Below are positions 1 through 64,000 of a DNA stretch of 64,000 nucleotides, piece by piece. The stretch lies in the NCBI RefSeq assembly GCF_017377395.1, contig NZ_CP061800.1, positions 1,922,001 through 1,986,000 on the forward strand, given 5' to 3'. The position numbers were made by a program, and so were the translations under genes. Numbering within the stretch: position 1 is the stretch's first letter; each line of letters opens with the position of its first letter. Source of the stretch: Desulfonema magnum. GTDB taxonomy: Bacteria > Desulfobacterota > Desulfobacteria > Desulfobacterales > 4be13. The notes under the pieces were generated by a model. It did not search any database. It saw only the letters and a list, made by a program, of their open reading frames with translations, and was not told the DNA's origin.

Positions 1-1382
1 CGGGATAAGTTCCTGCCGGGGCCTTCACGAAACAGGGTTTTAAAGCGTAAATAGAGAGCTTTTTGTGTCAGGCCAGGATCAGGGCTTTCCCTGATGGCCT
101 TGTCCAAAATATCCACCACCACTCCCCTTGTTTTGGTTTTGTTGGACTTACGTCTGATTTTTGCCTGTTCAAAAAGCGCTTTGGCCCGGGTCAGGGATGA
201 GGCATCGGTTTGTAATCCATCAAGGATTTGACAGGCTTCCTCGTCTTTGCCCAGGGAACTGAATCGGCTGGCACGGAGGAAAGCCAGTCTTTGGTGTGAG
301 ATATGCCCTGAATCTGTGAGTTTTTTCAGGATGCGCTTTTCTGAGAGGGTGAAGTCGTGATCTCTGGCAATTTTGAGATAACCCAGGAACAACTGACCTG
401 CTTGATCTTCCAGGCCCGCAGACCAAGCCATATTGCTGGCGATCCGCAGTAAATCTTCCTCAAGCTGGGGCAGTTCTGTGAAAGAGGGGGACTTGAATAC
501 GTTTTTGACAAGTATGGCCTTTCTGAGCTTTTCCATCACGTTTAAAAATTCGTGAACTTGATTTGAGTCTGCTCCTGTTTCATCCATAAGTTTCAGCCAG
601 CGCCACAAAGCCAATGCTGCCAGACTGGATCCTCCCCGTCCGTCATTATATGGATTTTCCGATGCCCATATTGCCAGTTTGCGGTATGTCTGAGCAGCAT
701 GGGCGGTCTCGCCTCGCAGGCGAAGACACTCGGCTATAAGAAACTGATACACAGGCCACATGGCATCAGCAGGGTTCCAGGCTTTTTCCTGGAATATGTT
801 AATGTTTATGCGCCGAGCCTTTTCAATGTTTCGGGTGGCTTCCAGCAGAAGGATTATGTCTGTTTTTTGAGGAACTGGGGGAATAGTTTCAGCTTCTGTG
901 ATTCTGAGGAGTTTTTGCTTTAAATCATCAGATACGTTAACTTCGACAACTGCGATGATTTTTAGTCTGAAAGAATCCCCCACCCAGTCGTCATCCAGAA
1001 ACTCAGGGGTTCCGATTATCGTTCCTGTGAGATACGGGCGTATTTCCTCTTTGGTCAGTTTGAATTTTTTCAGATTATCTTCAGGCAGGGAATCAATGAA
1101 TTTATCAATTCCTTGTGTTATGGCTGACTGCCTGGCCTCTTCATGGGCTAATCTTGAACACTCATTTAGGAGGATGCCTCCGCAGTTTTTTTTATGCGAT
1201 ATTTCTGTTTTTATCAGCTTTTGCTTTAACATATTCCTTAAAACGGATGGAAATAAAGCATCCTGAGCATAGACGGAATATAAAGAAATAAGATTGAAAA
1301 TCAAAAAAAGGAAAAGTATTTTTTTTATTGGTCTTGGAACAAATTGATTTTCGTTTTTGATAAGCGGTTTTATATTAATCAT
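1..1382 (-). CDS. secreted helical-repeat protein, 3' end cut by window edge
   Basis: An open frame runs leftward from an ATG at 1382 to the window edge with no stop, so the gene is partial (about 460 codons visible). A purine-rich AAAGGCAG lies just upstream of the start. Residues about 19-40 form a hydrophobic stretch ending in Tyr-Ala-Gln-Asp, read as a signal peptide or anchor after an unusually long polar N-terminus. A segment with the wording EEARQSAITQGIDKFIDSL follows, then a long alpha-helical part (for example AECLRLRGETAHAAQTYRKL) of the kind seen in TPR-like repeats. It lies 145 bp downstream of the TIR-CHAT gene on the same strand and probably shares its transcript. I do not recognise a named family; TPR-like is inferred from the helical pattern. 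Confidence 0.7.
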   Translation of the reverse strand, partial: MINIKPLIKNENQFVPRPIKKILFLFLIFNLISLYSVYAQDALFPSVLRNMLKQKLIKTEISHKKNCGGILLNECSRLAHEEARQSAITQGIDKFIDSLPEDNLKKFKLTKEEIRPYLTGTIIGTPEFLDDDWVGDSFRLKIIAVVEVNVSDDLKQKLLRITEAETIPPVPQKTDIILLLEATRNIEKARRININIFQEKAWNPADAMWPVYQFLIAECLRLRGETAHAAQTYRKLAIWASENPYNDGRGGSSLAALALWRWLKLMDETGADSNQVHEFLNVMEKLRKAILVKNVFKSPSFTELPQLEEDLLRIASNMAWSAGLEDQAGQLFLGYLKIARDHDFTLSEKRILKKLTDSGHISHQRLAFLRASRFSSLGKDEEACQILDGLQTDASSLTRAKALFEQAKIRRKSNKTKTRGVVVDILDKAIRESPDPGLTQKALYLRFKTLFREGPGRNLS

Positions 1383-1527
1383 TTTTTCTGCCTTTCTGAA
1401 GGGCTATTTTCTCCGTATCCTCACTTTCTCCCTTGTTAATGAGACGACTGGCATTTTGCAGGAGGGACAGTTGTTGAAGGATTTGGACAGGTTTGTGATT
1501 TTGACGATAGGCTCTGAAGTCATAGAT

Positions 1528-3582
1528 TTATTTGAATTCGTCACGAATAGCTAATATGGGAATAGGTGAGGTCCATACATTATGATTCTCACACTTTTTA
1601 CGCATATTATCCTGTAAAATCTTCTTTCTTGTGTCAAAAAGCGCATGTCTCAATGTTCTTCCTTTAGATTTTTCCTCATTGTGAAATAAATTTTTATAAA
1701 ACTCCTTAGCAAATTCGGCACATATCCCATCTTTTATCTTCCATCTGTAGCCCAATACGCTTGGAACCCCGCAGTCAATCAAAGTCTTCATAACCCCTAA
1801 TTTTGATTCATTAGAAGATAAAAAGTCATAATAAATTTTTTCTGAATAGGTTGTAGCTCCCTCACAACAACTCAGATACACAAATTTAAGTGTATTATGT
1901 GTTTTTTCAATTAAGGAAGGAAGATCATTAGCATATATGGCATCCGCTTCTTTATATTCACCCTCTTTATGAATAATTATTCCACATCTGGTCTCGCATA
2001 ATGCATGACCTGCATAATGGATAATATGCCAATCAACTTCAGACAGTTTATCTTCCAACTCACCGAGTGTGGATGCCTTATCGAAATAAATCTTTTTATC
2101 TCTGTCAGAAGCTTCGTTAAGGGCTCGGAAATGTTCCTCCAGGAAAGAAATCTCATCGTTTACATGTTTTAGTTCAGGCAGATCACAAACCTTTGGTTTG
2201 CCTGAATCATCTATTGTTACCTGACGTTCATCTGAAACTCCCTCAATGAATAAAATGTTTAAATCTGAATAATGTAAATCATCATAAGAAAGGAATCTCG
2301 ACTTATTGTTTATTTTTACAGTTGAAGAAGTAAAATTAATATTTCGAGATATAGGATAATTTTCTGCAAGGTAATGTTTTTCATCAAAAGAACAAAGCTC
2401 CCAAGGTATGCTCAACGTGTCACTGTTACCTGAGAATATTAAATGTAATTTTTCAGTATCTTCATTCTCATCAACCCGGCACATGGCTGTATTGTATGCT
2501 TTGCCAATATCTTCACTTTTATCTGTTAAAGATTTCATTAATTCAACACCAAGTAAATTCGCTGAATCTATCCAGTCTTCGGAAACAGGATAAAATCTTA
2601 TACCTCTGGCTAATTCGCTAAAAAAATGGTGATTCAAGTCAACTTCAGTCTCAGATGTTTCAATACCGAGATTTGATTTGATACAAATCTGTAATCTTGA
2701 TTCCACTATTACAGATTCAATCTCAAGGTATGGATTTTTTGGTAAACGCTCTCTTCTTTTGGTTGGTTTGCTCTCATGCCTTACCAGAGGTCCTCGAAAT
2801 GGACCTTTATCATCATCATCCTCTTCGTCACCTATCCCACTTTCCTCCGGGATCCCTTCTAACAGCCTTTTTATAGGGTCAGAGTCTTTATTGAAATCAA
2901 CAGCTATTGCCCCTTCGACTAAAGCTGGAGGTTCATCATGTCCTTTTTTACAAGATTTAAGAATTACAGGAATAATCGGACGATTCATATTACTAATTTT
3001 TTGAAGATGATTCCATAATTCTCTATCTTGTACCCAAGGCCAATCTCCCTCTTCTCCAACAAAAAGAGCTGCTGATTTGATATTATTAATGTCTTCCTTT
3101 AGTCTCTCCTTCCATATGATTCCGGCTGGCAAAGAATCCTTATTCCATGATTTGTAACCCGCTTCTTTTATATCCTTTTCAATTTTCTCAACTTCAACTT
3201 TATTTTTATCTTGATAACATAGCAAAATATCGAAATCATGCCCAGACGAAGAATGTAATTTCTTAATTTCTCCTTTTTTTGATTTGTTCATAGGACCGAA
3301 GGACAGATCCTTATATTTTGATTTCATAAAACTCAACAATGACAACAATGACTTTCCCCAAATTGCACTAAAAATTGAGCAAAAACTAGCGAATACTATA
3401 AATTTATTATTCTCGCCCAATTTAGGGATATCTCGTAATAATTTAGTACAGTTTGGCAAATAATTACCAATAAGTTGTATAATATTTGCTATAGATTCAT
3501 TAAAAAAAATAAAAATGATACATACGATAATGATAAAAGACGATATTGTTTTGGCGATCATAATTAATAACCCTGTATGCAT
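1528..3582 (-). CDS. membrane TIR-CHAT fusion protein
   Basis: This 684-residue protein has two N-terminal membrane segments (about residues 8-28 and 60-82), then a TIR-like domain from about 115 (HDFDILLCYQ, later WPWVQDRELW) to about 215, an acidic linker, and a C-terminal CHAT (caspase-like) domain. The CHAT dyad is visible: histidine in IIHYAGHA near residue 524 and cysteine in VYLSCCEG near 571. TIR domains often cleave NAD+ or bind signalling nucleotides; CHAT domains are cysteine proteases related to separase and caspases. The fusion suggests a membrane-attached effector in which one domain senses and the other acts; which does which is not visible. It is downstream of the VWA-ATPase gene, separated by mobile elements. 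Translation may instead start at the Met at residue 8, which has AGGG about 9 nt upstream. Confidence 0.85.
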   Translation of the reverse strand: MHTGLLIMIAKTISSFIIIVCIIFIFFNESIANIIQLIGNYLPNCTKLLRDIPKLGENNKFIVFASFCSIFSAIWGKSLLSLLSFMKSKYKDLSFGPMNKSKKGEIKKLHSSSGHDFDILLCYQDKNKVEVEKIEKDIKEAGYKSWNKDSLPAGIIWKERLKEDINNIKSAALFVGEEGDWPWVQDRELWNHLQKISNMNRPIIPVILKSCKKGHDEPPALVEGAIAVDFNKDSDPIKRLLEGIPEESGIGDEEDDDDKGPFRGPLVRHESKPTKRRERLPKNPYLEIESVIVESRLQICIKSNLGIETSETEVDLNHHFFSELARGIRFYPVSEDWIDSANLLGVELMKSLTDKSEDIGKAYNTAMCRVDENEDTEKLHLIFSGNSDTLSIPWELCSFDEKHYLAENYPISRNINFTSSTVKINNKSRFLSYDDLHYSDLNILFIEGVSDERQVTIDDSGKPKVCDLPELKHVNDEISFLEEHFRALNEASDRDKKIYFDKASTLGELEDKLSEVDWHIIHYAGHALCETRCGIIIHKEGEYKEADAIYANDLPSLIEKTHNTLKFVYLSCCEGATTYSEKIYYDFLSSNESKLGVMKTLIDCGVPSVLGYRWKIKDGICAEFAKEFYKNLFHNEEKSKGRTLRHALFDTRKKILQDNMRKKCENHNVWTSPIPILAIRDEFK

Positions 3583-3667
3583 AGCTTTAAAATTAACAAA
3601 ACTCCATTTTTTTAACCAAAAATAAGGACATTAACGAATATTCAGTAGATCGAAAAAATTCGTAGTA

Positions 3668-5170
3668 CAACAACTTGTAAATTCGTCCCCCCCCTGAACA
3701 GGAATTTTAAGCTGCCAGAGGACGTCCGGTATAAGTCCATTTGAAGGGTTTGGCCATGGTCTCATTGAAAAAGTCGATAAATTTTCTCATTCGAATTCGG
3801 AGATGTTCCGTGGAAGAAAAATTTCCCCGTCTTATAAGGCGTCGGGAAAGAACAGAGAACCATATTTCAACCTGGTTCAGCCAGGACGCGTGTTTCGGAG
3901 TGTATATAAAATGAATGCGATGCGAAGGATCGGACAGAAATTCCCTGCGGGTTTCCATCGATTTCAGTATTCCGCTCTTCCCTTTCATACCGAGAAAAAT
4001 GTCGGGATGACATCTCCGTGCGATCAGTTCCGTCAGGGATTCGGACTGATGAGTGTTAAGATTGTCCGTGATGAATATCCACTTCGCTTCGGGGTCGGTG
4101 TCAGTCGTCTGTGTGATATGCCTGACATAATCATCCTCGGTTCCTGTAGGACTGATCGTCGGTGCGATGATCCGGCCGGTGGCGACTTCGAGGTTGGCGA
4201 TCAGGCAGAGCGTGCCGTGACGTTCGTAGTTGTATTCGACACGTTGCGGTTTTCCGCCGGGTTCGGCGGGGTGCGTGACGTGACACCTTTCCAGTGCCTG
4301 AATGCCCGTCTTCTCATCGTTGCAGACCACATGTGTCCCCTGTTTGTGAAGTTCGGACGCCTGCAGATATATGTCGCAGACGGCCATGACCTCTTCTCCG
4401 AACTGCTCCTCGTCATCATACTTCGCATTCAGCCAGTACCTCGATTTATGCGGTTTCACCTGAGCCTCTCTCAGAAACCGTCCCACACTGTCCGGAGATA
4501 TCGTTTCCACAATCTCCCGGCTTACCGCCTCCCGGGCAATATCCTTATAAGTCCTGCCGCTGACCGGTCCGTCGGAGTTGTCGATGACCTCGCAGGCGAT
4601 GGCCGCGATGTGTACGACCTGTTCCGGCGAGAAACGGGGCGGAGCGCCCGGACGCGGAGCATCTCCGAGAACTCCCGCAATCTTTTTCTCATACGCGGCA
4701 GGGCTCATTTTCTCTTCTTCCGATTCTTCCGCACTCCTCAGGCCCGGATGGGAATCCTCCCATCTCTCACACCATTTGCGCACTGTCTTTATGTCAGTTC
4801 CCATATCCTTCGCTATCCGCCTCTTCGGCATCCCGTCCGCATGCAGAAGAATAATATTACTCCTCTCCCACAGCCGTTTCTCACATGTGGTACGACGGGT
4901 CATCTGTTCAAGGATATCCCTCTGTCTGTCCGTCATGGGAAATGTCGTATCTTCCCTCTTTTTCGTCACACTTTCACAAAATACTTCCGCAGAACTGTCT
5001 GCCACGGCGTTTTCAGCGAACATCTGAAACCTCCTTCGGAATTTCTCAGTCATTTTAATAATGCGACACGAATATTCTGTCCGTCAGCTAACAGTATTTT
5101 CGCCAAAAGTAAAGGAATTTTATTTTGAAAAATATCTTGAAACAGGGGGGGACGAATTTACAAGTTGTTG
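3668..5170. mobile_element. IS630-family insertion sequence
   Basis: Inverted ends read CAACAACTTGTAAATTCGTC at 3668 and its complement ending at 5170, followed inward by a C-run. Each end abuts a TA (3666-3667 and 5171-5172), the target duplication typical of IS630/Tc1-mariner elements. It contains one transposase gene and sits between the TIR-CHAT gene and the duplicated ATPase fragment without breaking a recognisable frame. Confidence 0.9.
3707..5053 (-). CDS. IS630-family transposase
   Basis: 448 residues. The N-terminal third is a helix-turn-helix region (RRIAKDMGTDIKTVRKWCERW). The DDE catalytic core follows: Asp in VVCNDEKTGIQ, Asp in FITDNLNTHQS, Glu in HASWLNQVEIWFSVLSRR, the usual IS630 spacing. 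It is full length and uninterrupted, so it may be active. The opposite strand is also open for about 440 codons, which I regard as a codon-bias shadow. Confidence 0.93.
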   Translation of the reverse strand: MTEKFRRRFQMFAENAVADSSAEVFCESVTKKREDTTFPMTDRQRDILEQMTRRTTCEKRLWERSNIILLHADGMPKRRIAKDMGTDIKTVRKWCERWEDSHPGLRSAEESEEEKMSPAAYEKKIAGVLGDAPRPGAPPRFSPEQVVHIAAIACEVIDNSDGPVSGRTYKDIAREAVSREIVETISPDSVGRFLREAQVKPHKSRYWLNAKYDDEEQFGEEVMAVCDIYLQASELHKQGTHVVCNDEKTGIQALERCHVTHPAEPGGKPQRVEYNYERHGTLCLIANLEVATGRIIAPTISPTGTEDDYVRHITQTTDTDPEAKWIFITDNLNTHQSESLTELIARRCHPDIFLGMKGKSGILKSMETRREFLSDPSHRIHFIYTPKHASWLNQVEIWFSVLSRRLIRRGNFSSTEHLRIRMRKFIDFFNETMAKPFKWTYTGRPLAA

Positions 5171-5178
5171 TAGTAGTA

Positions 5179-5279
5179 TACCACTTCGTAAGTTCGTGAC
5201 CCCCTTTGTGGATTGTTACAGATACGTAAAATCAGCCTGTTATGTCCGCTCAGGGGGGTTACGAACTTAAAAAGTGGTG
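5179..5279. repeat. MITE 1, IS630-type, TA-flanked
   Basis: A 101-bp element with imperfect ends (left TACCACTTCGTAAGTTCGTG, right complement CACCACTTTTTAAGTTCGTA) flanked by TA at 5177-5178 and 5280-5281. The ends resemble those of the neighbouring IS630 element but are not identical, so it is probably mobilised by a relative. There is no coding capacity. A second copy (lacking the first two bases) is at 7921-8019 through tandem duplication. Confidence 0.7.
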
Positions 5280-5281
5280 TA

Positions 5282-5352
5282 GTTCCGCGTTCAGGCGGTC
5301 TGTTCTTCCGGGATAACCTGCTGATTTTACAGTCACCGCCTGAACGCGGAAC
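5282..5352. repeat. MITE 2, 71-bp TA-flanked palindrome
   Basis: Perfect 18-bp arms GTTCCGCGTTCAGGCGGT and the complement ending at 5352 enclose a 35-bp loop. TA dinucleotides flank both sides (5280-5281 shared with MITE 1, and 5353-5354). The duplicate is at 8022-8092, where its arm supplies the last codons and the stop of the ATPase gene ending at 8073. Confidence 0.7.
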
Positions 5353-5553
5353 TACGAACTTTTTCGGATGAGTCGGAAGTTTTCGATCTACTGATATTCA
5401 CATTTATCCACTTTCTAAGCAGACCTATGCGAAAATCTAACAGACTCCGTAAGTTCATAATTATACCTTTTGAAATTAGGCGTTTAATAACATCTGTCGG
5501 ATATTCATTTTTGTTAAGAGAGCCTGTTTTTAATAATTCTTCTCTGATTGATA

Positions 5554-7396
5554 CCTGAATTGAGCGATTTTTCAAAAATAATTTGATTCTTATTCAATAA
5601 AATAAATATGTTAGAAACTGTCATATTTTAACCCGTCAGGTGATTTATGTTTTATTTTCATTTTTCCCTTTACTCATGAGTACCGTGTGCTATAATTAAC
5701 TTATTGTAAATATAATTTTTTAATTGTTTTTCATGAAAGGAGAAAGACAGCTGTGAAAAATGTATCTCGGAAAACGGGCATTGATAAGATTGAAGAAACA
5801 GACGACAATATCACAGGACGGGGAGGACTCGCGTTCTTTGTCCGATATCTTACCAACATTGGTATATTTTCTCTTCTCATCGGACACTTCGGTGACCTTC
5901 GGAAAAGTAGGAAAGGGTTGCCGGTCGAAGACCTCTTCAGACAGATATTCTGCTGGTTCCTCGACGGCACAAGCCGTCATATAAGCTGGTTCGACGAACT
6001 TGCGAAAGATGCCGGATATGCCGGAACCATAGAACAGTCGCCGGATAAGATGGCGTCTTCGCACGCAATAAAACGTTTCCTCAGATCCTTCGGTATCTTT
6101 AAGACATGGATATTCCGAAAGATTCTGAAAAAAATGTTCATATGGCGTCTCAGGATTGCGAATCCCGCCGTGATATATATTGATATTGACACAATGGTTA
6201 TGAACAATGACGATGCGGCAGGCCGTGAAGGCGTCGGGCCGACCTATAAAAATACGGCAGGATTTCAGCCGCTTCAGCTGACATGGGGCAGATTTGTCAT
6301 CGACGCTGTCTTCCGCGGCGGAAAATGCCACAGCAACCACGGGAAAACTGTTATAAAAATCATCACCGAACTGGTAAATCTCGTCCGCAAAGAATATCGT
6401 GAGGATGCGGTCATCGTGCTGACGGGTGACAGCGGTTTCTCCGATCAGAAGAATTTCGAGGCATTTGAAAAGCTCGGAATATGTTATGCTTTCGGAGGCC
6501 GCATTACCAAAGACATCGGAAAGGTCGTGACATCTCTGGCAGAGAACGCTTTCGGCGAGTTTGAGAAAGGGAAACAGAGATGGCGATTCGCCGACTTTGG
6601 CTTTATATACGGAACATGGAATATGTTCCGCCGTCTCATCTTCTGTCAGCCGGTATATAAAGATGGTCAGATGCTCCTTCCCTTCGACAGGGCGGAGACG
6701 GTCATTATTACCAATATCCGCTCCGACACGGTGGGGGATGACATGCCGGAAGAGCTGACCCGCCTGACAGATCCCGCAAACATCGTCGCCCTGTATCACA
6801 GCCGGGGCGCTGCCGAACTTGTTTTCCGTTCCCTGAAAGATTTCGGATTCGAACAGATGCCTTTCAGAAAATTCCCGCCGAATGCCGCCCTGTATTACAT
6901 GATGCCTGTCGCATTCTTTCTGTTCGAAGCTTTCAAAGAAGACATCCTTGCCCCGGTCATACCTCTTGAAAGCTACGCAGGCACAGTCAGACGAAAATTT
7001 ATTGATATTGCGGCAAAAATCGTCTCGCATGCCGGCAGGATCACTCTGAAACTCACTTCCGCCGTCTTTCGAAGGCTGAAGCTGAGGAAAATATGGGAGG
7101 CCTGTCACAGAGCAGTTCCTCTCATATGCTGAAACGGCAAAAACTGTTTCATAATACCAGTCGTATAATAAGGTATAAGCCGAACAGGGGGAGAGGTGCG
7201 TCCGAAATCGGCACAACAGCACATCCGAAGCTATGTCCGGCCCCGTTTTTCCGGTAAAAATGACCGTTTTTACGAAATCAGACTTCATTTTCCGCCCTCT
7301 CTTCCGAAAATATCTCATCCGAATATTTCGGAGCTGTAATTTTCGTCACGCAGCCCCCTGTTTTTTTGCTCATTTAACAGAATCGCTCAATTTAGG
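5554..7396. mobile_element. IS1380-like insertion sequence
   Basis: 1843 bp with ends CCTGAATTGAGCGATT (5554) and CCTAAATTGAGCGATT (complement, ending 7396). The flanks 5549-5553 and 7397-7401 are both TGATA, a 5-bp target duplication confirmed by the uninterrupted sequence at 8289-8293 in the other tandem copy. It carries one plus-strand transposase. Confidence 0.88.
5753..7132 (+). CDS. IS1380-like DDE transposase
   Basis: 459 residues from a GTG at 5753 with AAAGGAGAAAG upstream. Probable catalytic residues: Asp in YIDIDTMVMN, Asp in VLTGDSGFSD, Glu in HSRGAAELVFRSLKDFG. The core wording RGGKCHSNHGK and AAE..FRSLKDF fits the IS1380 group of IS4-type transposases; the family call rests on motif memory and the end structure. 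The frame is intact. Confidence 0.85.
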   Translation: MKNVSRKTGIDKIEETDDNITGRGGLAFFVRYLTNIGIFSLLIGHFGDLRKSRKGLPVEDLFRQIFCWFLDGTSRHISWFDELAKDAGYAGTIEQSPDKMASSHAIKRFLRSFGIFKTWIFRKILKKMFIWRLRIANPAVIYIDIDTMVMNNDDAAGREGVGPTYKNTAGFQPLQLTWGRFVIDAVFRGGKCHSNHGKTVIKIITELVNLVRKEYREDAVIVLTGDSGFSDQKNFEAFEKLGICYAFGGRITKDIGKVVTSLAENAFGEFEKGKQRWRFADFGFIYGTWNMFRRLIFCQPVYKDGQMLLPFDRAETVIITNIRSDTVGDDMPEELTRLTDPANIVALYHSRGAAELVFRSLKDFGFEQMPFRKFPPNAALYYMMPVAFFLFEAFKEDILAPVIPLESYAGTVRRKFIDIAAKIVSHAGRITLKLTSAVFRRLKLRKIWEACHRAVPLIC

Positions 7397-8072
7397 TGAT
7401 AAATAAGATGGTCTTTCAATCAATCTTACTGATTTGTCATCTGTTTTTAGCCTGTTCGCTAATATTTTCAAAACTGCTTGTTCAGCCTCATCAAACCCAT
7501 TCCAAATTTCATATAGGTACCACGCCCTTTCTTTCTGTATAATTATGTTGCTGATTTCATCTACATCCCAAAAATCCAAAGGACGATCATATTTCCAATC
7601 CTTTTTCGATTCCATCAAATTATAACATGTCGCCTGTAAAAGTCGGGGATTTCCTTCTGTTTTCCTTAGTATGGATTTGATAGCGTGTTCAGTATAAACA
7701 GATTCTCCATTGACTTTCGATTTTATATTAAAGAAAGCCTGGGCTTCGTCTTTATCCAGAGGAGTAAATTCCTTTGAATCCGACGAGCCTGACATGCTAA
7801 TAAGATTCTTCCAGTTATCATCATCTTCAATTTGTATCTCTTTCAAACTCTTTCTTCCGCAAACAACTATATTGACATTCTCTTTTCTTTTAAGTAAGTT
7901 GTGTAATGATTTCAAAAAAACCACTTCGTAAGTTCGTGACCCCCTTTGTGGATTGTTACAGATACGTAAAATCAGCCTGTTATGTCCGCTCAGGGGGGTT
8001 ACGAACTTAAAAAGTGGTGTAGTTCCGCGTTCAGGCGGTCTGTTCTTCCGAGATAACCTGCTGATTTTACAG

Positions 8073-11054
8073 TCACCGCCTGAACGCGGAACTACGAACT
8101 TTTTTGGATGAGTCGGAAGTTTTCGATCTACTGATATTCACATTTATCCACTTTCTAAGCAGACCTATGCGAAAATCTAACAGACTCCGTAAGTTCATAA
8201 TTATACCTTTTGAAATTAGGCGTTTAATAACATCTGTCGGATATTCATTTTTGTTAAGAGAGCCTGTTTTTAATAATTCTTCTCTGATTGATAAATAAGA
8301 TGGTCTTTCAATCAATCTTACTGATTTGTCATCTGTTTTTAGCCTGTTCGCTAATATTTTCAAAACTGCTTGTTCAGCCTCATCAAACCCATTCCAAATT
8401 TCATATAGGTACCACGCCCTTTCTTTCTGTATAATTATGTTGCTGATTTCATCTACATCCCAAAAATCCAAAGGACGATCATATTTCCAATCCTTTTTCG
8501 ATTCCATCAAATTATAACATGTCGCCTGTAAAAGTCGGGGATTTCCTCCTGTTTTCCTTAGTATGGATTTGATAGCGTGTTCAGTATAAACAGATTCTCC
8601 ATTGACTTTCGATTTTATATTAAAGAAAGCCTGGGCTTCGTCTTTATCCAGAGGAGTAAATTCCTTTGAATCCGACGAGCCTGACATGCTAATAAGATTC
8701 TTCCAGTTATCATCATCTTCAATTTGTATCTCTTTCAAACTCTTTCTTCCGCAAACAACTATATTGACATTCTCTTTTCTTTTAAGTAAGTTGTGTAATG
8801 ATTTCAAAAAATTTTCTAACCATTTGCCCCCCCAGTCAGAGATATCTTTTATAAGATCATCAACATCATCAACAAATAAGACAACGGGTTTATTCATTTT
8901 GATTTTACGATCTAATTCCCTATTGAAGATAGCTAAGAAATTATGATTATCCAGTGTTTCAGTCTTACTCGAGTCAGAAAAGAAGAGCATATAATTATCA
9001 GATTTAACTTTTTTAGAATAATTCTCAATAGTATCTAATCGTTCTGTTCTAGTGAGAATGATTATCATATAGTTTTCCTTTTCTTTTTGCTGAAAATTAA
9101 ACATAAATGATGTTTTCCCGGTACCCGGAAGTCCATATAAATTTAATACGTTGTTAGATTTGCTTTTCATCTTTTCTTTTACAAAATCAACAAAATTTTT
9201 TCTATCACAAAAAACTTTTGGAAGCAGCTTCAGACAAAAATTATCGCCGTAAGGATTATGTATCTCGTCTATCGGAAGGAATTTTACTACAATATCTTCA
9301 AATTCTTGCTTTGATTCACGCGGCTCTCCCTGATTCTTATCAATACTATAATCAATAAAGTCTATAAAAAACTTGATTAACTTTATCTTTATATATCTAT
9401 TTTTATTATTAATTTTTCCATGTCGAGCATAAAGTTTTATCGGTATCAAACCTATGCCGGGGCGTTTTATTTCTATATTACCAAATTCATCCTCCTGAGC
9501 ATCAGGTAATATTTCAGGTGTCGGATATATACTCAGAATATTATGGTAAGCAGATGGAGCAAAATGACTATCCTTATCAAGCTCTATCCAGATTGCAATA
9601 TTCCATGCCGGGCTTGCCCCTTTATTTACCAAACGAATTGGCAATGTTATATGTCCACTCTTGCCGTGTCCGTTCTTTTCCGAATAAAAAACTTCTTTTT
9701 CATCCAAGAGCATAATACCTATATCTGCTTCTCTTGATTTGACAGTAGTATTTTTCTGAATTCTATCCTCGATAGCTTTAAGAACATTTCTATATATTCT
9801 GTAATTACGGTTTTCCCTATCCCTGTTTGGGCATTGTTCGACAAATTCTCTGATTTTTGTCAAAAACATTCTGTCATGACTCCGAAAAGCAACCTTAAAC
9901 GAATTGTAAACTTTTGAATACAAATCTAACAGCTCTTTGTACATAGGAATATATGAAGGTACATCTTTTATTGACTTCACTGTATTCTTGAGAACAGTAT
10001 CAACATTCTCATCTTTCACTCTCAGCAATTCTATATATGATTTATATACATTATGTTTAATTTCAGTATGTTCAACTTTATTTTCCAAAGTATTCAGACC
10101 ATATTCAATGCGGCTGAAAGTATTTATCAAACCCTGTTTGTTTTTTTCAAATATATCCATAATAATAGCAATATCTTCAAAAAAATTAGACTCATATTTT
10201 TTTTCCTGTTTAATGGAATGTAATATCATATTGGCAATACCATGTTGGGTAGCAGTTAAGCTTAACAGCTCAGGGTCTTCTTTAAATATCGAAACAAGAT
10301 ATTCTTTTCTTAACTCAAACTTTTTATCATTAAATTCTCTTTTAGTTAAATATTTATACCTATTCAGATTTCTTTCTATACTCTTCTCATACTTTTCATA
10401 TGCAAATTCAGAAGTATTTGAAAATATTCGATCCTGCTGTTCTTGACGGACTTTGGAAATTCCTTTTAGTTTCTGAAAGACCTCTTTTAAAGCTTTTTTC
10501 CCTTCACCTATCTGATTATTATCAATATGTTTTCCAGCCTCTTCAAGCCCTGCAGATGCTTTTCTTTCTAATTTCTTTAATTCCCGCTGTGTTTTCATTT
10601 CTCCATAACTATCAAAAAGCTTCTTGGAAAAATAGAAAAAAATCACTATTATTATTAAAAGAAGAAAAATGGCTATATAAAATTTATTATATGAAATGGC
10701 AGAATCAACAGAATCAACAGAGGGACTTTCTTTTACAAGAATCATTTTCCTGAATTCTGTTAGAACATTCTCTTCTTCCTCCCAAAAAGCAACCATCTGA
10801 ATATTGAATTTATCTCCCATAGGCTGGTCATAGTCCCATATATACATCCCCCTTCTTTTAATTGTTTTGGCATCCTGTCTTTTTTCTGATTTTGAAGGAT
10901 AGTCTGTAATTCTTGCCTTAACTCGAATCGAAGGATCTGTGATGATTGTTGTGTCCTTAAAAAGTCGGGCTTTAATTCTTATCGGCTCTCCGGCAAAATG
11001 CGAATCTGAAAGTTCAAGCATCTCAATAGAGTACAAATCAAACATCTTGGACAA
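8073..11054 (-). CDS. membrane P-loop (STAND-like) ATPase, 3' part of an IS-split VWA-ATPase gene
   Basis: This 993-codon frame opens at a TTG, but the reading frame continues upstream to the IS at 11074, so the visible start is probably not the native one. Order: a beta-rich Ig-like domain (about 1-110), one membrane helix (about 128-146, FLLLIIIVIFFYF), a long charged coiled-coil, a second beta-rich region, then an ATPase with Walker A LYGLPGTGKTSF and Walker B PVVLFVDDVDDL and a helical end. The last residues (VRSSAFRR) are encoded by a MITE arm, so the native C-terminus is lost or altered. The 5' half is the VWA frame at 12603-13385. The topology would place Ig/VWA outside and the ATPase inside, suited to passing a signal across the membrane. 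Confidence 0.85.
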   Translation of the reverse strand: MSKMFDLYSIEMLELSDSHFAGEPIRIKARLFKDTTIITDPSIRVKARITDYPSKSEKRQDAKTIKRRGMYIWDYDQPMGDKFNIQMVAFWEEEENVLTEFRKMILVKESPSVDSVDSAISYNKFYIAIFLLLIIIVIFFYFSKKLFDSYGEMKTQRELKKLERKASAGLEEAGKHIDNNQIGEGKKALKEVFQKLKGISKVRQEQQDRIFSNTSEFAYEKYEKSIERNLNRYKYLTKREFNDKKFELRKEYLVSIFKEDPELLSLTATQHGIANMILHSIKQEKKYESNFFEDIAIIMDIFEKNKQGLINTFSRIEYGLNTLENKVEHTEIKHNVYKSYIELLRVKDENVDTVLKNTVKSIKDVPSYIPMYKELLDLYSKVYNSFKVAFRSHDRMFLTKIREFVEQCPNRDRENRNYRIYRNVLKAIEDRIQKNTTVKSREADIGIMLLDEKEVFYSEKNGHGKSGHITLPIRLVNKGASPAWNIAIWIELDKDSHFAPSAYHNILSIYPTPEILPDAQEDEFGNIEIKRPGIGLIPIKLYARHGKINNKNRYIKIKLIKFFIDFIDYSIDKNQGEPRESKQEFEDIVVKFLPIDEIHNPYGDNFCLKLLPKVFCDRKNFVDFVKEKMKSKSNNVLNLYGLPGTGKTSFMFNFQQKEKENYMIIILTRTERLDTIENYSKKVKSDNYMLFFSDSSKTETLDNHNFLAIFNRELDRKIKMNKPVVLFVDDVDDLIKDISDWGGKWLENFLKSLHNLLKRKENVNIVVCGRKSLKEIQIEDDDNWKNLISMSGSSDSKEFTPLDKDEAQAFFNIKSKVNGESVYTEHAIKSILRKTGGNPRLLQATCYNLMESKKDWKYDRPLDFWDVDEISNIIIQKERAWYLYEIWNGFDEAEQAVLKILANRLKTDDKSVRLIERPSYLSIREELLKTGSLNKNEYPTDVIKRLISKGIIMNLRSLLDFRIGLLRKWINVNISRSKTSDSSKKVRSSAFRR

Positions 11055-11073
11055 AATGTTATCGTAACTATTT

Positions 11074-12667
11074 TTGACCTTTCTGAAATCACGCTAAAGC
11101 CTTATCCAACGTGTGATTATTGGGAATAATACTCTGAAAATGCTCTTTGAAAATTTTTCGGACGTCAACGAACTTCGGGCAGAGTCTGACTAACTTGTTA
11201 ATGGTCACATTTCGGAAGCGTCGGAGCTTCCTCAGATTCTGCTTCATCATATTGACGACGAGGTATGCGATGACTTTGACGCCGACGCAGGCATGAGCCC
11301 CCTTCCGATCTCGGAGATGCATTGCTCCCAGTTCGAGAGTGTCTTTGAGGAGCTTCCGGAATTCTTCGATGCGATGATGGAAGGCGAAGGCATGCAGTGC
11401 CTCGCTGCTACGCAGAGGTCGTCCTGCTATAATAAGGTAGCTGACCGCCCGTTTCCCCTTCGGAATATAGAAGACGAGAATAACCTCGCCGAAGGTTTCG
11501 CTTACTGCTTCGGTTCGATACACCGGCTGTCCGTCTGTTCCCCATCCGGGAGTAAGACGATCTTTGAAATTTTTCCGCCACTGGCCGGCCTTCCGGATTT
11601 CTCCGTCAATTTCAAAGACGTAGTTGTCCTTGCCGCGGAAAATTCCGGTAAGAGTCAGTAAGAGTGCGGGATCGGACGATTCGGCATCTTCGTTCGCAAG
11701 GCCGGTGTCTGTAGCTGACGCATCCGATTCGGACGAGGCTTCTTCCGAACATTCACCGCGGCAGAATGCCGCGATATCCTGAGAAAAATATGCCGCATCA
11801 CCTGTAGTTCCGAGGCGGCTGATGTCAATGCCCGCGGCTTCGAATTTTGCTTCGGCGGCTTTCAGCATCTCCTCATATATCTCAGGCTTGGTTTTAAGCC
11901 CCCTGCCCTGTTTGGAGACTATCCGCACGTCGAGAGGGAGAATAATGTCGCCGATTACCAGAATCAGAGCGATCACGTTCTGCCCGTTCGCCACGCGTTT
12001 AAGCTGGCCGCTCCACCATTTCCATACATAGCCGAGTTCCGTGGCAATACGGGCAATCACGGAGTCATCGACTGCCATAATCAGTCCGTCCCGGCTTTTT
12101 GTGGCATCGCTCATGGTGAGCCTCTCCCGCAGGAGAGGAACAGCGATGCTGTAAAGGTGATTCTGCAGGAACTTACGCCAGCAGTAAACACTGACGTTTT
12201 TAACACGGTCATAGGTGGCGGTTTTCGGGAGTCCGAGCACCTGCATAACCTGGTAAACATTGTCCGCTCCGAGAAATACCGCCATGCTGATGAGAAGAAG
12301 GGTTTCCATATCCTCATCAGGCATCCGGCGGAAATACGGGCGGAGTATTTTTCCGAACTCCTCGGCGGCACGAAGCATTTCTTCGGTAAAATGTTCCTCA
12401 GCGGTTTTCGTTGTCATAATAAGAACCTCCTTATAATATCGGCACCCGGAATCAGGGCGGTCAGAGGCTCGGACATATATTTCCGAACCGTATATTTGTA
12501 CAGTATATCACGAAGTCCGTCGTATGCCAAGAAAAATTTTAAATCCGAGTGTCTGACTACAGATTCGCATTCTTAAAATATAAGCTGGTTTCAAACGCAT
12601 TTTCATGAGATTAATTTATGTAAACTCAATATAAACAGCATGTTAATTTCAATACTGGAAAGGTCAA
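11074..12667. mobile_element. IS4-superfamily element splitting the VWA-ATPase gene
   Basis: 1594 bp. Ends are TTGACCTTTC at 11074 and its complement GAAAGGTCAA ending at 12667; similarity fades further inward. Flanks 11069-11073 and 12668-12672 are both TATTT, a 5-bp target duplication. Removing the element plus one TATTT joins ALKN to SYDNILSKM in a single frame, which fixes the boundaries. Confidence 0.85.
11089..12417 (-). CDS. DDE transposase (IS4 superfamily, IS701-like)
   Basis: 442 residues, ATG at 12417 with AAGGAGGTT upstream. Probable catalytic residues: Asp in MAVDDSVIARI, Asp in TTGDAAYFSQ, Glu in HHRIEEFRKLLKD. A Ser/Asp/Glu-rich insertion (GECSEEASSESDASATD) interrupts the core before the LTLTGIFRGKDNYVFE segment. 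The subfamily is uncertain; the DDE fold call is firm. Confidence 0.85.
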   Translation of the reverse strand: MTTKTAEEHFTEEMLRAAEEFGKILRPYFRRMPDEDMETLLLISMAVFLGADNVYQVMQVLGLPKTATYDRVKNVSVYCWRKFLQNHLYSIAVPLLRERLTMSDATKSRDGLIMAVDDSVIARIATELGYVWKWWSGQLKRVANGQNVIALILVIGDIILPLDVRIVSKQGRGLKTKPEIYEEMLKAAEAKFEAAGIDISRLGTTGDAAYFSQDIAAFCRGECSEEASSESDASATDTGLANEDAESSDPALLLTLTGIFRGKDNYVFEIDGEIRKAGQWRKNFKDRLTPGWGTDGQPVYRTEAVSETFGEVILVFYIPKGKRAVSYLIIAGRPLRSSEALHAFAFHHRIEEFRKLLKDTLELGAMHLRDRKGAHACVGVKVIAYLVVNMMKQNLRKLRRFRNVTINKLVRLCPKFVDVRKIFKEHFQSIIPNNHTLDKALA

Positions 12668-13385
12668 TATTTTTTAAGGCATTGAATTCCGATCGGCCGA
12701 CAGAATAAAACAAGCCGCCTGTGTCATGTGCAAATTTTTTCCATTCCCTTTCATCTTCCAATCGCTGCATTTTATCTCTCTGTCTTTCTATACATAGTAC
12801 ATTTACAGCGCATCCTTTCCTTTTGAATTCACTCATGATAGGAATCAGTTTGTTTCTTATCAGATTTTGCCTTACTTTTTCAATTTCGCTCCTATTTTCA
12901 CTGTATTGCTCAAACTCTTTGGTTGAATGATAAAGTTGCCCATCTGTAATCAGGAATATTTGAGGAATATGAGTCCCGCTAAAACTGTCTGCTTCTATAA
13001 ATTCCTTATGTGCTAATTCAAACGCAGGAGCAAAAAGTGTATATTGGACATCTAACCCCTTTCTTGGCCTTCTTTCAATTTTTTCATTTACGCCTGTCAA
13101 CTTTTGGGTGAGGTAAACATCAGAGGCAAAATGTACAATGCTGATCCTATTTTTCTGAGACATATTATATTTTTTGAGAAATTCAACAATATAATCTATC
13201 GCCTCTTTTTCAAGGTTTTCAGGATAAGAATTCCTCATACTTCTTGAACTGTCAAGAAGGAGGATTAAATCAGTACCTATCTCCGCATGAGGGTTTGTTT
13301 GACAAAAAGCCGATGAAACCCCCAGACCACCGGTGATTATAAAAATCGCAACACTATAGCAAATAAAACAAATTAACCTTTTCAT
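12603..13385 (-). CDS. secreted VWA domain, 5' part of the IS-split VWA-ATPase gene
   Basis: 260 codons: signal peptide or anchor (about 5-28), then a von Willebrand A domain with a complete MIDAS start, DSSRS (Asp45, Ser47, Ser49), and core strands such as IPQIFLITDGQ. VWA domains bind protein partners through a metal ion. Residues up to about 239 (FNALKN) are native; the last 21 or so are encoded by the IS and end at a TGA inside it. In the uninterrupted gene this domain would be followed directly by SYDNILSKMFDLYS and the Ig-TM-ATPase parts, giving 1237 residues. It follows the ribbon-SPOR gene by about 90 bp. Confidence 0.88.
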   Translation of the reverse strand: MKRLICFICYSVAIFIITGGLGVSSAFCQTNPHAEIGTDLILLLDSSRSMRNSYPENLEKEAIDYIVEFLKKYNMSQKNRISIVHFASDVYLTQKLTGVNEKIERRPRKGLDVQYTLFAPAFELAHKEFIEADSFSGTHIPQIFLITDGQLYHSTKEFEQYSENRSEIEKVRQNLIRNKLIPIMSEFKRKGCAVNVLCIERQRDKMQRLEDEREWKKFAHDTGGLFYSVGRSEFNALKNIDLSSIEINMLFILSLHKLIS

Positions 13386-13475
13386 ATTTAATTACCCATT
13401 ATCAAGTGTTCTGAAGCTTCCTTCTGAGATGTCTGAAAGACAGCATCTCTCCATTTCCAAGTATCTGTGCAAGCT

Positions 13476-14558
13476 CTAATATCTCTTTTCAATCTCAGCC
13501 CAAATCTTAACCCGATTCTCATCAAGCAAAAACTCTTTGATTTCTTTAATAAAAAATTGATTTCCTGCTTGGATGCTTCCGATTATATCAATCCTTCTCA
13601 AGTCTTTATAATAAGTCCTTACAGTTCTCGGAGGCGATTTTCTGATATTATATACTCGGTCTTCTCTGGTAAATTTATATTCAGTTTCTATCTTAGGATA
13701 TCCTTCTATATTACCAAAAATTTTCTTATGATTTCTATCATACGCCCCGATAAAAACCCATCCTGCTTTTTCATCTTTATTGTCAGTAATAACAGTGTAT
13801 TCAGAATCCCCCGTTAAGATTGATCTGATAAAAACGTCATCGGGTATCTCCATTTCCTGGATAGCTTTTTCTTTTAATAAGTTAGCCGACTCTTTTGAAT
13901 AAAATTCTCCAATATAAATTCGCCAGTACCTTCCGTCAAAATATTTTCCCTCTCCATAGTCGTTACAATATTGATTATGTAATTCAGATGATAAGCAGGA
14001 AATAAAGAGTTCTGGATACCGGGCTTTGATTCTTTCAATTTCTTTTCGGGCCAAGTCTTCATTATTGTAGGAACCAATAATAACAGCCCAATCTCCTAGC
14101 TCCAGTTGCGATAGAAATTCTGCCACAGGCTTGTCTGATACAGAATCATCAGCTTTGAAAACAGGGTGGGGAATCTTAATGGAACCGTCCTCTCTCATTC
14201 CCGATTCATTGACAGCCTTATTATTTTTTTTCTTAGGTATAGTTGTTCTTGATTCTTTTATTTTTTTTGTTGGCGGTGTTGAATCATACGAATCATCATT
14301 CGCATTAAAAATTATATAAAATCCTGGAATAAAGATCAGCAGCAATACACATCCTATAACAATCCACCAGATTTTATTAATATTTTTTATAGATGCTCTA
14401 AATCTGGATATGGACTCCCTATCCAGATGAATCGTTTTTTTTCTTAAAGGCTTACCCGTGTTAGGGCAAAAGTCTGTTCCTTCCGGGTGAAATCCTTCGG
14501 AACAATATGGGCAGCGAATACGATGAGGTGTTTGTTTTTGGGTCATCTGCTGTTTCAT
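13476..14558 (-). CDS. zinc-ribbon, single-TM protein with SPOR-like periplasmic domain
   Basis: 360 residues. Near the N-terminus is a zinc-ribbon-like motif, CPYCSEGFHPEGTDFCPNTG, followed by a basic stretch and one membrane helix (about 62-83). A polar linker leads to a segment (about 145-245, WAVIIGSYNNEDLARKEIERIKARYP) resembling SPOR domains, which bind denuded peptidoglycan, and then a possible SH3-like end. Predicted topology is ribbon in the cytoplasm and SPOR part in the periplasm. The ribbon is nearly the same as that of the protein at 17471-17965, implying a shared docking partner. The SPOR assignment is by pattern only. Confidence 0.75.
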   Translation of the reverse strand: MKQQMTQKQTPHRIRCPYCSEGFHPEGTDFCPNTGKPLRKKTIHLDRESISRFRASIKNINKIWWIVIGCVLLLIFIPGFYIIFNANDDSYDSTPPTKKIKESRTTIPKKKNNKAVNESGMREDGSIKIPHPVFKADDSVSDKPVAEFLSQLELGDWAVIIGSYNNEDLARKEIERIKARYPELFISCLSSELHNQYCNDYGEGKYFDGRYWRIYIGEFYSKESANLLKEKAIQEMEIPDDVFIRSILTGDSEYTVITDNKDEKAGWVFIGAYDRNHKKIFGNIEGYPKIETEYKFTREDRVYNIRKSPPRTVRTYYKDLRRIDIIGSIQAGNQFFIKEIKEFLLDENRVKIWAEIEKRY

Positions 14559-14563
14559 GTTAT

Positions 14564-14637
14564 CTACACGGATTAGGGATAAGAAGAGGATTTCTTCACT
14601 TTTCTTTTAATCCTTTTCTTATCCCTAATCCGTGTAG
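14564..14637. repeat. palindromic intergenic repeat, 21-bp perfect arms
   Basis: Arms CTACACGGATTAGGGATAAGA (14564-14584; its final 20 bases pair with TCTTATCCCTAATCCGTGTA at 14617-14636) enclose about 32 bp. It lies between the caspase-like and ribbon-SPOR genes. A diverged single arm is found near 49908-49926. It could fold as a hairpin in the mRNA. Confidence 0.75.
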
Positions 14638-14698
14638 CGATGCTTCCCGCCGGATGGATAAATCCAGCAGCAAATTGATAAGAAATATACTACGGATT

Positions 14699-15760
14699 TC
14701 AATACAATGTTCTTACATCTTTCCCTGATTGGTCTTTGATAAAACCGGAATCAGAAGGAGCAGCACTATTCCAATCCGGCGAAGACATTCCCGGCGGAAA
14801 TCTGTTATTCCAAATCTCAACAGTTATCTTTATATTTGGGAATATTTCATCCCAGTTCGGAGGCGTAATGTTTGCAATGGTTGGAAATATTTTATTCCAG
14901 CTCGGGAAGCCCCCTTCTATTTTTAATTTAGGTGGAATCCAAACCACCGCAGGCGGAAAAGTCTCAGTTTTCTGAGGCCGCTTTCCTAAAGAAGTAACAT
15001 TCACCTCAGCCTGGGGATGCTGCTCCCATTGCTTACCACGCTTATCTGTTACATGGATGACAGACTGAACATTTTCCATAATGGTATGCCAGCTTGGAGC
15101 AGATGTGGCGAGATTTTTGTGCAGGCTGGTGAGAAAAGCATGGGTAAATTTGCCTCCGTATTGAGAACTTGTCCAGGAATATTCCCCGGGTACGGAACCG
15201 GATGCAATGATATGACCTCTGTATTTTAAAAAGAGCTTCTGATAGTTTTCAGCTTTCGGTCTGGCCGTACCAAAATTCTGGCTGAAAATAGAATCGCTGT
15301 AACTGTTACATGAATCTGACATGGCGATAAAGAAACGTGGATTTTTCTCTCGAAGCTTGGAAACGATATCATCTAAATCCAACCTCCGATCCAGGGCCAG
15401 ATAAGGCCATCTCGATTCTTTGTTTCTTGTACGACCACCATGACCAGAATAATGAAATACTGCCACATCATCCGACCCAAGGGATAATATGTCTAAAGCA
15501 TTAAGCACATTGCTTTTATTCAGACGATTTCCGTAGCAAGTATCAAGATTTAATCTCATGCCTGTATGATTGGAAACAGAGTTATACAGCTCTGTCACCT
15601 TGAGCAAATCTTTCTCAGTGCCTTTACCGACTGAGCGATCATTGGTGTCTGCGGCGATCACAACATGAAGTGTGGCACTGAGAGACAAATTCGGAAAAAC
15701 AGCAATCAATGTAACCATCACAAGAGATAAATAAAATCCCTTCCATTTTTTATGAAACAT
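14699..15760 (-). CDS. secreted caspase-like peptidase (C14 type)
   Basis: Start set at the ATG at 15760 (GGAGCT upstream) rather than farther upstream, because this begins a clean signal peptide (MFHKKWKGFYLSLVMVTLI, ending near Ala29) and avoids overlap with the previous gene. The caspase fold is clear: His107 in FHYSGHGG and Cys151 in AMSDSCNSYSD. The roughly 353-residue protein has a proline- and tryptophan-rich C-terminal tail with three similar units (FPSWNKIFP, PPNWDEIFP, SPDWNSAAP). Caspase-like enzymes cut after Arg/Lys or Asp; here it would act in the periplasm. Neighbours are a lipoprotein and ribbon proteins of the same cluster. Confidence 0.87.
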   Translation of the reverse strand: MFHKKWKGFYLSLVMVTLIAVFPNLSLSATLHVVIAADTNDRSVGKGTEKDLLKVTELYNSVSNHTGMRLNLDTCYGNRLNKSNVLNALDILSLGSDDVAVFHYSGHGGRTRNKESRWPYLALDRRLDLDDIVSKLREKNPRFFIAMSDSCNSYSDSIFSQNFGTARPKAENYQKLFLKYRGHIIASGSVPGEYSWTSSQYGGKFTHAFLTSLHKNLATSAPSWHTIMENVQSVIHVTDKRGKQWEQHPQAEVNVTSLGKRPQKTETFPPAVVWIPPKLKIEGGFPSWNKIFPTIANITPPNWDEIFPNIKITVEIWNNRFPPGMSSPDWNSAAPSDSGFIKDQSGKDVRTLY

Positions 15761-15797
15761 AATAATAGCTCCTGAATATTTAAGAATATCAATAAAT

Positions 15798-16292
15798 TCA
15801 TTTCGCCAGAGGAAACAAAGAATAAGCAAGTTCGATCAGTTCTTCTCTGACAGGATCGGAATCCTCTATCTTTTCATCATCTCCCTGGGCAAACAGCCAA
15901 AGATCGCAGGAGAATGATAAAAGAATCACGACAGCTTCCCCGCCCTTTATAAATTTCAATCCCACTTCAGGACGAAACTTACACGACTTTTCAATGCCGA
16001 AATGATAGCTGTTCTCATCAAAGATCAATGACTGGATTTTTTTTAGTTGCTCTTCGTTAAGATTTGGCCCCTGTTTTGAAATGGGAAATCCGGCTAATGC
16101 TTCTGATGAGGCTTTTTCTTGTTCGGCATTTACCCGGAAACTTTCCACACGCTCAGGGGCAGCAATTACAGAGATCATTTGGTCTCCGAGGAAATCTTTG
16201 ACATCTGGTGGAACTTTGACTGTCGTCTGTATGGGAAGCGAGCAGGCCGCCACCATGAATAATACACCTAAGCCAATAAAATATTTAAACAT
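15798..16292 (-). CDS. small lipoprotein
   Basis: 164 residues with a lipoprotein signal peptide and lipobox VAAC near residue 17, RBS AGGAGG upstream. The body has no recognised domain; it includes KSCKFRPEVGLKFIKGG and VVILLSFSCDLW, consistent with a small mixed alpha/beta periplasmic fold with paired cysteines. It ends 37 bp before the caspase-like gene, probably co-transcribed. Confidence 0.8.
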   Translation of the reverse strand: MFKYFIGLGVLFMVAACSLPIQTTVKVPPDVKDFLGDQMISVIAAPERVESFRVNAEQEKASSEALAGFPISKQGPNLNEEQLKKIQSLIFDENSYHFGIEKSCKFRPEVGLKFIKGGEAVVILLSFSCDLWLFAQGDDEKIEDSDPVREELIELAYSLFPLAK

Positions 16293-16324
16293 TTGTTTAT
16301 CCTCCTAAAAAAGAATTTATTGTT

Positions 16325-16440
16325 TTGGGAATGCCTCGGCACCCGGCAATGAATTGCCGGGCTATTTTTCTGCCTCACCCCCGGCAATGAATTGTCGGGC
16401 TATTTTCTGCCGTCCCTCCGGGACTAAAATCGCTCCCCCA
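16325..16440. repeat. dispersed CCCGGCAATnnATTGCCGGG repeat
   Basis: Two units of CCCGGCAATGAATTG(C/T)CGGGCTATTTT, then GTCCCTCCGGGACTAAAAT. Similar material occurs at 17436-17512 and 49680-49860. These are REP-like palindromes between genes; no coding. Confidence 0.7.
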
Positions 16441-16465
16441 AGTTGTTAATGCGTCCAATTATGTT

Positions 16466-17407
16466 TTACATCCCCTTACTATAATAATACTGGAGATGCC
16501 TTCTTGAAACTTCTTGTAATACCCCTTCCTGGCTAAGTTTATCCAAGTTTTGATTGAATTTTTCTATCAGCGACTTTCCATTGGGATAGGTTTTGGATAT
16601 AATCAAATGCAGTGTGCTGTCCCCCAGGGATTTGTCAAGGGTGCGAAAATCTTCCTTTGTTTTGAACAGCCCCTGGACAACACTCCATCCCACAAGCTCA
16701 TTGATAGGAACAATATCAACCTTTTTATCTTTCAACATGGTGAAACAGGTTTGCATATCCTTGGGTCTTTTAAGGGTTATCAAGCCTTTGTCCAAGAACT
16801 CCTGAACATCATCAAGATTGTAGCCTTCTGGTTTGCAACAGCTTAGTCCTTTCAAATCTTCTGCCTCAGCATATTCGACAGATGAATCTTTCCTGACAAA
16901 GCAGCGGGTGAGAATGGTATGTACAGGGTCAGAAAAATAGAAATCTTTCAATCTGTCCGGCTCTTTGACATAAGGAAATGTCGCTGTAAACTTTCCTTTT
17001 TTTGTGGCCTGATAACCATCTTTCCAGTCGCGGAACTTAATTATCGGATCATATCCCATTTCTTTGAATATCAGCGCTGCCATTTCCGTAATCATACCGT
17101 CTTCAGGACATTTTTCATCCGTAAAAGGAGCATATTCATTCCCGGTGACCAGCATAATTTTATTCTCTGACACTTCTGGTATTGTTAGTACCCAACCGAG
17201 CTTTAAAGCACCTTTCTTCATTATCAAATGCCTGTTAGCCTCATAAATATCACGCCACCTGTTAGGATCATTGTAGAACTTTTTAGCAATGCTCCACAGG
17301 TTATCTCCCCGCTTGACAACATACTCACTCGCTGTTGCGGGATGAGCCAGCAGTATCCACACCAGCATAACTATAAAAATTTTTATAAAATCTGACCATG
17401 TTTTCAT
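16466..17407 (-). CDS. LysM plus periplasmic solute-binding (SBP_bac_3-like) protein
   Basis: 313 residues: signal peptide ending at ATA|SEY (about 27), a LysM domain (EYVVKRGDNLWSIAKKFYND, about 28-75) that binds peptidoglycan glycan, then a family-3 extracellular solute-binding domain (about 80-310; MLVTGNEYAPFTDEKCPEDGM, FATFPYVKEPDR-like region, KKVDIVPINELVGW). A LysM-tethered binding protein suggests a ligand sensor held at the cell wall rather than an ABC-transporter subunit; no permease genes are nearby. Confidence 0.85.
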   Translation of the reverse strand: MKTWSDFIKIFIVMLVWILLAHPATASEYVVKRGDNLWSIAKKFYNDPNRWRDIYEANRHLIMKKGALKLGWVLTIPEVSENKIMLVTGNEYAPFTDEKCPEDGMITEMAALIFKEMGYDPIIKFRDWKDGYQATKKGKFTATFPYVKEPDRLKDFYFSDPVHTILTRCFVRKDSSVEYAEAEDLKGLSCCKPEGYNLDDVQEFLDKGLITLKRPKDMQTCFTMLKDKKVDIVPINELVGWSVVQGLFKTKEDFRTLDKSLGDSTLHLIISKTYPNGKSLIEKFNQNLDKLSQEGVLQEVSRRHLQYYYSKGM

Positions 17408-17435
17408 AATGATTAATCCTCCATTAGCTGAACCA

Positions 17436-17512
17436 AGTCCCGGAGGGACGACCGAAAATAGCCCGGCAATTTATTGCCGGGAGGAATTTATTGCCGGGGG
17501 GGAATTTCCGGC
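17436..17512. repeat. dispersed CCCGGCAATTTATTGCCGGG repeat
   Basis: GTCCCGGAGGGACGACCGAAAATAGCCCGGC and a following AATTTATTGCCGGG palindrome, same family as 16325-16440. It overlaps the 3' end of the gene at 17471, whose last residues (SPPAINSSRQ) are therefore repeat-encoded. Confidence 0.7.
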
Positions 17513-17965
17513 CTTTTTCAGCGCCGCCCATGTTTCATCATCTATAAATCCGGTACGTTTTAAACGGTTTTGTCCCTGGAAGTTCTTTATGGCTATTTCA
17601 GTGTCTTCATCAAGCTTCCCGTCAACCTTGCCATTATATAGAAAGAGCTCACTCTTTAATATTTTTTGAGCATATCTCACTCTCTCATCAATCTTATCCT
17701 TATCTGCTCCGACATCTTTTTCTTCCGGAGTTTTTTCAGAAAGGGGAGGTTTTTCAGGCTCAACCTTTACTGGCCCATTGTTGTCTTTATCTTCTGGCGT
17801 TAGATAAAACGATATTCCGATAAAAAAAGCCGCCAATCCACATAATATAATAATATTTTTATATAAATTCCTCTTAATACGTTTGCCTGTGTTCGGGCAA
17901 AACTCAGTTCCCATCGGATGGGACTCAGCACAATGAGGACATTTTATGGATTGTCTTTGGCTCAT
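17471..17965 (-). CDS. zinc-ribbon, single-TM protein with peptidoglycan-binding domain
   Basis: 164 residues: ribbon CPHCAESHPMGTEFCPNTG (about 9-27), membrane helix (about 37-55), a Pro/Glu/Lys linker, and a PG_binding_1-type three-helix domain (RYAQKILKSELFLYNG, GKLDEDTEIAIKNFQGQN, FIDDETWAALKKAG). Ribbon inside, wall-binding domain outside. The start abuts the stop of the upstream gene, so translation is probably coupled. The very C-terminus reads through a dispersed repeat. Confidence 0.85.
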   Translation of the reverse strand: MSQRQSIKCPHCAESHPMGTEFCPNTGKRIKRNLYKNIIILCGLAAFFIGISFYLTPEDKDNNGPVKVEPEKPPLSEKTPEEKDVGADKDKIDERVRYAQKILKSELFLYNGKVDGKLDEDTEIAIKNFQGQNRLKRTGFIDDETWAALKKAGNSPPAINSSRQ

Positions 17966-19030
17966 CTATTTTTTACCAGTTCTCCAATTCATCTGTTCCA
18001 TAGTTCGGCATTTGTCCTGCCTGATGACCTCAATATTTGACCCATTGTATTTTATGTTAAAAACATGCCACCATTTTTTGTTACAATTGGTCGGAACAGA
18101 AAATTTTTGCTTCTCACACCCATTGGTCACCAGTTCCACCGTTGCCTGTGACCTGCCGAGGGTTCCCCTTCCTGCATAGAGATAAATAGCATATTGATAA
18201 GTCCCCTTTAACTTATTGGATATGGTAACGGTTTCAGGCCCATAAGAACTTGTGTCATCAACATCCAGTTCAGCAGCTTTTGAACCATTTTTGAAGCTGG
18301 CTTTCTTATTGGAATAATAGACATGCCGGGATTTCAGAGATGAGTGCTTGGGTAAAAACAGATGAGAATCAAGATCATTCGGATTCAGCCCCCACTCCAG
18401 GATAACTCTTGCAAGTTCATTGCCAGATAATTCAGGAGACATGGTTAAAGTCACTTCTGTCACTTTCCCTTTTTCCACCTTCACATCTTTGTTTGCAGGG
18501 CAGAAGCCGGATGCGTCTAATTCGATCTTATGATTTCCCGGTTCCAATTCAGATAAGACAGCCCCCTGGATCCCGCCTGATGCATTTTGACTTGCTGAGG
18601 ATATTTTTGCATTAAACGCCGACAATTTCTTTTTATTTGTGGCATTGATCGCAAATGCTTTTATCCTGCCAAATGTGGGGATAAGAGAGGCTTCTATTTC
18701 CGCTGATTCCAAAGAGGGGATATGAACACTGGCGATATGGGGTTCATATCCCTTTATGTGAAGTTCCACTTCTGTGTCACCGCTTTTAATACTATTGACA
18801 GCCGCGACATATTCCTCATTATGCCGACGAATTGATCTGGAAAACTTCTGACCGGAAGAAACAATATCCAACCTCATCTCTTTTCCGGAAAGGTCGGTGT
18901 TGAACACATTATCCCTCAGCTTAACGATCAAATCTCCCGGAGGAACCAGGAAAAACGGAATCGCCAGCATTGCAAGGGCAATGAGGGCAAGTAAAAACAG
19001 TACCACCTTGATTTTAGCATTTCCATTCAT
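17966..19030 (-). CDS. membrane-anchored YfaP-like (DUF2135-type) protein
   Basis: 354 residues with an N-terminal membrane anchor (about 9-28). The middle is beta-rich, in the style of PEGA or carboxypeptidase-regulatory-like repeats (EVELHIKGYEPHIASVHIP, LEPGNHKIELDASGF). The C-terminal part matches the YfaP/DUF2135 pattern: WGLNPNDLDSHLFLP, then an acidic DVDDTSSYGPETVTI and an IYLYAGRGTL strand. Exported by inference. It is tightly packed between the protease gene (11-bp gap) and the ribbon-PG-binding gene (0 bp). The biochemical role is unknown. Confidence 0.8.
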   Translation of the reverse strand: MNGNAKIKVVLFLLALIALAMLAIPFFLVPPGDLIVKLRDNVFNTDLSGKEMRLDIVSSGQKFSRSIRRHNEEYVAAVNSIKSGDTEVELHIKGYEPHIASVHIPSLESAEIEASLIPTFGRIKAFAINATNKKKLSAFNAKISSASQNASGGIQGAVLSELEPGNHKIELDASGFCPANKDVKVEKGKVTEVTLTMSPELSGNELARVILEWGLNPNDLDSHLFLPKHSSLKSRHVYYSNKKASFKNGSKAAELDVDDTSSYGPETVTISNKLKGTYQYAIYLYAGRGTLGRSQATVELVTNGCEKQKFSVPTNCNKKWWHVFNIKYNGSNIEVIRQDKCRTMEQMNWRTGKK

Positions 19031-19041
19031 GATATTATTCT

Positions 19042-19827
19042 TTACGGTAAATCCTGACCCGTTATTTGCTGAAAGAAATTCTTCATTCTGTTGATGGGGA
19101 TGACATATTCGACACCCGCCACTTCAACCCCCTGAACTTCACCTCTGACACCTGAAACGATAAGCCCCACCACCTTTTTCTCATTGGCAAGAAACACGGG
19201 GCCTCCGCTGTTCCCGGGATTCGGCTGCATTCCATTGGCAATGAACATATCATGGTCGGTGCTGAACTGGGCAATTCTTCCCTCATCTGACACAGATGCC
19301 TTGTCAGCAGAGGAAGCAATCCCGAGCAGCGGATAGCCTATGGTAAAAATTGCATCTCCGTCATGATCAACCTCATACTCTGCGGAATCAGCCAGTTGCA
19401 ACGGGGGCAGAGAAGTATCATTAATTTTTAATATGGCAAGGTCTTCGGCCGTTCCCCGACGGGAGGTGATACCTTCAAGCGTTGCCACATGCTTCATCCC
19501 TTTGTAGTCCTGAAGGGCAAATTTTTTACATTGAGCGCCGCAGGCCGCCACATGAGCATTTGTGGCAACATACCCCGGCTGAATAACAAAGCCCGTTCCG
19601 GTACCGCACGCTTTATTATCACAACCAATGGCAACCACCAACAGTATGCTTTTCTTCGCCTCCGGCACAAATTTCGAGAGATCAACAGTGCTGATGTCAT
19701 TTGGCGGACGAATTATCCAGCGAAAATGTTCCGCATCCAAAATTACAAATGTATTTAATCCGATACCAATCAGAAAAACCATAAAAAGGAAAAATTTCAC
19801 CATCCCTGTGGGCTGTCCTCTGCTCAT
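19042..19827 (-). CDS. membrane-anchored trypsin-like serine protease
   Basis: 261 residues. One N-terminal membrane helix (about 10-30), then an S1-fold protease with a full triad: His92 (ATNAHVAAC), Asp129 (AEDLAILKI), Ser207 (PGNSGGPVF). There is no PDZ domain, unlike DegP/HtrA, and four cysteines (CDNKAC, ACGAQC) near the active site may form periplasmic disulfides. First of a tight run with the YfaP-like and ribbon-PG genes. Together with the caspase-like and CHAT proteins it gives the cluster three different protease folds. Confidence 0.92.
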   Translation of the reverse strand: MSRGQPTGMVKFFLFMVFLIGIGLNTFVILDAEHFRWIIRPPNDISTVDLSKFVPEAKKSILLVVAIGCDNKACGTGTGFVIQPGYVATNAHVAACGAQCKKFALQDYKGMKHVATLEGITSRRGTAEDLAILKINDTSLPPLQLADSAEYEVDHDGDAIFTIGYPLLGIASSADKASVSDEGRIAQFSTDHDMFIANGMQPNPGNSGGPVFLANEKKVVGLIVSGVRGEVQGVEVAGVEYVIPINRMKNFFQQITGQDLP

Positions 19828-19903
19828 TGTCTTTTCTCCTGTTTTTTATATGAAAGTGTTAGGTGTTAGGTGTTAAGTGTTAAGAAAAATATAAGATTTT
19901 CCT

Positions 19904-20087
19904 GATTATAACGCTTTTTGGGGAGCGTGAGCTGCCTGTCCGGTCAGCTTTTTCCCTTTCTTATCCTCTTTCCCTGTAGTTCTCCCACCCGGCAACTACA
20001 TGGAAAAAGGATAAGAAAGGGAAGGACACCGCCTTTCGGGAACACGGACATTCTCACATAAGGGCCACCCCAAAAGGCGTTATAACC
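19904..20087. repeat. long imperfect palindrome
   Basis: Outer arms GATTATAACGCTTTTTGGGG and CCCCAAAAGGCGTTATAACC; inner arms around TTCCCTTTCTTATCC and GGATAAGAAAGGGAA. Just before it (19856-19884) is a run of GTGTTAGGTGTTAAGTGTTA-type short repeats. It belongs to the same intergenic family as 20234-20305 and may be a non-coding mobile remnant. Confidence 0.65.
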
Positions 20088-20148
20088 AGAAATTTTCATT
20101 GTTTTGTCAAATCATGGTCGTTGTATAGGAAATTATAGAGATTTCCTT

Positions 20149-20305
20149 CCCGCTCCTGCGGATTAATAAATCCGGCGGCGGTTCGGATTTGTCAATCCGA
20201 ACCGAGCGGGGCGGGTTTTTGTTTTTGTATAGGAAAAGTACAGGGAGGAAGGATAAGAAAAGGAAAATGCGCCTTCCCTTTCTTATCCTGTTTCCCTGTA
20301 CTTTT
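20149..20305. repeat. two further intergenic palindromes
   Basis: 20149-20215 has the CGGATTnnnnAATCCGGCGGCGG type with ATTTGTCAATCCGAACCGAGC, the same motif as the array at 34904-35205. 20234-20305 has arms AAAAGTACAGGGA and TCCCTGTACTTTT around AGGATAAGAAAAGGAA. Beyond, 20389-20440 has CCTCCGAGG/CCTCGGAGG arms just past the tubulin-like gene, possibly its terminator. No genes seen in 19828-20458. Confidence 0.6.
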
Positions 20306-20458
20306 TGCCGGGCTTCCAGCGACACAGACCGCTGTCCTGTCAACAAAATCCGTTAGAATCAGTAATGATTATGACAGCGGACATCAGCCCTCCGAGGTTT
20401 TCAAAACGGTTTAACCGAGCTTCGCCGAAGTCCTCGGAGGTCTTTCTCAGACTGACTT

Positions 20459-23400
20459 TTACAGTTCCCCACCGCACAAACTGCAACGTGATCCCACCGG
20501 TGTCATCCACTCATCACAATACTGACACTTAATTTGCTTACCCTCCTTTGTTTCATTTTCCACCTTATCTTCAGGAATATCGAACTCATTCTCCGGCGGC
20601 GGTTCATCCCTGTGTTCAGCATTCTCAAACTCATTCTCCGGCGGCGGTTCATCCTTGTGTTCAGCATTCTCAGCGTCCTGTTGTTGCTGCTCCTCCTCCG
20701 GTTCCGAAGTATATGATTCCGGTTTCCTTGTATCCGTTTCAGTTTCCGTTGCAGCCGCAGCATCAGCTTCCTGCTGGGAAGGATCCCAGCCGCATTCGGG
20801 ACAGGGAAACTCACTCGCCTTTCCCTCAAAGCTGTAACACTGCTGGCATTCAATCGTCTCTTCATTCGGCAGGGGTTCCCGTCCGCAGTTCCAGCACAGG
20901 GGTTGGTCACTCGGGGTCTTTTTCTCACAATATTGACAAATAACATGCTCTGCAATGGTTTTCTTACAATTGACGCAGTAAATAGCACGTATATCAATGG
21001 GCTTGCCACATTCGGGACAGGGACGCTTGCGTTGCTGTTTGCCCTGCGCTTCCGGGATATTGAATCCGGGTTCCGGCGTTTCCTCCATTTCCTCATCCGG
21101 TACATCCTCTGCCCCGGAAAAAATACGCTTTCTGTCCAGAACGAGCGCATCCGGATACTTCCGTTTTTCTCCGAGCACGCTGCTCCGATCAATTACCTGA
21201 AATTTACCTGACATTTTTGTATATGGCCTGAGCGCATTTACATATTCCTGATAGGTCAGTTTCTGAGCCTTGGGCTTGTTCCGCAGTTTTATCAAGGCAG
21301 TTTCCACCTGATGACGTTCTTTGTCCGTGCGAAGCAGTTCTTTTTCCACTCTCTCGCTACGCTCGAACTCCAAAGCATGATAAAAGGTAAACCGTCCTGC
21401 CTGTGCGCTGGCTGCTTCATCATCTTCCGCAGTCGGCGGATACACATGGGTAAGGTAAAACTCGATCAGCAACAGATACACAGACAGCAGATGTCGCTGC
21501 CGAAGCTCCTCCACCACTGTTTCTGTCTGATCAGACAGCAGGTTGCGATGGGTTTCATGCTCGGGCCGCTGATCCTGATAAAGTATTTCAATCGCGGCCG
21601 CCTCGTCTCCCAGGTCTTCCTCTGTCATTTCAAAGGCCACCTCTCTTTCGTAGCTGTAGAGGTTTATCACTGTCTGACGATCTTTCCCGACCTGTTCTCG
21701 GATTTTAAACAGACCCAGCATCCGCGCCAGCACAAAGGTCCGTATGGATTCGCTGTATTTCCGGGATTCCTCGCTTGTTTTGGGAATAATTACGGAAAAT
21801 ACGCGTTTTCTGTTCAGAACAAGCGCATCCAGGAAACTGTGCCTTTTGCCGACAACGCTCTGAGTGATGACTTCAAATTTTCCCGCCGGCTTTGTATAAG
21901 GTTTCAGTGCGTTTGCATATTCCTCGTAGGTCAGCTTATTCCCTTTGGGTCTGTTGCCCCGAAGTTCCTGTAATGTCGCGTCTGTCTTTGCCCGTTCCTC
22001 TTTTGTGGTAATCAGTTCTTTATTAATTCTCTCCCCGCGCTCAAAATCCAGTGCCGCGTAATATGGAGAGTATCGGATAATTGACACCCCCGCAGCTTCG
22101 TCATCCTCTGTTACCGGCGGATATACATGATTGAGATAAAATTCAATCAGCAGCAGATAGACCGGCAGCAATCCCCGGCGGCGAAGCTCCTCCACCACAT
22201 TTTCAACCTGATCAGATATTTTCCTGCGATGGCTTTCATGGTCAGGCTGAGTATCACGGTAGAGAATATCCACAGCCGCAAACTCATCCCCGAGGTCTTC
22301 TTCCATTGTATCAAAAGCCACTTCCTGTTCATAGCTGTAGCGATTGACAACGGTCTGATCATCAGCGACGATCTCCCGAACTTTCAGCAATCCCAGCAGA
22401 CGCGCCAGCACAAAGGCCCTGATGGACTCGCTGTATTTGCGAACCTCGTCGCTTGTTTTTGGAATAATATCCTCAAATTGAAAGCGATTCTTGTCTATGT
22501 GGACATCTTCCTGATTATCAGGACTCACATCTTTGGGATTTCTGCAAAAATCCTCATAATTCTGACTTAATCCCCCGACTTCGGTCACTGACGAGGGATA
22601 AAAGGCAGTTGCCCCTCCCAGCTCATTATAAAAAATAATGGAACCCTTCTTTGTTTTGCCAATATTTTTAAACTGGGGCTGGGTGTCTCCGGTAGCCATT
22701 TTTTTCTTCAGCGTACCCTGAAACTCATTAAATCTCACCCGGTCTTCTTCGTCAATACCGATAATACACGGCTTTTGCTGCTGTCTTACCTTAAACTGAA
22801 CCTGACTGACCTTGTTGTTCGGCCTTAACCAGACCTTGGCCCGTCTGTAAGCCGTTTCTATCAGGTTTTCCCGATCCCGTTTGGAACACCTTTTCTCATC
22901 CATCAGCATTTCCAGGGCTGAAGGCTGTCTGTTTTTAATGGCAAAGAAAATTCTGCATTCCTCCAGCATCTGGTCTTCGATATTTTCAATGGGCTGACTC
23001 TGGATAAGACTCAGGGCCTCGGTCACAGAGTCAACCCCGAAAATCTTTGTCAGCAGCTTGTCACTCACTTCCTTCAGGTTCTGTTTATGCTGTTCGGGTT
23101 CCCCCATCCAGATATTATACCATTCGTTTACATCGCCGTCCCGATAGAGACTCTTCAGCGTAGCAGACTCCTCTTCCCTGGAAAAGTATTCTTGCTTCTC
23201 ATCGAGTATGCTCCTGAGCTTATCCATGCCGCCTGTCAGTTGGTGATATTTTGCAAGTAGCCCCTCACCGCTGGAACTGTCCTGACCCAGAAATTTGTCA
23301 ATCCTTTCGCAGATCAGTTTTCCCCGTTTCATCACCTGCTTCATCACCCTGGCAAGCAGATAATTATAAAGCACACCCTCGCCCGGAACATTGGGCGGGG

Positions 23401-25240
23401 CAAGAATATCCATGTCCCGAGCAAGGTCTGCCTCCCGGAAGAGAAACCGGCTTTCATGTTTGCTGATATCCATTTGCAACTGATCCAACTGGTATATATA
23501 ATTCTGGATTTCACCATCCCAGTAAGGAATGGCACCCTCAAAATACGGAAGATAGTTGAAGCTCTCATCTCTCAGCAGTTTTTTCAGTTCACGAAGCAAA
23601 GACAGGGCATAGGAAATGCCGTAACGCGGGTCGTTGGATAATTCACTGGCCTGTTCCTCAAGTCCCCGTTTCAGCCTTCCGAGGTAATTTTCCATATTTC
23701 TCTGAATCGTGCGAATATCCAGCCCCCATTCATCCGGATTGTCACTGTCAGCCCGGGCCAGAAACTGCTCCAATTCCTCACGGCGTGCCTGGAGCATTGC
23801 TGCTTTCTGTCCGTTTGGCTGGGCTTCTGTCTCAGTACGGATATCAAGCACCTTATTCCACAGATACCCTGGAAAGTCCTGACCGGCTTCTTTGTTATAT
23901 ACCAGCAGTTCTGTTTCCACATCACTCCCCTCTATGGTGCCGGCACCGTCTCTCCGGGTGTAATATCCCTGCACGAACTTGATATCGGAATGGGTCAGAA
24001 AAGATTTAAACAGAATTTCCATCGGGTCATCAACCACATGCTTCTGCCACAGATCAAGGATATTCTTTGACAGGAGACAGGCGCAGGCCCTGTGAAGCTT
24101 CTCCACGGGGAAATAGATGGCTGCCAAGCCGAATGAGCAGAACCGGGTGGTATAACTGTCGCCTCTCACGCTTCCTTTTCCGCCCTGCACTCCGACAGTT
24201 CCGCCGGCATCCCAGTAGTTATGCACGTAGGCATTGTCAATAAAGTTCTTCAGATTGACACGGATAGCCCGTTTCATCCCTGCAAAATCTCCCACGGAAA
24301 AATCCTGGAATATGATTTCAGACACCATCTGATACATGGAATATTCTTCATTGGAAGACCCGATGGCCTCATTGGCCTCGTTTTTTCCTTCCAGAAGATA
24401 GGTATAGTCAAAGGGCGGCGGAAATATCGGCTTGCTGGCACGGCCTGTCCAGTTGCCGGCAAACGAATGACCGAAAGAATAATGATTAAGCTCCTTCAGT
24501 GCGGCGTAGCCGTTGGCCTTCATCCGGCCTGCCCCTGAATAGCCGCCAAAAAAGGCAGGCATAAAGAAAACGCCTATTCTCGTGGAATCGGGAAACATGG
24601 TTTTCACCAGAAATCCCATATCCAGAAACGTGCCGCTGCCTGTGCCGCCTGCCAGTGATGAAATGACATAGATGCTCATGACATTGGGATCAAACTTAAA
24701 TCCCAACTGGGAAATGACATCACGATTTCCCTCGGCGCTGAGACGGTTTTCAGCATTGGCAAGGCCCGCTTCGATATCATCGTATTTGTCGTAAAATCCC
24801 AGGCGGCTGGCCATGCGTACCTGCCCGGCACCTTCTCCCAAGTCTCCCAGATCCGCAATTTTGCCTTTGGTATGAAACCACTCCCTGATATGGGAATATG
24901 CGTTGATATTGCCAAGATACTTGCTTATACCGCCCTCGATGGTCAGATTTACTCGTTCAATGGGCTGAAACATGATCTTTTCATACAGCGGATCATCCTG
25001 CATGGTTTTGTCATACTGTTGCATGGCATTGGCTGTCATATCAGTATCCAGATGCAGGAACTGTACGCATGGAAGCGCATCAAGGCTGCCAAACCGCTCT
25101 GTAACCAGCCGCCGAAACCGTAGCAGCACTTCCTTGCCAGTACCGCCAAGCCCTATCAGCAGAGTCTTCCCGACAGGCGCATCTTCCAAAAGTTCATCTG
25201 GCAGCTTGCCGACTTTAAGAGATCCGAAATTTTCTGCCAT
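20459..25240 (-). CDS. giant tubulin/FtsZ-superfamily protein (Tubulin_2-like) with zinc ribbons
   Basis: 1593 residues, ATG at 25240 with AAAGGAGGG upstream. The N-terminal domain has a nucleotide-binding start LLIGLGGTGKEVLLRFR (27-43) and the tubulin/FtsZ phosphate loop SSLAGGTGSGTF (194-205), so GTP binding is expected. It is far longer than FtsZ (about 380). Helical linkers follow, then a 225-residue domain present twice in tandem (starting YSESIRAFVLARLLGL near 937 and YSESIRTFVLARMLGL near 1162). The C-terminal quarter has four zinc-ribbon-like CxxC pairs (such as CPECGKPIDIRAIYCVNC and CQYCDEWMTPVGSRCSLC), plus an acidic linker in which EHKDEPPPENEF-type units occur twice. Likely the cytoplasmic polymer-forming core of the cluster (inference). 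Confidence 0.9.
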   Translation of the reverse strand: MAENFGSLKVGKLPDELLEDAPVGKTLLIGLGGTGKEVLLRFRRLVTERFGSLDALPCVQFLHLDTDMTANAMQQYDKTMQDDPLYEKIMFQPIERVNLTIEGGISKYLGNINAYSHIREWFHTKGKIADLGDLGEGAGQVRMASRLGFYDKYDDIEAGLANAENRLSAEGNRDVISQLGFKFDPNVMSIYVISSLAGGTGSGTFLDMGFLVKTMFPDSTRIGVFFMPAFFGGYSGAGRMKANGYAALKELNHYSFGHSFAGNWTGRASKPIFPPPFDYTYLLEGKNEANEAIGSSNEEYSMYQMVSEIIFQDFSVGDFAGMKRAIRVNLKNFIDNAYVHNYWDAGGTVGVQGGKGSVRGDSYTTRFCSFGLAAIYFPVEKLHRACACLLSKNILDLWQKHVVDDPMEILFKSFLTHSDIKFVQGYYTRRDGAGTIEGSDVETELLVYNKEAGQDFPGYLWNKVLDIRTETEAQPNGQKAAMLQARREELEQFLARADSDNPDEWGLDIRTIQRNMENYLGRLKRGLEEQASELSNDPRYGISYALSLLRELKKLLRDESFNYLPYFEGAIPYWDGEIQNYIYQLDQLQMDISKHESRFLFREADLARDMDILAPPNVPGEGVLYNYLLARVMKQVMKRGKLICERIDKFLGQDSSSGEGLLAKYHQLTGGMDKLRSILDEKQEYFSREEESATLKSLYRDGDVNEWYNIWMGEPEQHKQNLKEVSDKLLTKIFGVDSVTEALSLIQSQPIENIEDQMLEECRIFFAIKNRQPSALEMLMDEKRCSKRDRENLIETAYRRAKVWLRPNNKVSQVQFKVRQQQKPCIIGIDEEDRVRFNEFQGTLKKKMATGDTQPQFKNIGKTKKGSIIFYNELGGATAFYPSSVTEVGGLSQNYEDFCRNPKDVSPDNQEDVHIDKNRFQFEDIIPKTSDEVRKYSESIRAFVLARLLGLLKVREIVADDQTVVNRYSYEQEVAFDTMEEDLGDEFAAVDILYRDTQPDHESHRRKISDQVENVVEELRRRGLLPVYLLLIEFYLNHVYPPVTEDDEAAGVSIIRYSPYYAALDFERGERINKELITTKEERAKTDATLQELRGNRPKGNKLTYEEYANALKPYTKPAGKFEVITQSVVGKRHSFLDALVLNRKRVFSVIIPKTSEESRKYSESIRTFVLARMLGLFKIREQVGKDRQTVINLYSYEREVAFEMTEEDLGDEAAAIEILYQDQRPEHETHRNLLSDQTETVVEELRQRHLLSVYLLLIEFYLTHVYPPTAEDDEAASAQAGRFTFYHALEFERSERVEKELLRTDKERHQVETALIKLRNKPKAQKLTYQEYVNALRPYTKMSGKFQVIDRSSVLGEKRKYPDALVLDRKRIFSGAEDVPDEEMEETPEPGFNIPEAQGKQQRKRPCPECGKPIDIRAIYCVNCKKTIAEHVICQYCEKKTPSDQPLCWNCGREPLPNEETIECQQCYSFEGKASEFPCPECGWDPSQQEADAAAATETETDTRKPESYTSEPEEEQQQQDAENAEHKDEPPPENEFENAEHRDEPPPENEFDIPEDKVENETKEGKQIKCQYCDEWMTPVGSRCSLCGGEL

Positions 25241-25287
25241 TATCTTCTTCCCTCCTTTACTATAAAAGTGTTTTATCTTCTGGGAAT

Positions 25288-25360
25288 TACAGGGATTTTA
25301 TATAAGAAAAGTGTTTCAATCTTTTTCTTATAAATCCCTTTTTTATATAAAATCCCTGTA
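25288..25360. repeat. intergenic palindrome
   Basis: Perfect 17-bp arms TACAGGGATTTTATATA (25288-25304) and its complement (25344-25360) lie just upstream of the tubulin-like gene. A stem-loop here could end transcription from upstream genes or protect the tubulin transcript. Confidence 0.7.
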
Positions 25361-25407
25361 GTTCCTGACCGCAATGATTATGATGGGTGGGAAAAATCCG
25401 GAATCAT

Positions 25408-25500
25408 GTAGGACAATTTTTCAAATTGTCCGAAAAACAATTTGAAAAATTGTTTTACATCCGCTGTCCGAAAGACAATTTGAAAAATTGTCTTACATCC
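25408..25500. repeat. three AATTTTTCAAATTG palindromic units
   Basis: Three successive near-palindromes of GACAATTTTTCAAATTGTC and variants, separated by CCGAAAAA and ACATCCGCTGTCCGAAAG. The rest of 25241-25631 shows no gene. Confidence 0.65.
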
Positions 25501-25631
25501 GAACAGCCCGTCAAATTCATTGCGGTCAGCTAGTGGTTGCAGGGTGTATATCACCTGAATTTTTTTTATTTGTTCAAATATGGCGGAATTATTTTTCATC
25601 AAATTTCACGCTTTGAAATTCATAAGACAAT

Positions 25632-25823
25632 TTATAAATCTTCCATCATTCCTATTGTTTTAGGAAGAATAACAACAAGCAAAATAAGAATACTGAGCAG
25701 GAACACTATGGGCGGATAAAACAATGACTCGGAAAATCCCAGGTACTTTCTGCTTATGTCTTCTGCTTTTCCCGATATGCTGCCAGCTATTCTGCCGATA
25801 AGATAGGGGATGATATCTATCAC
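25632..25823 (-). pseudogene. 3' part of an IS-interrupted small membrane protein gene
   Basis: The frame (from a GTG) encodes IDIIPYLIGRIAGSISGKAE and then a membrane helix (FLLSILILLVVILPKTIG). The frame stays open upstream to the IS boundary at 25842 (AFSQIISVID...). The fragment at 27769-27945 probably supplies the 5' part; both have short hydrophobic segments. The two halves differ by one base in frame after removing the element, explained most simply by one extra A in the run at 27779-27783. Confidence 0.5.
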
Positions 25824-25841
25824 GGAGATAATTTGTGAAAA

Positions 25842-27775
25842 CGCATAGGTCTATAAGTTTTGACAAATCAATTTACGCGGCATTTTCGGTAAATAAGAAA
25901 GCATTATGCACATTCATAATCTGAGTCCATGGCAGTTCAAAGGTTTGGCCCCGGGCTAATATAAAAGGACTTTTATGTGCATTTTTTGCACCTGAGATGA
26001 AAGGAACAAAATTCCTTACATTGGCCATGGCCCGAAATAATGTTTCGGTGCATTCCTGATCTCTGAAACTCTCTAACTGTCTTAGTTTTCTTTTAACAAT
26101 TTTTAAAAAGTTGTCTGCCAAAGATGTTGTCCTTTTTATACCTTTTCTCCTTTTATGACAGGTATAATGGGAACCGTCTTCAATCACCTGATTCAATATT
26201 CTGCGGACCGGAGGATAACTGAATGCATCATCTTTGAGAAAACCGATTTTGCTTTTAAGATTGGCCGCTGATGTCGCACTGTCCAAAATATTCCTGAATT
26301 CCTTATAAAGCTTTCCGACTTTTTTTGAACTGCATCCTGATTCTTTCTTATATTCGGAAAGGGCTCTGCGGAATTTTCCGAGGCAGTGAAGATGGCAAAA
26401 TCCGATCCACAGACGGTGGCAGACGCTCTTTAAGGCATCAGTGGCAGGCTGCCATCTGTCCTTTGTCACCCCGATAATTTTAAAATCAATCCTTTCAACA
26501 AATTTTTCAAAAGATTCCGTGAGGGTTTCCATATCCACATGATCCACATAGTCCAAATGCCACACTAAAAAATTTTCAGGATCAACCATTGCCACCGTAT
26601 AGGTACGCATGCCGGATTCCTTTTCAAATCCCTCATCCTCCTGAAAATAACTGGAACCTTTTATGCCCGCACGGGTCAGAATCGTTGCAGGATGAAGTGT
26701 CCCGAACCACCGGAGCCAGTTCAGGATTGTCTGTCTGCTTTTTATCTCTGTGCCGGTGAGTTTAAAGTTTTCAAGTGCTCCCCTCAGGCTTTGTCCGAAA
26801 AGAACAATCCCTTGTACTATGCGTCCGATAATATCAATTCCGAAATGTTTTTCACGGGGTAAAAAGCTGGGAATTAAGGAAAATCTCTGGCCGCAGTCGG
26901 CACATTCAACCATCCGGATTGGAAAATTCTGTTGTTTCCCACCTTCCGTCACAGGCTTTCTTTCAGATGAGCGAAAACCTTTCAGCCTGTACTTTCCCCT
27001 GCATTTGCAGGCAGGTCTGTGGCCTGTGGCATGGGCATAGTTTTCCAGTTTGTCCACCACTTCGGAACGGAACCGTTTTTTATTTCGGACAAGAAAAAGA
27101 TAGCCTGTCTTATCAGACCAGGGGAAAATATAGGTTTTATCTCCCCTGCCGGATACACAGACTCTGATTTCTGTTTCATGATTTTGGGAAAAATGTTTCT
27201 CAAATGCCTTTATCAGGGCCTCCTCAGTTTTAAATTCAATTTCTGTCTCATTCGTTTCTGATCTGGTCAGACATTTTTCTATGCTCCTCAACATATCTTC
27301 AACTGATTTCTCAAGCCTTTTGCGTTCCTGAATCAGCCGGGCCCGCCTGACACCTTTCTTGCCTCTGACCGGAACACATAAAACTATCAGCTGACCGATA
27401 TACAGACTGAGCTCCTTCAGACAACCTGTCAGCAGAGAGTTAAACATCGGTACATTGTATAACAGCCTGTATATTTTTATCCATGAACGTATGCCATTCA
27501 GCATGGATTCTGTTTGGAAAAATATCTCCGGATATTGCCCCCGATTATGACAGTTCCTTCTTGCCACCCGGTTCAGTTCCTTTTCGAGCATGCTGAGAAT
27601 CCTGAGAATATCTGTTAAAAGTTCGGTATTGATTAAAGAAGTTGTCTGATCAGCAACACTATTATTTTTATATGCCATTTTACCCTCCAAAATTAATTTG
27701 TTATTGGTTATGGAAGACTCTATAACATATTTTTTCAATTTGTTAAAGAAATGTCAAAACTTATAGACCTATCCG
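25842..27775. mobile_element. insertion sequence of unassigned family
   Basis: 1934 bp. Ends share ATAGGTCTATAAGTTTTGAC inverted, preceded by CGC on the left and (complement) CGG on the right. GTGAAAA flanks both sides (25835-25841 and 27776-27782), a probable 7-bp target duplication. Contains one long transposase. Confidence 0.8.
25873..27678 (-). CDS. large transposase with zinc-binding motif
   Basis: Start placed at the ATG at 27678 (MAYKNNSVADQT), which has GGAGGG 6-7 nt upstream; a longer in-frame form from 27738 lacks this. About 601 residues: helical N-terminus, a Cys-rich patch (PACKCRGKYRLKG, ECADCGQRFSL), then a probable DDE core with Asp in SYFQEDEGFEKE and Asp in IIGVTKDRWQPATDALKSV, and helical end SLADNFLKIVKRKLRQLESF. 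It may belong to a poorly classified IS family. The frame is intact. Confidence 0.75.
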   Translation of the reverse strand: MAYKNNSVADQTTSLINTELLTDILRILSMLEKELNRVARRNCHNRGQYPEIFFQTESMLNGIRSWIKIYRLLYNVPMFNSLLTGCLKELSLYIGQLIVLCVPVRGKKGVRRARLIQERKRLEKSVEDMLRSIEKCLTRSETNETEIEFKTEEALIKAFEKHFSQNHETEIRVCVSGRGDKTYIFPWSDKTGYLFLVRNKKRFRSEVVDKLENYAHATGHRPACKCRGKYRLKGFRSSERKPVTEGGKQQNFPIRMVECADCGQRFSLIPSFLPREKHFGIDIIGRIVQGIVLFGQSLRGALENFKLTGTEIKSRQTILNWLRWFGTLHPATILTRAGIKGSSYFQEDEGFEKESGMRTYTVAMVDPENFLVWHLDYVDHVDMETLTESFEKFVERIDFKIIGVTKDRWQPATDALKSVCHRLWIGFCHLHCLGKFRRALSEYKKESGCSSKKVGKLYKEFRNILDSATSAANLKSKIGFLKDDAFSYPPVRRILNQVIEDGSHYTCHKRRKGIKRTTSLADNFLKIVKRKLRQLESFRDQECTETLFRAMANVRNFVPFISGAKNAHKSPFILARGQTFELPWTQIMNVHNAFLFTENAA

Positions 27776-27945
27776 GTGAAAAAGATGATAAAGAACAGAC
27801 ATACAACCGAATACAGCAAAATAGGGATAAGCAATAAAATTTTGGCAAGGAAATTACGATATTTATAACTTCTCCATAACGTAGATAAAAGCCCTTTGTG
27901 AATACCGACAAATTTTAACATGCCGGATGTTTCTGTAAATGTCAT
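27769..27945 (-). pseudogene. 5' part of an IS-interrupted small membrane protein gene
   Basis: From the ATG at 27945 (GAGGAGG upstream): MTFTETSGMLKFVGIHKG, then a membrane helix (KILLLIPILLYSVVCLFFII). It ends at a TAG contributed by the IS. The native product was probably about 120 residues with two membrane segments, continuing at 25823. Confidence 0.6.
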
Positions 27946-27961
27946 ATTATCCTCCTCACAT

Positions 27962-28237
27962 TTATTGGTTATTACTATCCAATACCGCCCATTTACAAAA
28001 AGGCAAAGCAACCATTACCATATCAAGCCGTTCAGAATATGCAAATTTTACAATGAAAAAATTATAATATTGCCATTTTGCAACAGTTTGTGAAAGCATA
28101 GCACTTGCAGCCAACTCTTTAAAAAAGCCGGCATCTTTTTTCAAATTCATGTGATCTTTTATGTCGTTTGGCGGTAAATTAAAATGCATTATGCAACTAA
28201 TAAATATTATTATTAAAATAATGCTGACTTTCTTCAT
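27962..28237 (-). CDS. small secreted or membrane-anchored protein
   Basis: 91 residues: N-terminal hydrophobic segment (about 4-20), then a compact soluble part (NDIKDHMNLKKDAGFFKEL, FAYSERLDMVMVALPFCKW). The pattern recalls short DUF4359-like proteins, but this is weak. It ends 16 bp before the next small membrane protein gene and is likely in the same transcript. Confidence 0.65.
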   Translation of the reverse strand: MKKVSIILIIIFISCIMHFNLPPNDIKDHMNLKKDAGFFKELAASAMLSQTVAKWQYYNFFIVKFAYSERLDMVMVALPFCKWAVLDSNNQ

Positions 28238-28341
28238 AAGCCACCTTTGATTACAGAGAATATAACGCCACGGCTAACCAGTGCAAGAGTCGGATGACCG
28301 AGCAATTTCGTTTAGGTAGCAGGGTTATATTTTTTTCTTTC

Positions 28342-29295
28342 TTATTGAGATTTAAAAAATGACATTATCCTTTTTACATAATTTCTTGTTTCCTTATAAG
28401 GCGGAACTCTGTACCCATATTTTTTTACTTTACCATACCCGGCATTATAAGCGGCCAATGCCAAAGCGATATTTCCCTTTATACCCGGCTTGTTTAACTG
28501 TTGTCGCAAATAGCGTGTACCGCCGTCAAGATTCTGATACGGATCACGAGGATTCACTCCCAAATCACCGGCTGTACCGGGCATTAACTGCATAAGCCCC
28601 ATAGCCCCCGCAGGAGAACGAGCTTTAGGGTTATAGTTTGATTCCTGCTTTACCACAGAATGCACCAGAACAGGATTCAGATTTTTTTCTTCGGCTTCAT
28701 TCTCAATCATCTGTCTCAACGGTAAATTGTGTCTTCTTTCAGCTTTTTTGACACTTTTCAGCAATACAGAAGGCAATCGGCAAGTTGGAGAACCCGAACT
28801 TGGACGAGCCAAAGTCTTCGGACTCGGATAAGTCAGCGAAGTTTTCGGTCTTGAATAAATCTTCGGCTTTGATGAAACATAAGTTACCGGAGGAGCATCA
28901 AGGCTGAGGTTGCAAAGTTCATAAAAGCGGGAACGGATCAGTTTGTGAAGATAAGGATTCTGGTTCTTATCCCAATTTACAGGTTCCCAGTTATTCTTAT
29001 AGTTACGACATGCCATGCCGAATACCTTTGGCTTTGCACGTCCGTTCTCAACTATTAAGGTATAGTAATATCGGCATAATTTTCCTTCCTCGGAGCAGGT
29101 CATAAAAACAGCCAGATTTCGTTCAATATGGGGCTGATCTTGGTCGCTCCATCTCGCAACCTGACCGTCGAGAAGTTTTTCTTCGAGGAGGAAATTGACA
29201 TCATTGGTTAATCTGCCCTCCAAAGTATCCAAGTGCGAGCAACTGACACACATGACAACAAGCAACATCAAAAAGAAAAAACAAACTGACTTCAT
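28342..29295 (-). CDS. lipoprotein lytic transglycosylase (SLT domain)
   Basis: Start chosen at 29295 ([19 protein letters not shown]), a lipoprotein signal with Cys near residue 19; longer upstream extensions are basic and overlap the previous gene. About 317 residues. After an N-terminal region with its own cysteines and a Pro/Ser/Lys linker comes a Slt/MltE-type catalytic domain: the catalytic Glu in [12 protein letters not shown], then [13 protein letters not shown] and [16 protein letters not shown]. It cuts peptidoglycan and would open the wall locally for an envelope-spanning complex. Confidence 0.92.
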
Positions 29296-29326
29296 ACTGA
29301 TCACTCTGAAACTCCTGCCGCGAAAT

Positions 29327-29764
29327 TTAGAAATAGAATGCCCCGGTATGCACATCCAGTTTTTTATTTCCCTTCTTATGCCCCCAAAGCGTTGCCTTAC
29401 GATAACGCCTGCCCTTTTTGTCTTTATAAACAACGCTGATGGGTTTTATGGTGAATTTGTGACCAGTTTTCGGATTAGTCCAATTGGAGACTTTGTTTAT
29501 CGGAGTTCTCTGCAAGGCTATCATAAGTTCTTTCTGGTCTGACTGATCCATATAGTGACCTACCGCACCGCCTATCAAAGCTCCGGCAACAGCGCCGCCA
29601 AACATGGCTTTTATCCGAGTATCCCTGTCTTTGTCTTTCGTAGCAAGATAAGCTGCTCCGACACCGGTAGCCATTCCAGCAAATATGCCCATTTGCTTCT
29701 TGGTACATGCTGATATCAGCAATGGAAACAAAACAGCAATTATCGTTATTCTTTTCAGAATCAC
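29327..29764 (-). CDS. glycine-zipper lipoprotein
   Basis: Start set at GTG 29764 behind CGGGGGT; an ATG at 29869 would add a stretch that encodes a hairpin arm. The product (about 145 residues) has a lipobox LISAC, then a glycine-zipper membrane segment ([17 protein letters not shown]) as in OmpA-associated and RcnB/17-kDa-antigen-like proteins, and a basic C-terminal SH3-like part. Likely outer-membrane associated. It is followed by the transglycosylase gene after 31 bp. Confidence 0.8.
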
Positions 29765-29810
29765 AACAACCCCCGTCGCTATATGAAAATATATAAGGCT
29801 GTAATAAGCG

Positions 29811-29861
29811 GATGTTTGAAAGTGTTGCTCAACGCTGCCCTCGGCAACACTTTCAAACATC
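29811..29861. repeat. strong hairpin, 18-bp perfect arms
   Basis: GATGTTTGAAAGTGTTGC (29811-29828) pairs with 29844-29861. It is upstream of the glycine-zipper lipoprotein gene, at the end of the gap after the 141-residue membrane protein; possible terminator or mRNA structure. Confidence 0.6.
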
Positions 29862-29985
29862 TGCTTCATTTAACAAGAATTGATTTTCATTTAGCCGGGA
29901 TGACCCCATCCTTATTAAATATCAATCAATCCTGACTAAATGCAATCTGTGTAGTTCCGACAAAACATGCCACCCTGTAAGCCTT

Positions 29986-30411
29986 CTAAGTATAAGCCGT
30001 ATCTTTTTTCAGCAGAATAACCGCCAGCCATATAAGCCATATAGCGCCGAAAAAAACAAAAACCCATTTGGCCCAGTAGTAGCGAAATCCTATCTCAAAG
30101 ATCAGGTAAGTGCTTATGGATAACCATGCCATGCTGTAAAGTAAAAACATAGACCAAAACAGGTTTTTGCAATATCCGGGAGAGTAATATCTTAGCAGGA
30201 CATGGGGATAAACCAATTTATAGAAAATAAACCAGAGTATGACAAAGCCGAGAATAAAAAGACCTCCCCTGAGAAAATAATTCTTGGCCCCGCCTGTATC
30301 CGAAATTTCTGTGCCCTGCGCCAGCACATAACTTTGCATGGAATCGGACATGTCAAATGTCCCCATACACACAAGATAAAATATAAAAAAGAAAAATATC
30401 CACCGCTTCAT
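29986..30411 (-). CDS. polytopic small membrane protein
   Basis: 141 residues with a signal-like first helix (IFFFFIFYLVCMG), a short external loop, and three further membrane helices (FILGFVILWFIFY, FWSMFLLYSMAWLSIS, WVFVFFGAIWLIWLAVIL). No family recognised. It sits between the VWA protein and the lipoprotein genes on the same strand. Confidence 0.75.
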   Translation of the reverse strand: MKRWIFFFFIFYLVCMGTFDMSDSMQSYVLAQGTEISDTGGAKNYFLRGGLFILGFVILWFIFYKLVYPHVLLRYYSPGYCKNLFWSMFLLYSMAWLSISTYLIFEIGFRYYWAKWVFVFFGAIWLIWLAVILLKKDTAYT

Positions 30412-30486
30412 ATTCCCATCCTTTCTTCTGTTTTGTTTGAAAAAAACTTCCCGGCTCCTTCTATATACCTGTTATTTGAGAAGGGC

Positions 30487-30618
30487 TAAAATGTAATTTT
30501 AACGCTGTGTGCAACTTATAAAGCCACGAAGGCACAAAGGCACGAAGTCCCACGAAGGCTCTTTGTGGTTCTTTGTGTCGGCTTTATTTTAAAAAAGTTG
30601 CACACGGCATATTTTAGC
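30487..30618. repeat. intergenic palindrome starting GCTAAAAT
   Basis: Outer ends GCTAAAAT and ATTTTAGC, middle arms GTGTGCAACTT / AAGTTGCACAC, inner GGCACAAAGGCACGAAG-type repeats. The outer motif resembles the GTGCTAAAATTTCATTTCA repeats that flank the IS at 32.6-34.7 kb. Confidence 0.6.
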
Positions 30619-30627
30619 ACTTCTTCT

Positions 30628-32493
30628 TTATCTGACCGGCGGCTTTCCGAATTTTCTGCCGCCTCCGCCTCCTGATGGTGGGGGAGAACTCGGAGTCGGC
30701 CCCCCTGAGCCTGGTGGACGAGGGGACGGACTCTGCCCAGGGCCGGGCCGTGGGCCGGGGCCTGGTCTAGGGCCGGGGCCTGGCCCGGAACCTTCCGCGG
30801 GAGGGGTCTGACTCCCTCCTGTCTTTACAGTCCCGCCGCCTAACGGCTCAATAAACAAAACAATACTTTTGTTTTGCATTGTAATATCATACTTCCCGGA
30901 CTCAGAACGAGGTTTCACAGTCAGCCCCGCAACCCCGCTCATGGGCGAGAAAGTATAATCCTTTCCAAAACCCCGCCTGACGACTCCCAGTATTTTCCCG
31001 TCATCTGTGACGCTGTGGCTGCCAAAAGGTCTGAACGGTATAAGGCTTGTTTTCTGATCCACCTTGATTCGGCATTGCTGCTTCTGAAGCAGAAACCACA
31101 CGAGAAAACCGAGGGGCAATAATAGCACAAGCATAAGTATAAGCAGAAAGATACCTTTGCCGCTTCCGGTTTCCAAATAAAATTTTTGTCTGACGATACG
31201 GGGCTTTACGGTTATCTCCTTGATATCCTGAACATCAAAAACAGAAGATGCCTGATCTATTCCGAAAATTCCCGCGAGATAGCTACGTTCCAGTTTCAGT
31301 TTTACATTGTATAAGGAAAACCTTACCTTCCCATTATACCTGACTCGCATTCCAAAGGCTGACTTAATGAAAGCGACAATGCCGCTACGGTTCAGTGAAA
31401 TGGTAATAGGTTCTTTTGAAGAGATAATCTTCGTTACCCGCTGGGTTTCTCCCGGGGAAATGGGGCCGCTAATCAGATTGCGCTCAACCTTTCTAAAACG
31501 GCTTGAACGAATACTTTTGACACCAAACTCTTTCCTAGCTTTTGCATCAGGTGTGAAAGGGCCTTCAACCTCAATTTTATATTTCGCACACTCTTCCTCA
31601 TCGCATCTGACAGTATGCTGAGTCAAATTACTGCGAATTTCTCCTTCAAGGCGTAAGCGCACTTTCTGACTTTCTAAAAATAAGCCTCCCTTACTTTTCT
31701 TATCATCAACTAAAACTTTTATGGCACCCTGCAACTCAAGCGGCTTGACAGACAGGTCTTTTAGTTTTAAATGCTCATGTCCAGCGAACAACTCTTTTAA
31801 CTTGACAAATTTTTCATCAAAATATTCAATGACATGGGTATCAACAACATCAGGAGATACCAGAATGCCGTATATCGCCAAGTTGGAATCCTGGCCTTTT
31901 TCCACATCCTCAAAAGGATATTTATAAAGATGGACAGATTTATATTCATATCTGTCTCTTAATGTTTTGAAAAAGCTAAGGATATCCTGATGAGAATCTG
32001 TCCCTTCCCGTTCAATGATATTATCCGTGATGAGCCATACCACACCCTCAAATCCGTTTACAAATTTTTCAAGATTTTCTGTGAGGTAGGTGTGCATACC
32101 ATACCTGAACTGCTCGCCGCGTTTCAGCGTTTCAAATGCCTGGACAATTTTTTCATGATTAATATCTTCGCGGGAAGTGGGCGGGAGGATTTCGGTGAGT
32201 TCATGTTCGGTAAACACAGTTAAGGACACGGATTTCCCGTTGAGTTCCCCCTGGGAAAAAATGAGCTTGTTCAGCCATTCCCTGAATTCGGGATATTCGT
32301 GAAAAAAGCCAACGCCTAAGTGTGATCTTCTCGTGCCGCCCTCAAGACGGTATCCGGGGTGCATGCTGCCGGAATTATCATACAGAATACGGATATCAAG
32401 ATAGTCACTATCCGTTATTTTTGCATCCGTATCAGTTGAAATCACAAAGAGACTGCACCATAACAAAACCAAAAGCATGCCCTGTCTTTTCAT
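30628..32493 (-). CDS. membrane VWA-domain protein with Pro/Gly-rich tail
   Basis: 621 residues, ATG at 32493 after AAGGAGGG. Signal peptide (about 4-24), then a VWA domain with MIDAS residues Asp39, Ser41, Ser43 (YDNSGSMH) and a later VVWLITDNII strand. A long beta-rich region follows (CDEEECAKYKIEVEGPFTPD), a membrane helix near 455-477 (FLLILMLVLLLPLGFLVWFLL), a small cytoplasmic domain, and a tail of Gly-Pro repeats ending in a basic segment. The VWA part is outside, the tail inside. VWA proteins co-occurring with FtsZ/tubulin-family genes have been proposed as parts of membrane-remodelling systems. Confidence 0.88.
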   Translation of the reverse strand: MKRQGMLLVLLWCSLFVISTDTDAKITDSDYLDIRILYDNSGSMHPGYRLEGGTRRSHLGVGFFHEYPEFREWLNKLIFSQGELNGKSVSLTVFTEHELTEILPPTSREDINHEKIVQAFETLKRGEQFRYGMHTYLTENLEKFVNGFEGVVWLITDNIIEREGTDSHQDILSFFKTLRDRYEYKSVHLYKYPFEDVEKGQDSNLAIYGILVSPDVVDTHVIEYFDEKFVKLKELFAGHEHLKLKDLSVKPLELQGAIKVLVDDKKSKGGLFLESQKVRLRLEGEIRSNLTQHTVRCDEEECAKYKIEVEGPFTPDAKARKEFGVKSIRSSRFRKVERNLISGPISPGETQRVTKIISSKEPITISLNRSGIVAFIKSAFGMRVRYNGKVRFSLYNVKLKLERSYLAGIFGIDQASSVFDVQDIKEITVKPRIVRQKFYLETGSGKGIFLLILMLVLLLPLGFLVWFLLQKQQCRIKVDQKTSLIPFRPFGSHSVTDDGKILGVVRRGFGKDYTFSPMSGVAGLTVKPRSESGKYDITMQNKSIVLFIEPLGGGTVKTGGSQTPPAEGSGPGPGPRPGPGPRPGPGQSPSPRPPGSGGPTPSSPPPSGGGGGRKFGKPPVR

Positions 32494-32538
32494 ATTTATT
32501 CCCTCCTTGAATTTGTGATTTTTACTTTTCCCAAAGGA

Positions 32539-32557
32539 GTGCTAAAATTTCATTTCA
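32539..32557. repeat. 19-bp direct repeat flanking an IS (left copy)
   Basis: GTGCTAAAATTTCATTTCA, repeated exactly at 34692-34710 on the other side of the IS1182-like element. It is 23 bp outside the inferred left end, so it may be an older repeat into which the IS moved rather than a target duplication. Confidence 0.6.
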
Positions 32558-32580
32558 GCATAGCGCATCCCGGGGGAGTG

Positions 32581-34689
32581 TGAGGTTTCTCGGAAATTCT
32601 ATCATACTGTTTTTAAAGATATTTTCATTTTTCAAAAATAATGTTTCAACCCGTTTGTAAGAGACATATCTTATTTCGGACAGCATCCGAATTTTTCCCT
32701 TTATAATTTGTGTAATAAATGTTATCAGGATATGACAACCAAAAAAACTTTGACACATATTATGAAAGGAGACATTATTATGATGACACACACCGAATAT
32801 TCCGAACATCTCGGAAACCACCTCGTCCTTTTCGAGGACAATGGCGAATTCGCAAAGACGATGTAAAATTACCGTCGGGAGCTGCTTATCCTGGCGGAGC
32901 TTAATCTCGACCCGGTCATTTCGGTTCTCGGGGAGATTTATTCTCCGGCGGTGCGGAGAACTCCGAAGGACCCCGTGTGCATGCTGAGATCGCTGCTCCT
33001 TATGACACTCCGGGGAGAATCCTCGGTCACAAAATGGGTCGGAGCGACCCGTTCCTCCTCGGTTCCGGCTGTCCTCGCAGGCTTCGGCCCGGATGATACG
33101 CCGGGAATCGGAACGTACTATGATTATTTCGACCGTCTCGCTGACGGTCCTTACCGCCGGCCGTGCGACCATGTCACCCGGGAGAGCGATTCTGTCAGAC
33201 AGAGGCATGTCAGAAGTCTCCCGGCTGAGAAGGAGGCAAAGAAAAAAGCTGCGGAGGATGATCTCAGTCCGCATCAGACAAAATCGGAGAAGCTGGCCGA
33301 AGAGCTTCTCGCCGATGCGGAGAATCCCCGTCCCGACAACTTTCGCAGAATCCTTGAAGACCTCCTCTTCTTCGCCGGAATCATTCCTTCCGTGGAAGAG
33401 GGACTCCTCACACATTTGGAAAACTTCGCCGTTTCCGGCGACGGATCCGTCCTTGAAACAGCGGCCTCGCCGAACGGAAAACCAATCTGCTCCTGCCGTT
33501 CCGGGGGAATTTACAACTGCGAATGCCCCCGGTTATACACATCTCCGACAGCGGTGTGGTGCTACGATGCGGCGCATAACCGTTATGTCTTCGGCGACCG
33601 GTATTATCACCTCGTCGTCACGGAGAACGGCCACGACTTCCCGCTTCTCATTGTCATGCCGGGCGGGAATGAGAGCGATTACACGCTTTCTCTCACAGCC
33701 TTCGACCGCCTCTTAAAAGCCGCACAGGAGAACGGCGCGGATATCAATGTGAGTTATTTCATGGGCGACGGGCATCACGACTCCTATGCCCATTACAATT
33801 ACTTCGCCGAAAAGGACGTCATTCCGGTGATTCCTCTTTCGGGAAACAGCAAAAATGCGTATTCCGACCCGGCCCGGAACGGAGATGTCCGCCTCAGCGA
33901 GGACGGAACGCCGATCTGTCCCGGAGGAATGCCGATGCGGCGTCAGGGATTCGACAAAAATAAAAATGTGAACATCTTCTCATGCCCGGTGAAACGGGGC
34001 ACGCACCGGGACGGAAAATATGTTTATGTCACGCATGAGGAGGAATGCCCGCTGAAAAAGGACTGCGCCCCGGACAGCCCGGCCGGCCCCTTTGTCCGCA
34101 TAAAGCCGGACGACGATCCACGGCTCTTTCCTCCGCTTCCCCGGAACACACCTAAATTCAAGGAGCTTGCGAATCAGCGGAGCGCATCGGAACGGTGCAA
34201 TTTCTTTTACGACGCATGCGGTGTCGAAGGATCGTCACGGAGTCCTGTCAGATCGCTGATCCGCCTCACATTCGCGGGCATCGCCCAGCATGCCCTGAAC
34301 CGCCATGCGGAGAGGGCAAAGGGTCTCTCAGATGCGGAATATTTCGCACGGACCGTCGCAAAGCTCCGTGCGAAGGCCGCCGCCGCCCCCGGTTTCGCAA
34401 AGCTCTGTGCGAAGGCCGCGACAGCACACCTTAATTAAACTTCGAAAAACGCCGATCTCACGGAATTCGGCGGAATTTCTCCGCCCCCGCGGAACAGGGG
34501 CGCACAGGAGAGGTGTTTTCTTTTTCCGCCATTTTTTCACTTTCCCTCAGAATGTTCCTCCGGAGCGTCCGTCCTTCCCCCGTCATGAAGAGACAAATCC
34601 TATAACTTCCTGTATGTCGGCCTCCCGACCCCGACTTTAAGAGAATAATCCCTTATCTCTCTCTCGGATATTATATCCGAGAGACCTCA
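32581..34689. mobile_element. IS1182-like insertion sequence with nonsense codon
   Basis: About 2.1 kb. Inferred ends are TGAGGTTTCTCGGA at 32581 and complement TGAGGTCTCTCGGA ending 34689. The target duplication is unclear (GTG on each side). It lies between the VWA gene and the beta-propeller gene. 34440-34689 is element tail without a gene. Confidence 0.7.
32780..34438 (+). pseudogene. IS1182-like transposase interrupted by an in-frame TAA
   Basis: An ATG at 32780 with AAAGGAG upstream opens a frame (MMTHTEYSEHLGNHLVLFED) that meets TAA at 32864-32866 after 28 codons; the same frame then continues without a stop to 34438 (NYRRELLILAELNLDPVIS onward). The downstream portion alone can start at ATG 32951 (495 residues). 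Probable DDE residues: Asp in AVSGDGSVLETA and Asp in YFMGDGHHDSY. A Cys-rich insertion (CSCRSGGIYNCECP) and a CPLKKDC motif are present. Either a simple nonsense mutation or a short leader plus internal start. Confidence 0.8.
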
Positions 34690-34753
34690 GTGTGTGCTAA
34701 AATTTCATTTCACCTGATGATCAAAGTTTTTTGATCCTATCTGATCGGACAAC

Positions 34754-34840
34754 CTGTCATTCCTGCGAAAGCAGGAATCCATTTTGGGCCGATGCCACGG
34801 TTCCGGGGGCCGTGGATTCCTGCTTTCGCAGGAATGACAG
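34754..34840. repeat. REP-type palindrome, 27-bp perfect arms
   Basis: CTGTCATTCCTGCGAAAGCA... (34754-34780) and its perfect complement (34814-34840) around a 33-bp loop. This GTCATTCCTGCGAAAGCAGG sequence is a widespread repeat in proteobacterial and desulfobacterial genomes (recalled, not searched). Confidence 0.8.
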
Positions 34841-34903
34841 AAAAAAAACTTGATCATTGAGTTTCAGCACTCCTTCGAATTTGTGGCTTTGATCTTCGTT
34901 TCT

Positions 34904-35205
34904 GCCGTGCCGCCGAACTCCGCTCCCGACGGATTGACAAATCCGGCGGCGGGCCCGGAATTCCCAATTCAAGCCTTGTCGCCTAACTCTGCTCCCGACG
35001 GATTGACAAATCCGGCGGCGGGCTTGGATTTGTCAATCCAAGCCGAGCGGGGCGGCCCAAACGCTCCCGGCGGATTGACAAATCCGACGGGAGGCTCGGA
35101 ATTCCCAATTCAAGCCGTGCCGCCACACTCCGCTCCTGGCGGATTGACAAATCCGGCGGGCGGGCTTGGATTTACCAATCCAAGCCGAGCGGGGCGGCCC
35201 AAACG
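34904..35205. repeat. degenerate GGATTGACAAATCCGGCGG array
   Basis: Four direct units of roughly 60-80 bp, each containing CTCC(C/T)G(A/G)CGGATTGACAAATC and then either GGAATTCCCAATTCAAGCC or TTGGATTTGTCAATCCAAGC. Related single unit at 20149-20215. Open frames here come from repeat composition and were not accepted as genes. Confidence 0.75.
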
Positions 35206-35261
35206 AAAATTTCATTTCTGCACTCCCTTGAAATGAATGCCAAAAATAGCAAAGATTCTTA

Positions 35262-36545
35262 TCACAGCCTGCATATTTTTACAAGCCCTTTGTCATTTCC
35301 GGCCATAAGGATATTTCGGGACGCTGCAAGGGCTGTTATCTGATCTGTTGGGTGATCAGACACATCCCACACCGCAGGCATTTCCGGGTTTCGAATATCA
35401 TACAAATGGACATTTCCATCTCCCATTCCCACGATCACAGCGAAATCTTTTAAAACCAGGGGGTTGCCCCTGATTTTCTGTCCGCTTTGGAATTCTGCCT
35501 GTCTGTTTATTCTTTTAAAGAACAGCCCTTTTGAGTTGTTGACAATCGGTTCAGTAATACCGGCCATGACAAAGTCTTGTACGTTTTTACAAAGTAAGGC
35601 ATTAATTTCACCCGTGGCAGCATCCACACGGCAAAGGGTCTCATCTTTTTTGAAAACAACAAATAGGCTTGCCCCGATAATGGCGATGGGAATAACCTTT
35701 CTGAATTTGGACGGTGCTTTTTTGACGGGCAGAGTGACCAGTTCCGCATCTGAGCCTGTTATATTATCTATGCAATGCAGTTCCACTTCCTCGGAACCAT
35801 TGGCAGAAAAAAAATAAACTTTTTTGTTCTTAGCAGTAAAATGAGCAGCCATTGAACTTAAATGTGATCCGCTGTGGAGTGTTGCGGGAGAACCGGGGTG
35901 ATCTGTCTCAATATCACTGATCATACAAATTTCATGGTGCCGATCCGGATATGCCAGCGTAAAAAGGAGTCTGTTTTCCACAGGTAATAATGACCGGATG
36001 GGCGTGGCGTTCACTGGCACTGTCCAGCGAGGCTCAACTGCGGAGGTGTCGGAAAACAGCTTTCCCAGGGAATATGCCTGAAGGCTTTTTTCTGCTCCGA
36101 TATAGAGCGAGCCATGATTCAGAGCAGGGACAGAATACACTTTTCCGCCCACATTAAACGAAGTGAGTTCCTTAAACGGAACTTGGGAGATATCAACGAC
36201 CTTCACCTCTCCGCCCTGGGAAATGGCAAACAGATAATTGTCATAAACCAGGAGACTTTTGCACCGGTCAGGAAGCCGAAAATTTTCTTCATGTTCGGGT
36301 CTGATCTCTGGAAATTTTTTGGTGATCACAAACCGGTTCACTCCGAGACCCTGGGCGCTTTGTTTGAACATGGGCCAATCTGCATCTGAATCGGGCAGGG
36401 GAGTGCCGCATTCCCGGCAGTGAACAGCAAAAACACGGTTTGATGTCGCACACTTTCTGCAAATTTTTAACTGACGCTCGCACTTCTGGCAGCGAGTCCT
36501 GCCGCCTGCAATGTCAGCCTTGCAATCCAAATAAGGACAACGCAA
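35262..36545 (-). CDS. zinc-ribbon plus beta-propeller protein
   Basis: 427 residues. Start is a TTG at 36545, supported by a strong AAGGAGGTGAACTC immediately upstream. The N-terminus has stacked ribbons (CPYLDCKADIAGGRTRCQKC, ICRKCATSNRVFAVHCREC) followed by WPMFKQSAQGLG, a PQQ-propeller-like opening, and repeated beta-blade segments (SLYIGAEKSLQAYSLG, FAVIVGMGDGNVHLYDIRN, ILMAGNDKGLVKICRL). No signal peptide, so cytoplasmic. A propeller with ribbons suits a scaffold for assembling the other ribbon proteins. 13 bp from the preceding gene. Confidence 0.85.
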   Translation of the reverse strand: MRCPYLDCKADIAGGRTRCQKCERQLKICRKCATSNRVFAVHCRECGTPLPDSDADWPMFKQSAQGLGVNRFVITKKFPEIRPEHEENFRLPDRCKSLLVYDNYLFAISQGGEVKVVDISQVPFKELTSFNVGGKVYSVPALNHGSLYIGAEKSLQAYSLGKLFSDTSAVEPRWTVPVNATPIRSLLPVENRLLFTLAYPDRHHEICMISDIETDHPGSPATLHSGSHLSSMAAHFTAKNKKVYFFSANGSEEVELHCIDNITGSDAELVTLPVKKAPSKFRKVIPIAIIGASLFVVFKKDETLCRVDAATGEINALLCKNVQDFVMAGITEPIVNNSKGLFFKRINRQAEFQSGQKIRGNPLVLKDFAVIVGMGDGNVHLYDIRNPEMPAVWDVSDHPTDQITALAASRNILMAGNDKGLVKICRL

Positions 36546-36558
36546 GAGTTCACCTCCT

Positions 36559-38547
36559 TCAGTTTAAAAGTTTCAAACGCTTTCCGTCTTTAGGACAAAA
36601 GGGTTTCTCTGGTTTAAATTTTCTTTTGCATTTAGGACATATCGCCAGCCCTTTGTCTGAAACAGGGGCAGCGTCTTTTACAGGTGTGCCGCATAACGGA
36701 CAATAGGGATGATTCAAAGAAACCAGCAGGAAACAACTCGGGCAAAGTTTTCCCTCCGGACGCAGGACTTTTGCCCTGACAGGAATCTTCTGAGCATCAT
36801 CCCGGGAGGGATCATTGTTACGGATAATTATCTCTCCTCCAAACTGCTGCTCTGTTTCAATGTCTTCCCTGGAATTAAGGGTAAAGTATATGTCCGCATC
36901 GCTTCCGGGTGAAAGATCAAAGGATTGGGGCGCTTTGAGCCGTAACTTGTCGGAATCTGATCGCATGTCCACGATTAAAACGCCGTCTCCTTTGTTGGAG
37001 ATATTAAAATGCCCTTTGGCTGTGGTGCCGCCTACGATTTCTCCCATGTCAATTTCTTGTGTGTCTGCTTCAAAGCTGGGCGCTGTCCGTTGAAATTTTA
37101 CATAAAATTCTTGTTCATATCCTGACGAATCCTGAACAATAATTCCCGGGCCGTCGTGTGTGACAAGCCTGCTGCCGGAAAGCGGGACATCTTCCAGTTT
37201 TGCTTCCACTGTATGCCCTTTCACGACGACACTAAGATTTTCCTCTAAACCGGGGAGCGGCTTTGCTTTGAGGTACAGTTCCCGGTCATCAGTGGCTTTG
37301 AATGTTGTTGACCGGGTCGGGGTGTCTTTTACATTGACAGTCCCGAAGTCAAGCGATTCCGGATCGCATTCAATGCCGATGATGTCTGTTTCCACAGGGA
37401 TATGCACTGGCTCCTGATTTCCGTTCAGAAGCGTTAGTTCCAGATTTGTGGTCTGCCTGCCAGTGCCTGAACCCTGATCCGCACGAATTGTCACTTGTAA
37501 GGATTTTTCCCCTGGTTTTTGTCCTTTTATGGCAGGTATCTGAAAAGACTCGGGCAGGGTGATCCATTGGCTCTGGCTTTTGACAGAAACTTGGGCAGGT
37601 GTCTTTCCCCAGTTTGAGACGGGGATATCTGCGGTATAAGTCCGGTTGGGTATGATTTCAATAGATTCCGGTTTTTTGGGAACAATATAAGCGTCTTGGA
37701 TTTCCTGGACGCATTGAAATTCAAGTTCGAGTTTTTTATATTTTTTACGCACATCATTGGAGCGACAGATAATACGCCCGCTGTGAGTTCCCAGGAAATT
37801 GAGGGAGGGAACCGGTCTGATGATGGTGATGGCGGTCTCCCCGGGGCTGATCTGAAACGCTGTCTCTTTTCGGGAGGTTTTCACATTAAGCACGTCTGCT
37901 GTCAGCCATTCGGGACAGTCTTCAAACTTTACTTTTAATGCCTCTTTTCCGCAGTTCTCTATGGAAAGGCGGTACGCAGATATTTCGCCTTTGTCCGTGG
38001 GATTGATACTGCCGAAATCATGAATGTCCGATTCTGCTTTGCCGTTAAAATCAAATTTGCCATAAGCCAGATGCGTATGGGTCTTTATGTTTATGTGCAG
38101 GGGAAATTCTTTTTCTGTTCCTGACGGAGTTTTTGCTTTTATCAGGAGGGGGCATGTCAGTTCCCGGGATTTTATTTCCTCTCCGTGTTCCTCCCCGTGG
38201 AAAAATAATTCCAGGTCTGTCCGGTCTCCGCCGGCCCTGAGATGAGGGGAGCGGCATTTGTATTTCAGCCAGTCTTTGCCGCCTTCTATGGCAAGTGTGA
38301 GAGGAGTTTGTCCGAGGTTTGCAATGGTCAGCAGCTCACTGGTGTCACCGATTGCAGGAACAGAACCAAAATCCAGTGTCCGTTCATCATTGAGATATGC
38401 CGCACCACTGGCCTCAAAGGAGAGATGAGGGGTTTTTACAGCCGTTACCCACACTTTGGTCTGATCTCTTGGTTCTCCGATAAAAAAGCTTTTTAATTCG
38501 GAAAATTCATCATGGGTCAGCGGTTCCATTTTCGGAAAGTTCATCAC
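36559..38547 (-). CDS. Ig/ASH-like repeat protein with C-terminal zinc ribbons
   Basis: 662 residues, cytoplasmic (no signal). Repeated beta-sandwich units with the ASH/Hydin-like pattern LDFGSVPAIGDTSELLTIAN, and later FGTVNVKDTPTRSTTF and DMGEIVGGTTAKGHFNISN. Ends in two ribbons (CPSCFLLVSLNHPYCPLCG and CPKCKRKFKPEKPFCPKDG). ASH domains in eukaryotes bind cytoskeleton-linked complexes. The same unit type precedes the Hsp70 domain of the protein at 46521-49367. The true start may be the ATG one codon later (38544). Confidence 0.85.
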   Translation of the reverse strand: MMNFPKMEPLTHDEFSELKSFFIGEPRDQTKVWVTAVKTPHLSFEASGAAYLNDERTLDFGSVPAIGDTSELLTIANLGQTPLTLAIEGGKDWLKYKCRSPHLRAGGDRTDLELFFHGEEHGEEIKSRELTCPLLIKAKTPSGTEKEFPLHINIKTHTHLAYGKFDFNGKAESDIHDFGSINPTDKGEISAYRLSIENCGKEALKVKFEDCPEWLTADVLNVKTSRKETAFQISPGETAITIIRPVPSLNFLGTHSGRIICRSNDVRKKYKKLELEFQCVQEIQDAYIVPKKPESIEIIPNRTYTADIPVSNWGKTPAQVSVKSQSQWITLPESFQIPAIKGQKPGEKSLQVTIRADQGSGTGRQTTNLELTLLNGNQEPVHIPVETDIIGIECDPESLDFGTVNVKDTPTRSTTFKATDDRELYLKAKPLPGLEENLSVVVKGHTVEAKLEDVPLSGSRLVTHDGPGIIVQDSSGYEQEFYVKFQRTAPSFEADTQEIDMGEIVGGTTAKGHFNISNKGDGVLIVDMRSDSDKLRLKAPQSFDLSPGSDADIYFTLNSREDIETEQQFGGEIIIRNNDPSRDDAQKIPVRAKVLRPEGKLCPSCFLLVSLNHPYCPLCGTPVKDAAPVSDKGLAICPKCKRKFKPEKPFCPKDGKRLKLLN

Positions 38548-38607
38548 GACTTGACAGCTCCGTTTTTCGAGAGATTTAAGCTTTTGGATTAGCGGGGTTG
38601 ATGAATT

Positions 38608-41277
38608 TTAAACTTTGTTGACAATCACCTGGGGCTTTTGAATCACCCTTCCGTCCAGTTCAAAGCCGTTTCGCTGGATACCCACAATAACGCCGTTGTG
38701 CCAGGTTGTGTCACTTATTGTGGAGCGGGCGGTATGCTTTGTGCTGTCAAAAACCGTTTTCTTCAGAATGATTTCGACCGGTTTCAGATTTCCTTTTTCA
38801 AGCACCTCAAGCACGGTGTCGTAAAGCTCCTGCAAGTTCCCGCTTCTTTTCTCAATTTTGGTCTCATGGTATCTGAGCAGCACTTTGTCAGCAATTTCAA
38901 GAAACTCCCCGCCTATCCATTTCTCAAGTTTGAAATCAAGCAGCCTTTTCACTTCCCGGGGGTTTTGCAGGGATGTGAGCAACTGAGACCAGTTGCGAAG
39001 GTTGGAGAGTTCCTTCTGATCTCCCCATTCCTTTGTTTCCAGGTCTCCTGCCGCATATCTGTCAATAATTGGCAGATTAATCATCTGAGGATAATATTCC
39101 TTCAGTTGCAACACGATATCACTATAAGATGAGACAAGCTGTTCGTCATCAGGATCAGCGTCAAGCAAAGCCAAGAGACGCTGTGACAATACCTCCGAAT
39201 AAAAACTTATCTCACCGGATTCCTTAGTTCTGTTGGCAAGGTCAACAACTTCCCCATACTCTTTCTTAAAGCTGTTCCACCTGCTCTCCAGCATCCCTTT
39301 TTCCATTTCTACGATTGCGGACAGGATGGATTCTTTAGGCGGAGCGACCTCCTTATTTGAAACAGCTTCGGATTGTTTCTGGAGTTTAGAGAGTTCCTTT
39401 CGAAGCTCCTTAATTTCGCCGTCATTGTCGGGAGGAGATGAAACGTTGACAGGCACAGAGAACTTCTTGTTAAGTTTCTCAATATATCGCCAAATTTTTC
39501 CAATATTTTCTTCGATTCCATCAATTTTACTTTCCAAGCTTTTTAATTTGGCGACATCCTGTTTTAATTGGCTCAGGTCTGATTCCTCAAACTTCTTCTG
39601 GGCTTCCCCAATCTTTTTTTCCAAGCCCTCTGTTATTATATTCGATACTTCAGGAGCATTAGGAAAATGCGGTTGTTTTTTTTGTCTAATTAACTCTCTT
39701 AAACCATTTTTACGTACCTTCAATTCACCTATCTTTTTAGTCAGCTCATCATATATTTCTTTTACATAGCTCTCATGTGAAGGGAGGGAGAACTCTATGA
39801 CATTTGTTTCAAGTTTTTTTAAGTCTTTTTTTATAGTTTCAAAATCATCAATTGCCTTGTCTGTTATAAATTCTTTTGAAAGTTCTGTCTTTAATTCGTT
39901 TATGCTTTTATCCAAGGCTTCTGCCTCACCTTTTAATCGCTTAATCAGTATACGAGCCTCTATAGTCTCTGGCATTCTACGAACCTCCCATTCTAGTTTA
40001 CTAAAATTACGCTTATGTCTTTTATCAACAAGATATATAATTATAACTGCAACGGATAGAACACTCAATGAAACAATAAAAAGTAAACGAACCGAGATAT
40101 CTTTATGATCACCTGTACTTTCCTCCAACTTTGTCTGAGTGGTTCCAGTTTTCGGTGGTGTTTCAGATGAGTTGCCTGACTCCTGATTACCTGTTTTGGG
40201 GGGAATGGTATTTACGAGACCTTGTCTGATTTTATCTCTCAGAGCCGGAAATCTGACTTTGGCATCCTCATAAGCTTTCGCCCAATAGATTCCGCCTTCG
40301 TTTATCTCAGCTTTCTGAATTATTTTCGACAGTTTCTTATAGGTGTCAAACTTTTCTGACATTTTTGTTATAAAACCATTGTAAACTGCGAAATAAGCAT
40401 CAGAAAATCCCGCTGACTCCAATTCTCCCATTATTTTCTCTGTCAGAGTTATCAGCTTACCAAGTCTTTCGTGATACTTTAAACCCGGGGCTAGAGAATA
40501 AGGTTCTTTCTCAATTTCCCAAGCAATCTCGGCAAGCAGACTTCCCAATTCTCCGCCTTTTTCATTCCACTTTGTAGCAACGGCTTCCTTAATCCCAGCT
40601 TCTTCGGGTGTTGTCGGAAAAGGCAATTCACTAACTTCCAAAATATATTGCTGTAAATTTCCTTTGTTAACAATGTGTTCAATATATCTTGCCTCTTTCT
40701 TTATAGCTTCTTTTATTTGATTTTCAAAATCAGAAAACCTATCTAAAAGAAGCTTTTTGTGTTCATCGCTTTTTAACTCCCAAAAATTTGTTTTTATATC
40801 TATTATTTTATCTATTCTTTTATAATTTCCAGTATCCTCTCTTAAAATTCTTATGAAATTATTATAGGTTGCTGTACGTGCAGTTTTGAAGTTGGCTTCT
40901 TCAAATTGTTTTAATGTCTTATGTATGAATTCAAGTACTTTTAAAAGATTTTTATCATTATTCTCTTCTTCCCGAAGAATTTCAGCAAATAATTCGCCTA
41001 ACTTCCGGGCGCATACGCTCTCTTCACAACAAGAATTGTCTTCTTTCCAAAATTTCTCGTTCTCTTTGTTCTCTTTGGCTTTATCATTTTCTGCTATTTC
41101 CTCCAATGGAAACATTTCAGCATCAGCTAAAATACGCCTCTTTAATTCTTCCTTATTAACAAGCTTTTCTACATCTTCACAGGTCAGTTTTTTTTCCGCA
41201 TAAGCAAAATTAGATATTAATATTGTAAAACAAAGTACGCAGGCCAAAACAACATAATTTTTATGGAATAATTTCAA
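38608..41277 (-). CDS. membrane protein with cytoplasmic coiled coil and GrpE-like end (paralog 2)
   Basis: 889 residues from TTG 41277 (AAAGAGGTG upstream). Signal peptide ending at AYA|EKK, then a helical exported domain (KLTCEDVEKLVNKEELKRRI), a membrane helix near 393-416, a long coiled coil, and a C-terminal stretch VFDSTKHTARS ... GFELDGRVIQKPQVIVNKV. This matches the order and wording of the GrpE beta domain (FDP..HEAV ... GY.L.gRVIRPA.V.V). GrpE is the nucleotide exchange factor of Hsp70, and an Hsp70 is encoded 5 kb upstream in the same block. I infer a membrane-anchored exchange factor. Closely related to the next upstream gene. Confidence 0.8.
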   Translation of the reverse strand: MKLFHKNYVVLACVLCFTILISNFAYAEKKLTCEDVEKLVNKEELKRRILADAEMFPLEEIAENDKAKENKENEKFWKEDNSCCEESVCARKLGELFAEILREEENNDKNLLKVLEFIHKTLKQFEEANFKTARTATYNNFIRILREDTGNYKRIDKIIDIKTNFWELKSDEHKKLLLDRFSDFENQIKEAIKKEARYIEHIVNKGNLQQYILEVSELPFPTTPEEAGIKEAVATKWNEKGGELGSLLAEIAWEIEKEPYSLAPGLKYHERLGKLITLTEKIMGELESAGFSDAYFAVYNGFITKMSEKFDTYKKLSKIIQKAEINEGGIYWAKAYEDAKVRFPALRDKIRQGLVNTIPPKTGNQESGNSSETPPKTGTTQTKLEESTGDHKDISVRLLFIVSLSVLSVAVIIIYLVDKRHKRNFSKLEWEVRRMPETIEARILIKRLKGEAEALDKSINELKTELSKEFITDKAIDDFETIKKDLKKLETNVIEFSLPSHESYVKEIYDELTKKIGELKVRKNGLRELIRQKKQPHFPNAPEVSNIITEGLEKKIGEAQKKFEESDLSQLKQDVAKLKSLESKIDGIEENIGKIWRYIEKLNKKFSVPVNVSSPPDNDGEIKELRKELSKLQKQSEAVSNKEVAPPKESILSAIVEMEKGMLESRWNSFKKEYGEVVDLANRTKESGEISFYSEVLSQRLLALLDADPDDEQLVSSYSDIVLQLKEYYPQMINLPIIDRYAAGDLETKEWGDQKELSNLRNWSQLLTSLQNPREVKRLLDFKLEKWIGGEFLEIADKVLLRYHETKIEKRSGNLQELYDTVLEVLEKGNLKPVEIILKKTVFDSTKHTARSTISDTTWHNGVIVGIQRNGFELDGRVIQKPQVIVNKV

Positions 41278-41340
41278 GATACACCTCTTTGTAATTATAT
41301 GAAATATTTTGGCGTTCCTTCTAAGCTTTGCCAGTTATCA

Positions 41341-44300
41341 TTAAACCTTGTTATATATCACCTGTGGTTGCTGAATCATTCTTCCTTCCGGAGCCTCTCG
41401 GAAACCGTTTCGGAGAACCTGCACAATCACACCGTCCCGGGTCATGTTCTGGGATACGGTGGAGCGGGCAGAATGTATCTTTTTGTCAAACAAGGTTTTC
41501 CCCAAAACAATTTCAACAGGCTCCAACTCCCCTGTGGAAAGAATGCGGAGTATAATCTCATGAGCTTCCCCCGGGAAATTATTGTGCTTTTTATCCTGGC
41601 TCTCCTGGGAAGCGCATAAAAATGTATCTGCAAACTCAATAAAATATTCACGCACCCATTTTTTCATATCAAAATCAAGGAACTGCTGTACCTTCCCAAA
41701 ATCCTGCAATGATATCAGCAAATGTGTCCAGTTGCGGAGGCGGGAGATTTCTTTTTCCGGTTCCCCTGCTTTTATCGGATTTGATGCAAAATCGCTCTGC
41801 TGTTCGTTTATTGCTGCAAGGATAAACAAGGAGGGATAATATTCATTCAGCGGAATCAGCATCTTTTTACAGCGTGAGACAAGTTCTTCATTATGAGAGA
41901 GCAATCCGGGCAGGGGGCTTATATTTTGAATATAAAAATCTTTCTCTTCGGACAGACTGACTTTCATGGCAAGTTCTGTCAGTTCTCTATTTTCCGATTT
42001 AAAAAACTCCCATTTATCAATCAGTATGTTTTGCTCCATTTGTATGATTGCGGATGAGATGACATCGTTTTTCATTTTATCCGAGCGATTTGGGGCAGCT
42101 TGTTCCAGACCTGAAGCCATATCTGTCTGAACCTGATCATTTTGTGTATCTGTTAGCACAGTCCCATTAAGCTTATTCACAATCACCTGAGGCTTTTGAA
42201 TCACTCTTCCGTCCAGTTCAAATCCGTTTCGGTGGATACCCATAATGATACCATTGGGGAAACAAATGTTGTTTGTTGTGGAATGGACACTATGCCTTGT
42301 GCTCTCAAAATATGTTTTCCCCAGAATGATTTTGACTGGTTTCACATTTCCTCTTTCAAGTACCTCAAGCACGGTTTGATAAAGCGTTTCCAAGCTCCCT
42401 ATTCTCTCTTCAGATTTATATCTGAGCAGCAGTTTTTCAGAAGTCATATGCCGTTGCTCCAGAAAAATTGGATCGGATTTGGTCTCATAGTATCTGACCA
42501 GCACTTTGTCCGCAATTTCAAGAAACTCCCCGCCTATCCACTTCTCAAGTTTGAAATCAAGCAGCCTCTTCACTTCCCGGGGGTTTTGTAGGGATGCGAG
42601 AAACTGAGACCACATGCGAAGGTTGGAGAGAACTCTTTGCCCTTCCCATTCCTCTGTATCCAACTCTCCTGCCACATATTTGTCAATAATTGGCAGTTTG
42701 ACCATCTGAGGATAATACTCCCTCAGTTGCAGTACAATTTCATTATAAGATGAAAAAAGCTGCTCGTCATCAGGATCAGCGCCAAGAAATTCCGGCAGAC
42801 GCTCTGATAATACCTTCAGATAAAAACTTATCTCACCGGATTCCCTTGTTCTGTTAGCAAAATCAACAACTTCCTCATGCTCTTTTTTAAAACTACTCCA
42901 ATTGTTCTCCAGCATTCCCCTTTCCATTTCTATGATTGCGGACAGGATGAATTCTTTGGACGGAGCAACTTCCTTCTTGGAAACAGCTTCGAATTGTTTT
43001 TGGAAGTCGGAGAGTTTATTTTGAAGTTCCTTAATCTCACTGTCATAGTAAGGAGGATCTGATACTTTTTCGGCAGGCTCAGAGAGTTTGTTTTTTAGCT
43101 CTTTAATATCTTTCAGAATTTTAATAATCTCTTTTCGGATTATTTCAGTCATTCTATTTTTTAACTTGATGTCCTGTTTTAATTTAATCGGGTCTAAGTC
43201 ATCAAACTCTCTCCGAATTTCCCCAATCTTTTTTTCCAAGTCCTCTGTTATTTTATTTGGCAGTTCGGGGACATTAGAAATAGGCTGTTGTTTTTTTCTA
43301 ATTAATTTTCTCAAATCATTTATATTTATTTGCAACTCCCTGATCTTCTCATTCTTCAATCTGTTAAGCTCGGCTCTGATATCGTTATCATCTTCGGGGA
43401 AAGAGGACTCTCTGACATTCTTTTCAAATTCAGCAAAACTTTGTTTTATAGTTTCAAATTCATTAATTGCCTTTTCTGTTATAAACTCTTTTGAAAGTTT
43501 TTCTTTTAACTTACTTATCGCCTCATCTAAATCCTTTACCCATTCTTTTAGGCGGTTAATTTTAAGAGTAGGAGGTAGTTTCTTATTTAAGTCTCTTACC
43601 CATTCTTCTATTTTTCCAACTCCGATAGAAGCAGGCCGTATCTGTGAATTTTTCTTAACCTCCTCTTCTAATTTGCTGCGTTTTTTATCAACAAGATATA
43701 ATTCAATGGCAAATCCAAATAATATGACAGTCCATAAAGCAATAAAAAACGGAAGAACAGAGTTCTCCTGATCATTTTTCTCCATCGTCTCATCAGATAG
43801 CTTTATGGATAGTATGTGAAATCTTAGCTCGAAAAACCTGACTTTGGCATCCTTATAAGTTTCCGCCCAATATGTTCCGCGTTCGTTTATCTCCGATTTC
43901 CGAATTATTTTCGCCAATTTATCATAGTTATCAAAGCCTGATGATATTTTTGTTATGAAACTGCGATAAACTGCACCGTAAGCATCAAAAAATTCTGCTC
44001 TCTCCAATTCTAACATTATTTTATTTGTCAGAACTATCAGCTTATCAAGCCTCTCATAATATTTTAAATTTGGGCTGGGAGGATAATTTTCATTCTCAAT
44101 TTCCGAAGCAATCTCGGCAAGCAGGTTTCCCAATTCTTCGGCTTTTTCATTCCACTTTTCTTTAACGGCCTCTTTAATCTTACCTTTTTCGGGTGTTGCC
44201 AGAAAAGGCAGTTGTTTATCTTCAAAAATATATTGTTGCAAATTTTCTTTGTTAACAATGTCTTCAATATAACTTAGAGTTTTTATAGCTTCTCTTATCT

Positions 44301-44925
44301 GACTCTCAAAAGCAGAAAACCTTTCTATAACTAAACGGGACATACGTCTTCGGGACATATCCCTTCTTAAATTTCCGAAAGTTTTTATGTCTATTATATT
44401 ATTTATTCTTTCGTAACTCTTATTATTGTATATTGTTTTGTATTTTAAGGTTCCTATAAATTTATTGTAAATTGTTGCAGATGCAGTAGCCAAGTTGGCA
44501 TTTACAAACTGTTTCAAGGTATTATGTGTAAATGTCAGTACTTTTAAAAGGCTTTTATCATTATTCTGTTCTTCCCGAATAATTTCAGCTAATAATTCGC
44601 CTAACTCCCAAGCGCACCCACGTTTTTTCTCACAACAAGAGTTTTTTTCTGTCCAGAATTTGCCGTTCTCTTGGTTTTCTTCTGTTTTATCATCTTCTGC
44701 TATTTCCTCTAATGGAAACATTTCAGCATCAGCTAAAATACGCCTTTTTAATTCTTCCTTATTAACAAGCTTTTTTATATCTTCACAACTCAGTTTTTTT
44801 TCTGCATAAGCAGAATTCATAAAGATCAATGGTAATACGGCAAAACCAAGCAGGCAGGTCAGAAGAACATAAATTTTTTGATATGATTTTAACAAATATC
44901 TGACGGATAGCATTTTATAAACCAC
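41341..44925 (-). CDS. membrane protein with cytoplasmic coiled coil and two GrpE-like ends (paralog 1)
   Basis: 1194 residues; signal peptide ending AYA|EKK, exported helical domain, membrane helix (LPFFIALWTVILFGFAIELYL), coiled coil, and two GrpE-like modules: YFESTRHSVHS ... GFELDGRVIQKPQVIVNKL, then LFDKKIHSARS ... GRMIQQPQVIYNKV. It is collinear with the 889-residue paralog except for the extra C-terminal module, so the pair arose by gene duplication with a domain gain or loss. It overlaps the start of the upstream gene's 3' end by 11 bp, implying translational coupling with the Hsp70-like genes. Confidence 0.8.
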   Translation of the reverse strand: MVYKMLSVRYLLKSYQKIYVLLTCLLGFAVLPLIFMNSAYAEKKLSCEDIKKLVNKEELKRRILADAEMFPLEEIAEDDKTEENQENGKFWTEKNSCCEKKRGCAWELGELLAEIIREEQNNDKSLLKVLTFTHNTLKQFVNANLATASATIYNKFIGTLKYKTIYNNKSYERINNIIDIKTFGNLRRDMSRRRMSRLVIERFSAFESQIREAIKTLSYIEDIVNKENLQQYIFEDKQLPFLATPEKGKIKEAVKEKWNEKAEELGNLLAEIASEIENENYPPSPNLKYYERLDKLIVLTNKIMLELERAEFFDAYGAVYRSFITKISSGFDNYDKLAKIIRKSEINERGTYWAETYKDAKVRFFELRFHILSIKLSDETMEKNDQENSVLPFFIALWTVILFGFAIELYLVDKKRSKLEEEVKKNSQIRPASIGVGKIEEWVRDLNKKLPPTLKINRLKEWVKDLDEAISKLKEKLSKEFITEKAINEFETIKQSFAEFEKNVRESSFPEDDNDIRAELNRLKNEKIRELQININDLRKLIRKKQQPISNVPELPNKITEDLEKKIGEIRREFDDLDPIKLKQDIKLKNRMTEIIRKEIIKILKDIKELKNKLSEPAEKVSDPPYYDSEIKELQNKLSDFQKQFEAVSKKEVAPSKEFILSAIIEMERGMLENNWSSFKKEHEEVVDFANRTRESGEISFYLKVLSERLPEFLGADPDDEQLFSSYNEIVLQLREYYPQMVKLPIIDKYVAGELDTEEWEGQRVLSNLRMWSQFLASLQNPREVKRLLDFKLEKWIGGEFLEIADKVLVRYYETKSDPIFLEQRHMTSEKLLLRYKSEERIGSLETLYQTVLEVLERGNVKPVKIILGKTYFESTRHSVHSTTNNICFPNGIIMGIHRNGFELDGRVIQKPQVIVNKLNGTVLTDTQNDQVQTDMASGLEQAAPNRSDKMKNDVISSAIIQMEQNILIDKWEFFKSENRELTELAMKVSLSEEKDFYIQNISPLPGLLSHNEELVSRCKKMLIPLNEYYPSLFILAAINEQQSDFASNPIKAGEPEKEISRLRNWTHLLISLQDFGKVQQFLDFDMKKWVREYFIEFADTFLCASQESQDKKHNNFPGEAHEIILRILSTGELEPVEIVLGKTLFDKKIHSARSTVSQNMTRDGVIVQVLRNGFREAPEGRMIQQPQVIYNKV

Positions 44926-46549
44926 TCAACACTGTCATATCGCTTGATTTAGGAAAATGGAGTTTTCTCGGTGGCTTGGGCTTTCGTCCTCCCAATGCCG
45001 CTGTAACCTCGCCCCTCAGCCCGCCGGATGTTCCTTTCAGGTCAAAGGTAAGCTCCAGCATATTGTCATCCCGGATATCATCGGCAGTGACATCATAGCT
45101 TAACGTACACAGGCTTGTATTATATCTCGGAATCAGGTTATTTCCCCATAAGATATCCACCACCAGCAAGTCTCTTTCCATGCCAGGCTCCGCATCCAGC
45201 CCCAAAATCTGCTTAACAGACAAGCTCTTTTTTCCTGTTTTCAGTGGAAGAATAACCTCGGTGGGCACCAGTTCAATGCTGGAATCCTGTTCAGATGCGA
45301 TTCGTACAGAATAATTATGCTGAACCGTAATGCGCCTGCTCTGACGCTCCCCGATCCATTTCAGCATCTCCGCAATCCCATAAGCTGTGCGCTCCATGGC
45401 AAGAATGCGCTGCACACGGGCCGGCTGATATTTTCCCACAGCATTCAGCATCAGGTTTTCAAACCCGCCACTCATAAAAAAAGAACCCGAAGTAACAAAA
45501 AAGTCCGCATCGTTTAGCCCCAGTTCATCTGTGGCACGCATCAGGTTCACAGATGCCTCATAGCTGAGACTCTCACCCAACTCTCCGCCAAGTTTTTCCG
45601 CAAGCAGCCTGTAAGTCATCCGCAGACCCGGATCAGGGGGGATATTCGTTGAAAACATTCCGCCAAAAAGACCGGACAGTGCCATGTCCACCTGCACCTG
45701 TTCATCCCGATTCAGCAGCAGGCCATCCCTGTAAAAAGCCTCGGCAATCTCATTCCTCACGGCCCCCCACCCCAGTTCTTTTACAGAACGAGTGCTGACA
45801 TGCGCCACATTTACATCTTCATCATCCCTCACGACTTCCATCCTGGTCACATGCAGACAGTTTTCGTCCATATTCAGCACACCGATCTTCTGCACAGACG
45901 GCAGCCTCAGAAAGTGCATGGCCAGTGCGGCCGCATGATTGAGGATGACAACCCGCCGGAAAGCCATCCGCTTCAGAACCTTATATAAAATCCCCTCAGC
46001 CAGACGACTCAGATAAGCAGGCCCTGCCACGACGACATTTAACTCATGCGGATGAAAATTCATTTCACGAACAGAAGTGACCACCGGATACAACAGGAAA
46101 GCCAAAAATGCCGACGACATATCTGTAAAGGCTGATCTCTCTTCTCTCTCCTCTGTAATGCCATGTGAGGAAAGGGCATACAGCGGATGTCTCACAGGCA
46201 TTATCATTTCAGCCGCAGACATTTCATAAGGTCTGAGCCACCCCAATCTTCCATCCCGGAGAAACATATCAGACTCATTTTCAGAAATGACAGCATTCAG
46301 TTCGTCCAGCCATTCATCCCCTTTCTGAGACTTCTTCGGATCCAAAAAAATATCAGCGGAGAAATAGCGTGACGTCATGCCGTGTCGTTTAAGGACGCAG
46401 GGCATAGTTCTTCCCTCCGGCGTGACGATCAGCGCGACAACATTTCTGCTTGACAGGTCTATGATCAGATAAGGATGCACACAAAAATCTTTCTGAAATT
46501 CACCAGATCGGAAAACTTCGTTAAGCAATCCAGCGATCTTCCTCTTCAA
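44915..46549 (-). CDS. degenerate Hsp70/actin-fold ATPase
   Basis: 544 residues from TTG 46549, overlapping the Hsp70 gene by 29 bp. The fold is inferred from ordered blocks: a short phosphate-1-like start (YLIIDLSSRNVVALIV), then NVVVAGPAYLSRLAEGIL and VVILNHAAALAMHFL (compare the Hsp70 AEP.AAAL block), IGVLNMDENCLHVTRMEV at the phosphate-2 position, and FMSGGFENLMLNAV at the adenosine position. The canonical DLGTT and DlGGGT glycines are missing, so nucleotide hydrolysis may be lost. It probably acts as a partner of the adjacent canonical Hsp70. The start is uncertain. Confidence 0.7.
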   Translation of the reverse strand: MKRKIAGLLNEVFRSGEFQKDFCVHPYLIIDLSSRNVVALIVTPEGRTMPCVLKRHGMTSRYFSADIFLDPKKSQKGDEWLDELNAVISENESDMFLRDGRLGWLRPYEMSAAEMIMPVRHPLYALSSHGITEEREERSAFTDMSSAFLAFLLYPVVTSVREMNFHPHELNVVVAGPAYLSRLAEGILYKVLKRMAFRRVVILNHAAALAMHFLRLPSVQKIGVLNMDENCLHVTRMEVVRDDEDVNVAHVSTRSVKELGWGAVRNEIAEAFYRDGLLLNRDEQVQVDMALSGLFGGMFSTNIPPDPGLRMTYRLLAEKLGGELGESLSYEASVNLMRATDELGLNDADFFVTSGSFFMSGGFENLMLNAVGKYQPARVQRILAMERTAYGIAEMLKWIGERQSRRITVQHNYSVRIASEQDSSIELVPTEVILPLKTGKKSLSVKQILGLDAEPGMERDLLVVDILWGNNLIPRYNTSLCTLSYDVTADDIRDDNMLELTFDLKGTSGGLRGEVTAALGGRKPKPPRKLHFPKSSDMTVLSGL

Positions 46550-49367
46550 GACGTTCCGGTTTAATATCTACAGGTTCATCATTTGCGAATACATCCAATT
46601 TTCTATTCGCGTCAATGACAAATCTCACATCACATGTCCGATTTTCATCAGGTAAGTTTGTGGTAATCTCCCCGATTCTTTTGATATCAGGATTTCCACG
46701 AATTTTGTTATTTTTACCAGCGTTTTGAAAAAATGTCAGATGCAATATCCTGCCGACAATCTGATTCTCGTCATAATGCCTTATATCCTCAGCCGGATAT
46801 GTTGATCCGAGTGGTATGATCTCATCAAATATACGCCGTGTTCCCACCTGTTTGGCTATCCCATAACTATGCGGCAGTTTCCTGCCCTCCGCGATCAGAT
46901 GCACCCCACTTCCGCCGATAGCCCTTTTCTGAGCACCGTACATGGCCGCCCCCCTGGCCACACAGACTTTCAGATGTTCTGCCTCAAGAATGTCGTTCTC
47001 ATCCGGCAGATGGGAGAAATTGCTTCTGATACGGGAACGAACAGCTGGTGTGAGGCTGGAACGCCCCGTATGGATAAGGTAATCAACAGAATCGGACGCT
47101 GTTCCGGCAAACTCAAGTGCGTCCATGACGAGCTTCTCACAGCCTGCAAGAATATCCTCAATCCACCCCTCGAACAGATATCGTGTAACCGTGAGACTGT
47201 ATTTTTTTCCCCTGATTTCATGCACTTTGCCGTTCTCAATAGAAAATATCGGGAGCATAAGGCGGTCAGTGTCAAAAGACGTTTCCGTGTCAGTTGAAAG
47301 GCTCATTTTAATGTCTTCTGCTGCCTTTTTCCAATAATATCTTGATGATAATACAAATTTCCATACATCATCGCTCCACTTTTCTTTTTCTCTGCGATCC
47401 ACCAGCTTTTTAAAGTTATCCGAGATAATCGTTTCATCAAAATCGGAAATTTCTGCCTTGCATCCCTCGAGCAGTTGCCTCATCAGAGCCAGATCAATAC
47501 TGTCTCCTCCCAGCATATTATTCCCTTTGTTGGCCAGCACTTTTATACCAATACTGCCATTAGAAAGCCCTTCCACCTGAACAACGGAGACATCCAATGT
47601 TCCGCCGCCATAATCAAACACCAGGAAATTGACTTCCTTCTGACTATTCAGTTTGTCGTCCAGTTCCGGGTGTTCATCATAAAACACATCCAGGTAGAAA
47701 AGGGCCGCTGCCGAAGGTTCATCTAGGATAATCCCCGCCTGAACATTTTTTCCAACTCGCTGTTGTAAATCTCTGGATATCTCCCGCACAAGTTCTTCTT
47801 CTGTATCAAGATTTGCTATTTGGCAGGCTTTCAGAATGCCCCGTATCTGCAAGTCAAAAAAATTGGCAGGAACGGTGACAATGGCATGGGTGATATTATA
47901 ATAGATACCGGTCATATTGTAATATTCGGTTTCGGCAAGCTCGATCAGTTTTTTGATAATGCAGCCGGCAAGCTCATCCGGTGAAAAATTTTTACCGTAA
48001 AATTCCCGGTCATTGCCATATCCCATCACCCTTTTGATGGAACGCACCGCCAATTCCGGCGAAATAACCGCCTCATTCTGCGCTTCCCACCCGACCTTAT
48101 AATTGTCATGGCCGCCTTCGAAGAGCAACACACTCGGAATCAGACGATCTGTTTTGCCTGTGGCTTTGTCTTTTGTAACCTCCACCACGTATGTGTTATC
48201 GTCATTATTGTCATATATGGCGATTACGGAGTTGGTCGTTCCGAAATCAATGCCGATGTAATCCTGGCAGTCTGTCGGCTGGACAACATTTATCCTGATC
48301 GGAATTTCCAAAACAGATTCCTGGCCGGCTGTGTAAACAAAGATTTTCCCCTCCTGCCATCCTTCTGACTTATTGGGCAATTTATGAGGCCGCACAAGGG
48401 CTTTGAATTTATATGCTCCCAAAATTGTCGGGCCGGAAATGTACTTGGCAGCGGAATCCGATGAAAGCAGGGTGAAGGTCTTATGCTCTTGGATAATCTG
48501 AATCCAGTCCGCATCTGTTTCTATCCCGCTTATCTCGACATCCAGATCTCCGGTGTTTGTCACCACAATATCTTCAGTGTAGTTCTGTTTTGAAAGACAG
48601 GGATCAATGTCAATTTCTTTCCTGTCCGCAGTAAGCTCCATCCGAACCCCCTGCCCCTTTACAGGAATCCATATATCCTCTTTATAATTTTCAAAGATGA
48701 GGTGAAAGCCTGTTTTATCCGAAACAGCGGCAGAATTATAAAGATTGGAATCCCATATCACAGGAATGGTGATGGTGTCATTAATTTTTATTTTGATTGG
48801 AAAGTTAATATGTTTTGCGACCTGTAAATGCGCTCCCCCCTCTGGCTTGACCGCTTTCAGTGTCAGCGGAACAGCCCCCTGATTCTGAAGCTCCAATTTT
48901 CTTTGAACAACAGCGTCCTCTGTTATTTCACCAAAGTTAATTTTTTCTGACAAAAGAACAGGTTTCGGCCCAGTTTTTACTTTTACAGATAAATTCAAAG
49001 CCTTTCGTTCATCATTATTCACAATACACAAAAAGCTGTAATCCTGTTCTGTAAAATCAGATGGTAACACCCCATAATTTAAGGAAATATTAACCTCAGT
49101 CTGTGAGTTTGCTTTGACAGTGAAATCATTTGCTGGTTCAAAATGGACAAACTCAGGACTCGGGCCCTTGCACAAAATCCGGATATGGGTATCTTTGCCT
49201 CCGGAATTGATGAAAGTCGTTTTTTTCTGGGTAATAATCTGAGAAATCAGAGTCACTTCATCCGGTTTCAGTTCAATATATATGAGCTGATGACCACAAT
49301 ACCCACAATAATTATCACTATCCTTTAAATACCACTGATGACATTTCGGACATTCTGTGCCAGTCAT
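46521..49367 (-). CDS. Hsp70 (DnaK-like) with N-terminal zinc ribbon and Ig-like domains
   Basis: 948 residues, ATG at 49367 with GAGGTGAT upstream. Order: zinc ribbon CPKCHQWYLKDSDNYCGYCG (about 6-25), two or three beta-sandwich units of ASH-like type (INFGEITEDAVVQRKLELQN), then an Hsp70 nucleotide-binding domain from about 368: phosphate-1 IGIDFGTTNSVIAIYD, AAALFYLDVF block, phosphate-2 VFDYGGGTLDVSVVQ near 584, adenosine motif HTGRSSLTPAVR. After it only a short beta-rich tail remains; the canonical substrate lid is absent. This is the first gene of the block and is preceded by a good promoter. Confidence 0.9.
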   Translation of the reverse strand: MTGTECPKCHQWYLKDSDNYCGYCGHQLIYIELKPDEVTLISQIITQKKTTFINSGGKDTHIRILCKGPSPEFVHFEPANDFTVKANSQTEVNISLNYGVLPSDFTEQDYSFLCIVNNDERKALNLSVKVKTGPKPVLLSEKINFGEITEDAVVQRKLELQNQGAVPLTLKAVKPEGGAHLQVAKHINFPIKIKINDTITIPVIWDSNLYNSAAVSDKTGFHLIFENYKEDIWIPVKGQGVRMELTADRKEIDIDPCLSKQNYTEDIVVTNTGDLDVEISGIETDADWIQIIQEHKTFTLLSSDSAAKYISGPTILGAYKFKALVRPHKLPNKSEGWQEGKIFVYTAGQESVLEIPIRINVVQPTDCQDYIGIDFGTTNSVIAIYDNNDDNTYVVEVTKDKATGKTDRLIPSVLLFEGGHDNYKVGWEAQNEAVISPELAVRSIKRVMGYGNDREFYGKNFSPDELAGCIIKKLIELAETEYYNMTGIYYNITHAIVTVPANFFDLQIRGILKACQIANLDTEEELVREISRDLQQRVGKNVQAGIILDEPSAAALFYLDVFYDEHPELDDKLNSQKEVNFLVFDYGGGTLDVSVVQVEGLSNGSIGIKVLANKGNNMLGGDSIDLALMRQLLEGCKAEISDFDETIISDNFKKLVDRREKEKWSDDVWKFVLSSRYYWKKAAEDIKMSLSTDTETSFDTDRLMLPIFSIENGKVHEIRGKKYSLTVTRYLFEGWIEDILAGCEKLVMDALEFAGTASDSVDYLIHTGRSSLTPAVRSRIRSNFSHLPDENDILEAEHLKVCVARGAAMYGAQKRAIGGSGVHLIAEGRKLPHSYGIAKQVGTRRIFDEIIPLGSTYPAEDIRHYDENQIVGRILHLTFFQNAGKNNKIRGNPDIKRIGEITTNLPDENRTCDVRFVIDANRKLDVFANDEPVDIKPERLEEEDRWIA

Positions 49368-49443
49368 TCAAATCACCTCATAATCTGTTGGGCTACACAG
49401 CTAAACTGATAAGCAATGGCTAATGCTTGTTCAAAGAAATTTT

Positions 49444-49473
49444 TATATACTTGTTTTGAGAGCAATCTGTCAA
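49444..49473 (-). promoter_or_regulatory. sigma70-type promoter of the chaperone-tubulin block
   Basis: On the minus strand, TTGACA (49473-49468), an 18-bp spacer and TATATA (49449-49444), about 75 bp before the Hsp70 start. Perfect -35 and a -10 with two of the six bases differing from TATAAT. This would launch the long minus-strand block. Confidence 0.55.
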
Positions 49474-49679
49474 TATTTTTTCTGAAATTCAGCAGATCAG
49501 ATCGGAACAAGCTCTGTTATTCGAGATTGTTATGCAATGATATAAAAAATAGTCTATATTTGAGAGGGTATCATTATAACTCAGGTTTTGCATTTTGTTA
49601 TTCGGATTAGAAGCATATTTTTTACTAATCGGAAACGCCGTTCCGATATGTGGGTATGTCCACCGGGCGTATTTAGAAT

Positions 49680-49860
49680 TTAGGGGAGCGATTTTTAGTC
49701 CCGGAGGGACGAGTGAAAACAGCCCGGCAATTCACTGATGGGACAGATAGCCCCGTTTTCCCAAGTCCCGTAGGGATGGTTGAAATCCTCGGACTTTTCA
49801 GATTTCGGCAATAAATTGCCGGGCTATTTTCAGTCGTCCCTCTGGGACTGAAGACAGCCT
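49680..49860. repeat. dispersed CCCGGCAATnnATTGCCGGG repeat
   Basis: Contains AGTCCCGGAGGGACGAGTG, CAGCCCGGCAATTCACTG, then AATAAATTGCCGGGCTATTTT and CGTCCCTCTGGGACTGAAG; same family as 16325-16440 and 17436-17512, here as an inverted pair. The rest of 49374-50034 holds the two divergent promoters and no gene that I can support. Confidence 0.7.
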
Positions 49861-49935
49861 CTCTTGTTTCCGATGAAGATATTGTTAATGAAACACCAAA
49901 TCCCTTCTTATCGCTAATCCGTGCAGCCACGCAAT

Positions 49936-49964
49936 TTGACATTTTTATTGATTCTGACTCTAAT
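49936..49964 (+). promoter_or_regulatory. sigma70-type promoter of the rpn array
   Basis: TTGACA (49936-49941), 17-bp spacer, TCTAAT (49959-49964), about 70 bp before the first rpn start. A near-consensus promoter in the right orientation. No equivalent was seen between later copies, so the array may be transcribed from here. Confidence 0.6.
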
Positions 49965-50034
49965 ATTTGTTAGAAAAATAACAAGACTGAATTGTAAAAG
50001 CTGACAAAATACGCAAATTGGTGGGAGAATTTTT

Positions 50035-50991
50035 TTGAAAAGCAAAGACGGAACAGCATACGCACAGAATTATGACGTGATTGTGAAGTGGCTGGCCGCG
50101 GCACTTCGGGGAGAGACCCTGGAGGTGCTGGGTCTGAAAACCGGCCGCATAGAGGAGGTGTTCGCCTTCGAACCGGCGGACATATCCGTGAAGGCCGGCC
50201 GGGTGGATGTGATGCTGCGGGACGACACAGGCGCAATATATCATGTTGAGGAGCAGCGGAATCTGAAAAAAACGGACATTTTCCGTTTCGCAGCGTACCA
50301 TTTTCTCGGAGCGGAGCAGTGGGGCGTGAACCTCACGGACATCATCCTGGCATCCGGCGAAGTTTGGGCTGGTGAGAAAGGCAGCAGGGCGGTCACGACG
50401 AAAAGCGGGAAATACGATCCTGTTGTCATTGACTTCACGGAACGGGACGGACGGAAACGGCTCGGAGAAATCCGAGAGGCGGTCAGTGCCGGGACATTTG
50501 AGAACTGGCTCGAACTGGTGTTTCTCCCGCTGTACGGCAGGGAGACCGGCGAGGCCCGTTCCGAAATTGCGGAGGAGGTGCTGCGTTTTGAAAACGAACT
50601 GTATTGTGAGAAGAAAATATCGGTCAGACTGCTGGCCGCAACCCTGGTCATGTCGAACAGACTCATTGACAAGGAGCGTCTGAGAGCGTTCTGGGAGGAG
50701 GTTAAAATGTTAGATATTTTTGAAATTGCCAGAGAGGAAGGCGAAATCATAGGGATCGGGAAAGGCGAAATTATAGGGATCGAGAAAGGAAAAAACCTGG
50801 GAATATTGGAGGACAGGCGGGAAATGGTCACGGATGTCCTGATTGAACGGTTCGGCGTAGTTCTGCCACGGATATTGGAGCAAATCAGAGCCATACAGAA
50901 TCCGGATGTGCTGAAAATGCTGCACCGGCAGGCCCTGAAATGTCAGAATCTTCAGGAATTCGAAGCGGTTCTGGACTTAATTGACAATTGA
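50035..50991 (+). CDS. Rpn-family PD-(D/E)XK nuclease, copy 1 (RpnL-like)
   Basis: 318 residues from TTG 50035 (GGTGGGAG upstream; the same start context recurs in every copy). Nuclease fold of the recombination-promoting nuclease family: Asp58 in GRVDVMLRD and Glu72/Gln74 in YHVEEQRNL, the D...ExQ form of PD-(D/E)XK. The N-terminal and middle parts are nearly identical among the copies; the end (about 235-262) is a helix with glycine every four residues (GEIIGIEKGKNLGI), then a variable region. Rpn proteins are DNA endonucleases, some active against phage. First of six tandem copies; not a transposase despite the common annotation. Confidence 0.92.
   Translation: MKSKDGTAYAQNYDVIVKWLAAALRGETLEVLGLKTGRIEEVFAFEPADISVKAGRVDVMLRDDTGAIYHVEEQRNLKKTDIFRFAAYHFLGAEQWGVNLTDIILASGEVWAGEKGSRAVTTKSGKYDPVVIDFTERDGRKRLGEIREAVSAGTFENWLELVFLPLYGRETGEARSEIAEEVLRFENELYCEKKISVRLLAATLVMSNRLIDKERLRAFWEEVKMLDIFEIAREEGEIIGIGKGEIIGIEKGKNLGILEDRREMVTDVLIERFGVVLPRILEQIRAIQNPDVLKMLHRQALKCQNLQEFEAVLDLIDN
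50707..50991 (+). CDS. internal in-frame RpnS-like small protein, copy 1
   Basis: Inside copy 1, GGAGGAGGT (50694-50702) precedes an in-frame ATG at 50707, 672 nt after the outer start; product MLDIFEIAREEG..., 94 residues. In E. coli, Rpn genes make such a C-terminal protein that blocks the full-length nuclease. Expression here is inferred. Confidence 0.55.
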   Translation: MLDIFEIAREEGEIIGIGKGEIIGIEKGKNLGILEDRREMVTDVLIERFGVVLPRILEQIRAIQNPDVLKMLHRQALKCQNLQEFEAVLDLIDN

Positions 50992-51021
50992 CAAAAGCAG
51001 GCAAACCGGTGAGGAATTTTT

Positions 51022-51981
51022 TTGAAAAGCAAAGACGGAAAAGATTACGCACAGAATTATGATGTGATTGTGAAATGGCTGGCCGCGGCACTGCGGGGGG
51101 AGACGCTCAAAGTGCTGGGCGTGAGCACAGGCCGCATCGAGGAGGTGTTCGCCTTCGAACCCGCTGACATATCAGTGAAAGCCGGGCGGGTGGATGTGAT
51201 GCTGCGGGACGACACGGGCGCAATCTATCATGTGGAGGAGCAACGAAACCTGAAAAAGGCGGACATGTTCCGCTTTGCAGCGTATCATTTTCTCGGAGCG
51301 GAGCAGTGGGGCGTGAACCTCACGGACATCATCCTGGCATCCGGCGAAGTTTGGGCTGGTGAGAAAGGCAGCAGGGCGGTCACGACGAAAAGCGGGAGAT
51401 ACGATCCTGTTGTCATTGACTTCACGGAACGGGACGGACGGAAACGTCTCGGAGAAATCCGGGAGGCGGTCAGAGCCGGGACTTTTGAGAACTGGCTCGA
51501 ACTGGTGTTTCTCCCGCTGTACGGCAGGGAAACCGGCGAGGCACGCTCCGAAATGGCGGAGGAGGTGCTGCGTTTTGAAAACGAGCTGTATCGTGAGAGG
51601 AAAATATCGGTCAGGCTGCTGGCCGCCACATTGGTCATGTCGAACAGACTCATTGACAAAAACCGCCTGAGGGCGTTCTGGGAGGAGGTCAAAATGTTGG
51701 ATATTTTTGAAATTGCCAGAGAGGAAGGCGAGATTATAGGAATGGAGAAGGGCGAAATTCTGGGAATGGAGAAGGGTAAAATCCTGGGAATATTGGAAGA
51801 CAGACAGGAAATGCTCATGGATGCACTGATTGTAAAATTCGGTGCTGTATCAGAGAAGGTGTCGGAAAAAATAAGATCGCTTCGGAACCCGGATGTGCTC
51901 AGGGGGCTGTTTCATCAGGCGATCAGATGCCAGAGCCTGAAAGAATTCGAAACTGTTATGGAATTGGTAATTGACAATTGA
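51022..51981 (+). CDS. Rpn-family nuclease, copy 2
   Basis: 319 residues from TTG 51022. Same catalytic layout (Asp58, Glu72, Gln74) and long identical stretches with copy 1. Differs mainly at the end: helix repeats GEIIGMEKGEILGMEKGKIL and a diverged last 60 residues (IVKFGAVSEKVSEKIRSL). 30 bp after copy 1; the linker ATTGACAATTGACAAAAGCA recurs after copy 2. Confidence 0.92.
   Translation: MKSKDGKDYAQNYDVIVKWLAAALRGETLKVLGVSTGRIEEVFAFEPADISVKAGRVDVMLRDDTGAIYHVEEQRNLKKADMFRFAAYHFLGAEQWGVNLTDIILASGEVWAGEKGSRAVTTKSGRYDPVVIDFTERDGRKRLGEIREAVRAGTFENWLELVFLPLYGRETGEARSEMAEEVLRFENELYRERKISVRLLAATLVMSNRLIDKNRLRAFWEEVKMLDIFEIAREEGEIIGMEKGEILGMEKGKILGILEDRQEMLMDALIVKFGAVSEKVSEKIRSLRNPDVLRGLFHQAIRCQSLKEFETVMELVIDN
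51694..51981 (+). CDS. internal in-frame RpnS-like small protein, copy 2
   Basis: GGGAGGAGGT before an in-frame ATG at 51694, again 672 nt from the outer start; 95 residues (MLDIFEIAREEGEIIGM...). Expression inferred from conservation of both site and spacing. Confidence 0.5.
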   Translation: MLDIFEIAREEGEIIGMEKGEILGMEKGKILGILEDRQEMLMDALIVKFGAVSEKVSEKIRSLRNPDVLRGLFHQAIRCQSLKEFETVMELVIDN

Positions 51982-52467
51982 CAAAAGCAGGCAAACCGGT
52001 GAGGAATTTTTTTGAAAAGCAAAGACGGAAAAGATTACGCACAGAATTACGACGTGATTGTGAAATGGCTGGCCGCGGCACTGAAAGGAGAGACGCTGGA
52101 GGTGCTGGGCGTGAGCACAGGCCGCATCGAGGAGGTGTTCGCCTTCGAACCCGCTGACATATCAGTGAAAGCCGGTCGGGTGGATGTGATGCTTCGGGAC
52201 GACACGGGCGCAATATATCATGTTGAGGAGCAGCGGAATCTGAAAAAGGCGGACATGTTCCGCTTTGCGGCGTATCATTTTCTCGGAGCGGAGCAGTGGG
52301 GCCTGAAGCTCACGGACATCATTCTGGCATCCGGTGAGGTGTGGCCCGGGGACAGAGGCAGCAGGGCGGTCACTACGAAAAGCGGAAGATACGATCCCGT
52401 TGTCATTGATTTCACGGAGCGGGACGGACGGAAACGACTCGGAGAAATCCGGGAGGCGGTCAGTGCC

Positions 52468-54172
52468 CATAGGTGTAAAGTTAAGGAACTGCTGAATTGT
52501 AAAAATATCCTTTTATAACATATGGTTGTTGTTTAAATAAAATGCAAGAAATGCCGTGTCGCAAATTACTTTTTCATTGCATCTCTCAGCACATGCTGAT
52601 ATTCCGGACTGTGTGAAAAAAACAAAATATCCGACAATCTCATAAGATCATATTTGGGAGGACTGTGCAATGATAAATAAACAGATTAAAATTGATGTCA
52701 GAACAGTTAAAAAGTTTTTCAAAAAAGGAAAGATCAGAAAAATAGCTGAAAAAACCGGTTTCATAAAGAGAAAACGGAAATTGGACGCATTCGAATTTTT
52801 CATATCGCTGACTTTCGGTTCGCTGACAACGACCACAATAACTCTGGGTGCCATAGCGGAAAATCTGTCCGAATGTATTTCAAGGGCGGGAATAAATGAC
52901 CGTTTTAATCAGTATGCCATTGATTTTCTGACAGAAGTTTTTTCATTTTTTTTCAGAACGGCGACTGAAAACGGACATAATATCAATATTGACGTATTAA
53001 ATCAGTTCGGCAGAGTGAATATTATTGACAGTTCGTCATGGGAGCTGCCCCCGGGCCTGAAATCCGCATTTCCGGGATATAACATTGCGGGTTGCAAAGT
53101 TCAGTTAATGTATGATTACAAAACCGGAGTGATTCAGCTGTTTGATATAAAAAAACAAACGTGTAACGATCAGAGTTATTCGAAGACACTGGGCGATCAG
53201 ATCAGCGCGGATGATCTGCTTATTTTCGATCTGGGATATTCAATTGCGGACATGCTGAAAATAACTGATGACAAAGAAGCCTTTTTCATATCCCGTTTTA
53301 ATTATTCCGGAATCGGTCTGTATATAAAGAAAGGGGAAGAATATGAGAGAATCGGAATCTCGGAGATATTGAAAAAGCTGAACGGCAATGAGACAATATT
53401 TGAATTCGAATGTTATACGGGAAACAAAGAGAAAAAGATAAAGATACGCTTTTTCGCAGTCAGAGTTCCGGAAGAAGTTGCAAACAAAAAACGGAGAAAA
53501 ATGTGTCAGAATGCCAAAAAGAAAGGAAGAACCCCCAAGAAAGAATCACTGCGACTGTGTGAGTGGAACTTTATGATGACAAATATTCCTGCTGAGAAAA
53601 CGGAGGATGTGAGAACCATCCTTGCATTTTATCCGATCAGATGGTCTGTGGAATTATTTTTCAAACAGTTTAAATCGGTATTGAACATTCATAAAACAGA
53701 AGTAAGAAACAATGAGGACAGGCTCAGGTGCGAAGTATTGGGAAAAGCGATAGTTGTGATGTTCATATCCTACTGTTATTCGAATGCCAGATCAGAGGCA
53801 TGGCGGATACTCGGCGAAGAGGTAAGTATTGACAAGACAGTGAAATATTTCAGAAGAAACATAGCCGGTCTGACAGTGCTGCTTTCGGATTCTGCTGACA
53901 AAGCGGCAAAACATGTCAGGAAAATGATAGCAAAAATAACTGACACATGCCGGAAAGAGAGGCAGAAAAGCAGAAAAAACTCCCTTGATGTACTTATCGA
54001 CGGAGCAGTTCTTGAAAACTATAAATATGTAAAGGTAAACCTCTCGGAACTCGGGCAGCCGGGTAAAGGCATGCCTCTGTCTTTCCGTCTTTTCAATCTG
54101 ATAAATGTGAATTTATTTTTTGAAATCATACCGTTAGCAGGTTAGTTAAGTATCCTTAACTTTACACCTATG
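52468..54172. mobile_element. IS4-family insertion sequence
   Basis: 1705 bp with inverted ends CATAGGTGTAAAGTTAAGGA (left) and the complement CATAGGTGTAAAGTTAAGGA-like sequence at the right. GGTCAGTGCC flanks both sides (52458-52467, 54173-54182), a 10-bp target duplication typical of IS4. Confidence 0.93.
52670..54145 (+). CDS. IS4-family transposase
   Basis: 491 residues. DDE residues: Asp in VNIIDSSSWELP, Asp in LLIFDLGYSIAD, Glu in YPIRWSVELFFKQFKSVL, the last being the IS4 YREK signature. The frame is intact, with GGGAGG shortly before ATG 52670. Base composition is clearly more AT-rich than the rpn genes around it. Confidence 0.93.
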   Translation: MINKQIKIDVRTVKKFFKKGKIRKIAEKTGFIKRKRKLDAFEFFISLTFGSLTTTTITLGAIAENLSECISRAGINDRFNQYAIDFLTEVFSFFFRTATENGHNINIDVLNQFGRVNIIDSSSWELPPGLKSAFPGYNIAGCKVQLMYDYKTGVIQLFDIKKQTCNDQSYSKTLGDQISADDLLIFDLGYSIADMLKITDDKEAFFISRFNYSGIGLYIKKGEEYERIGISEILKKLNGNETIFEFECYTGNKEKKIKIRFFAVRVPEEVANKKRRKMCQNAKKKGRTPKKESLRLCEWNFMMTNIPAEKTEDVRTILAFYPIRWSVELFFKQFKSVLNIHKTEVRNNEDRLRCEVLGKAIVVMFISYCYSNARSEAWRILGEEVSIDKTVKYFRRNIAGLTVLLSDSADKAAKHVRKMIAKITDTCRKERQKSRKNSLDVLIDGAVLENYKYVKVNLSELGQPGKGMPLSFRLFNLINVNLFFEIIPLAG

Positions 54173-54398
54173 GGTCAGTGCCGGGACATTTGAGAACTGG
54201 CTCGAGCTGATATTTCTTCCGCTGTACGGCAGGGAGATCGGAGATGCCCGTGCCGAGATGGCGGAAGATGTGCTGCGTTTTGAAAACGAGCTGTATCGTG
54301 AGCAAAAAATATCGGTCAGGCTGCTGGCCGCAACCCTGGTCATGTCGAACAGACTCATTGACAAAGAGCGTCTGAGGGCGTTCTGGGAGGAGATCAAA

Positions 54399-54659
54399 AT
54401 GCTTGATATTTTTGAGATTGCCAGAGAAGAGGGCGAAATTCTGGGAATAGAAAAGGGAAAAATATTGGGAATATTGGAGGAGAGGCGGGAGACAGTCAAA
54501 GAAGACCTGATTGAGCGGTTCGGCGTGGTTCATCCCCGGATACTGGAACAGATCAGAGCCGTACAGAATCCTGATGTGCTGAAAATGCTGCGTCGGCAGG
54601 CCATGAAATGTCAGAGTCTTCAGGAATTCGAGGCGGTTCTGGACTTAATTGATAATTGA
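54399..54659 (+). CDS. internal in-frame RpnS-like small protein, copy 3
   Basis: GGGAGGAGAT before ATG 54399; 86 residues with helix repeats GEILGIEKGKILGI. Counted without the IS, it is again 672 nt from the outer start. As the nuclease half is cut off upstream, this copy could supply only the small protein. Confidence 0.5.
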   Translation: MLDIFEIAREEGEILGIEKGKILGILEERRETVKEDLIERFGVVHPRILEQIRAVQNPDVLKMLRRQAMKCQSLQEFEAVLDLIDN

Positions 54660-54689
54660 CAAAAACATACAGACCGGTGAGGATTTTCT

Positions 54690-55658
54690 TTGAAAAGCAA
54701 AGACGGAACAGAATACGCACAGAATTATGACGTGATTGTGAAGTGGCTGGCAGCGGCACTCCGGGGGGAGACTCTGGAGGTGCTTGGGCTGAAGACAGGC
54801 CGCATTGAAGAGGTGTTCGCATTCGAACCCGCCGACATATCAGTGAAAGCCGGTCGGGTGGATGTGATGCTTCGGGACGACACGGGCGCAATATATCATG
54901 TTGAGGAGCAGCGGAATCTGAAAAAGGCGGACATGTTCCGCTTTGCGGCGTATCATTTTCTCGGAGCGGAGCAGTGGGGCCTGAAACTTACGGACATCAT
55001 TCTGGCATCCGGCGAGGTGTGGGCCGGGGAGAAGGGAAGCCGGGCGGTCACAACCGAAAGCGGGAGATATGATCCTGTTGTCATTGATTTCACGGAACGG
55101 GAAGGACGGAAACGGCTCGGAGAAATCCGGGAGGCGATCAGAGCCGGGACTTTTGACAACTGGCTCGAACTTGTGTTTCTCCCGCTGTACGGCAGGGAGA
55201 TCGGAGACGCCCGTGCCGAGATGGCGGAAGATGTGCTGCGTTTTGAAAATGAGCTGTATCGTGAGCAAAAAATATCGGTCAGGCTGCTGGCCGCAACCCT
55301 GGTCATGTCGAACAAACTCATTGACAAAGAGCGTCTGAGGGCGTTTTGGGAGGAGGTCAAAATGTTGGATATTTTTGAGATTGCCAGAGAGGAAGGCATG
55401 GAGGAAGGCAAAGCCCTGGGAATAGAGGAAGGCAAAGTCCTGGGAATAGAGGAAGGCAGAGTCCTGGGGATATTGGAGGTCTGGCAGGAAATGGTCACTG
55501 ATGATCTGATCGAACGCTTCGGGGTGGTTCAGCCCCGGATACTGGAGCAGATCAGAGCCATGCAGAATCCGGATGTGCTGAAAATGCTGCACCGGCAGGC
55601 CCTGAAATGTCAGAGCCTTCAGGAATTTGAAGCGGTGCTGAACCTGATTGATAACTGA
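54690..55658 (+). CDS. Rpn-family nuclease, copy 4
   Basis: 322 residues, TTG 54690, the longest copy because its glycine helix has the most repeats (MEEGKALGIEEGKVLGIEEG and one more turn). Catalytic residues retained. Preceded by GGTGAGG as in the other copies. Confidence 0.92.
   Translation: MKSKDGTEYAQNYDVIVKWLAAALRGETLEVLGLKTGRIEEVFAFEPADISVKAGRVDVMLRDDTGAIYHVEEQRNLKKADMFRFAAYHFLGAEQWGLKLTDIILASGEVWAGEKGSRAVTTESGRYDPVVIDFTEREGRKRLGEIREAIRAGTFDNWLELVFLPLYGREIGDARAEMAEDVLRFENELYREQKISVRLLAATLVMSNKLIDKERLRAFWEEVKMLDIFEIAREEGMEEGKALGIEEGKVLGIEEGRVLGILEVWQEMVTDDLIERFGVVQPRILEQIRAMQNPDVLKMLHRQALKCQSLQEFEAVLNLIDN
55362..55658 (+). CDS. internal in-frame RpnS-like small protein, copy 4
   Basis: GGGAGGAGGT before ATG 55362; 98 residues, the longest of the six small products owing to the extra glycine-helix repeats. 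Confidence 0.5.
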   Translation: MLDIFEIAREEGMEEGKALGIEEGKVLGIEEGRVLGILEVWQEMVTDDLIERFGVVQPRILEQIRAMQNPDVLKMLHRQALKCQSLQEFEAVLNLIDN

Positions 55659-55706
55659 TTCTTGTTGTGGCAAAAATAAGACCACAGAACTCGGTGAGGA
55701 ACTTCT

Positions 55707-56627
55707 TTGAAAAGCAAAGACGGAACAGAATATGCTCAGAATTATGACGTGATTGTGAAATGGCTGGCGGCGGCACTTCGGGGAGAAACGCTGGAGGTGC
55801 TGGGCGTGAAAACCGGCCGCATCGAGGAGGTGTTCGCCTTCGAACCCGCGGACATCTCAGTGAAAGCCGGGCGGGTGGATGTGATGCTACGGGATGAGAT
55901 GGGCGCAATATATCATGTTGAGGAGCAGCGGAATCTGAAAAAGGCGGACATGTTCCGTTTTGCGGCGTATCATTTTCTCGGAGCGGAGCAGTGGGGCGTG
56001 AAACTCACGGACATCATTCTGGCATCCGGCGAGGTGTGGGCCGGGGAGAAGGGAAGCCGGGCAGTCACAACCGAAAGCGGCAGATATGATCCTGTTGTCA
56101 TTGACTTCACGGAACGGGACGGACGGAAACGGCTCGGAGAAATCCGGGAGGCGGTCAGAGCCGGGACATTTGAGAACTGGCTCGAACTGATATTTCTCCC
56201 ACTGTACGGCAGGGAGACCGTGGATGCCCGTGCCGAGATGGCGGAAGATGTGCTGCGTTTTGAAAACGAGCTGTATCGTGAGCAAAAAATATCGGTCAGG
56301 CTGCTGGCCGCAACCCTGGTCATGTCGAATAAACTCATTGACAAAGAGCGTCTGAGGGCGTTTTGGGAGGAGGTCAAAATGTTGGATATTTTTGAGATTG
56401 CCAGAGAGGAAGGATTAGAGGAGGGGAAAATTCTGGGAATATTGGAGGACAGGAGGGAAATGGTCACGGATGTCCTGATTGAACGATTCGGGGTGGTTCA
56501 GCCCAAAATACTGGAGAGGGTCGGAGCCGTTCAGAATCGGGGGGTGCTGAAAATGTTGCACCGGCAGGCCGTCAAATGTGAGGATATTCAGGAATTTGAA
56601 GCGGTGCTGAACCTGATTGATAACTGA
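55707..56627 (+). CDS. Rpn-family nuclease, copy 5
   Basis: 306 residues, TTG 55707, the shortest intact copy: only one repeat turn remains (GLEEGKILGILED). Catalytic Asp58/Glu72/Gln74 retained; one change near the active site (RDEMGAIYHVEEQ instead of RDDTG). Confidence 0.92.
   Translation: MKSKDGTEYAQNYDVIVKWLAAALRGETLEVLGVKTGRIEEVFAFEPADISVKAGRVDVMLRDEMGAIYHVEEQRNLKKADMFRFAAYHFLGAEQWGVKLTDIILASGEVWAGEKGSRAVTTESGRYDPVVIDFTERDGRKRLGEIREAVRAGTFENWLELIFLPLYGRETVDARAEMAEDVLRFENELYREQKISVRLLAATLVMSNKLIDKERLRAFWEEVKMLDIFEIAREEGLEEGKILGILEDRREMVTDVLIERFGVVQPKILERVGAVQNRGVLKMLHRQAVKCEDIQEFEAVLNLIDN
56379..56627 (+). CDS. internal in-frame RpnS-like small protein, copy 5
   Basis: GGGAGGAGGT before ATG 56379; 82 residues, the shortest of the six. 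Confidence 0.5.
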   Translation: MLDIFEIAREEGLEEGKILGILEDRREMVTDVLIERFGVVQPKILERVGAVQNRGVLKMLHRQAVKCEDIQEFEAVLNLIDN

Positions 56628-56675
56628 TTCTTGTTGTGGCAAAAATAAGACCATACAACTCGGTGAGGAACTTTT

Positions 56676-57617
56676 TTGAAAAGCAAAGACGGAACAGAAT
56701 ACGCACAGAATTATGACGTGATTGTGAAGTGGCTGGCCGCGGCACTGAAGGGAGAGACGCTGGAGGTGCTGGGCGTGAGGACGGGCCGCATCGAGGATGT
56801 GTTCGCCTTCGAACCCGCCGACATATCAGTGAAAGCCGGGCGGGTGGATGTGATGCTTCGGGATGACACAGGCGCAATATATCATGTTGAGGAGCAGCGG
56901 AATCTGAAAAAAGCGGACATGTTTCGTTTCGCAGCGTACCATTTTCTCGGAGCGGAGCAGTGGGGCGTGAAACTCACGGACATCATTCTGGCATCCGGCG
57001 AGGTGTGGGCCGGGGAGAAGGGAAGCCGGGCGGTCATAACCGAAAGCGGGAGATATGATCCTGTTGTCATTGATTTCACGGAACGGGACGGACGGAAACG
57101 GCTCGGAGAAATCCGGGAGGCGGTCAGATCCGGGACTTTTGACAACTGGCTCGAACTTGTGTTTCTCCCGCTGTACGGCAGGGAGAGCGGGGAGGCCCGT
57201 GCTGTGATGGCGGAAGAGGTGCTGCGTTTCGAAAACGAGCTGTATCTTGAGAAGAAAATATCGGTCAGGCTGCTGGCCGCAACCCTGGTCATGTCGAACA
57301 GACTCATTGACAAGGAGCGTCTGAGAGCGTTCTGGGAGGAGATTAAGATGTTTGATATTCTTGAGATTGCCAGAGAAAAAGGGATAGAGGAAGGCAAAGC
57401 CCTGGGAATAGAGGAAGGCAAAGTCCTGGGGATATTGGAGGTCTGGCAGGAAATGGTCACTGATGATCTGATCGAACGCTTCGGCGTGGTTCAGCCCCGG
57501 ATACTGGAGCAGATCAGAGACATACAGAATCCGGATGTGCTGAAGATGCTGCGCCGGCAGGCCCTGAAATGTCAGAATCTTCAGGAATTCGAAGCAGTGA
57601 TGAGCCAGGTGACATAA
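56676..57617 (+). CDS. Rpn-family nuclease, copy 6
   Basis: 313 residues, TTG 56676. Catalytic residues retained; helix repeats GIEEGKALGIEEGKVLGI. The linker before it (GATTCTTGTTGTGGCAAAAA) equals that before copy 5, so copies 4-6 were spread as units of one or more genes. Last copy; short TTGATAATTGACAATTGATA repeats follow. Confidence 0.92.
   Translation: MKSKDGTEYAQNYDVIVKWLAAALKGETLEVLGVRTGRIEDVFAFEPADISVKAGRVDVMLRDDTGAIYHVEEQRNLKKADMFRFAAYHFLGAEQWGVKLTDIILASGEVWAGEKGSRAVITESGRYDPVVIDFTERDGRKRLGEIREAVRSGTFDNWLELVFLPLYGRESGEARAVMAEEVLRFENELYLEKKISVRLLAATLVMSNRLIDKERLRAFWEEIKMFDILEIAREKGIEEGKALGIEEGKVLGILEVWQEMVTDDLIERFGVVQPRILEQIRDIQNPDVLKMLRRQALKCQNLQEFEAVMSQVT
57348..57617 (+). CDS. 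internal in-frame RpnS-like small protein, copy 6
   Basis: GGGAGGAGAT before ATG 57348 (672 nt from the outer start); 89 residues, begins MFDILEIAREKG. Confidence 0.5.
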   Translation: MFDILEIAREKGIEEGKALGIEEGKVLGILEVWQEMVTDDLIERFGVVQPRILEQIRDIQNPDVLKMLRRQALKCQNLQEFEAVMSQVT

Positions 57618-57744
57618 TTGATAATTGACAATTGATAATTGATAATGCTTCACTTGGTAGTGTTCCAGTGCCGGATCAACTTATGGGAATATGGGGAGGG
57701 AAATAAGTACCTAACCATAAGTTTTTAATATCTGCCAGGGGAAG

Positions 57745-57800
57745 AAACCCGGCTTTTTTTTCCGGAATGATGCTTCTCCGATAAAGGAAAAACCCGGGTT
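57745..57800. terminator. stem-loop between convergent rpn array and acyl-CoA ligase gene
   Basis: AAACCCGG(C)TTTTTTTCC pairs with GGAAAAA(C)CCGGGTTT, giving a hairpin with T-rich sequence on either strand. Its position between two convergent transcription units fits a bidirectional terminator. The remainder of 57618-57918 shows no gene. Confidence 0.5.
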
Positions 57801-57918
57801 TCTCTGCCGCTCACAGAAAAAAAGCTGTATAAAAAACTTTTGCTCAGGTACTTAAATTGCGAATTGCGGATGCTGAGACACTGACACTTTTTTACAGACC
57901 CGCAACCCGCAAATTATT

Positions 57919-59997
57919 TTATATTGCTATCCTGGCATCCACTGCAAAGACTTTGTCTTCATAGGCGATCACAGGATTAAGATCCATTTCCTGAATCGCA
58001 GGCAGATCCGTGACTAGCTGGGAAAGCCGCTGAATGATTTCAACAAGCCTGGCCCGATCAACACCCTTTTCTCCTCTCACTCCTTCCAATAACGCTGCGG
58101 TTTTGATGGAGGAGAGCATCTCTTCGGCCTCAAACTTCGTGACAGGCGTAAGATTGAAGACCACATCCTTCAGCACTTCCACATAGATCCCCCCGAGTCC
58201 GAACATGATCAGATGCCCAAGCCCTTCCTCAGCTTTTGCTCCGATAATGATCTCTTTTCCGCCCGGCATGTATTTCTGGATGAAGAATTTCAGGTCATCA
58301 GCCTTCAGCTTCCGCTCCATGTCCTCCACCGCGGCCCGCACAGCAAGACCATCCTCCAGATTCACTGCAACGCCGCCCATGTCGCTTTTATGCACGATGG
58401 TTTCCGAGTCCGCTTTGATCACCACGGGATAGCCGATATCTCCGGCAACCTTTTCAGCATCCTCGGCATTAGCAGCCATTCCCCATCCTGCGACAGGAAT
58501 ACGGTACGCCTCCAGAATTTCATAAACCTCGGCCGCTGTGAGAATTTCACGCGCTTTGGCCTTCTCAATAATGCCTGCTGCTTTGGCCTTATCCACATCA
58601 TTGAAACATGTGGGCTCGCCAATTTCCCGGGAACGAATCTCATTATATTTAACCAGCGCGGACAATGCCCTTGCCGCTTCTCCCGGAAAATTATAACACG
58701 GAACCTCAGCTTCCTTGAGTATTTCCACAACCCCTCCCCACTGGTTCGGATCTGTCATCAGGTTGCAGATAATGGGCTTTCTTTTCTGCTTGTTCACCTC
58801 GGCGATTTCTTTGGCAATACTTTCCGTATCCACAAAGAACGGCGTGACAAAATTGATGAAAATGCTGTCAATCTGTTCCTCTTCCATCATCATGTCCATT
58901 GCGGCCCGGTAATGTTCCGCAAGCCCTGTCGCGAGGAGGTCCGTGGGATTGCTGACCGAAGCTTCGGGAAATACTTTTTTCCTGAGCGTGCTGATTGCTT
59001 TCTCACTGAGAGGCGGTATTTCCAGCCCGTTATCTCCGAACACATCTGTGGCAATGACCGCAGGACCGCCTGTGTTTGTGATAATGCCGACCCTGTTCCC
59101 TTTCGGGATAGGCTGAGAAGCAAATGCCACGGCTGCCTGACAGAGTTCGGCCTCATCTCTGAATCCGAGAATACCGGCCTTTTTGAAGATCAGTTCTGTG
59201 GCAATGTCTGCCTTTGCCAGACCGCCAGTATGAGAAGAAGCAGCTTTCGCACCGAGTTCGGTACGGCCCGCTTTCATGGCAAGCACCGGTTTTTTCGCAG
59301 CAACTTCCGTGGCGACTTCCATGAAAGTCGCGGCATCCCTGAGACCCTCCACATATAATATGATGGTCCGGGTCCCGTCATCATTGCCGAGATATCTCAC
59401 AATCTCCGGGATGGTAATATCACACGCGTTTCCATTGGACGCGTATATCCGTGTGCCAATTCCCATCTGGGCAAAAGCCTGATGGATCACCTCGGCCACG
59501 CCGCCGCTCAAAGCGGTGATGGAAATATGGCCCGGGTCCGGTTTTGTAAAAGTAAAATTACAATACGCCCTGATATCAGGGTCAGAATTAATAATTCCCT
59601 GGCAGTTGGGACCCAACACCCGGATACCATACTTCTTAGCCCGTTCCATAAAATCATTTTGGATGGCTTCGCCAGCAGGACCGATTTCTGAAAATCCGCC
59701 CGAATTAATGATAATATTCTTTACGCCTTTTTTCCCGCAGTCTTCAAAAGCCAGAGGAACAAGTTTGGCAGGGATAACCATGTGAACCACATCAACCCCA
59801 TCCTCCTCCGGGACATCCATAATAGACTTGTATGCCTTAATCCCCCGAATCTCATCCGCCTTGGGATTGATGGGATAGATCGGCCCTTTAAACCCAAAAT
59901 CCAAAAGATTCTTAATGACCCGATTTCCAATATGGAGTTCCCTGGTGGATGCGCCGATGACCGCCACTGATTTTGGCCTGAATAATGAGTCTAACAT
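57919..59997 (-). CDS. acyl/acetyl-CoA ligase (ADP-forming), fused alpha and beta
   Basis: 692 residues, the usual length for the fused enzyme. The N-terminal CoA-binding domain (SVAVIGASTRELHIGNRVI), the ligase-CoA domain with the phosphohistidine loop region (AASSHTGGLAKAD), then a C-terminal ATP-grasp domain (YPVVIKADSETIVHKSDMGG, GKEIIIGAKAEEGLGHLIMF). It reversibly converts acyl-CoA, ADP and phosphate to acid, CoA and ATP. Last gene of a five-gene minus-strand operon; here it could activate the acid substrate or recover ATP from its end product. Confidence 0.93.
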   Translation of the reverse strand: MLDSLFRPKSVAVIGASTRELHIGNRVIKNLLDFGFKGPIYPINPKADEIRGIKAYKSIMDVPEEDGVDVVHMVIPAKLVPLAFEDCGKKGVKNIIINSGGFSEIGPAGEAIQNDFMERAKKYGIRVLGPNCQGIINSDPDIRAYCNFTFTKPDPGHISITALSGGVAEVIHQAFAQMGIGTRIYASNGNACDITIPEIVRYLGNDDGTRTIILYVEGLRDAATFMEVATEVAAKKPVLAMKAGRTELGAKAASSHTGGLAKADIATELIFKKAGILGFRDEAELCQAAVAFASQPIPKGNRVGIITNTGGPAVIATDVFGDNGLEIPPLSEKAISTLRKKVFPEASVSNPTDLLATGLAEHYRAAMDMMMEEEQIDSIFINFVTPFFVDTESIAKEIAEVNKQKRKPIICNLMTDPNQWGGVVEILKEAEVPCYNFPGEAARALSALVKYNEIRSREIGEPTCFNDVDKAKAAGIIEKAKAREILTAAEVYEILEAYRIPVAGWGMAANAEDAEKVAGDIGYPVVIKADSETIVHKSDMGGVAVNLEDGLAVRAAVEDMERKLKADDLKFFIQKYMPGGKEIIIGAKAEEGLGHLIMFGLGGIYVEVLKDVVFNLTPVTKFEAEEMLSSIKTAALLEGVRGEKGVDRARLVEIIQRLSQLVTDLPAIQEMDLNPVIAYEDKVFAVDARIAI

Positions 59998-60013
59998 GAT
60001 ATGTTCTCCTGTG

Positions 60014-60117
60014 GTTAATGATTTGGAATTTGTGATTTGTGATTTGGAATTTGTGATTCGAAATTTGATATTTTCAAATCACCAGTCACCAATCACCAAT
60101 CACCAATCACCAAATCA
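60014..60117. repeat. low-complexity ATTTGTGATTTGG / CACCAATCACCAAT repeats
   Basis: GATTTGGAATTTGTGATTTG-type units followed by four CACCAATCACCAAT-type units in complementary sense, so the region can fold on itself. Lies between the dehydratase and ligase genes. Confidence 0.7.
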
Positions 60118-60119
60118 CA

Positions 60120-61367
60120 TTATTTTTTTTCCTCCAGTTGTTCGATGAATGCCTCGACATTGGTTTTGGTCTGTTCGTCGGACACGAGCCGCATATCATT
60201 GAGATCGCCGTTAATGGTCAGACTGGGAAGACCGGTTACCTTTTCAAGACGCTGGGGCATGCCGTAGCGGCAATTGGAGTTGTTGGGACAGGTTTTGGCG
60301 TCGTGATAGATGATGCCGTCCACCTTGAAGAAGTCCATCATGTTCTTTATGTATTTTTCCTTGGCCTCGTCCGAGCGAACAATAAACAGCTCGGTGTATG
60401 CCTTTGCCATGCTGTTAAAAGGGTCGTCCGCGTCAAACGCAGTGAATATCCAACTGTTGCAGTAAGTGGATGCAAGGACATTTGTCCTGAGTTCGGAAAA
60501 CAGCTTGGAGTGGTTGCTGAGTCTGCCCCAGACCGGCATACCGTCCCAATAGAGTCTGAAACGCTCATCCTCCACCGCACCGTCCTTGTTTTTGATCCTT
60601 TCCTGCAATTCCGCAAGTAACAACTTGTAGTAGTCAACAGGCTGCTGTGTGCCTCTCAGCACCACCGCAGGGCCCATGTGTATGGTTCCGTCAAAAAATG
60701 TCAGCGGAGACGGAACTGCGGAAGCCGTGTCCAGCACTTCTTTCCACAGATCAGAACATTCACGGGAAAGCGACACAGTATGCCTGAGCGCATCCATGTC
60801 AAATTTGGTGCCTGAAATTTCCTCCAACGGCTCGACCAGCGCCTCCATCTGTTTGGCAACAGATGTGATATGACTCTCTTTGACATCTCCCACGCCTCTG
60901 TGGGTGTGGATACCGATACACGGGACATTGAACTCTTTTGCATACCACATGAACCAGTCCTGCACATCCCGGCACTGATTTGTGTTATAAACCAGAACGT
61001 CAGGCTTTGGCACACTTTCAATGCCTTTATACGCTTTTGACAGCGGTGTCACGCCTTTCATATACGCGCCCACATCCGCGGTAAGATATGAACAGATGTC
61101 AGGAGAATATCCCGCGGCATTGGCAACCGGTATATAATCCGTGGACATGCGGGTGGCCCCCAGCATCGCGCCGTGATTTTCAGGAAAATGAACCAGGAGT
61201 CCCATGGCCCTCAGCAGTTCCGCGGGTCCTACGCTTGTACACCAGGCTATCTTTTTTTTACCTGTTTTTGCAGCATCATCCATTTCATAAAAATAGTCAG
61301 CCATGATCCGCTGCATTTCGCCAGTGGCTTTTATTTTTTTTCTTACAGGTTTTTTTTCTTCGGCCAT
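60120..61367 (-). CDS. 2-hydroxyacyl-CoA dehydratase / benzoyl-CoA reductase D-type subunit
   Basis: 415 residues, ATG at 61367. Belongs to the HgdB/FldBC/BcrB family of [4Fe-4S] proteins: conserved cysteines in AWCTSVGPAELLRAMG, NTNQCRDVQDWFMW, ASTYCNSW and AKTCPNNSNCRYG. These enzymes use an electron injected by an ATP-driven activator for radical dehydration or ring reduction. A partner subunit normally encoded alongside is not present in the window. The activator gene lies 200 bp upstream. The substrate cannot be read from sequence; BcrB-like wording leaves both hydroxyacyl-CoA and aromatic acyl-CoA open. Confidence 0.88.
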   Translation of the reverse strand: MAEEKKPVRKKIKATGEMQRIMADYFYEMDDAAKTGKKKIAWCTSVGPAELLRAMGLLVHFPENHGAMLGATRMSTDYIPVANAAGYSPDICSYLTADVGAYMKGVTPLSKAYKGIESVPKPDVLVYNTNQCRDVQDWFMWYAKEFNVPCIGIHTHRGVGDVKESHITSVAKQMEALVEPLEEISGTKFDMDALRHTVSLSRECSDLWKEVLDTASAVPSPLTFFDGTIHMGPAVVLRGTQQPVDYYKLLLAELQERIKNKDGAVEDERFRLYWDGMPVWGRLSNHSKLFSELRTNVLASTYCNSWIFTAFDADDPFNSMAKAYTELFIVRSDEAKEKYIKNMMDFFKVDGIIYHDAKTCPNNSNCRYGMPQRLEKVTGLPSLTINGDLNDMRLVSDEQTKTNVEAFIEQLEEKK

Positions 61368-61568
61368 AGTGTTTCCTCCATTATATATTTTAATGCGAAT
61401 TAAGGGTTAATTTAATTCAGCCCCCAATTCGCATATTTAATCAAAAAAAGAAAGAGAACTTAATTGGTGTATATAAATAAAATGAATTTGATTCAGCAAA
61501 AAATATATGGCCCCCCTTATTTTAGTCTTTCATGACGCACATAAAAAAACTAAAATACTGCGGAACAG

Positions 61569-62342
61569 CTACATCGCGTAAATTGCCGCGCCAATGGCCC
61601 CGGTAAGCTGAGGATATTCAGGAACCAATATGTTTCTCTCAATGATCTCCTCGGTCATCTTCACCAGCAACGGATTGTGAGCCACCACACCTCCTGTCAT
61701 GACCACATTCTCACTCAGCGAATCCATCTCCAGAACTCTTTGGATGACTGAAAAGAAAAGACCTTTTACAATATCCGGGACTTTTTTGCCGTTTCTTATG
61801 TTTTCCAAAACTTCTGTGGCTGAGAACACCGTGCAGAAGCTTCCCAGTCTGACCATATCTTCGGACTGTCCGGCCAAAGCATTCATTTCCTCAAGGGGAA
61901 TATCAAGACGCGGGGCCATCTCTTCCAGAAACGCGCCTGTCCCGGCCGCACATTTTCGATTCATCTTAAAACCGGAGCGATTTCCCTCCTCATCCAGTTT
62001 GATGATCTTATTATCCTGGCCTCCGATATCAATGATGGTGATGGCTTTGGGAAAATAGGAGTAGCATCCCTTTCCATGACAACTGATTTCCGTTTTGGTT
62101 TCCTGGGTGATAAAGGAGACATTTTTTCTGCCATATCCGGTTGATATCGCTCTGATAATATCCTTTTCCTCAGCCTTTGCCATTTCAAGAGATATTTTAA
62201 GACAGGCTTTTGCCGTGGCAGAGAAATCTGTTCCGGACTTCTCCACCGCGTGACCAATCAAGTTTTTCTCAGCGTCGAGAATCGCCACTTTTGTTCTCGA
62301 CGCTCCCACATCAATACCTGCAAAAATCGGTTGTGATGTCAT
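61569..62342 (-). CDS. dehydratase/reductase activator ATPase (BadF/BadG/HgdC type)
   Basis: 257 residues, the usual activator length. ASKHA-fold ATPase: AGIDVGASRTKVAI, IDIGGQDNKIIKLD, and VMTGGVVAHNPLL. Two cysteines that hold the bridging [4Fe-4S] cluster in the homodimer are present: NRKCAAGTGAF and GSFCTVFSATEV. It transfers electrons uphill to the dehydratase or reductase subunit at the cost of ATP. Directly upstream of the D-type subunit gene on the same strand. Confidence 0.93.
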   Translation of the reverse strand: MTSQPIFAGIDVGASRTKVAILDAEKNLIGHAVEKSGTDFSATAKACLKISLEMAKAEEKDIIRAISTGYGRKNVSFITQETKTEISCHGKGCYSYFPKAITIIDIGGQDNKIIKLDEEGNRSGFKMNRKCAAGTGAFLEEMAPRLDIPLEEMNALAGQSEDMVRLGSFCTVFSATEVLENIRNGKKVPDIVKGLFFSVIQRVLEMDSLSENVVMTGGVVAHNPLLVKMTEEIIERNILVPEYPQLTGAIGAAIYAM

Positions 62343-62422
62343 TCGTTGTTCCTGATAGTCTTATGCTGCAAAAAACTGAGTCTTTGCGGAAAACTCAGTT
62401 CCTTGCAAAATTCGGTTTCTGA

Positions 62423-63370
62423 TTAGAATTTCGCTTCCAAAGCTTTCACATAAGCTCTGATCGCGGTGTTGCACGGGGTCTCAATGCCGGCCTGTTCCCC
62501 ATATTCAATGATTTTTCCACTCAGATAATCAATCTCGGTTCTGCGTTTCATGGCAAAATCCGAGGCCATGGAAGGCTTGTGAGCGCCGCCGCCCATCATA
62601 TATTCCATACAATAAGGATAATAATCCCATCCCAGAGATATCTCATTGCCTCTGGCGACTTTTATACATTCCTTGACCAGACCTCTGACAGCCTGAGAAA
62701 CAAACGGGTCGGTGAGGGCTTCTCCCAGTGTCATGTCTGTCACCGCACATACGGGATTTGTAGACGCGTTCATGACAGATTTTCGCCAGACCATGGAAAC
62801 AATTTGGTCTGTACGACTGGTGGCAAGGCCGCTTTTGGTAAATGCTTCTGCAATTGCCTCGGTGGCAGGTGCTGATTCCGGGTCGAGTTCCTGGATATAG
62901 TGGGGGGGATGATGGAACGGTATGCGGACATGACCGGGATTCACAAGGCCGCATCCGTAATTCACGACTGCCCGCATCACAGGCTTTTTCCCCAGGATCT
63001 TGGCAATATCCAGTTCCGTGTCAATGCCGTTTTGCCAGCTCACCACATACATGCCCTCTTTGTAAAAGCTTTCAATGGCTGAGGCAATCAGCGGTGTTGC
63101 TGTTGCTTTTACTGTGATGATGATCACATCAGGAGGATTGGCTGCCAGATCATCCACATTGGTGCATGTGCGGGTGACAGCCTGTTGGAGATTTTCCGCA
63201 CCTTCGAGAATGATTCCGGGGGTTGTCGCGGGTTCGATCAGTTCGGGAATCACATCGCAAAGGGTCACATCATATCCGCCTTTTGCGAGGAAAGCTGCCA
63301 CAATGCAACCCACAGGGCCTGCACCTATCACCGCGAATGACTGGGGATTAAATCCTGTTTTTTCTTTCAT
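62423..63370 (-). CDS. ketopantoate-reductase-like dehydrogenase (ApbA/PanE family)
   Basis: 315 residues with a Rossmann start FAVIGAGPVGCIVAAFLAKGG, a catalytic-domain segment VWRKSVMNASTNPVCAVTDM (with the family Lys and Asn) and a helical C-terminal domain. Family members reduce 2-oxoacids such as ketopantoate to 2-hydroxyacids with NADPH. In this operon a role in making or oxidising the hydroxyacid handled by the dehydratase is more likely than pantothenate synthesis, but that is inference. Confidence 0.87.
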   Translation of the reverse strand: MKEKTGFNPQSFAVIGAGPVGCIVAAFLAKGGYDVTLCDVIPELIEPATTPGIILEGAENLQQAVTRTCTNVDDLAANPPDVIIITVKATATPLIASAIESFYKEGMYVVSWQNGIDTELDIAKILGKKPVMRAVVNYGCGLVNPGHVRIPFHHPPHYIQELDPESAPATEAIAEAFTKSGLATSRTDQIVSMVWRKSVMNASTNPVCAVTDMTLGEALTDPFVSQAVRGLVKECIKVARGNEISLGWDYYPYCMEYMMGGGAHKPSMASDFAMKRRTEIDYLSGKIIEYGEQAGIETPCNTAIRAYVKALEAKF

Positions 63371-63391
63371 CTAAACACCCTCCCTTCCTAA

Positions 63392-63838
63392 TTAGCTTCC
63401 GTTTTCAAGAATTCCAAAGGCTTTGGCATCCAATATACTAATACCGCTGTTTTGTAAGATTTCAACTGCCTTGTCATTGTCGCTGAAACGAAAAATCATG
63501 ACAGCGTTTCCCCCTGAAAATCCTACAAAAGCATACGAATAAAGCACATTTACTTTGGCATCTGTAAGCGGCTTGAGTACTTTTGCGAGACATCCGGGCT
63601 TATCTTCGATTTCAACGGCAATCACATCATCCACACGGGCGGGCATCTGCTTTTCCATCATAATACGCCGGGCACCAGCCACATCTGAGACAAGAAGCCG
63701 TAGTTGTCCGAACAAACCAGTGTCAACCAGATTCAGGGCTCTGAGATTAATTCCCGCTTCACCAAGGGCCTGAGTCACTTCATATAAACGGCCCGGTGAA
63801 TTCTCAATGGATACGGAAATTTGTTTTAGCTTCTTCAT
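63392..63838 (-). CDS. tandem ACT-domain protein
   Basis: 148 residues: two ACT domains (about 4-68, ISVSIENSPGRLYEVTQAL; about 73-140, VEIEDKPGCLAKVLKPL). ACT domains bind amino acids or similar small ligands and act as regulators. AACGGAGGTTCTC precedes ATG 63838. First gene of the operon, 21 bp before the dehydrogenase gene; likely senses an amino or organic acid linked to the pathway. In 63839-64000 I see no gene and no convincing promoter. Confidence 0.88.
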   Translation of the reverse strand: MKKLKQISVSIENSPGRLYEVTQALGEAGINLRALNLVDTGLFGQLRLLVSDVAGARRIMMEKQMPARVDDVIAVEIEDKPGCLAKVLKPLTDAKVNVLYSYAFVGFSGGNAVMIFRFSDNDKAVEILQNSGISILDAKAFGILENGS

Positions 63839-64000
63839 GAGAACCTCCGTTTTTTTCGTTGTGATTAATGTTTCTGTCTGAACTTTTTAAGAAAATGTTT
63901 TTGGGGATTACCTGGCTCAACAAAAGGTGAGTTACACTTCACTTCCCTCACCCTGCCATGATCAAAGTGCGTTACACGAATCTGCTCGCGCTTACCTGCT

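What the first reader, a model, noticed from the sequence alone, without database searches (positions are those of the whole stretch)
14699..49367. Envelope-spanning tubulin-Hsp70-GrpE-VWA gene block as a candidate undescribed system
About 20 consecutive minus-strand genes, often overlapping or a few bases apart, combine a 1593-residue tubulin-superfamily protein, a canonical and a degenerate Hsp70, membrane GrpE-like proteins, ASH-like and beta-propeller scaffolds, VWA proteins, wall-binding and wall-cutting proteins, and trypsin- and caspase-like proteases. Co-occurrence of a non-FtsZ tubulin family with VWA genes has been proposed from comparative genomics (Makarova and Koonin 2010) as a membrane-remodelling system, but the chaperone pair, GrpE-like anchors and protease outputs go beyond what I recall of it. 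Topology suggests an outside-to-inside relay: wall/VWA sensors, membrane exchange factors, cytoplasmic polymer.
Basis: partly seen in the sequence, partly recalled or inferred. Interest (0 to 1): 0.93.

Follow-up and report, generated by a model that had tools for sequence, protein, structure and literature searches.

The report
Membrane-wired bacterial tubulin–Hsp70 machine
Three bacteria of one order carry the same gene block pairing a giant tubulin-like protein with an Hsp70 chaperone, a predicted inactive Hsp70 twin and a predicted membrane protein ending in a GrpE domain; it is likely a machine in which envelope signals would switch the chaperone and so a tubulin-type scaffold.

Summary
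The observation largely holds: the minus-strand block (14699-49367) encodes one Tubulin_2 protein, an Hsp70, a pseudo-Hsp70, two predicted membrane GrpE proteins, ASH/zinc-ribbon proteins, trypsin and caspase. Two transposase-type genes break it; its VWA is motif-only and its propeller weak. Eight core genes (HSP70, pseudo-Hsp70, TM-GrpE, ASH-ZnR, propeller-like, VWA-like, small TM protein, tubulin) recur in order in two other genomes of the order; one also has trypsin-PEGA. Further afield, 40 of 63 relatives of the Hsp70 on contigs of 18 kb or more have a contig length exactly equal to that of a long-tubulin contig; Hsp70 and tubulin distances agree (r 0.94). GAP1-N2 and DO-GTPase2, marks of the closest published tubulin/HSP70 conflict systems, were not found in the three genomes. 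Caspase, transglycosylase and wall-binding genes are not core. Likely mechanism: a receptor-like transmembrane GrpE sets the nucleotide state of a lid-less Hsp70 that, with its pseudo-Hsp70 partner, controls assembly of a zinc-ribbon tubulin scaffold. All functional steps are inferred. New variant of a known kind.

The parts
46521..49367 (-). HSP70: N-terminal zinc ribbon + ASH/HYDIN-like domains + Hsp70 NBD and SBDbeta, no alpha-lid; ATP-site residues intact
   Evidence: Pfam HSP70 129 bits, HYDIN-like Ig; DnaK match 370-931 to 4-483 of 625; site residues 42 of 42; core in G002 and G027
44915..46549 (-). dHSP: pseudo-Hsp70 (predicted Hsp70 fold, ATP-site motifs lost)
   Evidence: model pTM 0.83; Foldseek and VIA DnaK matches; motifs absent in 9 of 9 aligned relatives; overlaps HSP70 by 29 bases; core
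41341..44925 (-). GrpE2: predicted extracytoplasmic domain, TM, cytosolic part with two GrpE C-terminal domains
   Evidence: Pfam GrpE 6.8e-8, two stretches; hydrophobic segments 18-36 and 389-407
38608..41277 (-). GrpE1: predicted extracytoplasmic domain, TM, cytosolic part with C-terminal GrpE domain (paralogue of GrpE2)
   Evidence: Pfam GrpE 1.8e-8 at 774-888; 58% identical to GrpE2; hydrophobic segments 3-21 and 399-417; one copy each in G002 and G027
36559..38547 (-). ASH-ZnR: ASH/HYDIN-like beta domains with C-terminal zinc ribbons
   Evidence: Pfam 4e-16; core
35262..36545 (-). PROP: N-terminal zinc ribbons + predicted beta-propeller
   Evidence: weak Pfam only; ribbon motifs; core
30628..32493 (-). 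VWA1: VWA-like extracytoplasmic domain (motif only), one TM, cytosolic part, Gly/Pro-rich tail
   Evidence: invariant LYDNSGSM; TM 447-465; no Pfam VWA hit; core; strong hits only in G002 and G027 among 388 order genomes, one further marginal hit
29986..30411 (-). TM141: small membrane protein with three hydrophobic segments
   Evidence: hydrophobic segments; tblastn hits in G002 and G027 just before tubulin
20459..25240 (-). TUB: Tubulin_2 domain with GTP-site motif, long middle region, C-terminal zinc ribbons
   Evidence: PF13809 218 bits; GGTGxG 42 of 42; ribbons; core
19042..19827 (-). trypsin-like protease with N-terminal hydrophobic segment, triad motifs present
   Evidence: Trypsin_2 3e-20; motifs; in G027; no hit on the G002 contig
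17966..19030 (-). PEGA-domain protein with N-terminal hydrophobic segment
   Evidence: PEGA 7.8e-8; in G027 directly after trypsin
17471..17965 (-). zinc ribbon-TM-PG_binding_1 protein, accessory; G027 has a TM-ARC6-like IMS protein (weak zinc ribbon) at the same place
13476..14558 (-). zinc ribbon-TM-SPOR protein, accessory
   Evidence: SPOR 1.1e-6; ribbon and TM
14699..15829 (-). caspase-like protease with N-terminal hydrophobic segment, accessory, not core
   Evidence: Peptidase_C14 63 bits; His and Cys motifs; no hit in G002 or G027
25873..27738 (-). transposase-type gene inside the block
   Evidence: DUF6431 just under cut-off and weak ISH6-type match
32951..34438 (+). transposase-type gene on the other strand between PROP and VWA1
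   Evidence: DDE_Tnp_1 4e-4, below cut-off; PROP and VWA1 are adjacent in G002 and G027

Best explanation
The block encodes a conserved set (tubulin-like protein, Hsp70, predicted pseudo-Hsp70, predicted membrane GrpE) that likely works as an envelope-anchored switch, in which a transmembrane GrpE would relay outside signals to the Hsp70 and the Hsp70 would control assembly of a tubulin-type scaffold. Shown by calls: the genes, their order in three genomes, agreement of Hsp70 and tubulin distances, an Hsp70 ATP site kept intact, loss of ATP-site motifs in dHSP, GrpE C-termini in proteins with an internal hydrophobic segment and a fast-changing N-terminal part, and zinc ribbons in four core proteins. 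Predicted: membrane topology and the Hsp70 fold of dHSP. Inferred: (1) GrpE1/2 and VWA1 sense a signal at the cell surface; (2) the GrpE head then changes nucleotide exchange on the lid-less Hsp70; (3) dHSP is a non-hydrolysing partner, somewhat as Hsp110 partners Hsp70 (recalled); (4) the Hsp70 acts on TUB, held by zinc-ribbon/ASH/propeller adaptors; (5) the polymer and the anchored trypsin and ZnR-TM proteins then act locally on the envelope.
For: Same core order in G002 and G027. Long-tubulin set separates from 12 other Tubulin_2 proteins of the class (support 0.997). 40 of 63 subfamily Hsp70s on contigs of 18 kb or more share an exact contig length with a listed long tubulin; 0-1 of 95 under ten shifted lengths, 0 of 24 other Hsp70s. 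Distance agreement r 0.94, permutation maximum 0.41, 42 pairs. Hsp70 and tubulin site residues invariant in 42 of 42. dHSP model and motif loss. GrpE last 130 aa 64% identical to G002 against 35% for the N-terminal outer part; to G027 35% against 23%, the latter within the range of six shuffles. HSP70 to PROP genes overlap or lie 13-63 bases apart.
Against: No J-domain match among the 20 proteins scanned, though Hsp70s usually need one (recalled). No evidence of contact between any two parts. VWA and propeller assignments are weak. By sequence alone dHSP is not significantly linked to the block HSP70 (E 0.074) and only weakly to PDB Hsp70s (best E 0.03). The block is split by transposase-type genes and a 631-base gap, so one transcript is doubtful here. 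The set is rare in the order: strong VWA1 hits in 2 of 388 genomes besides the window. Twelve of 17 fetched Tubulin_2 neighbourhoods showed no relative of the block Hsp70. Agreement of distances would also arise from species relationship alone.
Confidence: 0.42

Rival explanations
1. A derived form of the GTPase-centric conflict systems of Kaur et al. 2020 that lost its GTPase and GAP1: an immune device in which tubulin and Hsp70 assemblies respond to invasion and proteases act as effectors.
For: Those systems have tubulin, VWA, HSP70, GrpE, a second Hsp70-domain protein, zinc ribbons, PEGA and trypsin as variable parts, and a passage speaks of GTPases with tubulin homologues and an HSP70. A TIR-CHAT and a STAND-like ATPase lie to the left in the window and a Card1-type CARF protein follows tubulin in G002. 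Patchy distribution.
Against: No GAP1-N2 match in any of the three module genomes and no DO-GTPase2 match in them, with Corynebacterium glutamicum ringing as control; G002 is only 53% complete. Of ten window proteins scanned against PADLOC, only the trypsin and, weakly, the TIR-CHAT protein matched. Caspase is not core.
Confidence: 0.28
2. The FtsZl1-VWA membrane-remodelling machinery of Makarova and Koonin 2010 with added chaperones that merely fold the large tubulin; no signalling.
For: A Tubulin_2-type protein with a VWA-like membrane protein and peptidoglycan-binding proteins, as in their operons; [quoted passage not shown]
Against: The words Hsp70, DnaK and GrpE do not occur in that paper's main text. 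A folding-only role does not explain a predicted transmembrane GrpE with a fast-changing outer part, nor a pseudo-Hsp70.
Confidence: 0.2
3. An envelope protein quality-control unit in which Hsp70 and trypsin deal with stressed surface proteins and the tubulin is a bystander.
For: Trypsin and PEGA proteins next to the Hsp70 set in two genomes.
Against: Tubulin is in the same order in three genomes and its distances follow those of Hsp70; trypsin gave no hit on the G002 contig.
Confidence: 0.07

Closest known systems
GTPase-centric (DO-GTPase/GAP1-N2) conflict systems, Kaur et al. 2020, PMC7159879 (sections 27 and 29 and passages read)
   Same: Tubulin-domain, VWA, HSP70, GrpE and second Hsp70-domain genes, zinc ribbons, membrane association
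   Different: No GAP1-N2 or DO-GTPase2 match in the three genomes; tubulin and HSP70/GrpE in one block, whereas section 29 calls the tubulin and HSP70 themes non-overlapping (an earlier passage does name GTPases with tubulin and HSP70 together); ASH-like rather than FNIII domains; GrpE is itself a predicted transmembrane protein; no word beginning acidobacteria or desulfo in the main text
FtsZl1-VWA operons, Makarova and Koonin 2010, PMC2875224 (passages read)
   Same: Non-FtsZ tubulin-superfamily protein with VWA-type and peptidoglycan-binding proteins
   Different: No Hsp70, DnaK or GrpE in the main text; no GTPase or protein kinase model matched the 20 proteins scanned, tubulin itself apart
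Kinase-Hsp70 fusions near Tubulin_2 in G025, G106 and G014
   Same: Tubulin_2 gene near an Hsp70-domain gene
   Different: The Hsp70 domain is fused to a protein kinase; block genes other than tubulin and Hsp70 gave no hit there, save one SLT hit in G106
DnaK-GrpE and Hsp70-Hsp110 (recalled)
   Same: Active-site Hsp70, GrpE C-terminus, Hsp70-fold partner
   Different: GrpE is a predicted membrane protein with an outer part; Hsp70 has N-terminal ZnR-ASH and no lid; the partner has lost the ATP-site motifs

Membership tests
DO-GTPase/GAP1-N2 conflict system | GAP1-N2 protein | tested here: not met
   no PF20013 match in G000, G002 or G027; 2 of the 17 tubulin genomes searched do match (G170, G318), on contigs other than their tubulin; C. 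glutamicum control rings. G002 is only 53% complete
DO-GTPase/GAP1-N2 conflict system | DO-GTPase | tested here: not met
   no PF19993 (DO-GTPase2) match in G000, G002 or G027; control rings. DO-GTPase1 was not searched by name; no such GTPase model matched the 20 proteins
DO-GTPase/GAP1-N2 conflict system | FNIII-repeat protein | tested here: inconclusive
   ASH/HYDIN-like beta domains instead
FtsZl1-VWA system | FtsZl1 tubulin-superfamily protein | tested here: inconclusive
   PF13809 matches; that this Pfam family equals FtsZl1 is recalled
FtsZl1-VWA system | linked VWA protein with intact MIDAS | tested here: inconclusive
   VWA1 has DNSGS and TDN but no profile support; a supported VWA lies at 12603-13385
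Hsp70 (HSP70 gene) | ATP-site residues | tested here: met
   42 of 42 pairs
Hsp70 (HSP70 gene) | alpha-lid of the substrate domain | tested here: not met
   the beta part is matched, but the match ends at DnaK 483 of 625 and the protein ends 17 residues later; so an Hsp70 relative, not a standard DnaK
Hsp70 (dHSP) | Hsp70 fold | tested here: met
   on a predicted model
Hsp70 (dHSP) | ATP-site motifs | tested here: not met
   absent in 9 of 9 aligned, three of them lacking the N-terminal stretch
GrpE | C-terminal GrpE domain | tested here: met
   over Pfam cut-off in both window proteins; G027 just under it (25.2 against 25.8 bits)
GrpE | nucleotide exchange on Hsp70 | not testable with these tools
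   needs biochemistry

The most novel reading that the evidence does not exclude
A transmembrane signalling class in which the receptor is a nucleotide exchange factor: outer-domain sensing by membrane GrpE proteins ejects nucleotide from a dedicated ASH-tethered, lid-less Hsp70 paired with a pseudo-Hsp70, which drives assembly or disassembly of a bacterial tubulin polymer at the envelope, a chaperone-gated cytoskeleton shared by Desulfobacterales and Thermoanaerobaculia.
Probability: 0.25. Interest if true: 0.92.

Novelty: new variant of a known kind. Interest (0 to 1): 0.72.

Why it matters
If true, bacteria would have an Hsp70-regulated tubulin cytoskeleton wired through the membrane by GrpE-type receptors: a new way to send a signal across an envelope and a new kind of cytoskeletal control. 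It also gives a concrete core gene list for the little-studied Tubulin_2/VWA operons, which makes the 2010 membrane-remodelling and 2020 conflict-system proposals directly testable.

Tried and rejected
Considered and rejected: that the block is a chance run of unrelated genes (against it: order kept in G002 and G027); that caspase, SLT, glycine-zipper, LysM-SBP and lipoprotein genes are core (no hit in the G027 stretch); that it is a standard DO-GTPase/GAP1 system; that it is a catalogued defence system (ten window proteins scanned).

Led nowhere: the viral-contig scan with the tubulin alignment found no relative; the plasmid search gave 8 records with distant tubulin-domain hits, none covering 80% of the query; no PDB match by sequence to the tubulin domain (weak zinc-ribbon-region hits only) or to VWA1; profile comparison of dHSP with HSP70 was not significant (E 0.074) and dHSP against PDB sequences gave only weak hits, all Hsp70-type, best E 0.03, so the pseudo-Hsp70 claim rests on the model; the VWA1 model is too poor to use. 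The phylum search with the tubulin alignment tallied 112 of 395 genomes, but most rows match only the zinc-ribbon end, and only the window's own genome matched full length (G002 and G027 are not in its list of matches). The genome-contig scan found only the G002 contig, so gene order in Acidobacteriota could not be read. Literature searches, seen as listings: searches gave no paper; one search gave Kaur 2020 and an unrelated paper; one search gave only Kaur 2020; one search gave eight papers, of which only Makarova and Koonin was read (passages); one search gave three papers, none on bacterial systems by title and abstract; one search gave one unrelated paper.

Rows dropped: one of 120 listed Hsp70 rows (P0231) had no contig length; P0223 (62% coverage) was counted with the 24 others. 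Of the 22 genomes with Tubulin_2 besides the window's own, neighbourhoods were fetched for 17; five with weak hits were not. In the tree 12 of the 15 fetched non-module tubulins were used; G170, G374 and G014, which are partial, were left out.
Full report
What is there. The window lies in a single-contig genome of 8,027,777 bases. G002, placed in the same family, has a 35,539-base contig whose length and tubulin match a record titled Desulfobacterales bacterium. That the window's genome is Desulfonema magnum is recalled from its size and was not tested. In transcription order the block reads HSP70, dHSP, GrpE2, GrpE1, ASH-ZnR, PROP, [transposase-type, + strand], VWA1, TM141, glycine-zipper, SLT, [transposase-type], TUB, trypsin, PEGA, PG-binding, LysM-SBP, lipoprotein, caspase. 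Beyond the stated limits lie a ZnR-TM-SPOR protein, a VWA protein, a STAND-like ATPase and a TIR-CHAT protein on the same strand.

Core and accessory. The class search found Tubulin_2 in 23 of 389 genomes. I fetched the neighbourhoods of 17 of the 22 besides the window's own. Two carry the block: G002 with HSP70, dHSP, GrpE, ASH-ZnR, PROP, VWA1, TM141, TUB, and G027, from another family, with the same eight followed by trypsin, PEGA and a protein with an ARC6-like domain behind a TM segment. G002 has other ORFs between dHSP and GrpE and between VWA1 and TM141. In three more (G025, G106, G014) the tubulin gene lies near a protein kinase-Hsp70 fusion. In the other twelve no relative of the block Hsp70 was found on the fetched stretch (BLASTP, E 1e-4), several of which are short contigs. 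VWA1 has strong hits in only G002 and G027 among 388 genomes of the order; a third hit (G111, E 9e-4) is marginal. So the core is rare there but travels together.

Beyond the order. The full-length tubulin profile found 1117 proteins among the 7994 candidates scored, of which 120 were listed, some named as Thermoanaerobaculia or Acidobacteriota. The Hsp70 profile search listed 120, of which I counted 95 (P0128-P0222) as sharing most of the ZnR-ASH-Hsp70 length. Forty of these 95, all among the 63 on contigs of 18 kb or more, have a contig length exactly equal to one in the tubulin list; ten shifts between -3 and +50 bases gave 0 or 1, and none of 24 other Hsp70s matched. That equal length means the same contig is an inference, and both lists are capped. 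In one Acidobacteria contig the names carry tags DMF56_19370 (Hsp70) and DMF56_19400 (tubulin). Pairwise distances of 42 Hsp70-tubulin pairs agree (r 0.94; maximum 0.41 in 2000 permutations); shared descent of the species contributes to this. The tubulins separate from 12 other Tubulin_2 proteins of the class (0.997), and the G027 protein is sister to the set that holds the window's and G002's (0.999). The other core genes could not be checked in Acidobacteriota.

The parts. HSP70 keeps its ATP-site residues in 42 of 42 pairs and aligns to DnaK up to residue 483 of 625, so it has the beta substrate domain but no lid. dHSP, with no family match, models as an Hsp70 with pTM 0.83, matches DnaK structures and lacks the three ATP-site motifs tested in 9 of 9 relatives, three of them N-terminally incomplete, while the partner subfamily keeps them in 89, 95 and 94 of 95. 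GrpE1 and GrpE2 have an N-terminal hydrophobic segment, a large predicted outer part, an internal TM and a C-terminal GrpE domain; GrpE2 has two such domains. The outer part changes fastest (35% to G002 against 64% for the last 130 residues; to G027 within the range of six shuffles), as expected of a sensor. Zinc-ribbon motifs occur in HSP70, ASH-ZnR, PROP, TUB and, before the TM, in the PG-binding and SPOR proteins, perhaps as common docking modules. TUB keeps the GTP-site motif.

How it most likely works. Predicted topology and domain content suggest a switch: outer parts of GrpE1/2 and VWA1 sense, the GrpE head acts on the Hsp70 nucleotide state, dHSP is a non-hydrolysing partner, and the Hsp70 controls TUB assembly on ASH/propeller scaffolds, with anchored protease and ZnR-TM proteins as local outputs. 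Each of these steps is inferred. The lack of a J-domain match among the 20 proteins scanned and the weak VWA and propeller assignments count against parts of it.

Comparison with what is known. Makarova and Koonin 2010 (passages read) describe FtsZl1-VWA operons; Hsp70, DnaK and GrpE do not occur in the main text, though a DnaJ-type cysteine-rich domain does. Kaur et al. 2020 (passages and sections 27, 29 read) describe DO-GTPase/GAP1-N2 systems with tubulin (52%) or HSP70-GrpE (14%) as non-overlapping themes, while an earlier passage names GTPases with tubulin homologues and an HSP70 together. The three genomes here have no GAP1-N2 or DO-GTPase2 match (G002 is 53% complete), so membership fails on tested features, although working in a similar way is not excluded. 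Searches of the paper library listed nothing closer. I therefore file it as a new variant of a known kind.

Noticed in passing
window 34708-34869: A roughly 150-base element with an inner inverted repeat and more than 40 dispersed copies in the genome at about 80-90% identity: a REP- or MITE-like repeat.
   Followed up: partly
L049 10429-14133; L050 6183-9935; L076 2862-7082: Protein kinase-Hsp70 fusion genes near Tubulin_2 genes in three genomes: a second tubulin-Hsp70 arrangement.
   Followed up: partly
window 50035-57617: A tandem array of six closely similar ORFs, five of about 310 aa and one cut short, starting MKSKDG, interrupted by an ORF that looks like a transposase (not tested against families).
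   Followed up: no
window 1528-3582 and 8073-11054: TIR-CHAT protein and STAND-like ATPase with hydrophobic segments, possibly a defence cluster next to the block.
   Followed up: partly
L058 15083-15664 (just left of the window): Another zinc-ribbon protein; its match to the first 42 residues of the SPOR protein is 69% identical.
   Followed up: no
L038 14779-15538: In G002 a Card1-type CARF protein follows the tubulin gene at the contig end.
   Followed up: no
window 20459-25240: Window and G002 tubulins carry a second DIIPKT/VIIPKT-type segment (about residues 1160-1390) missing in G027 (alignment); BLASTP self-comparison did not report it as a repeat.
   Followed up: partly
G000, about 5440-5449 kb (L059): A cluster of three further divergent Hsp70 genes elsewhere in the genome.
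   Followed up: no
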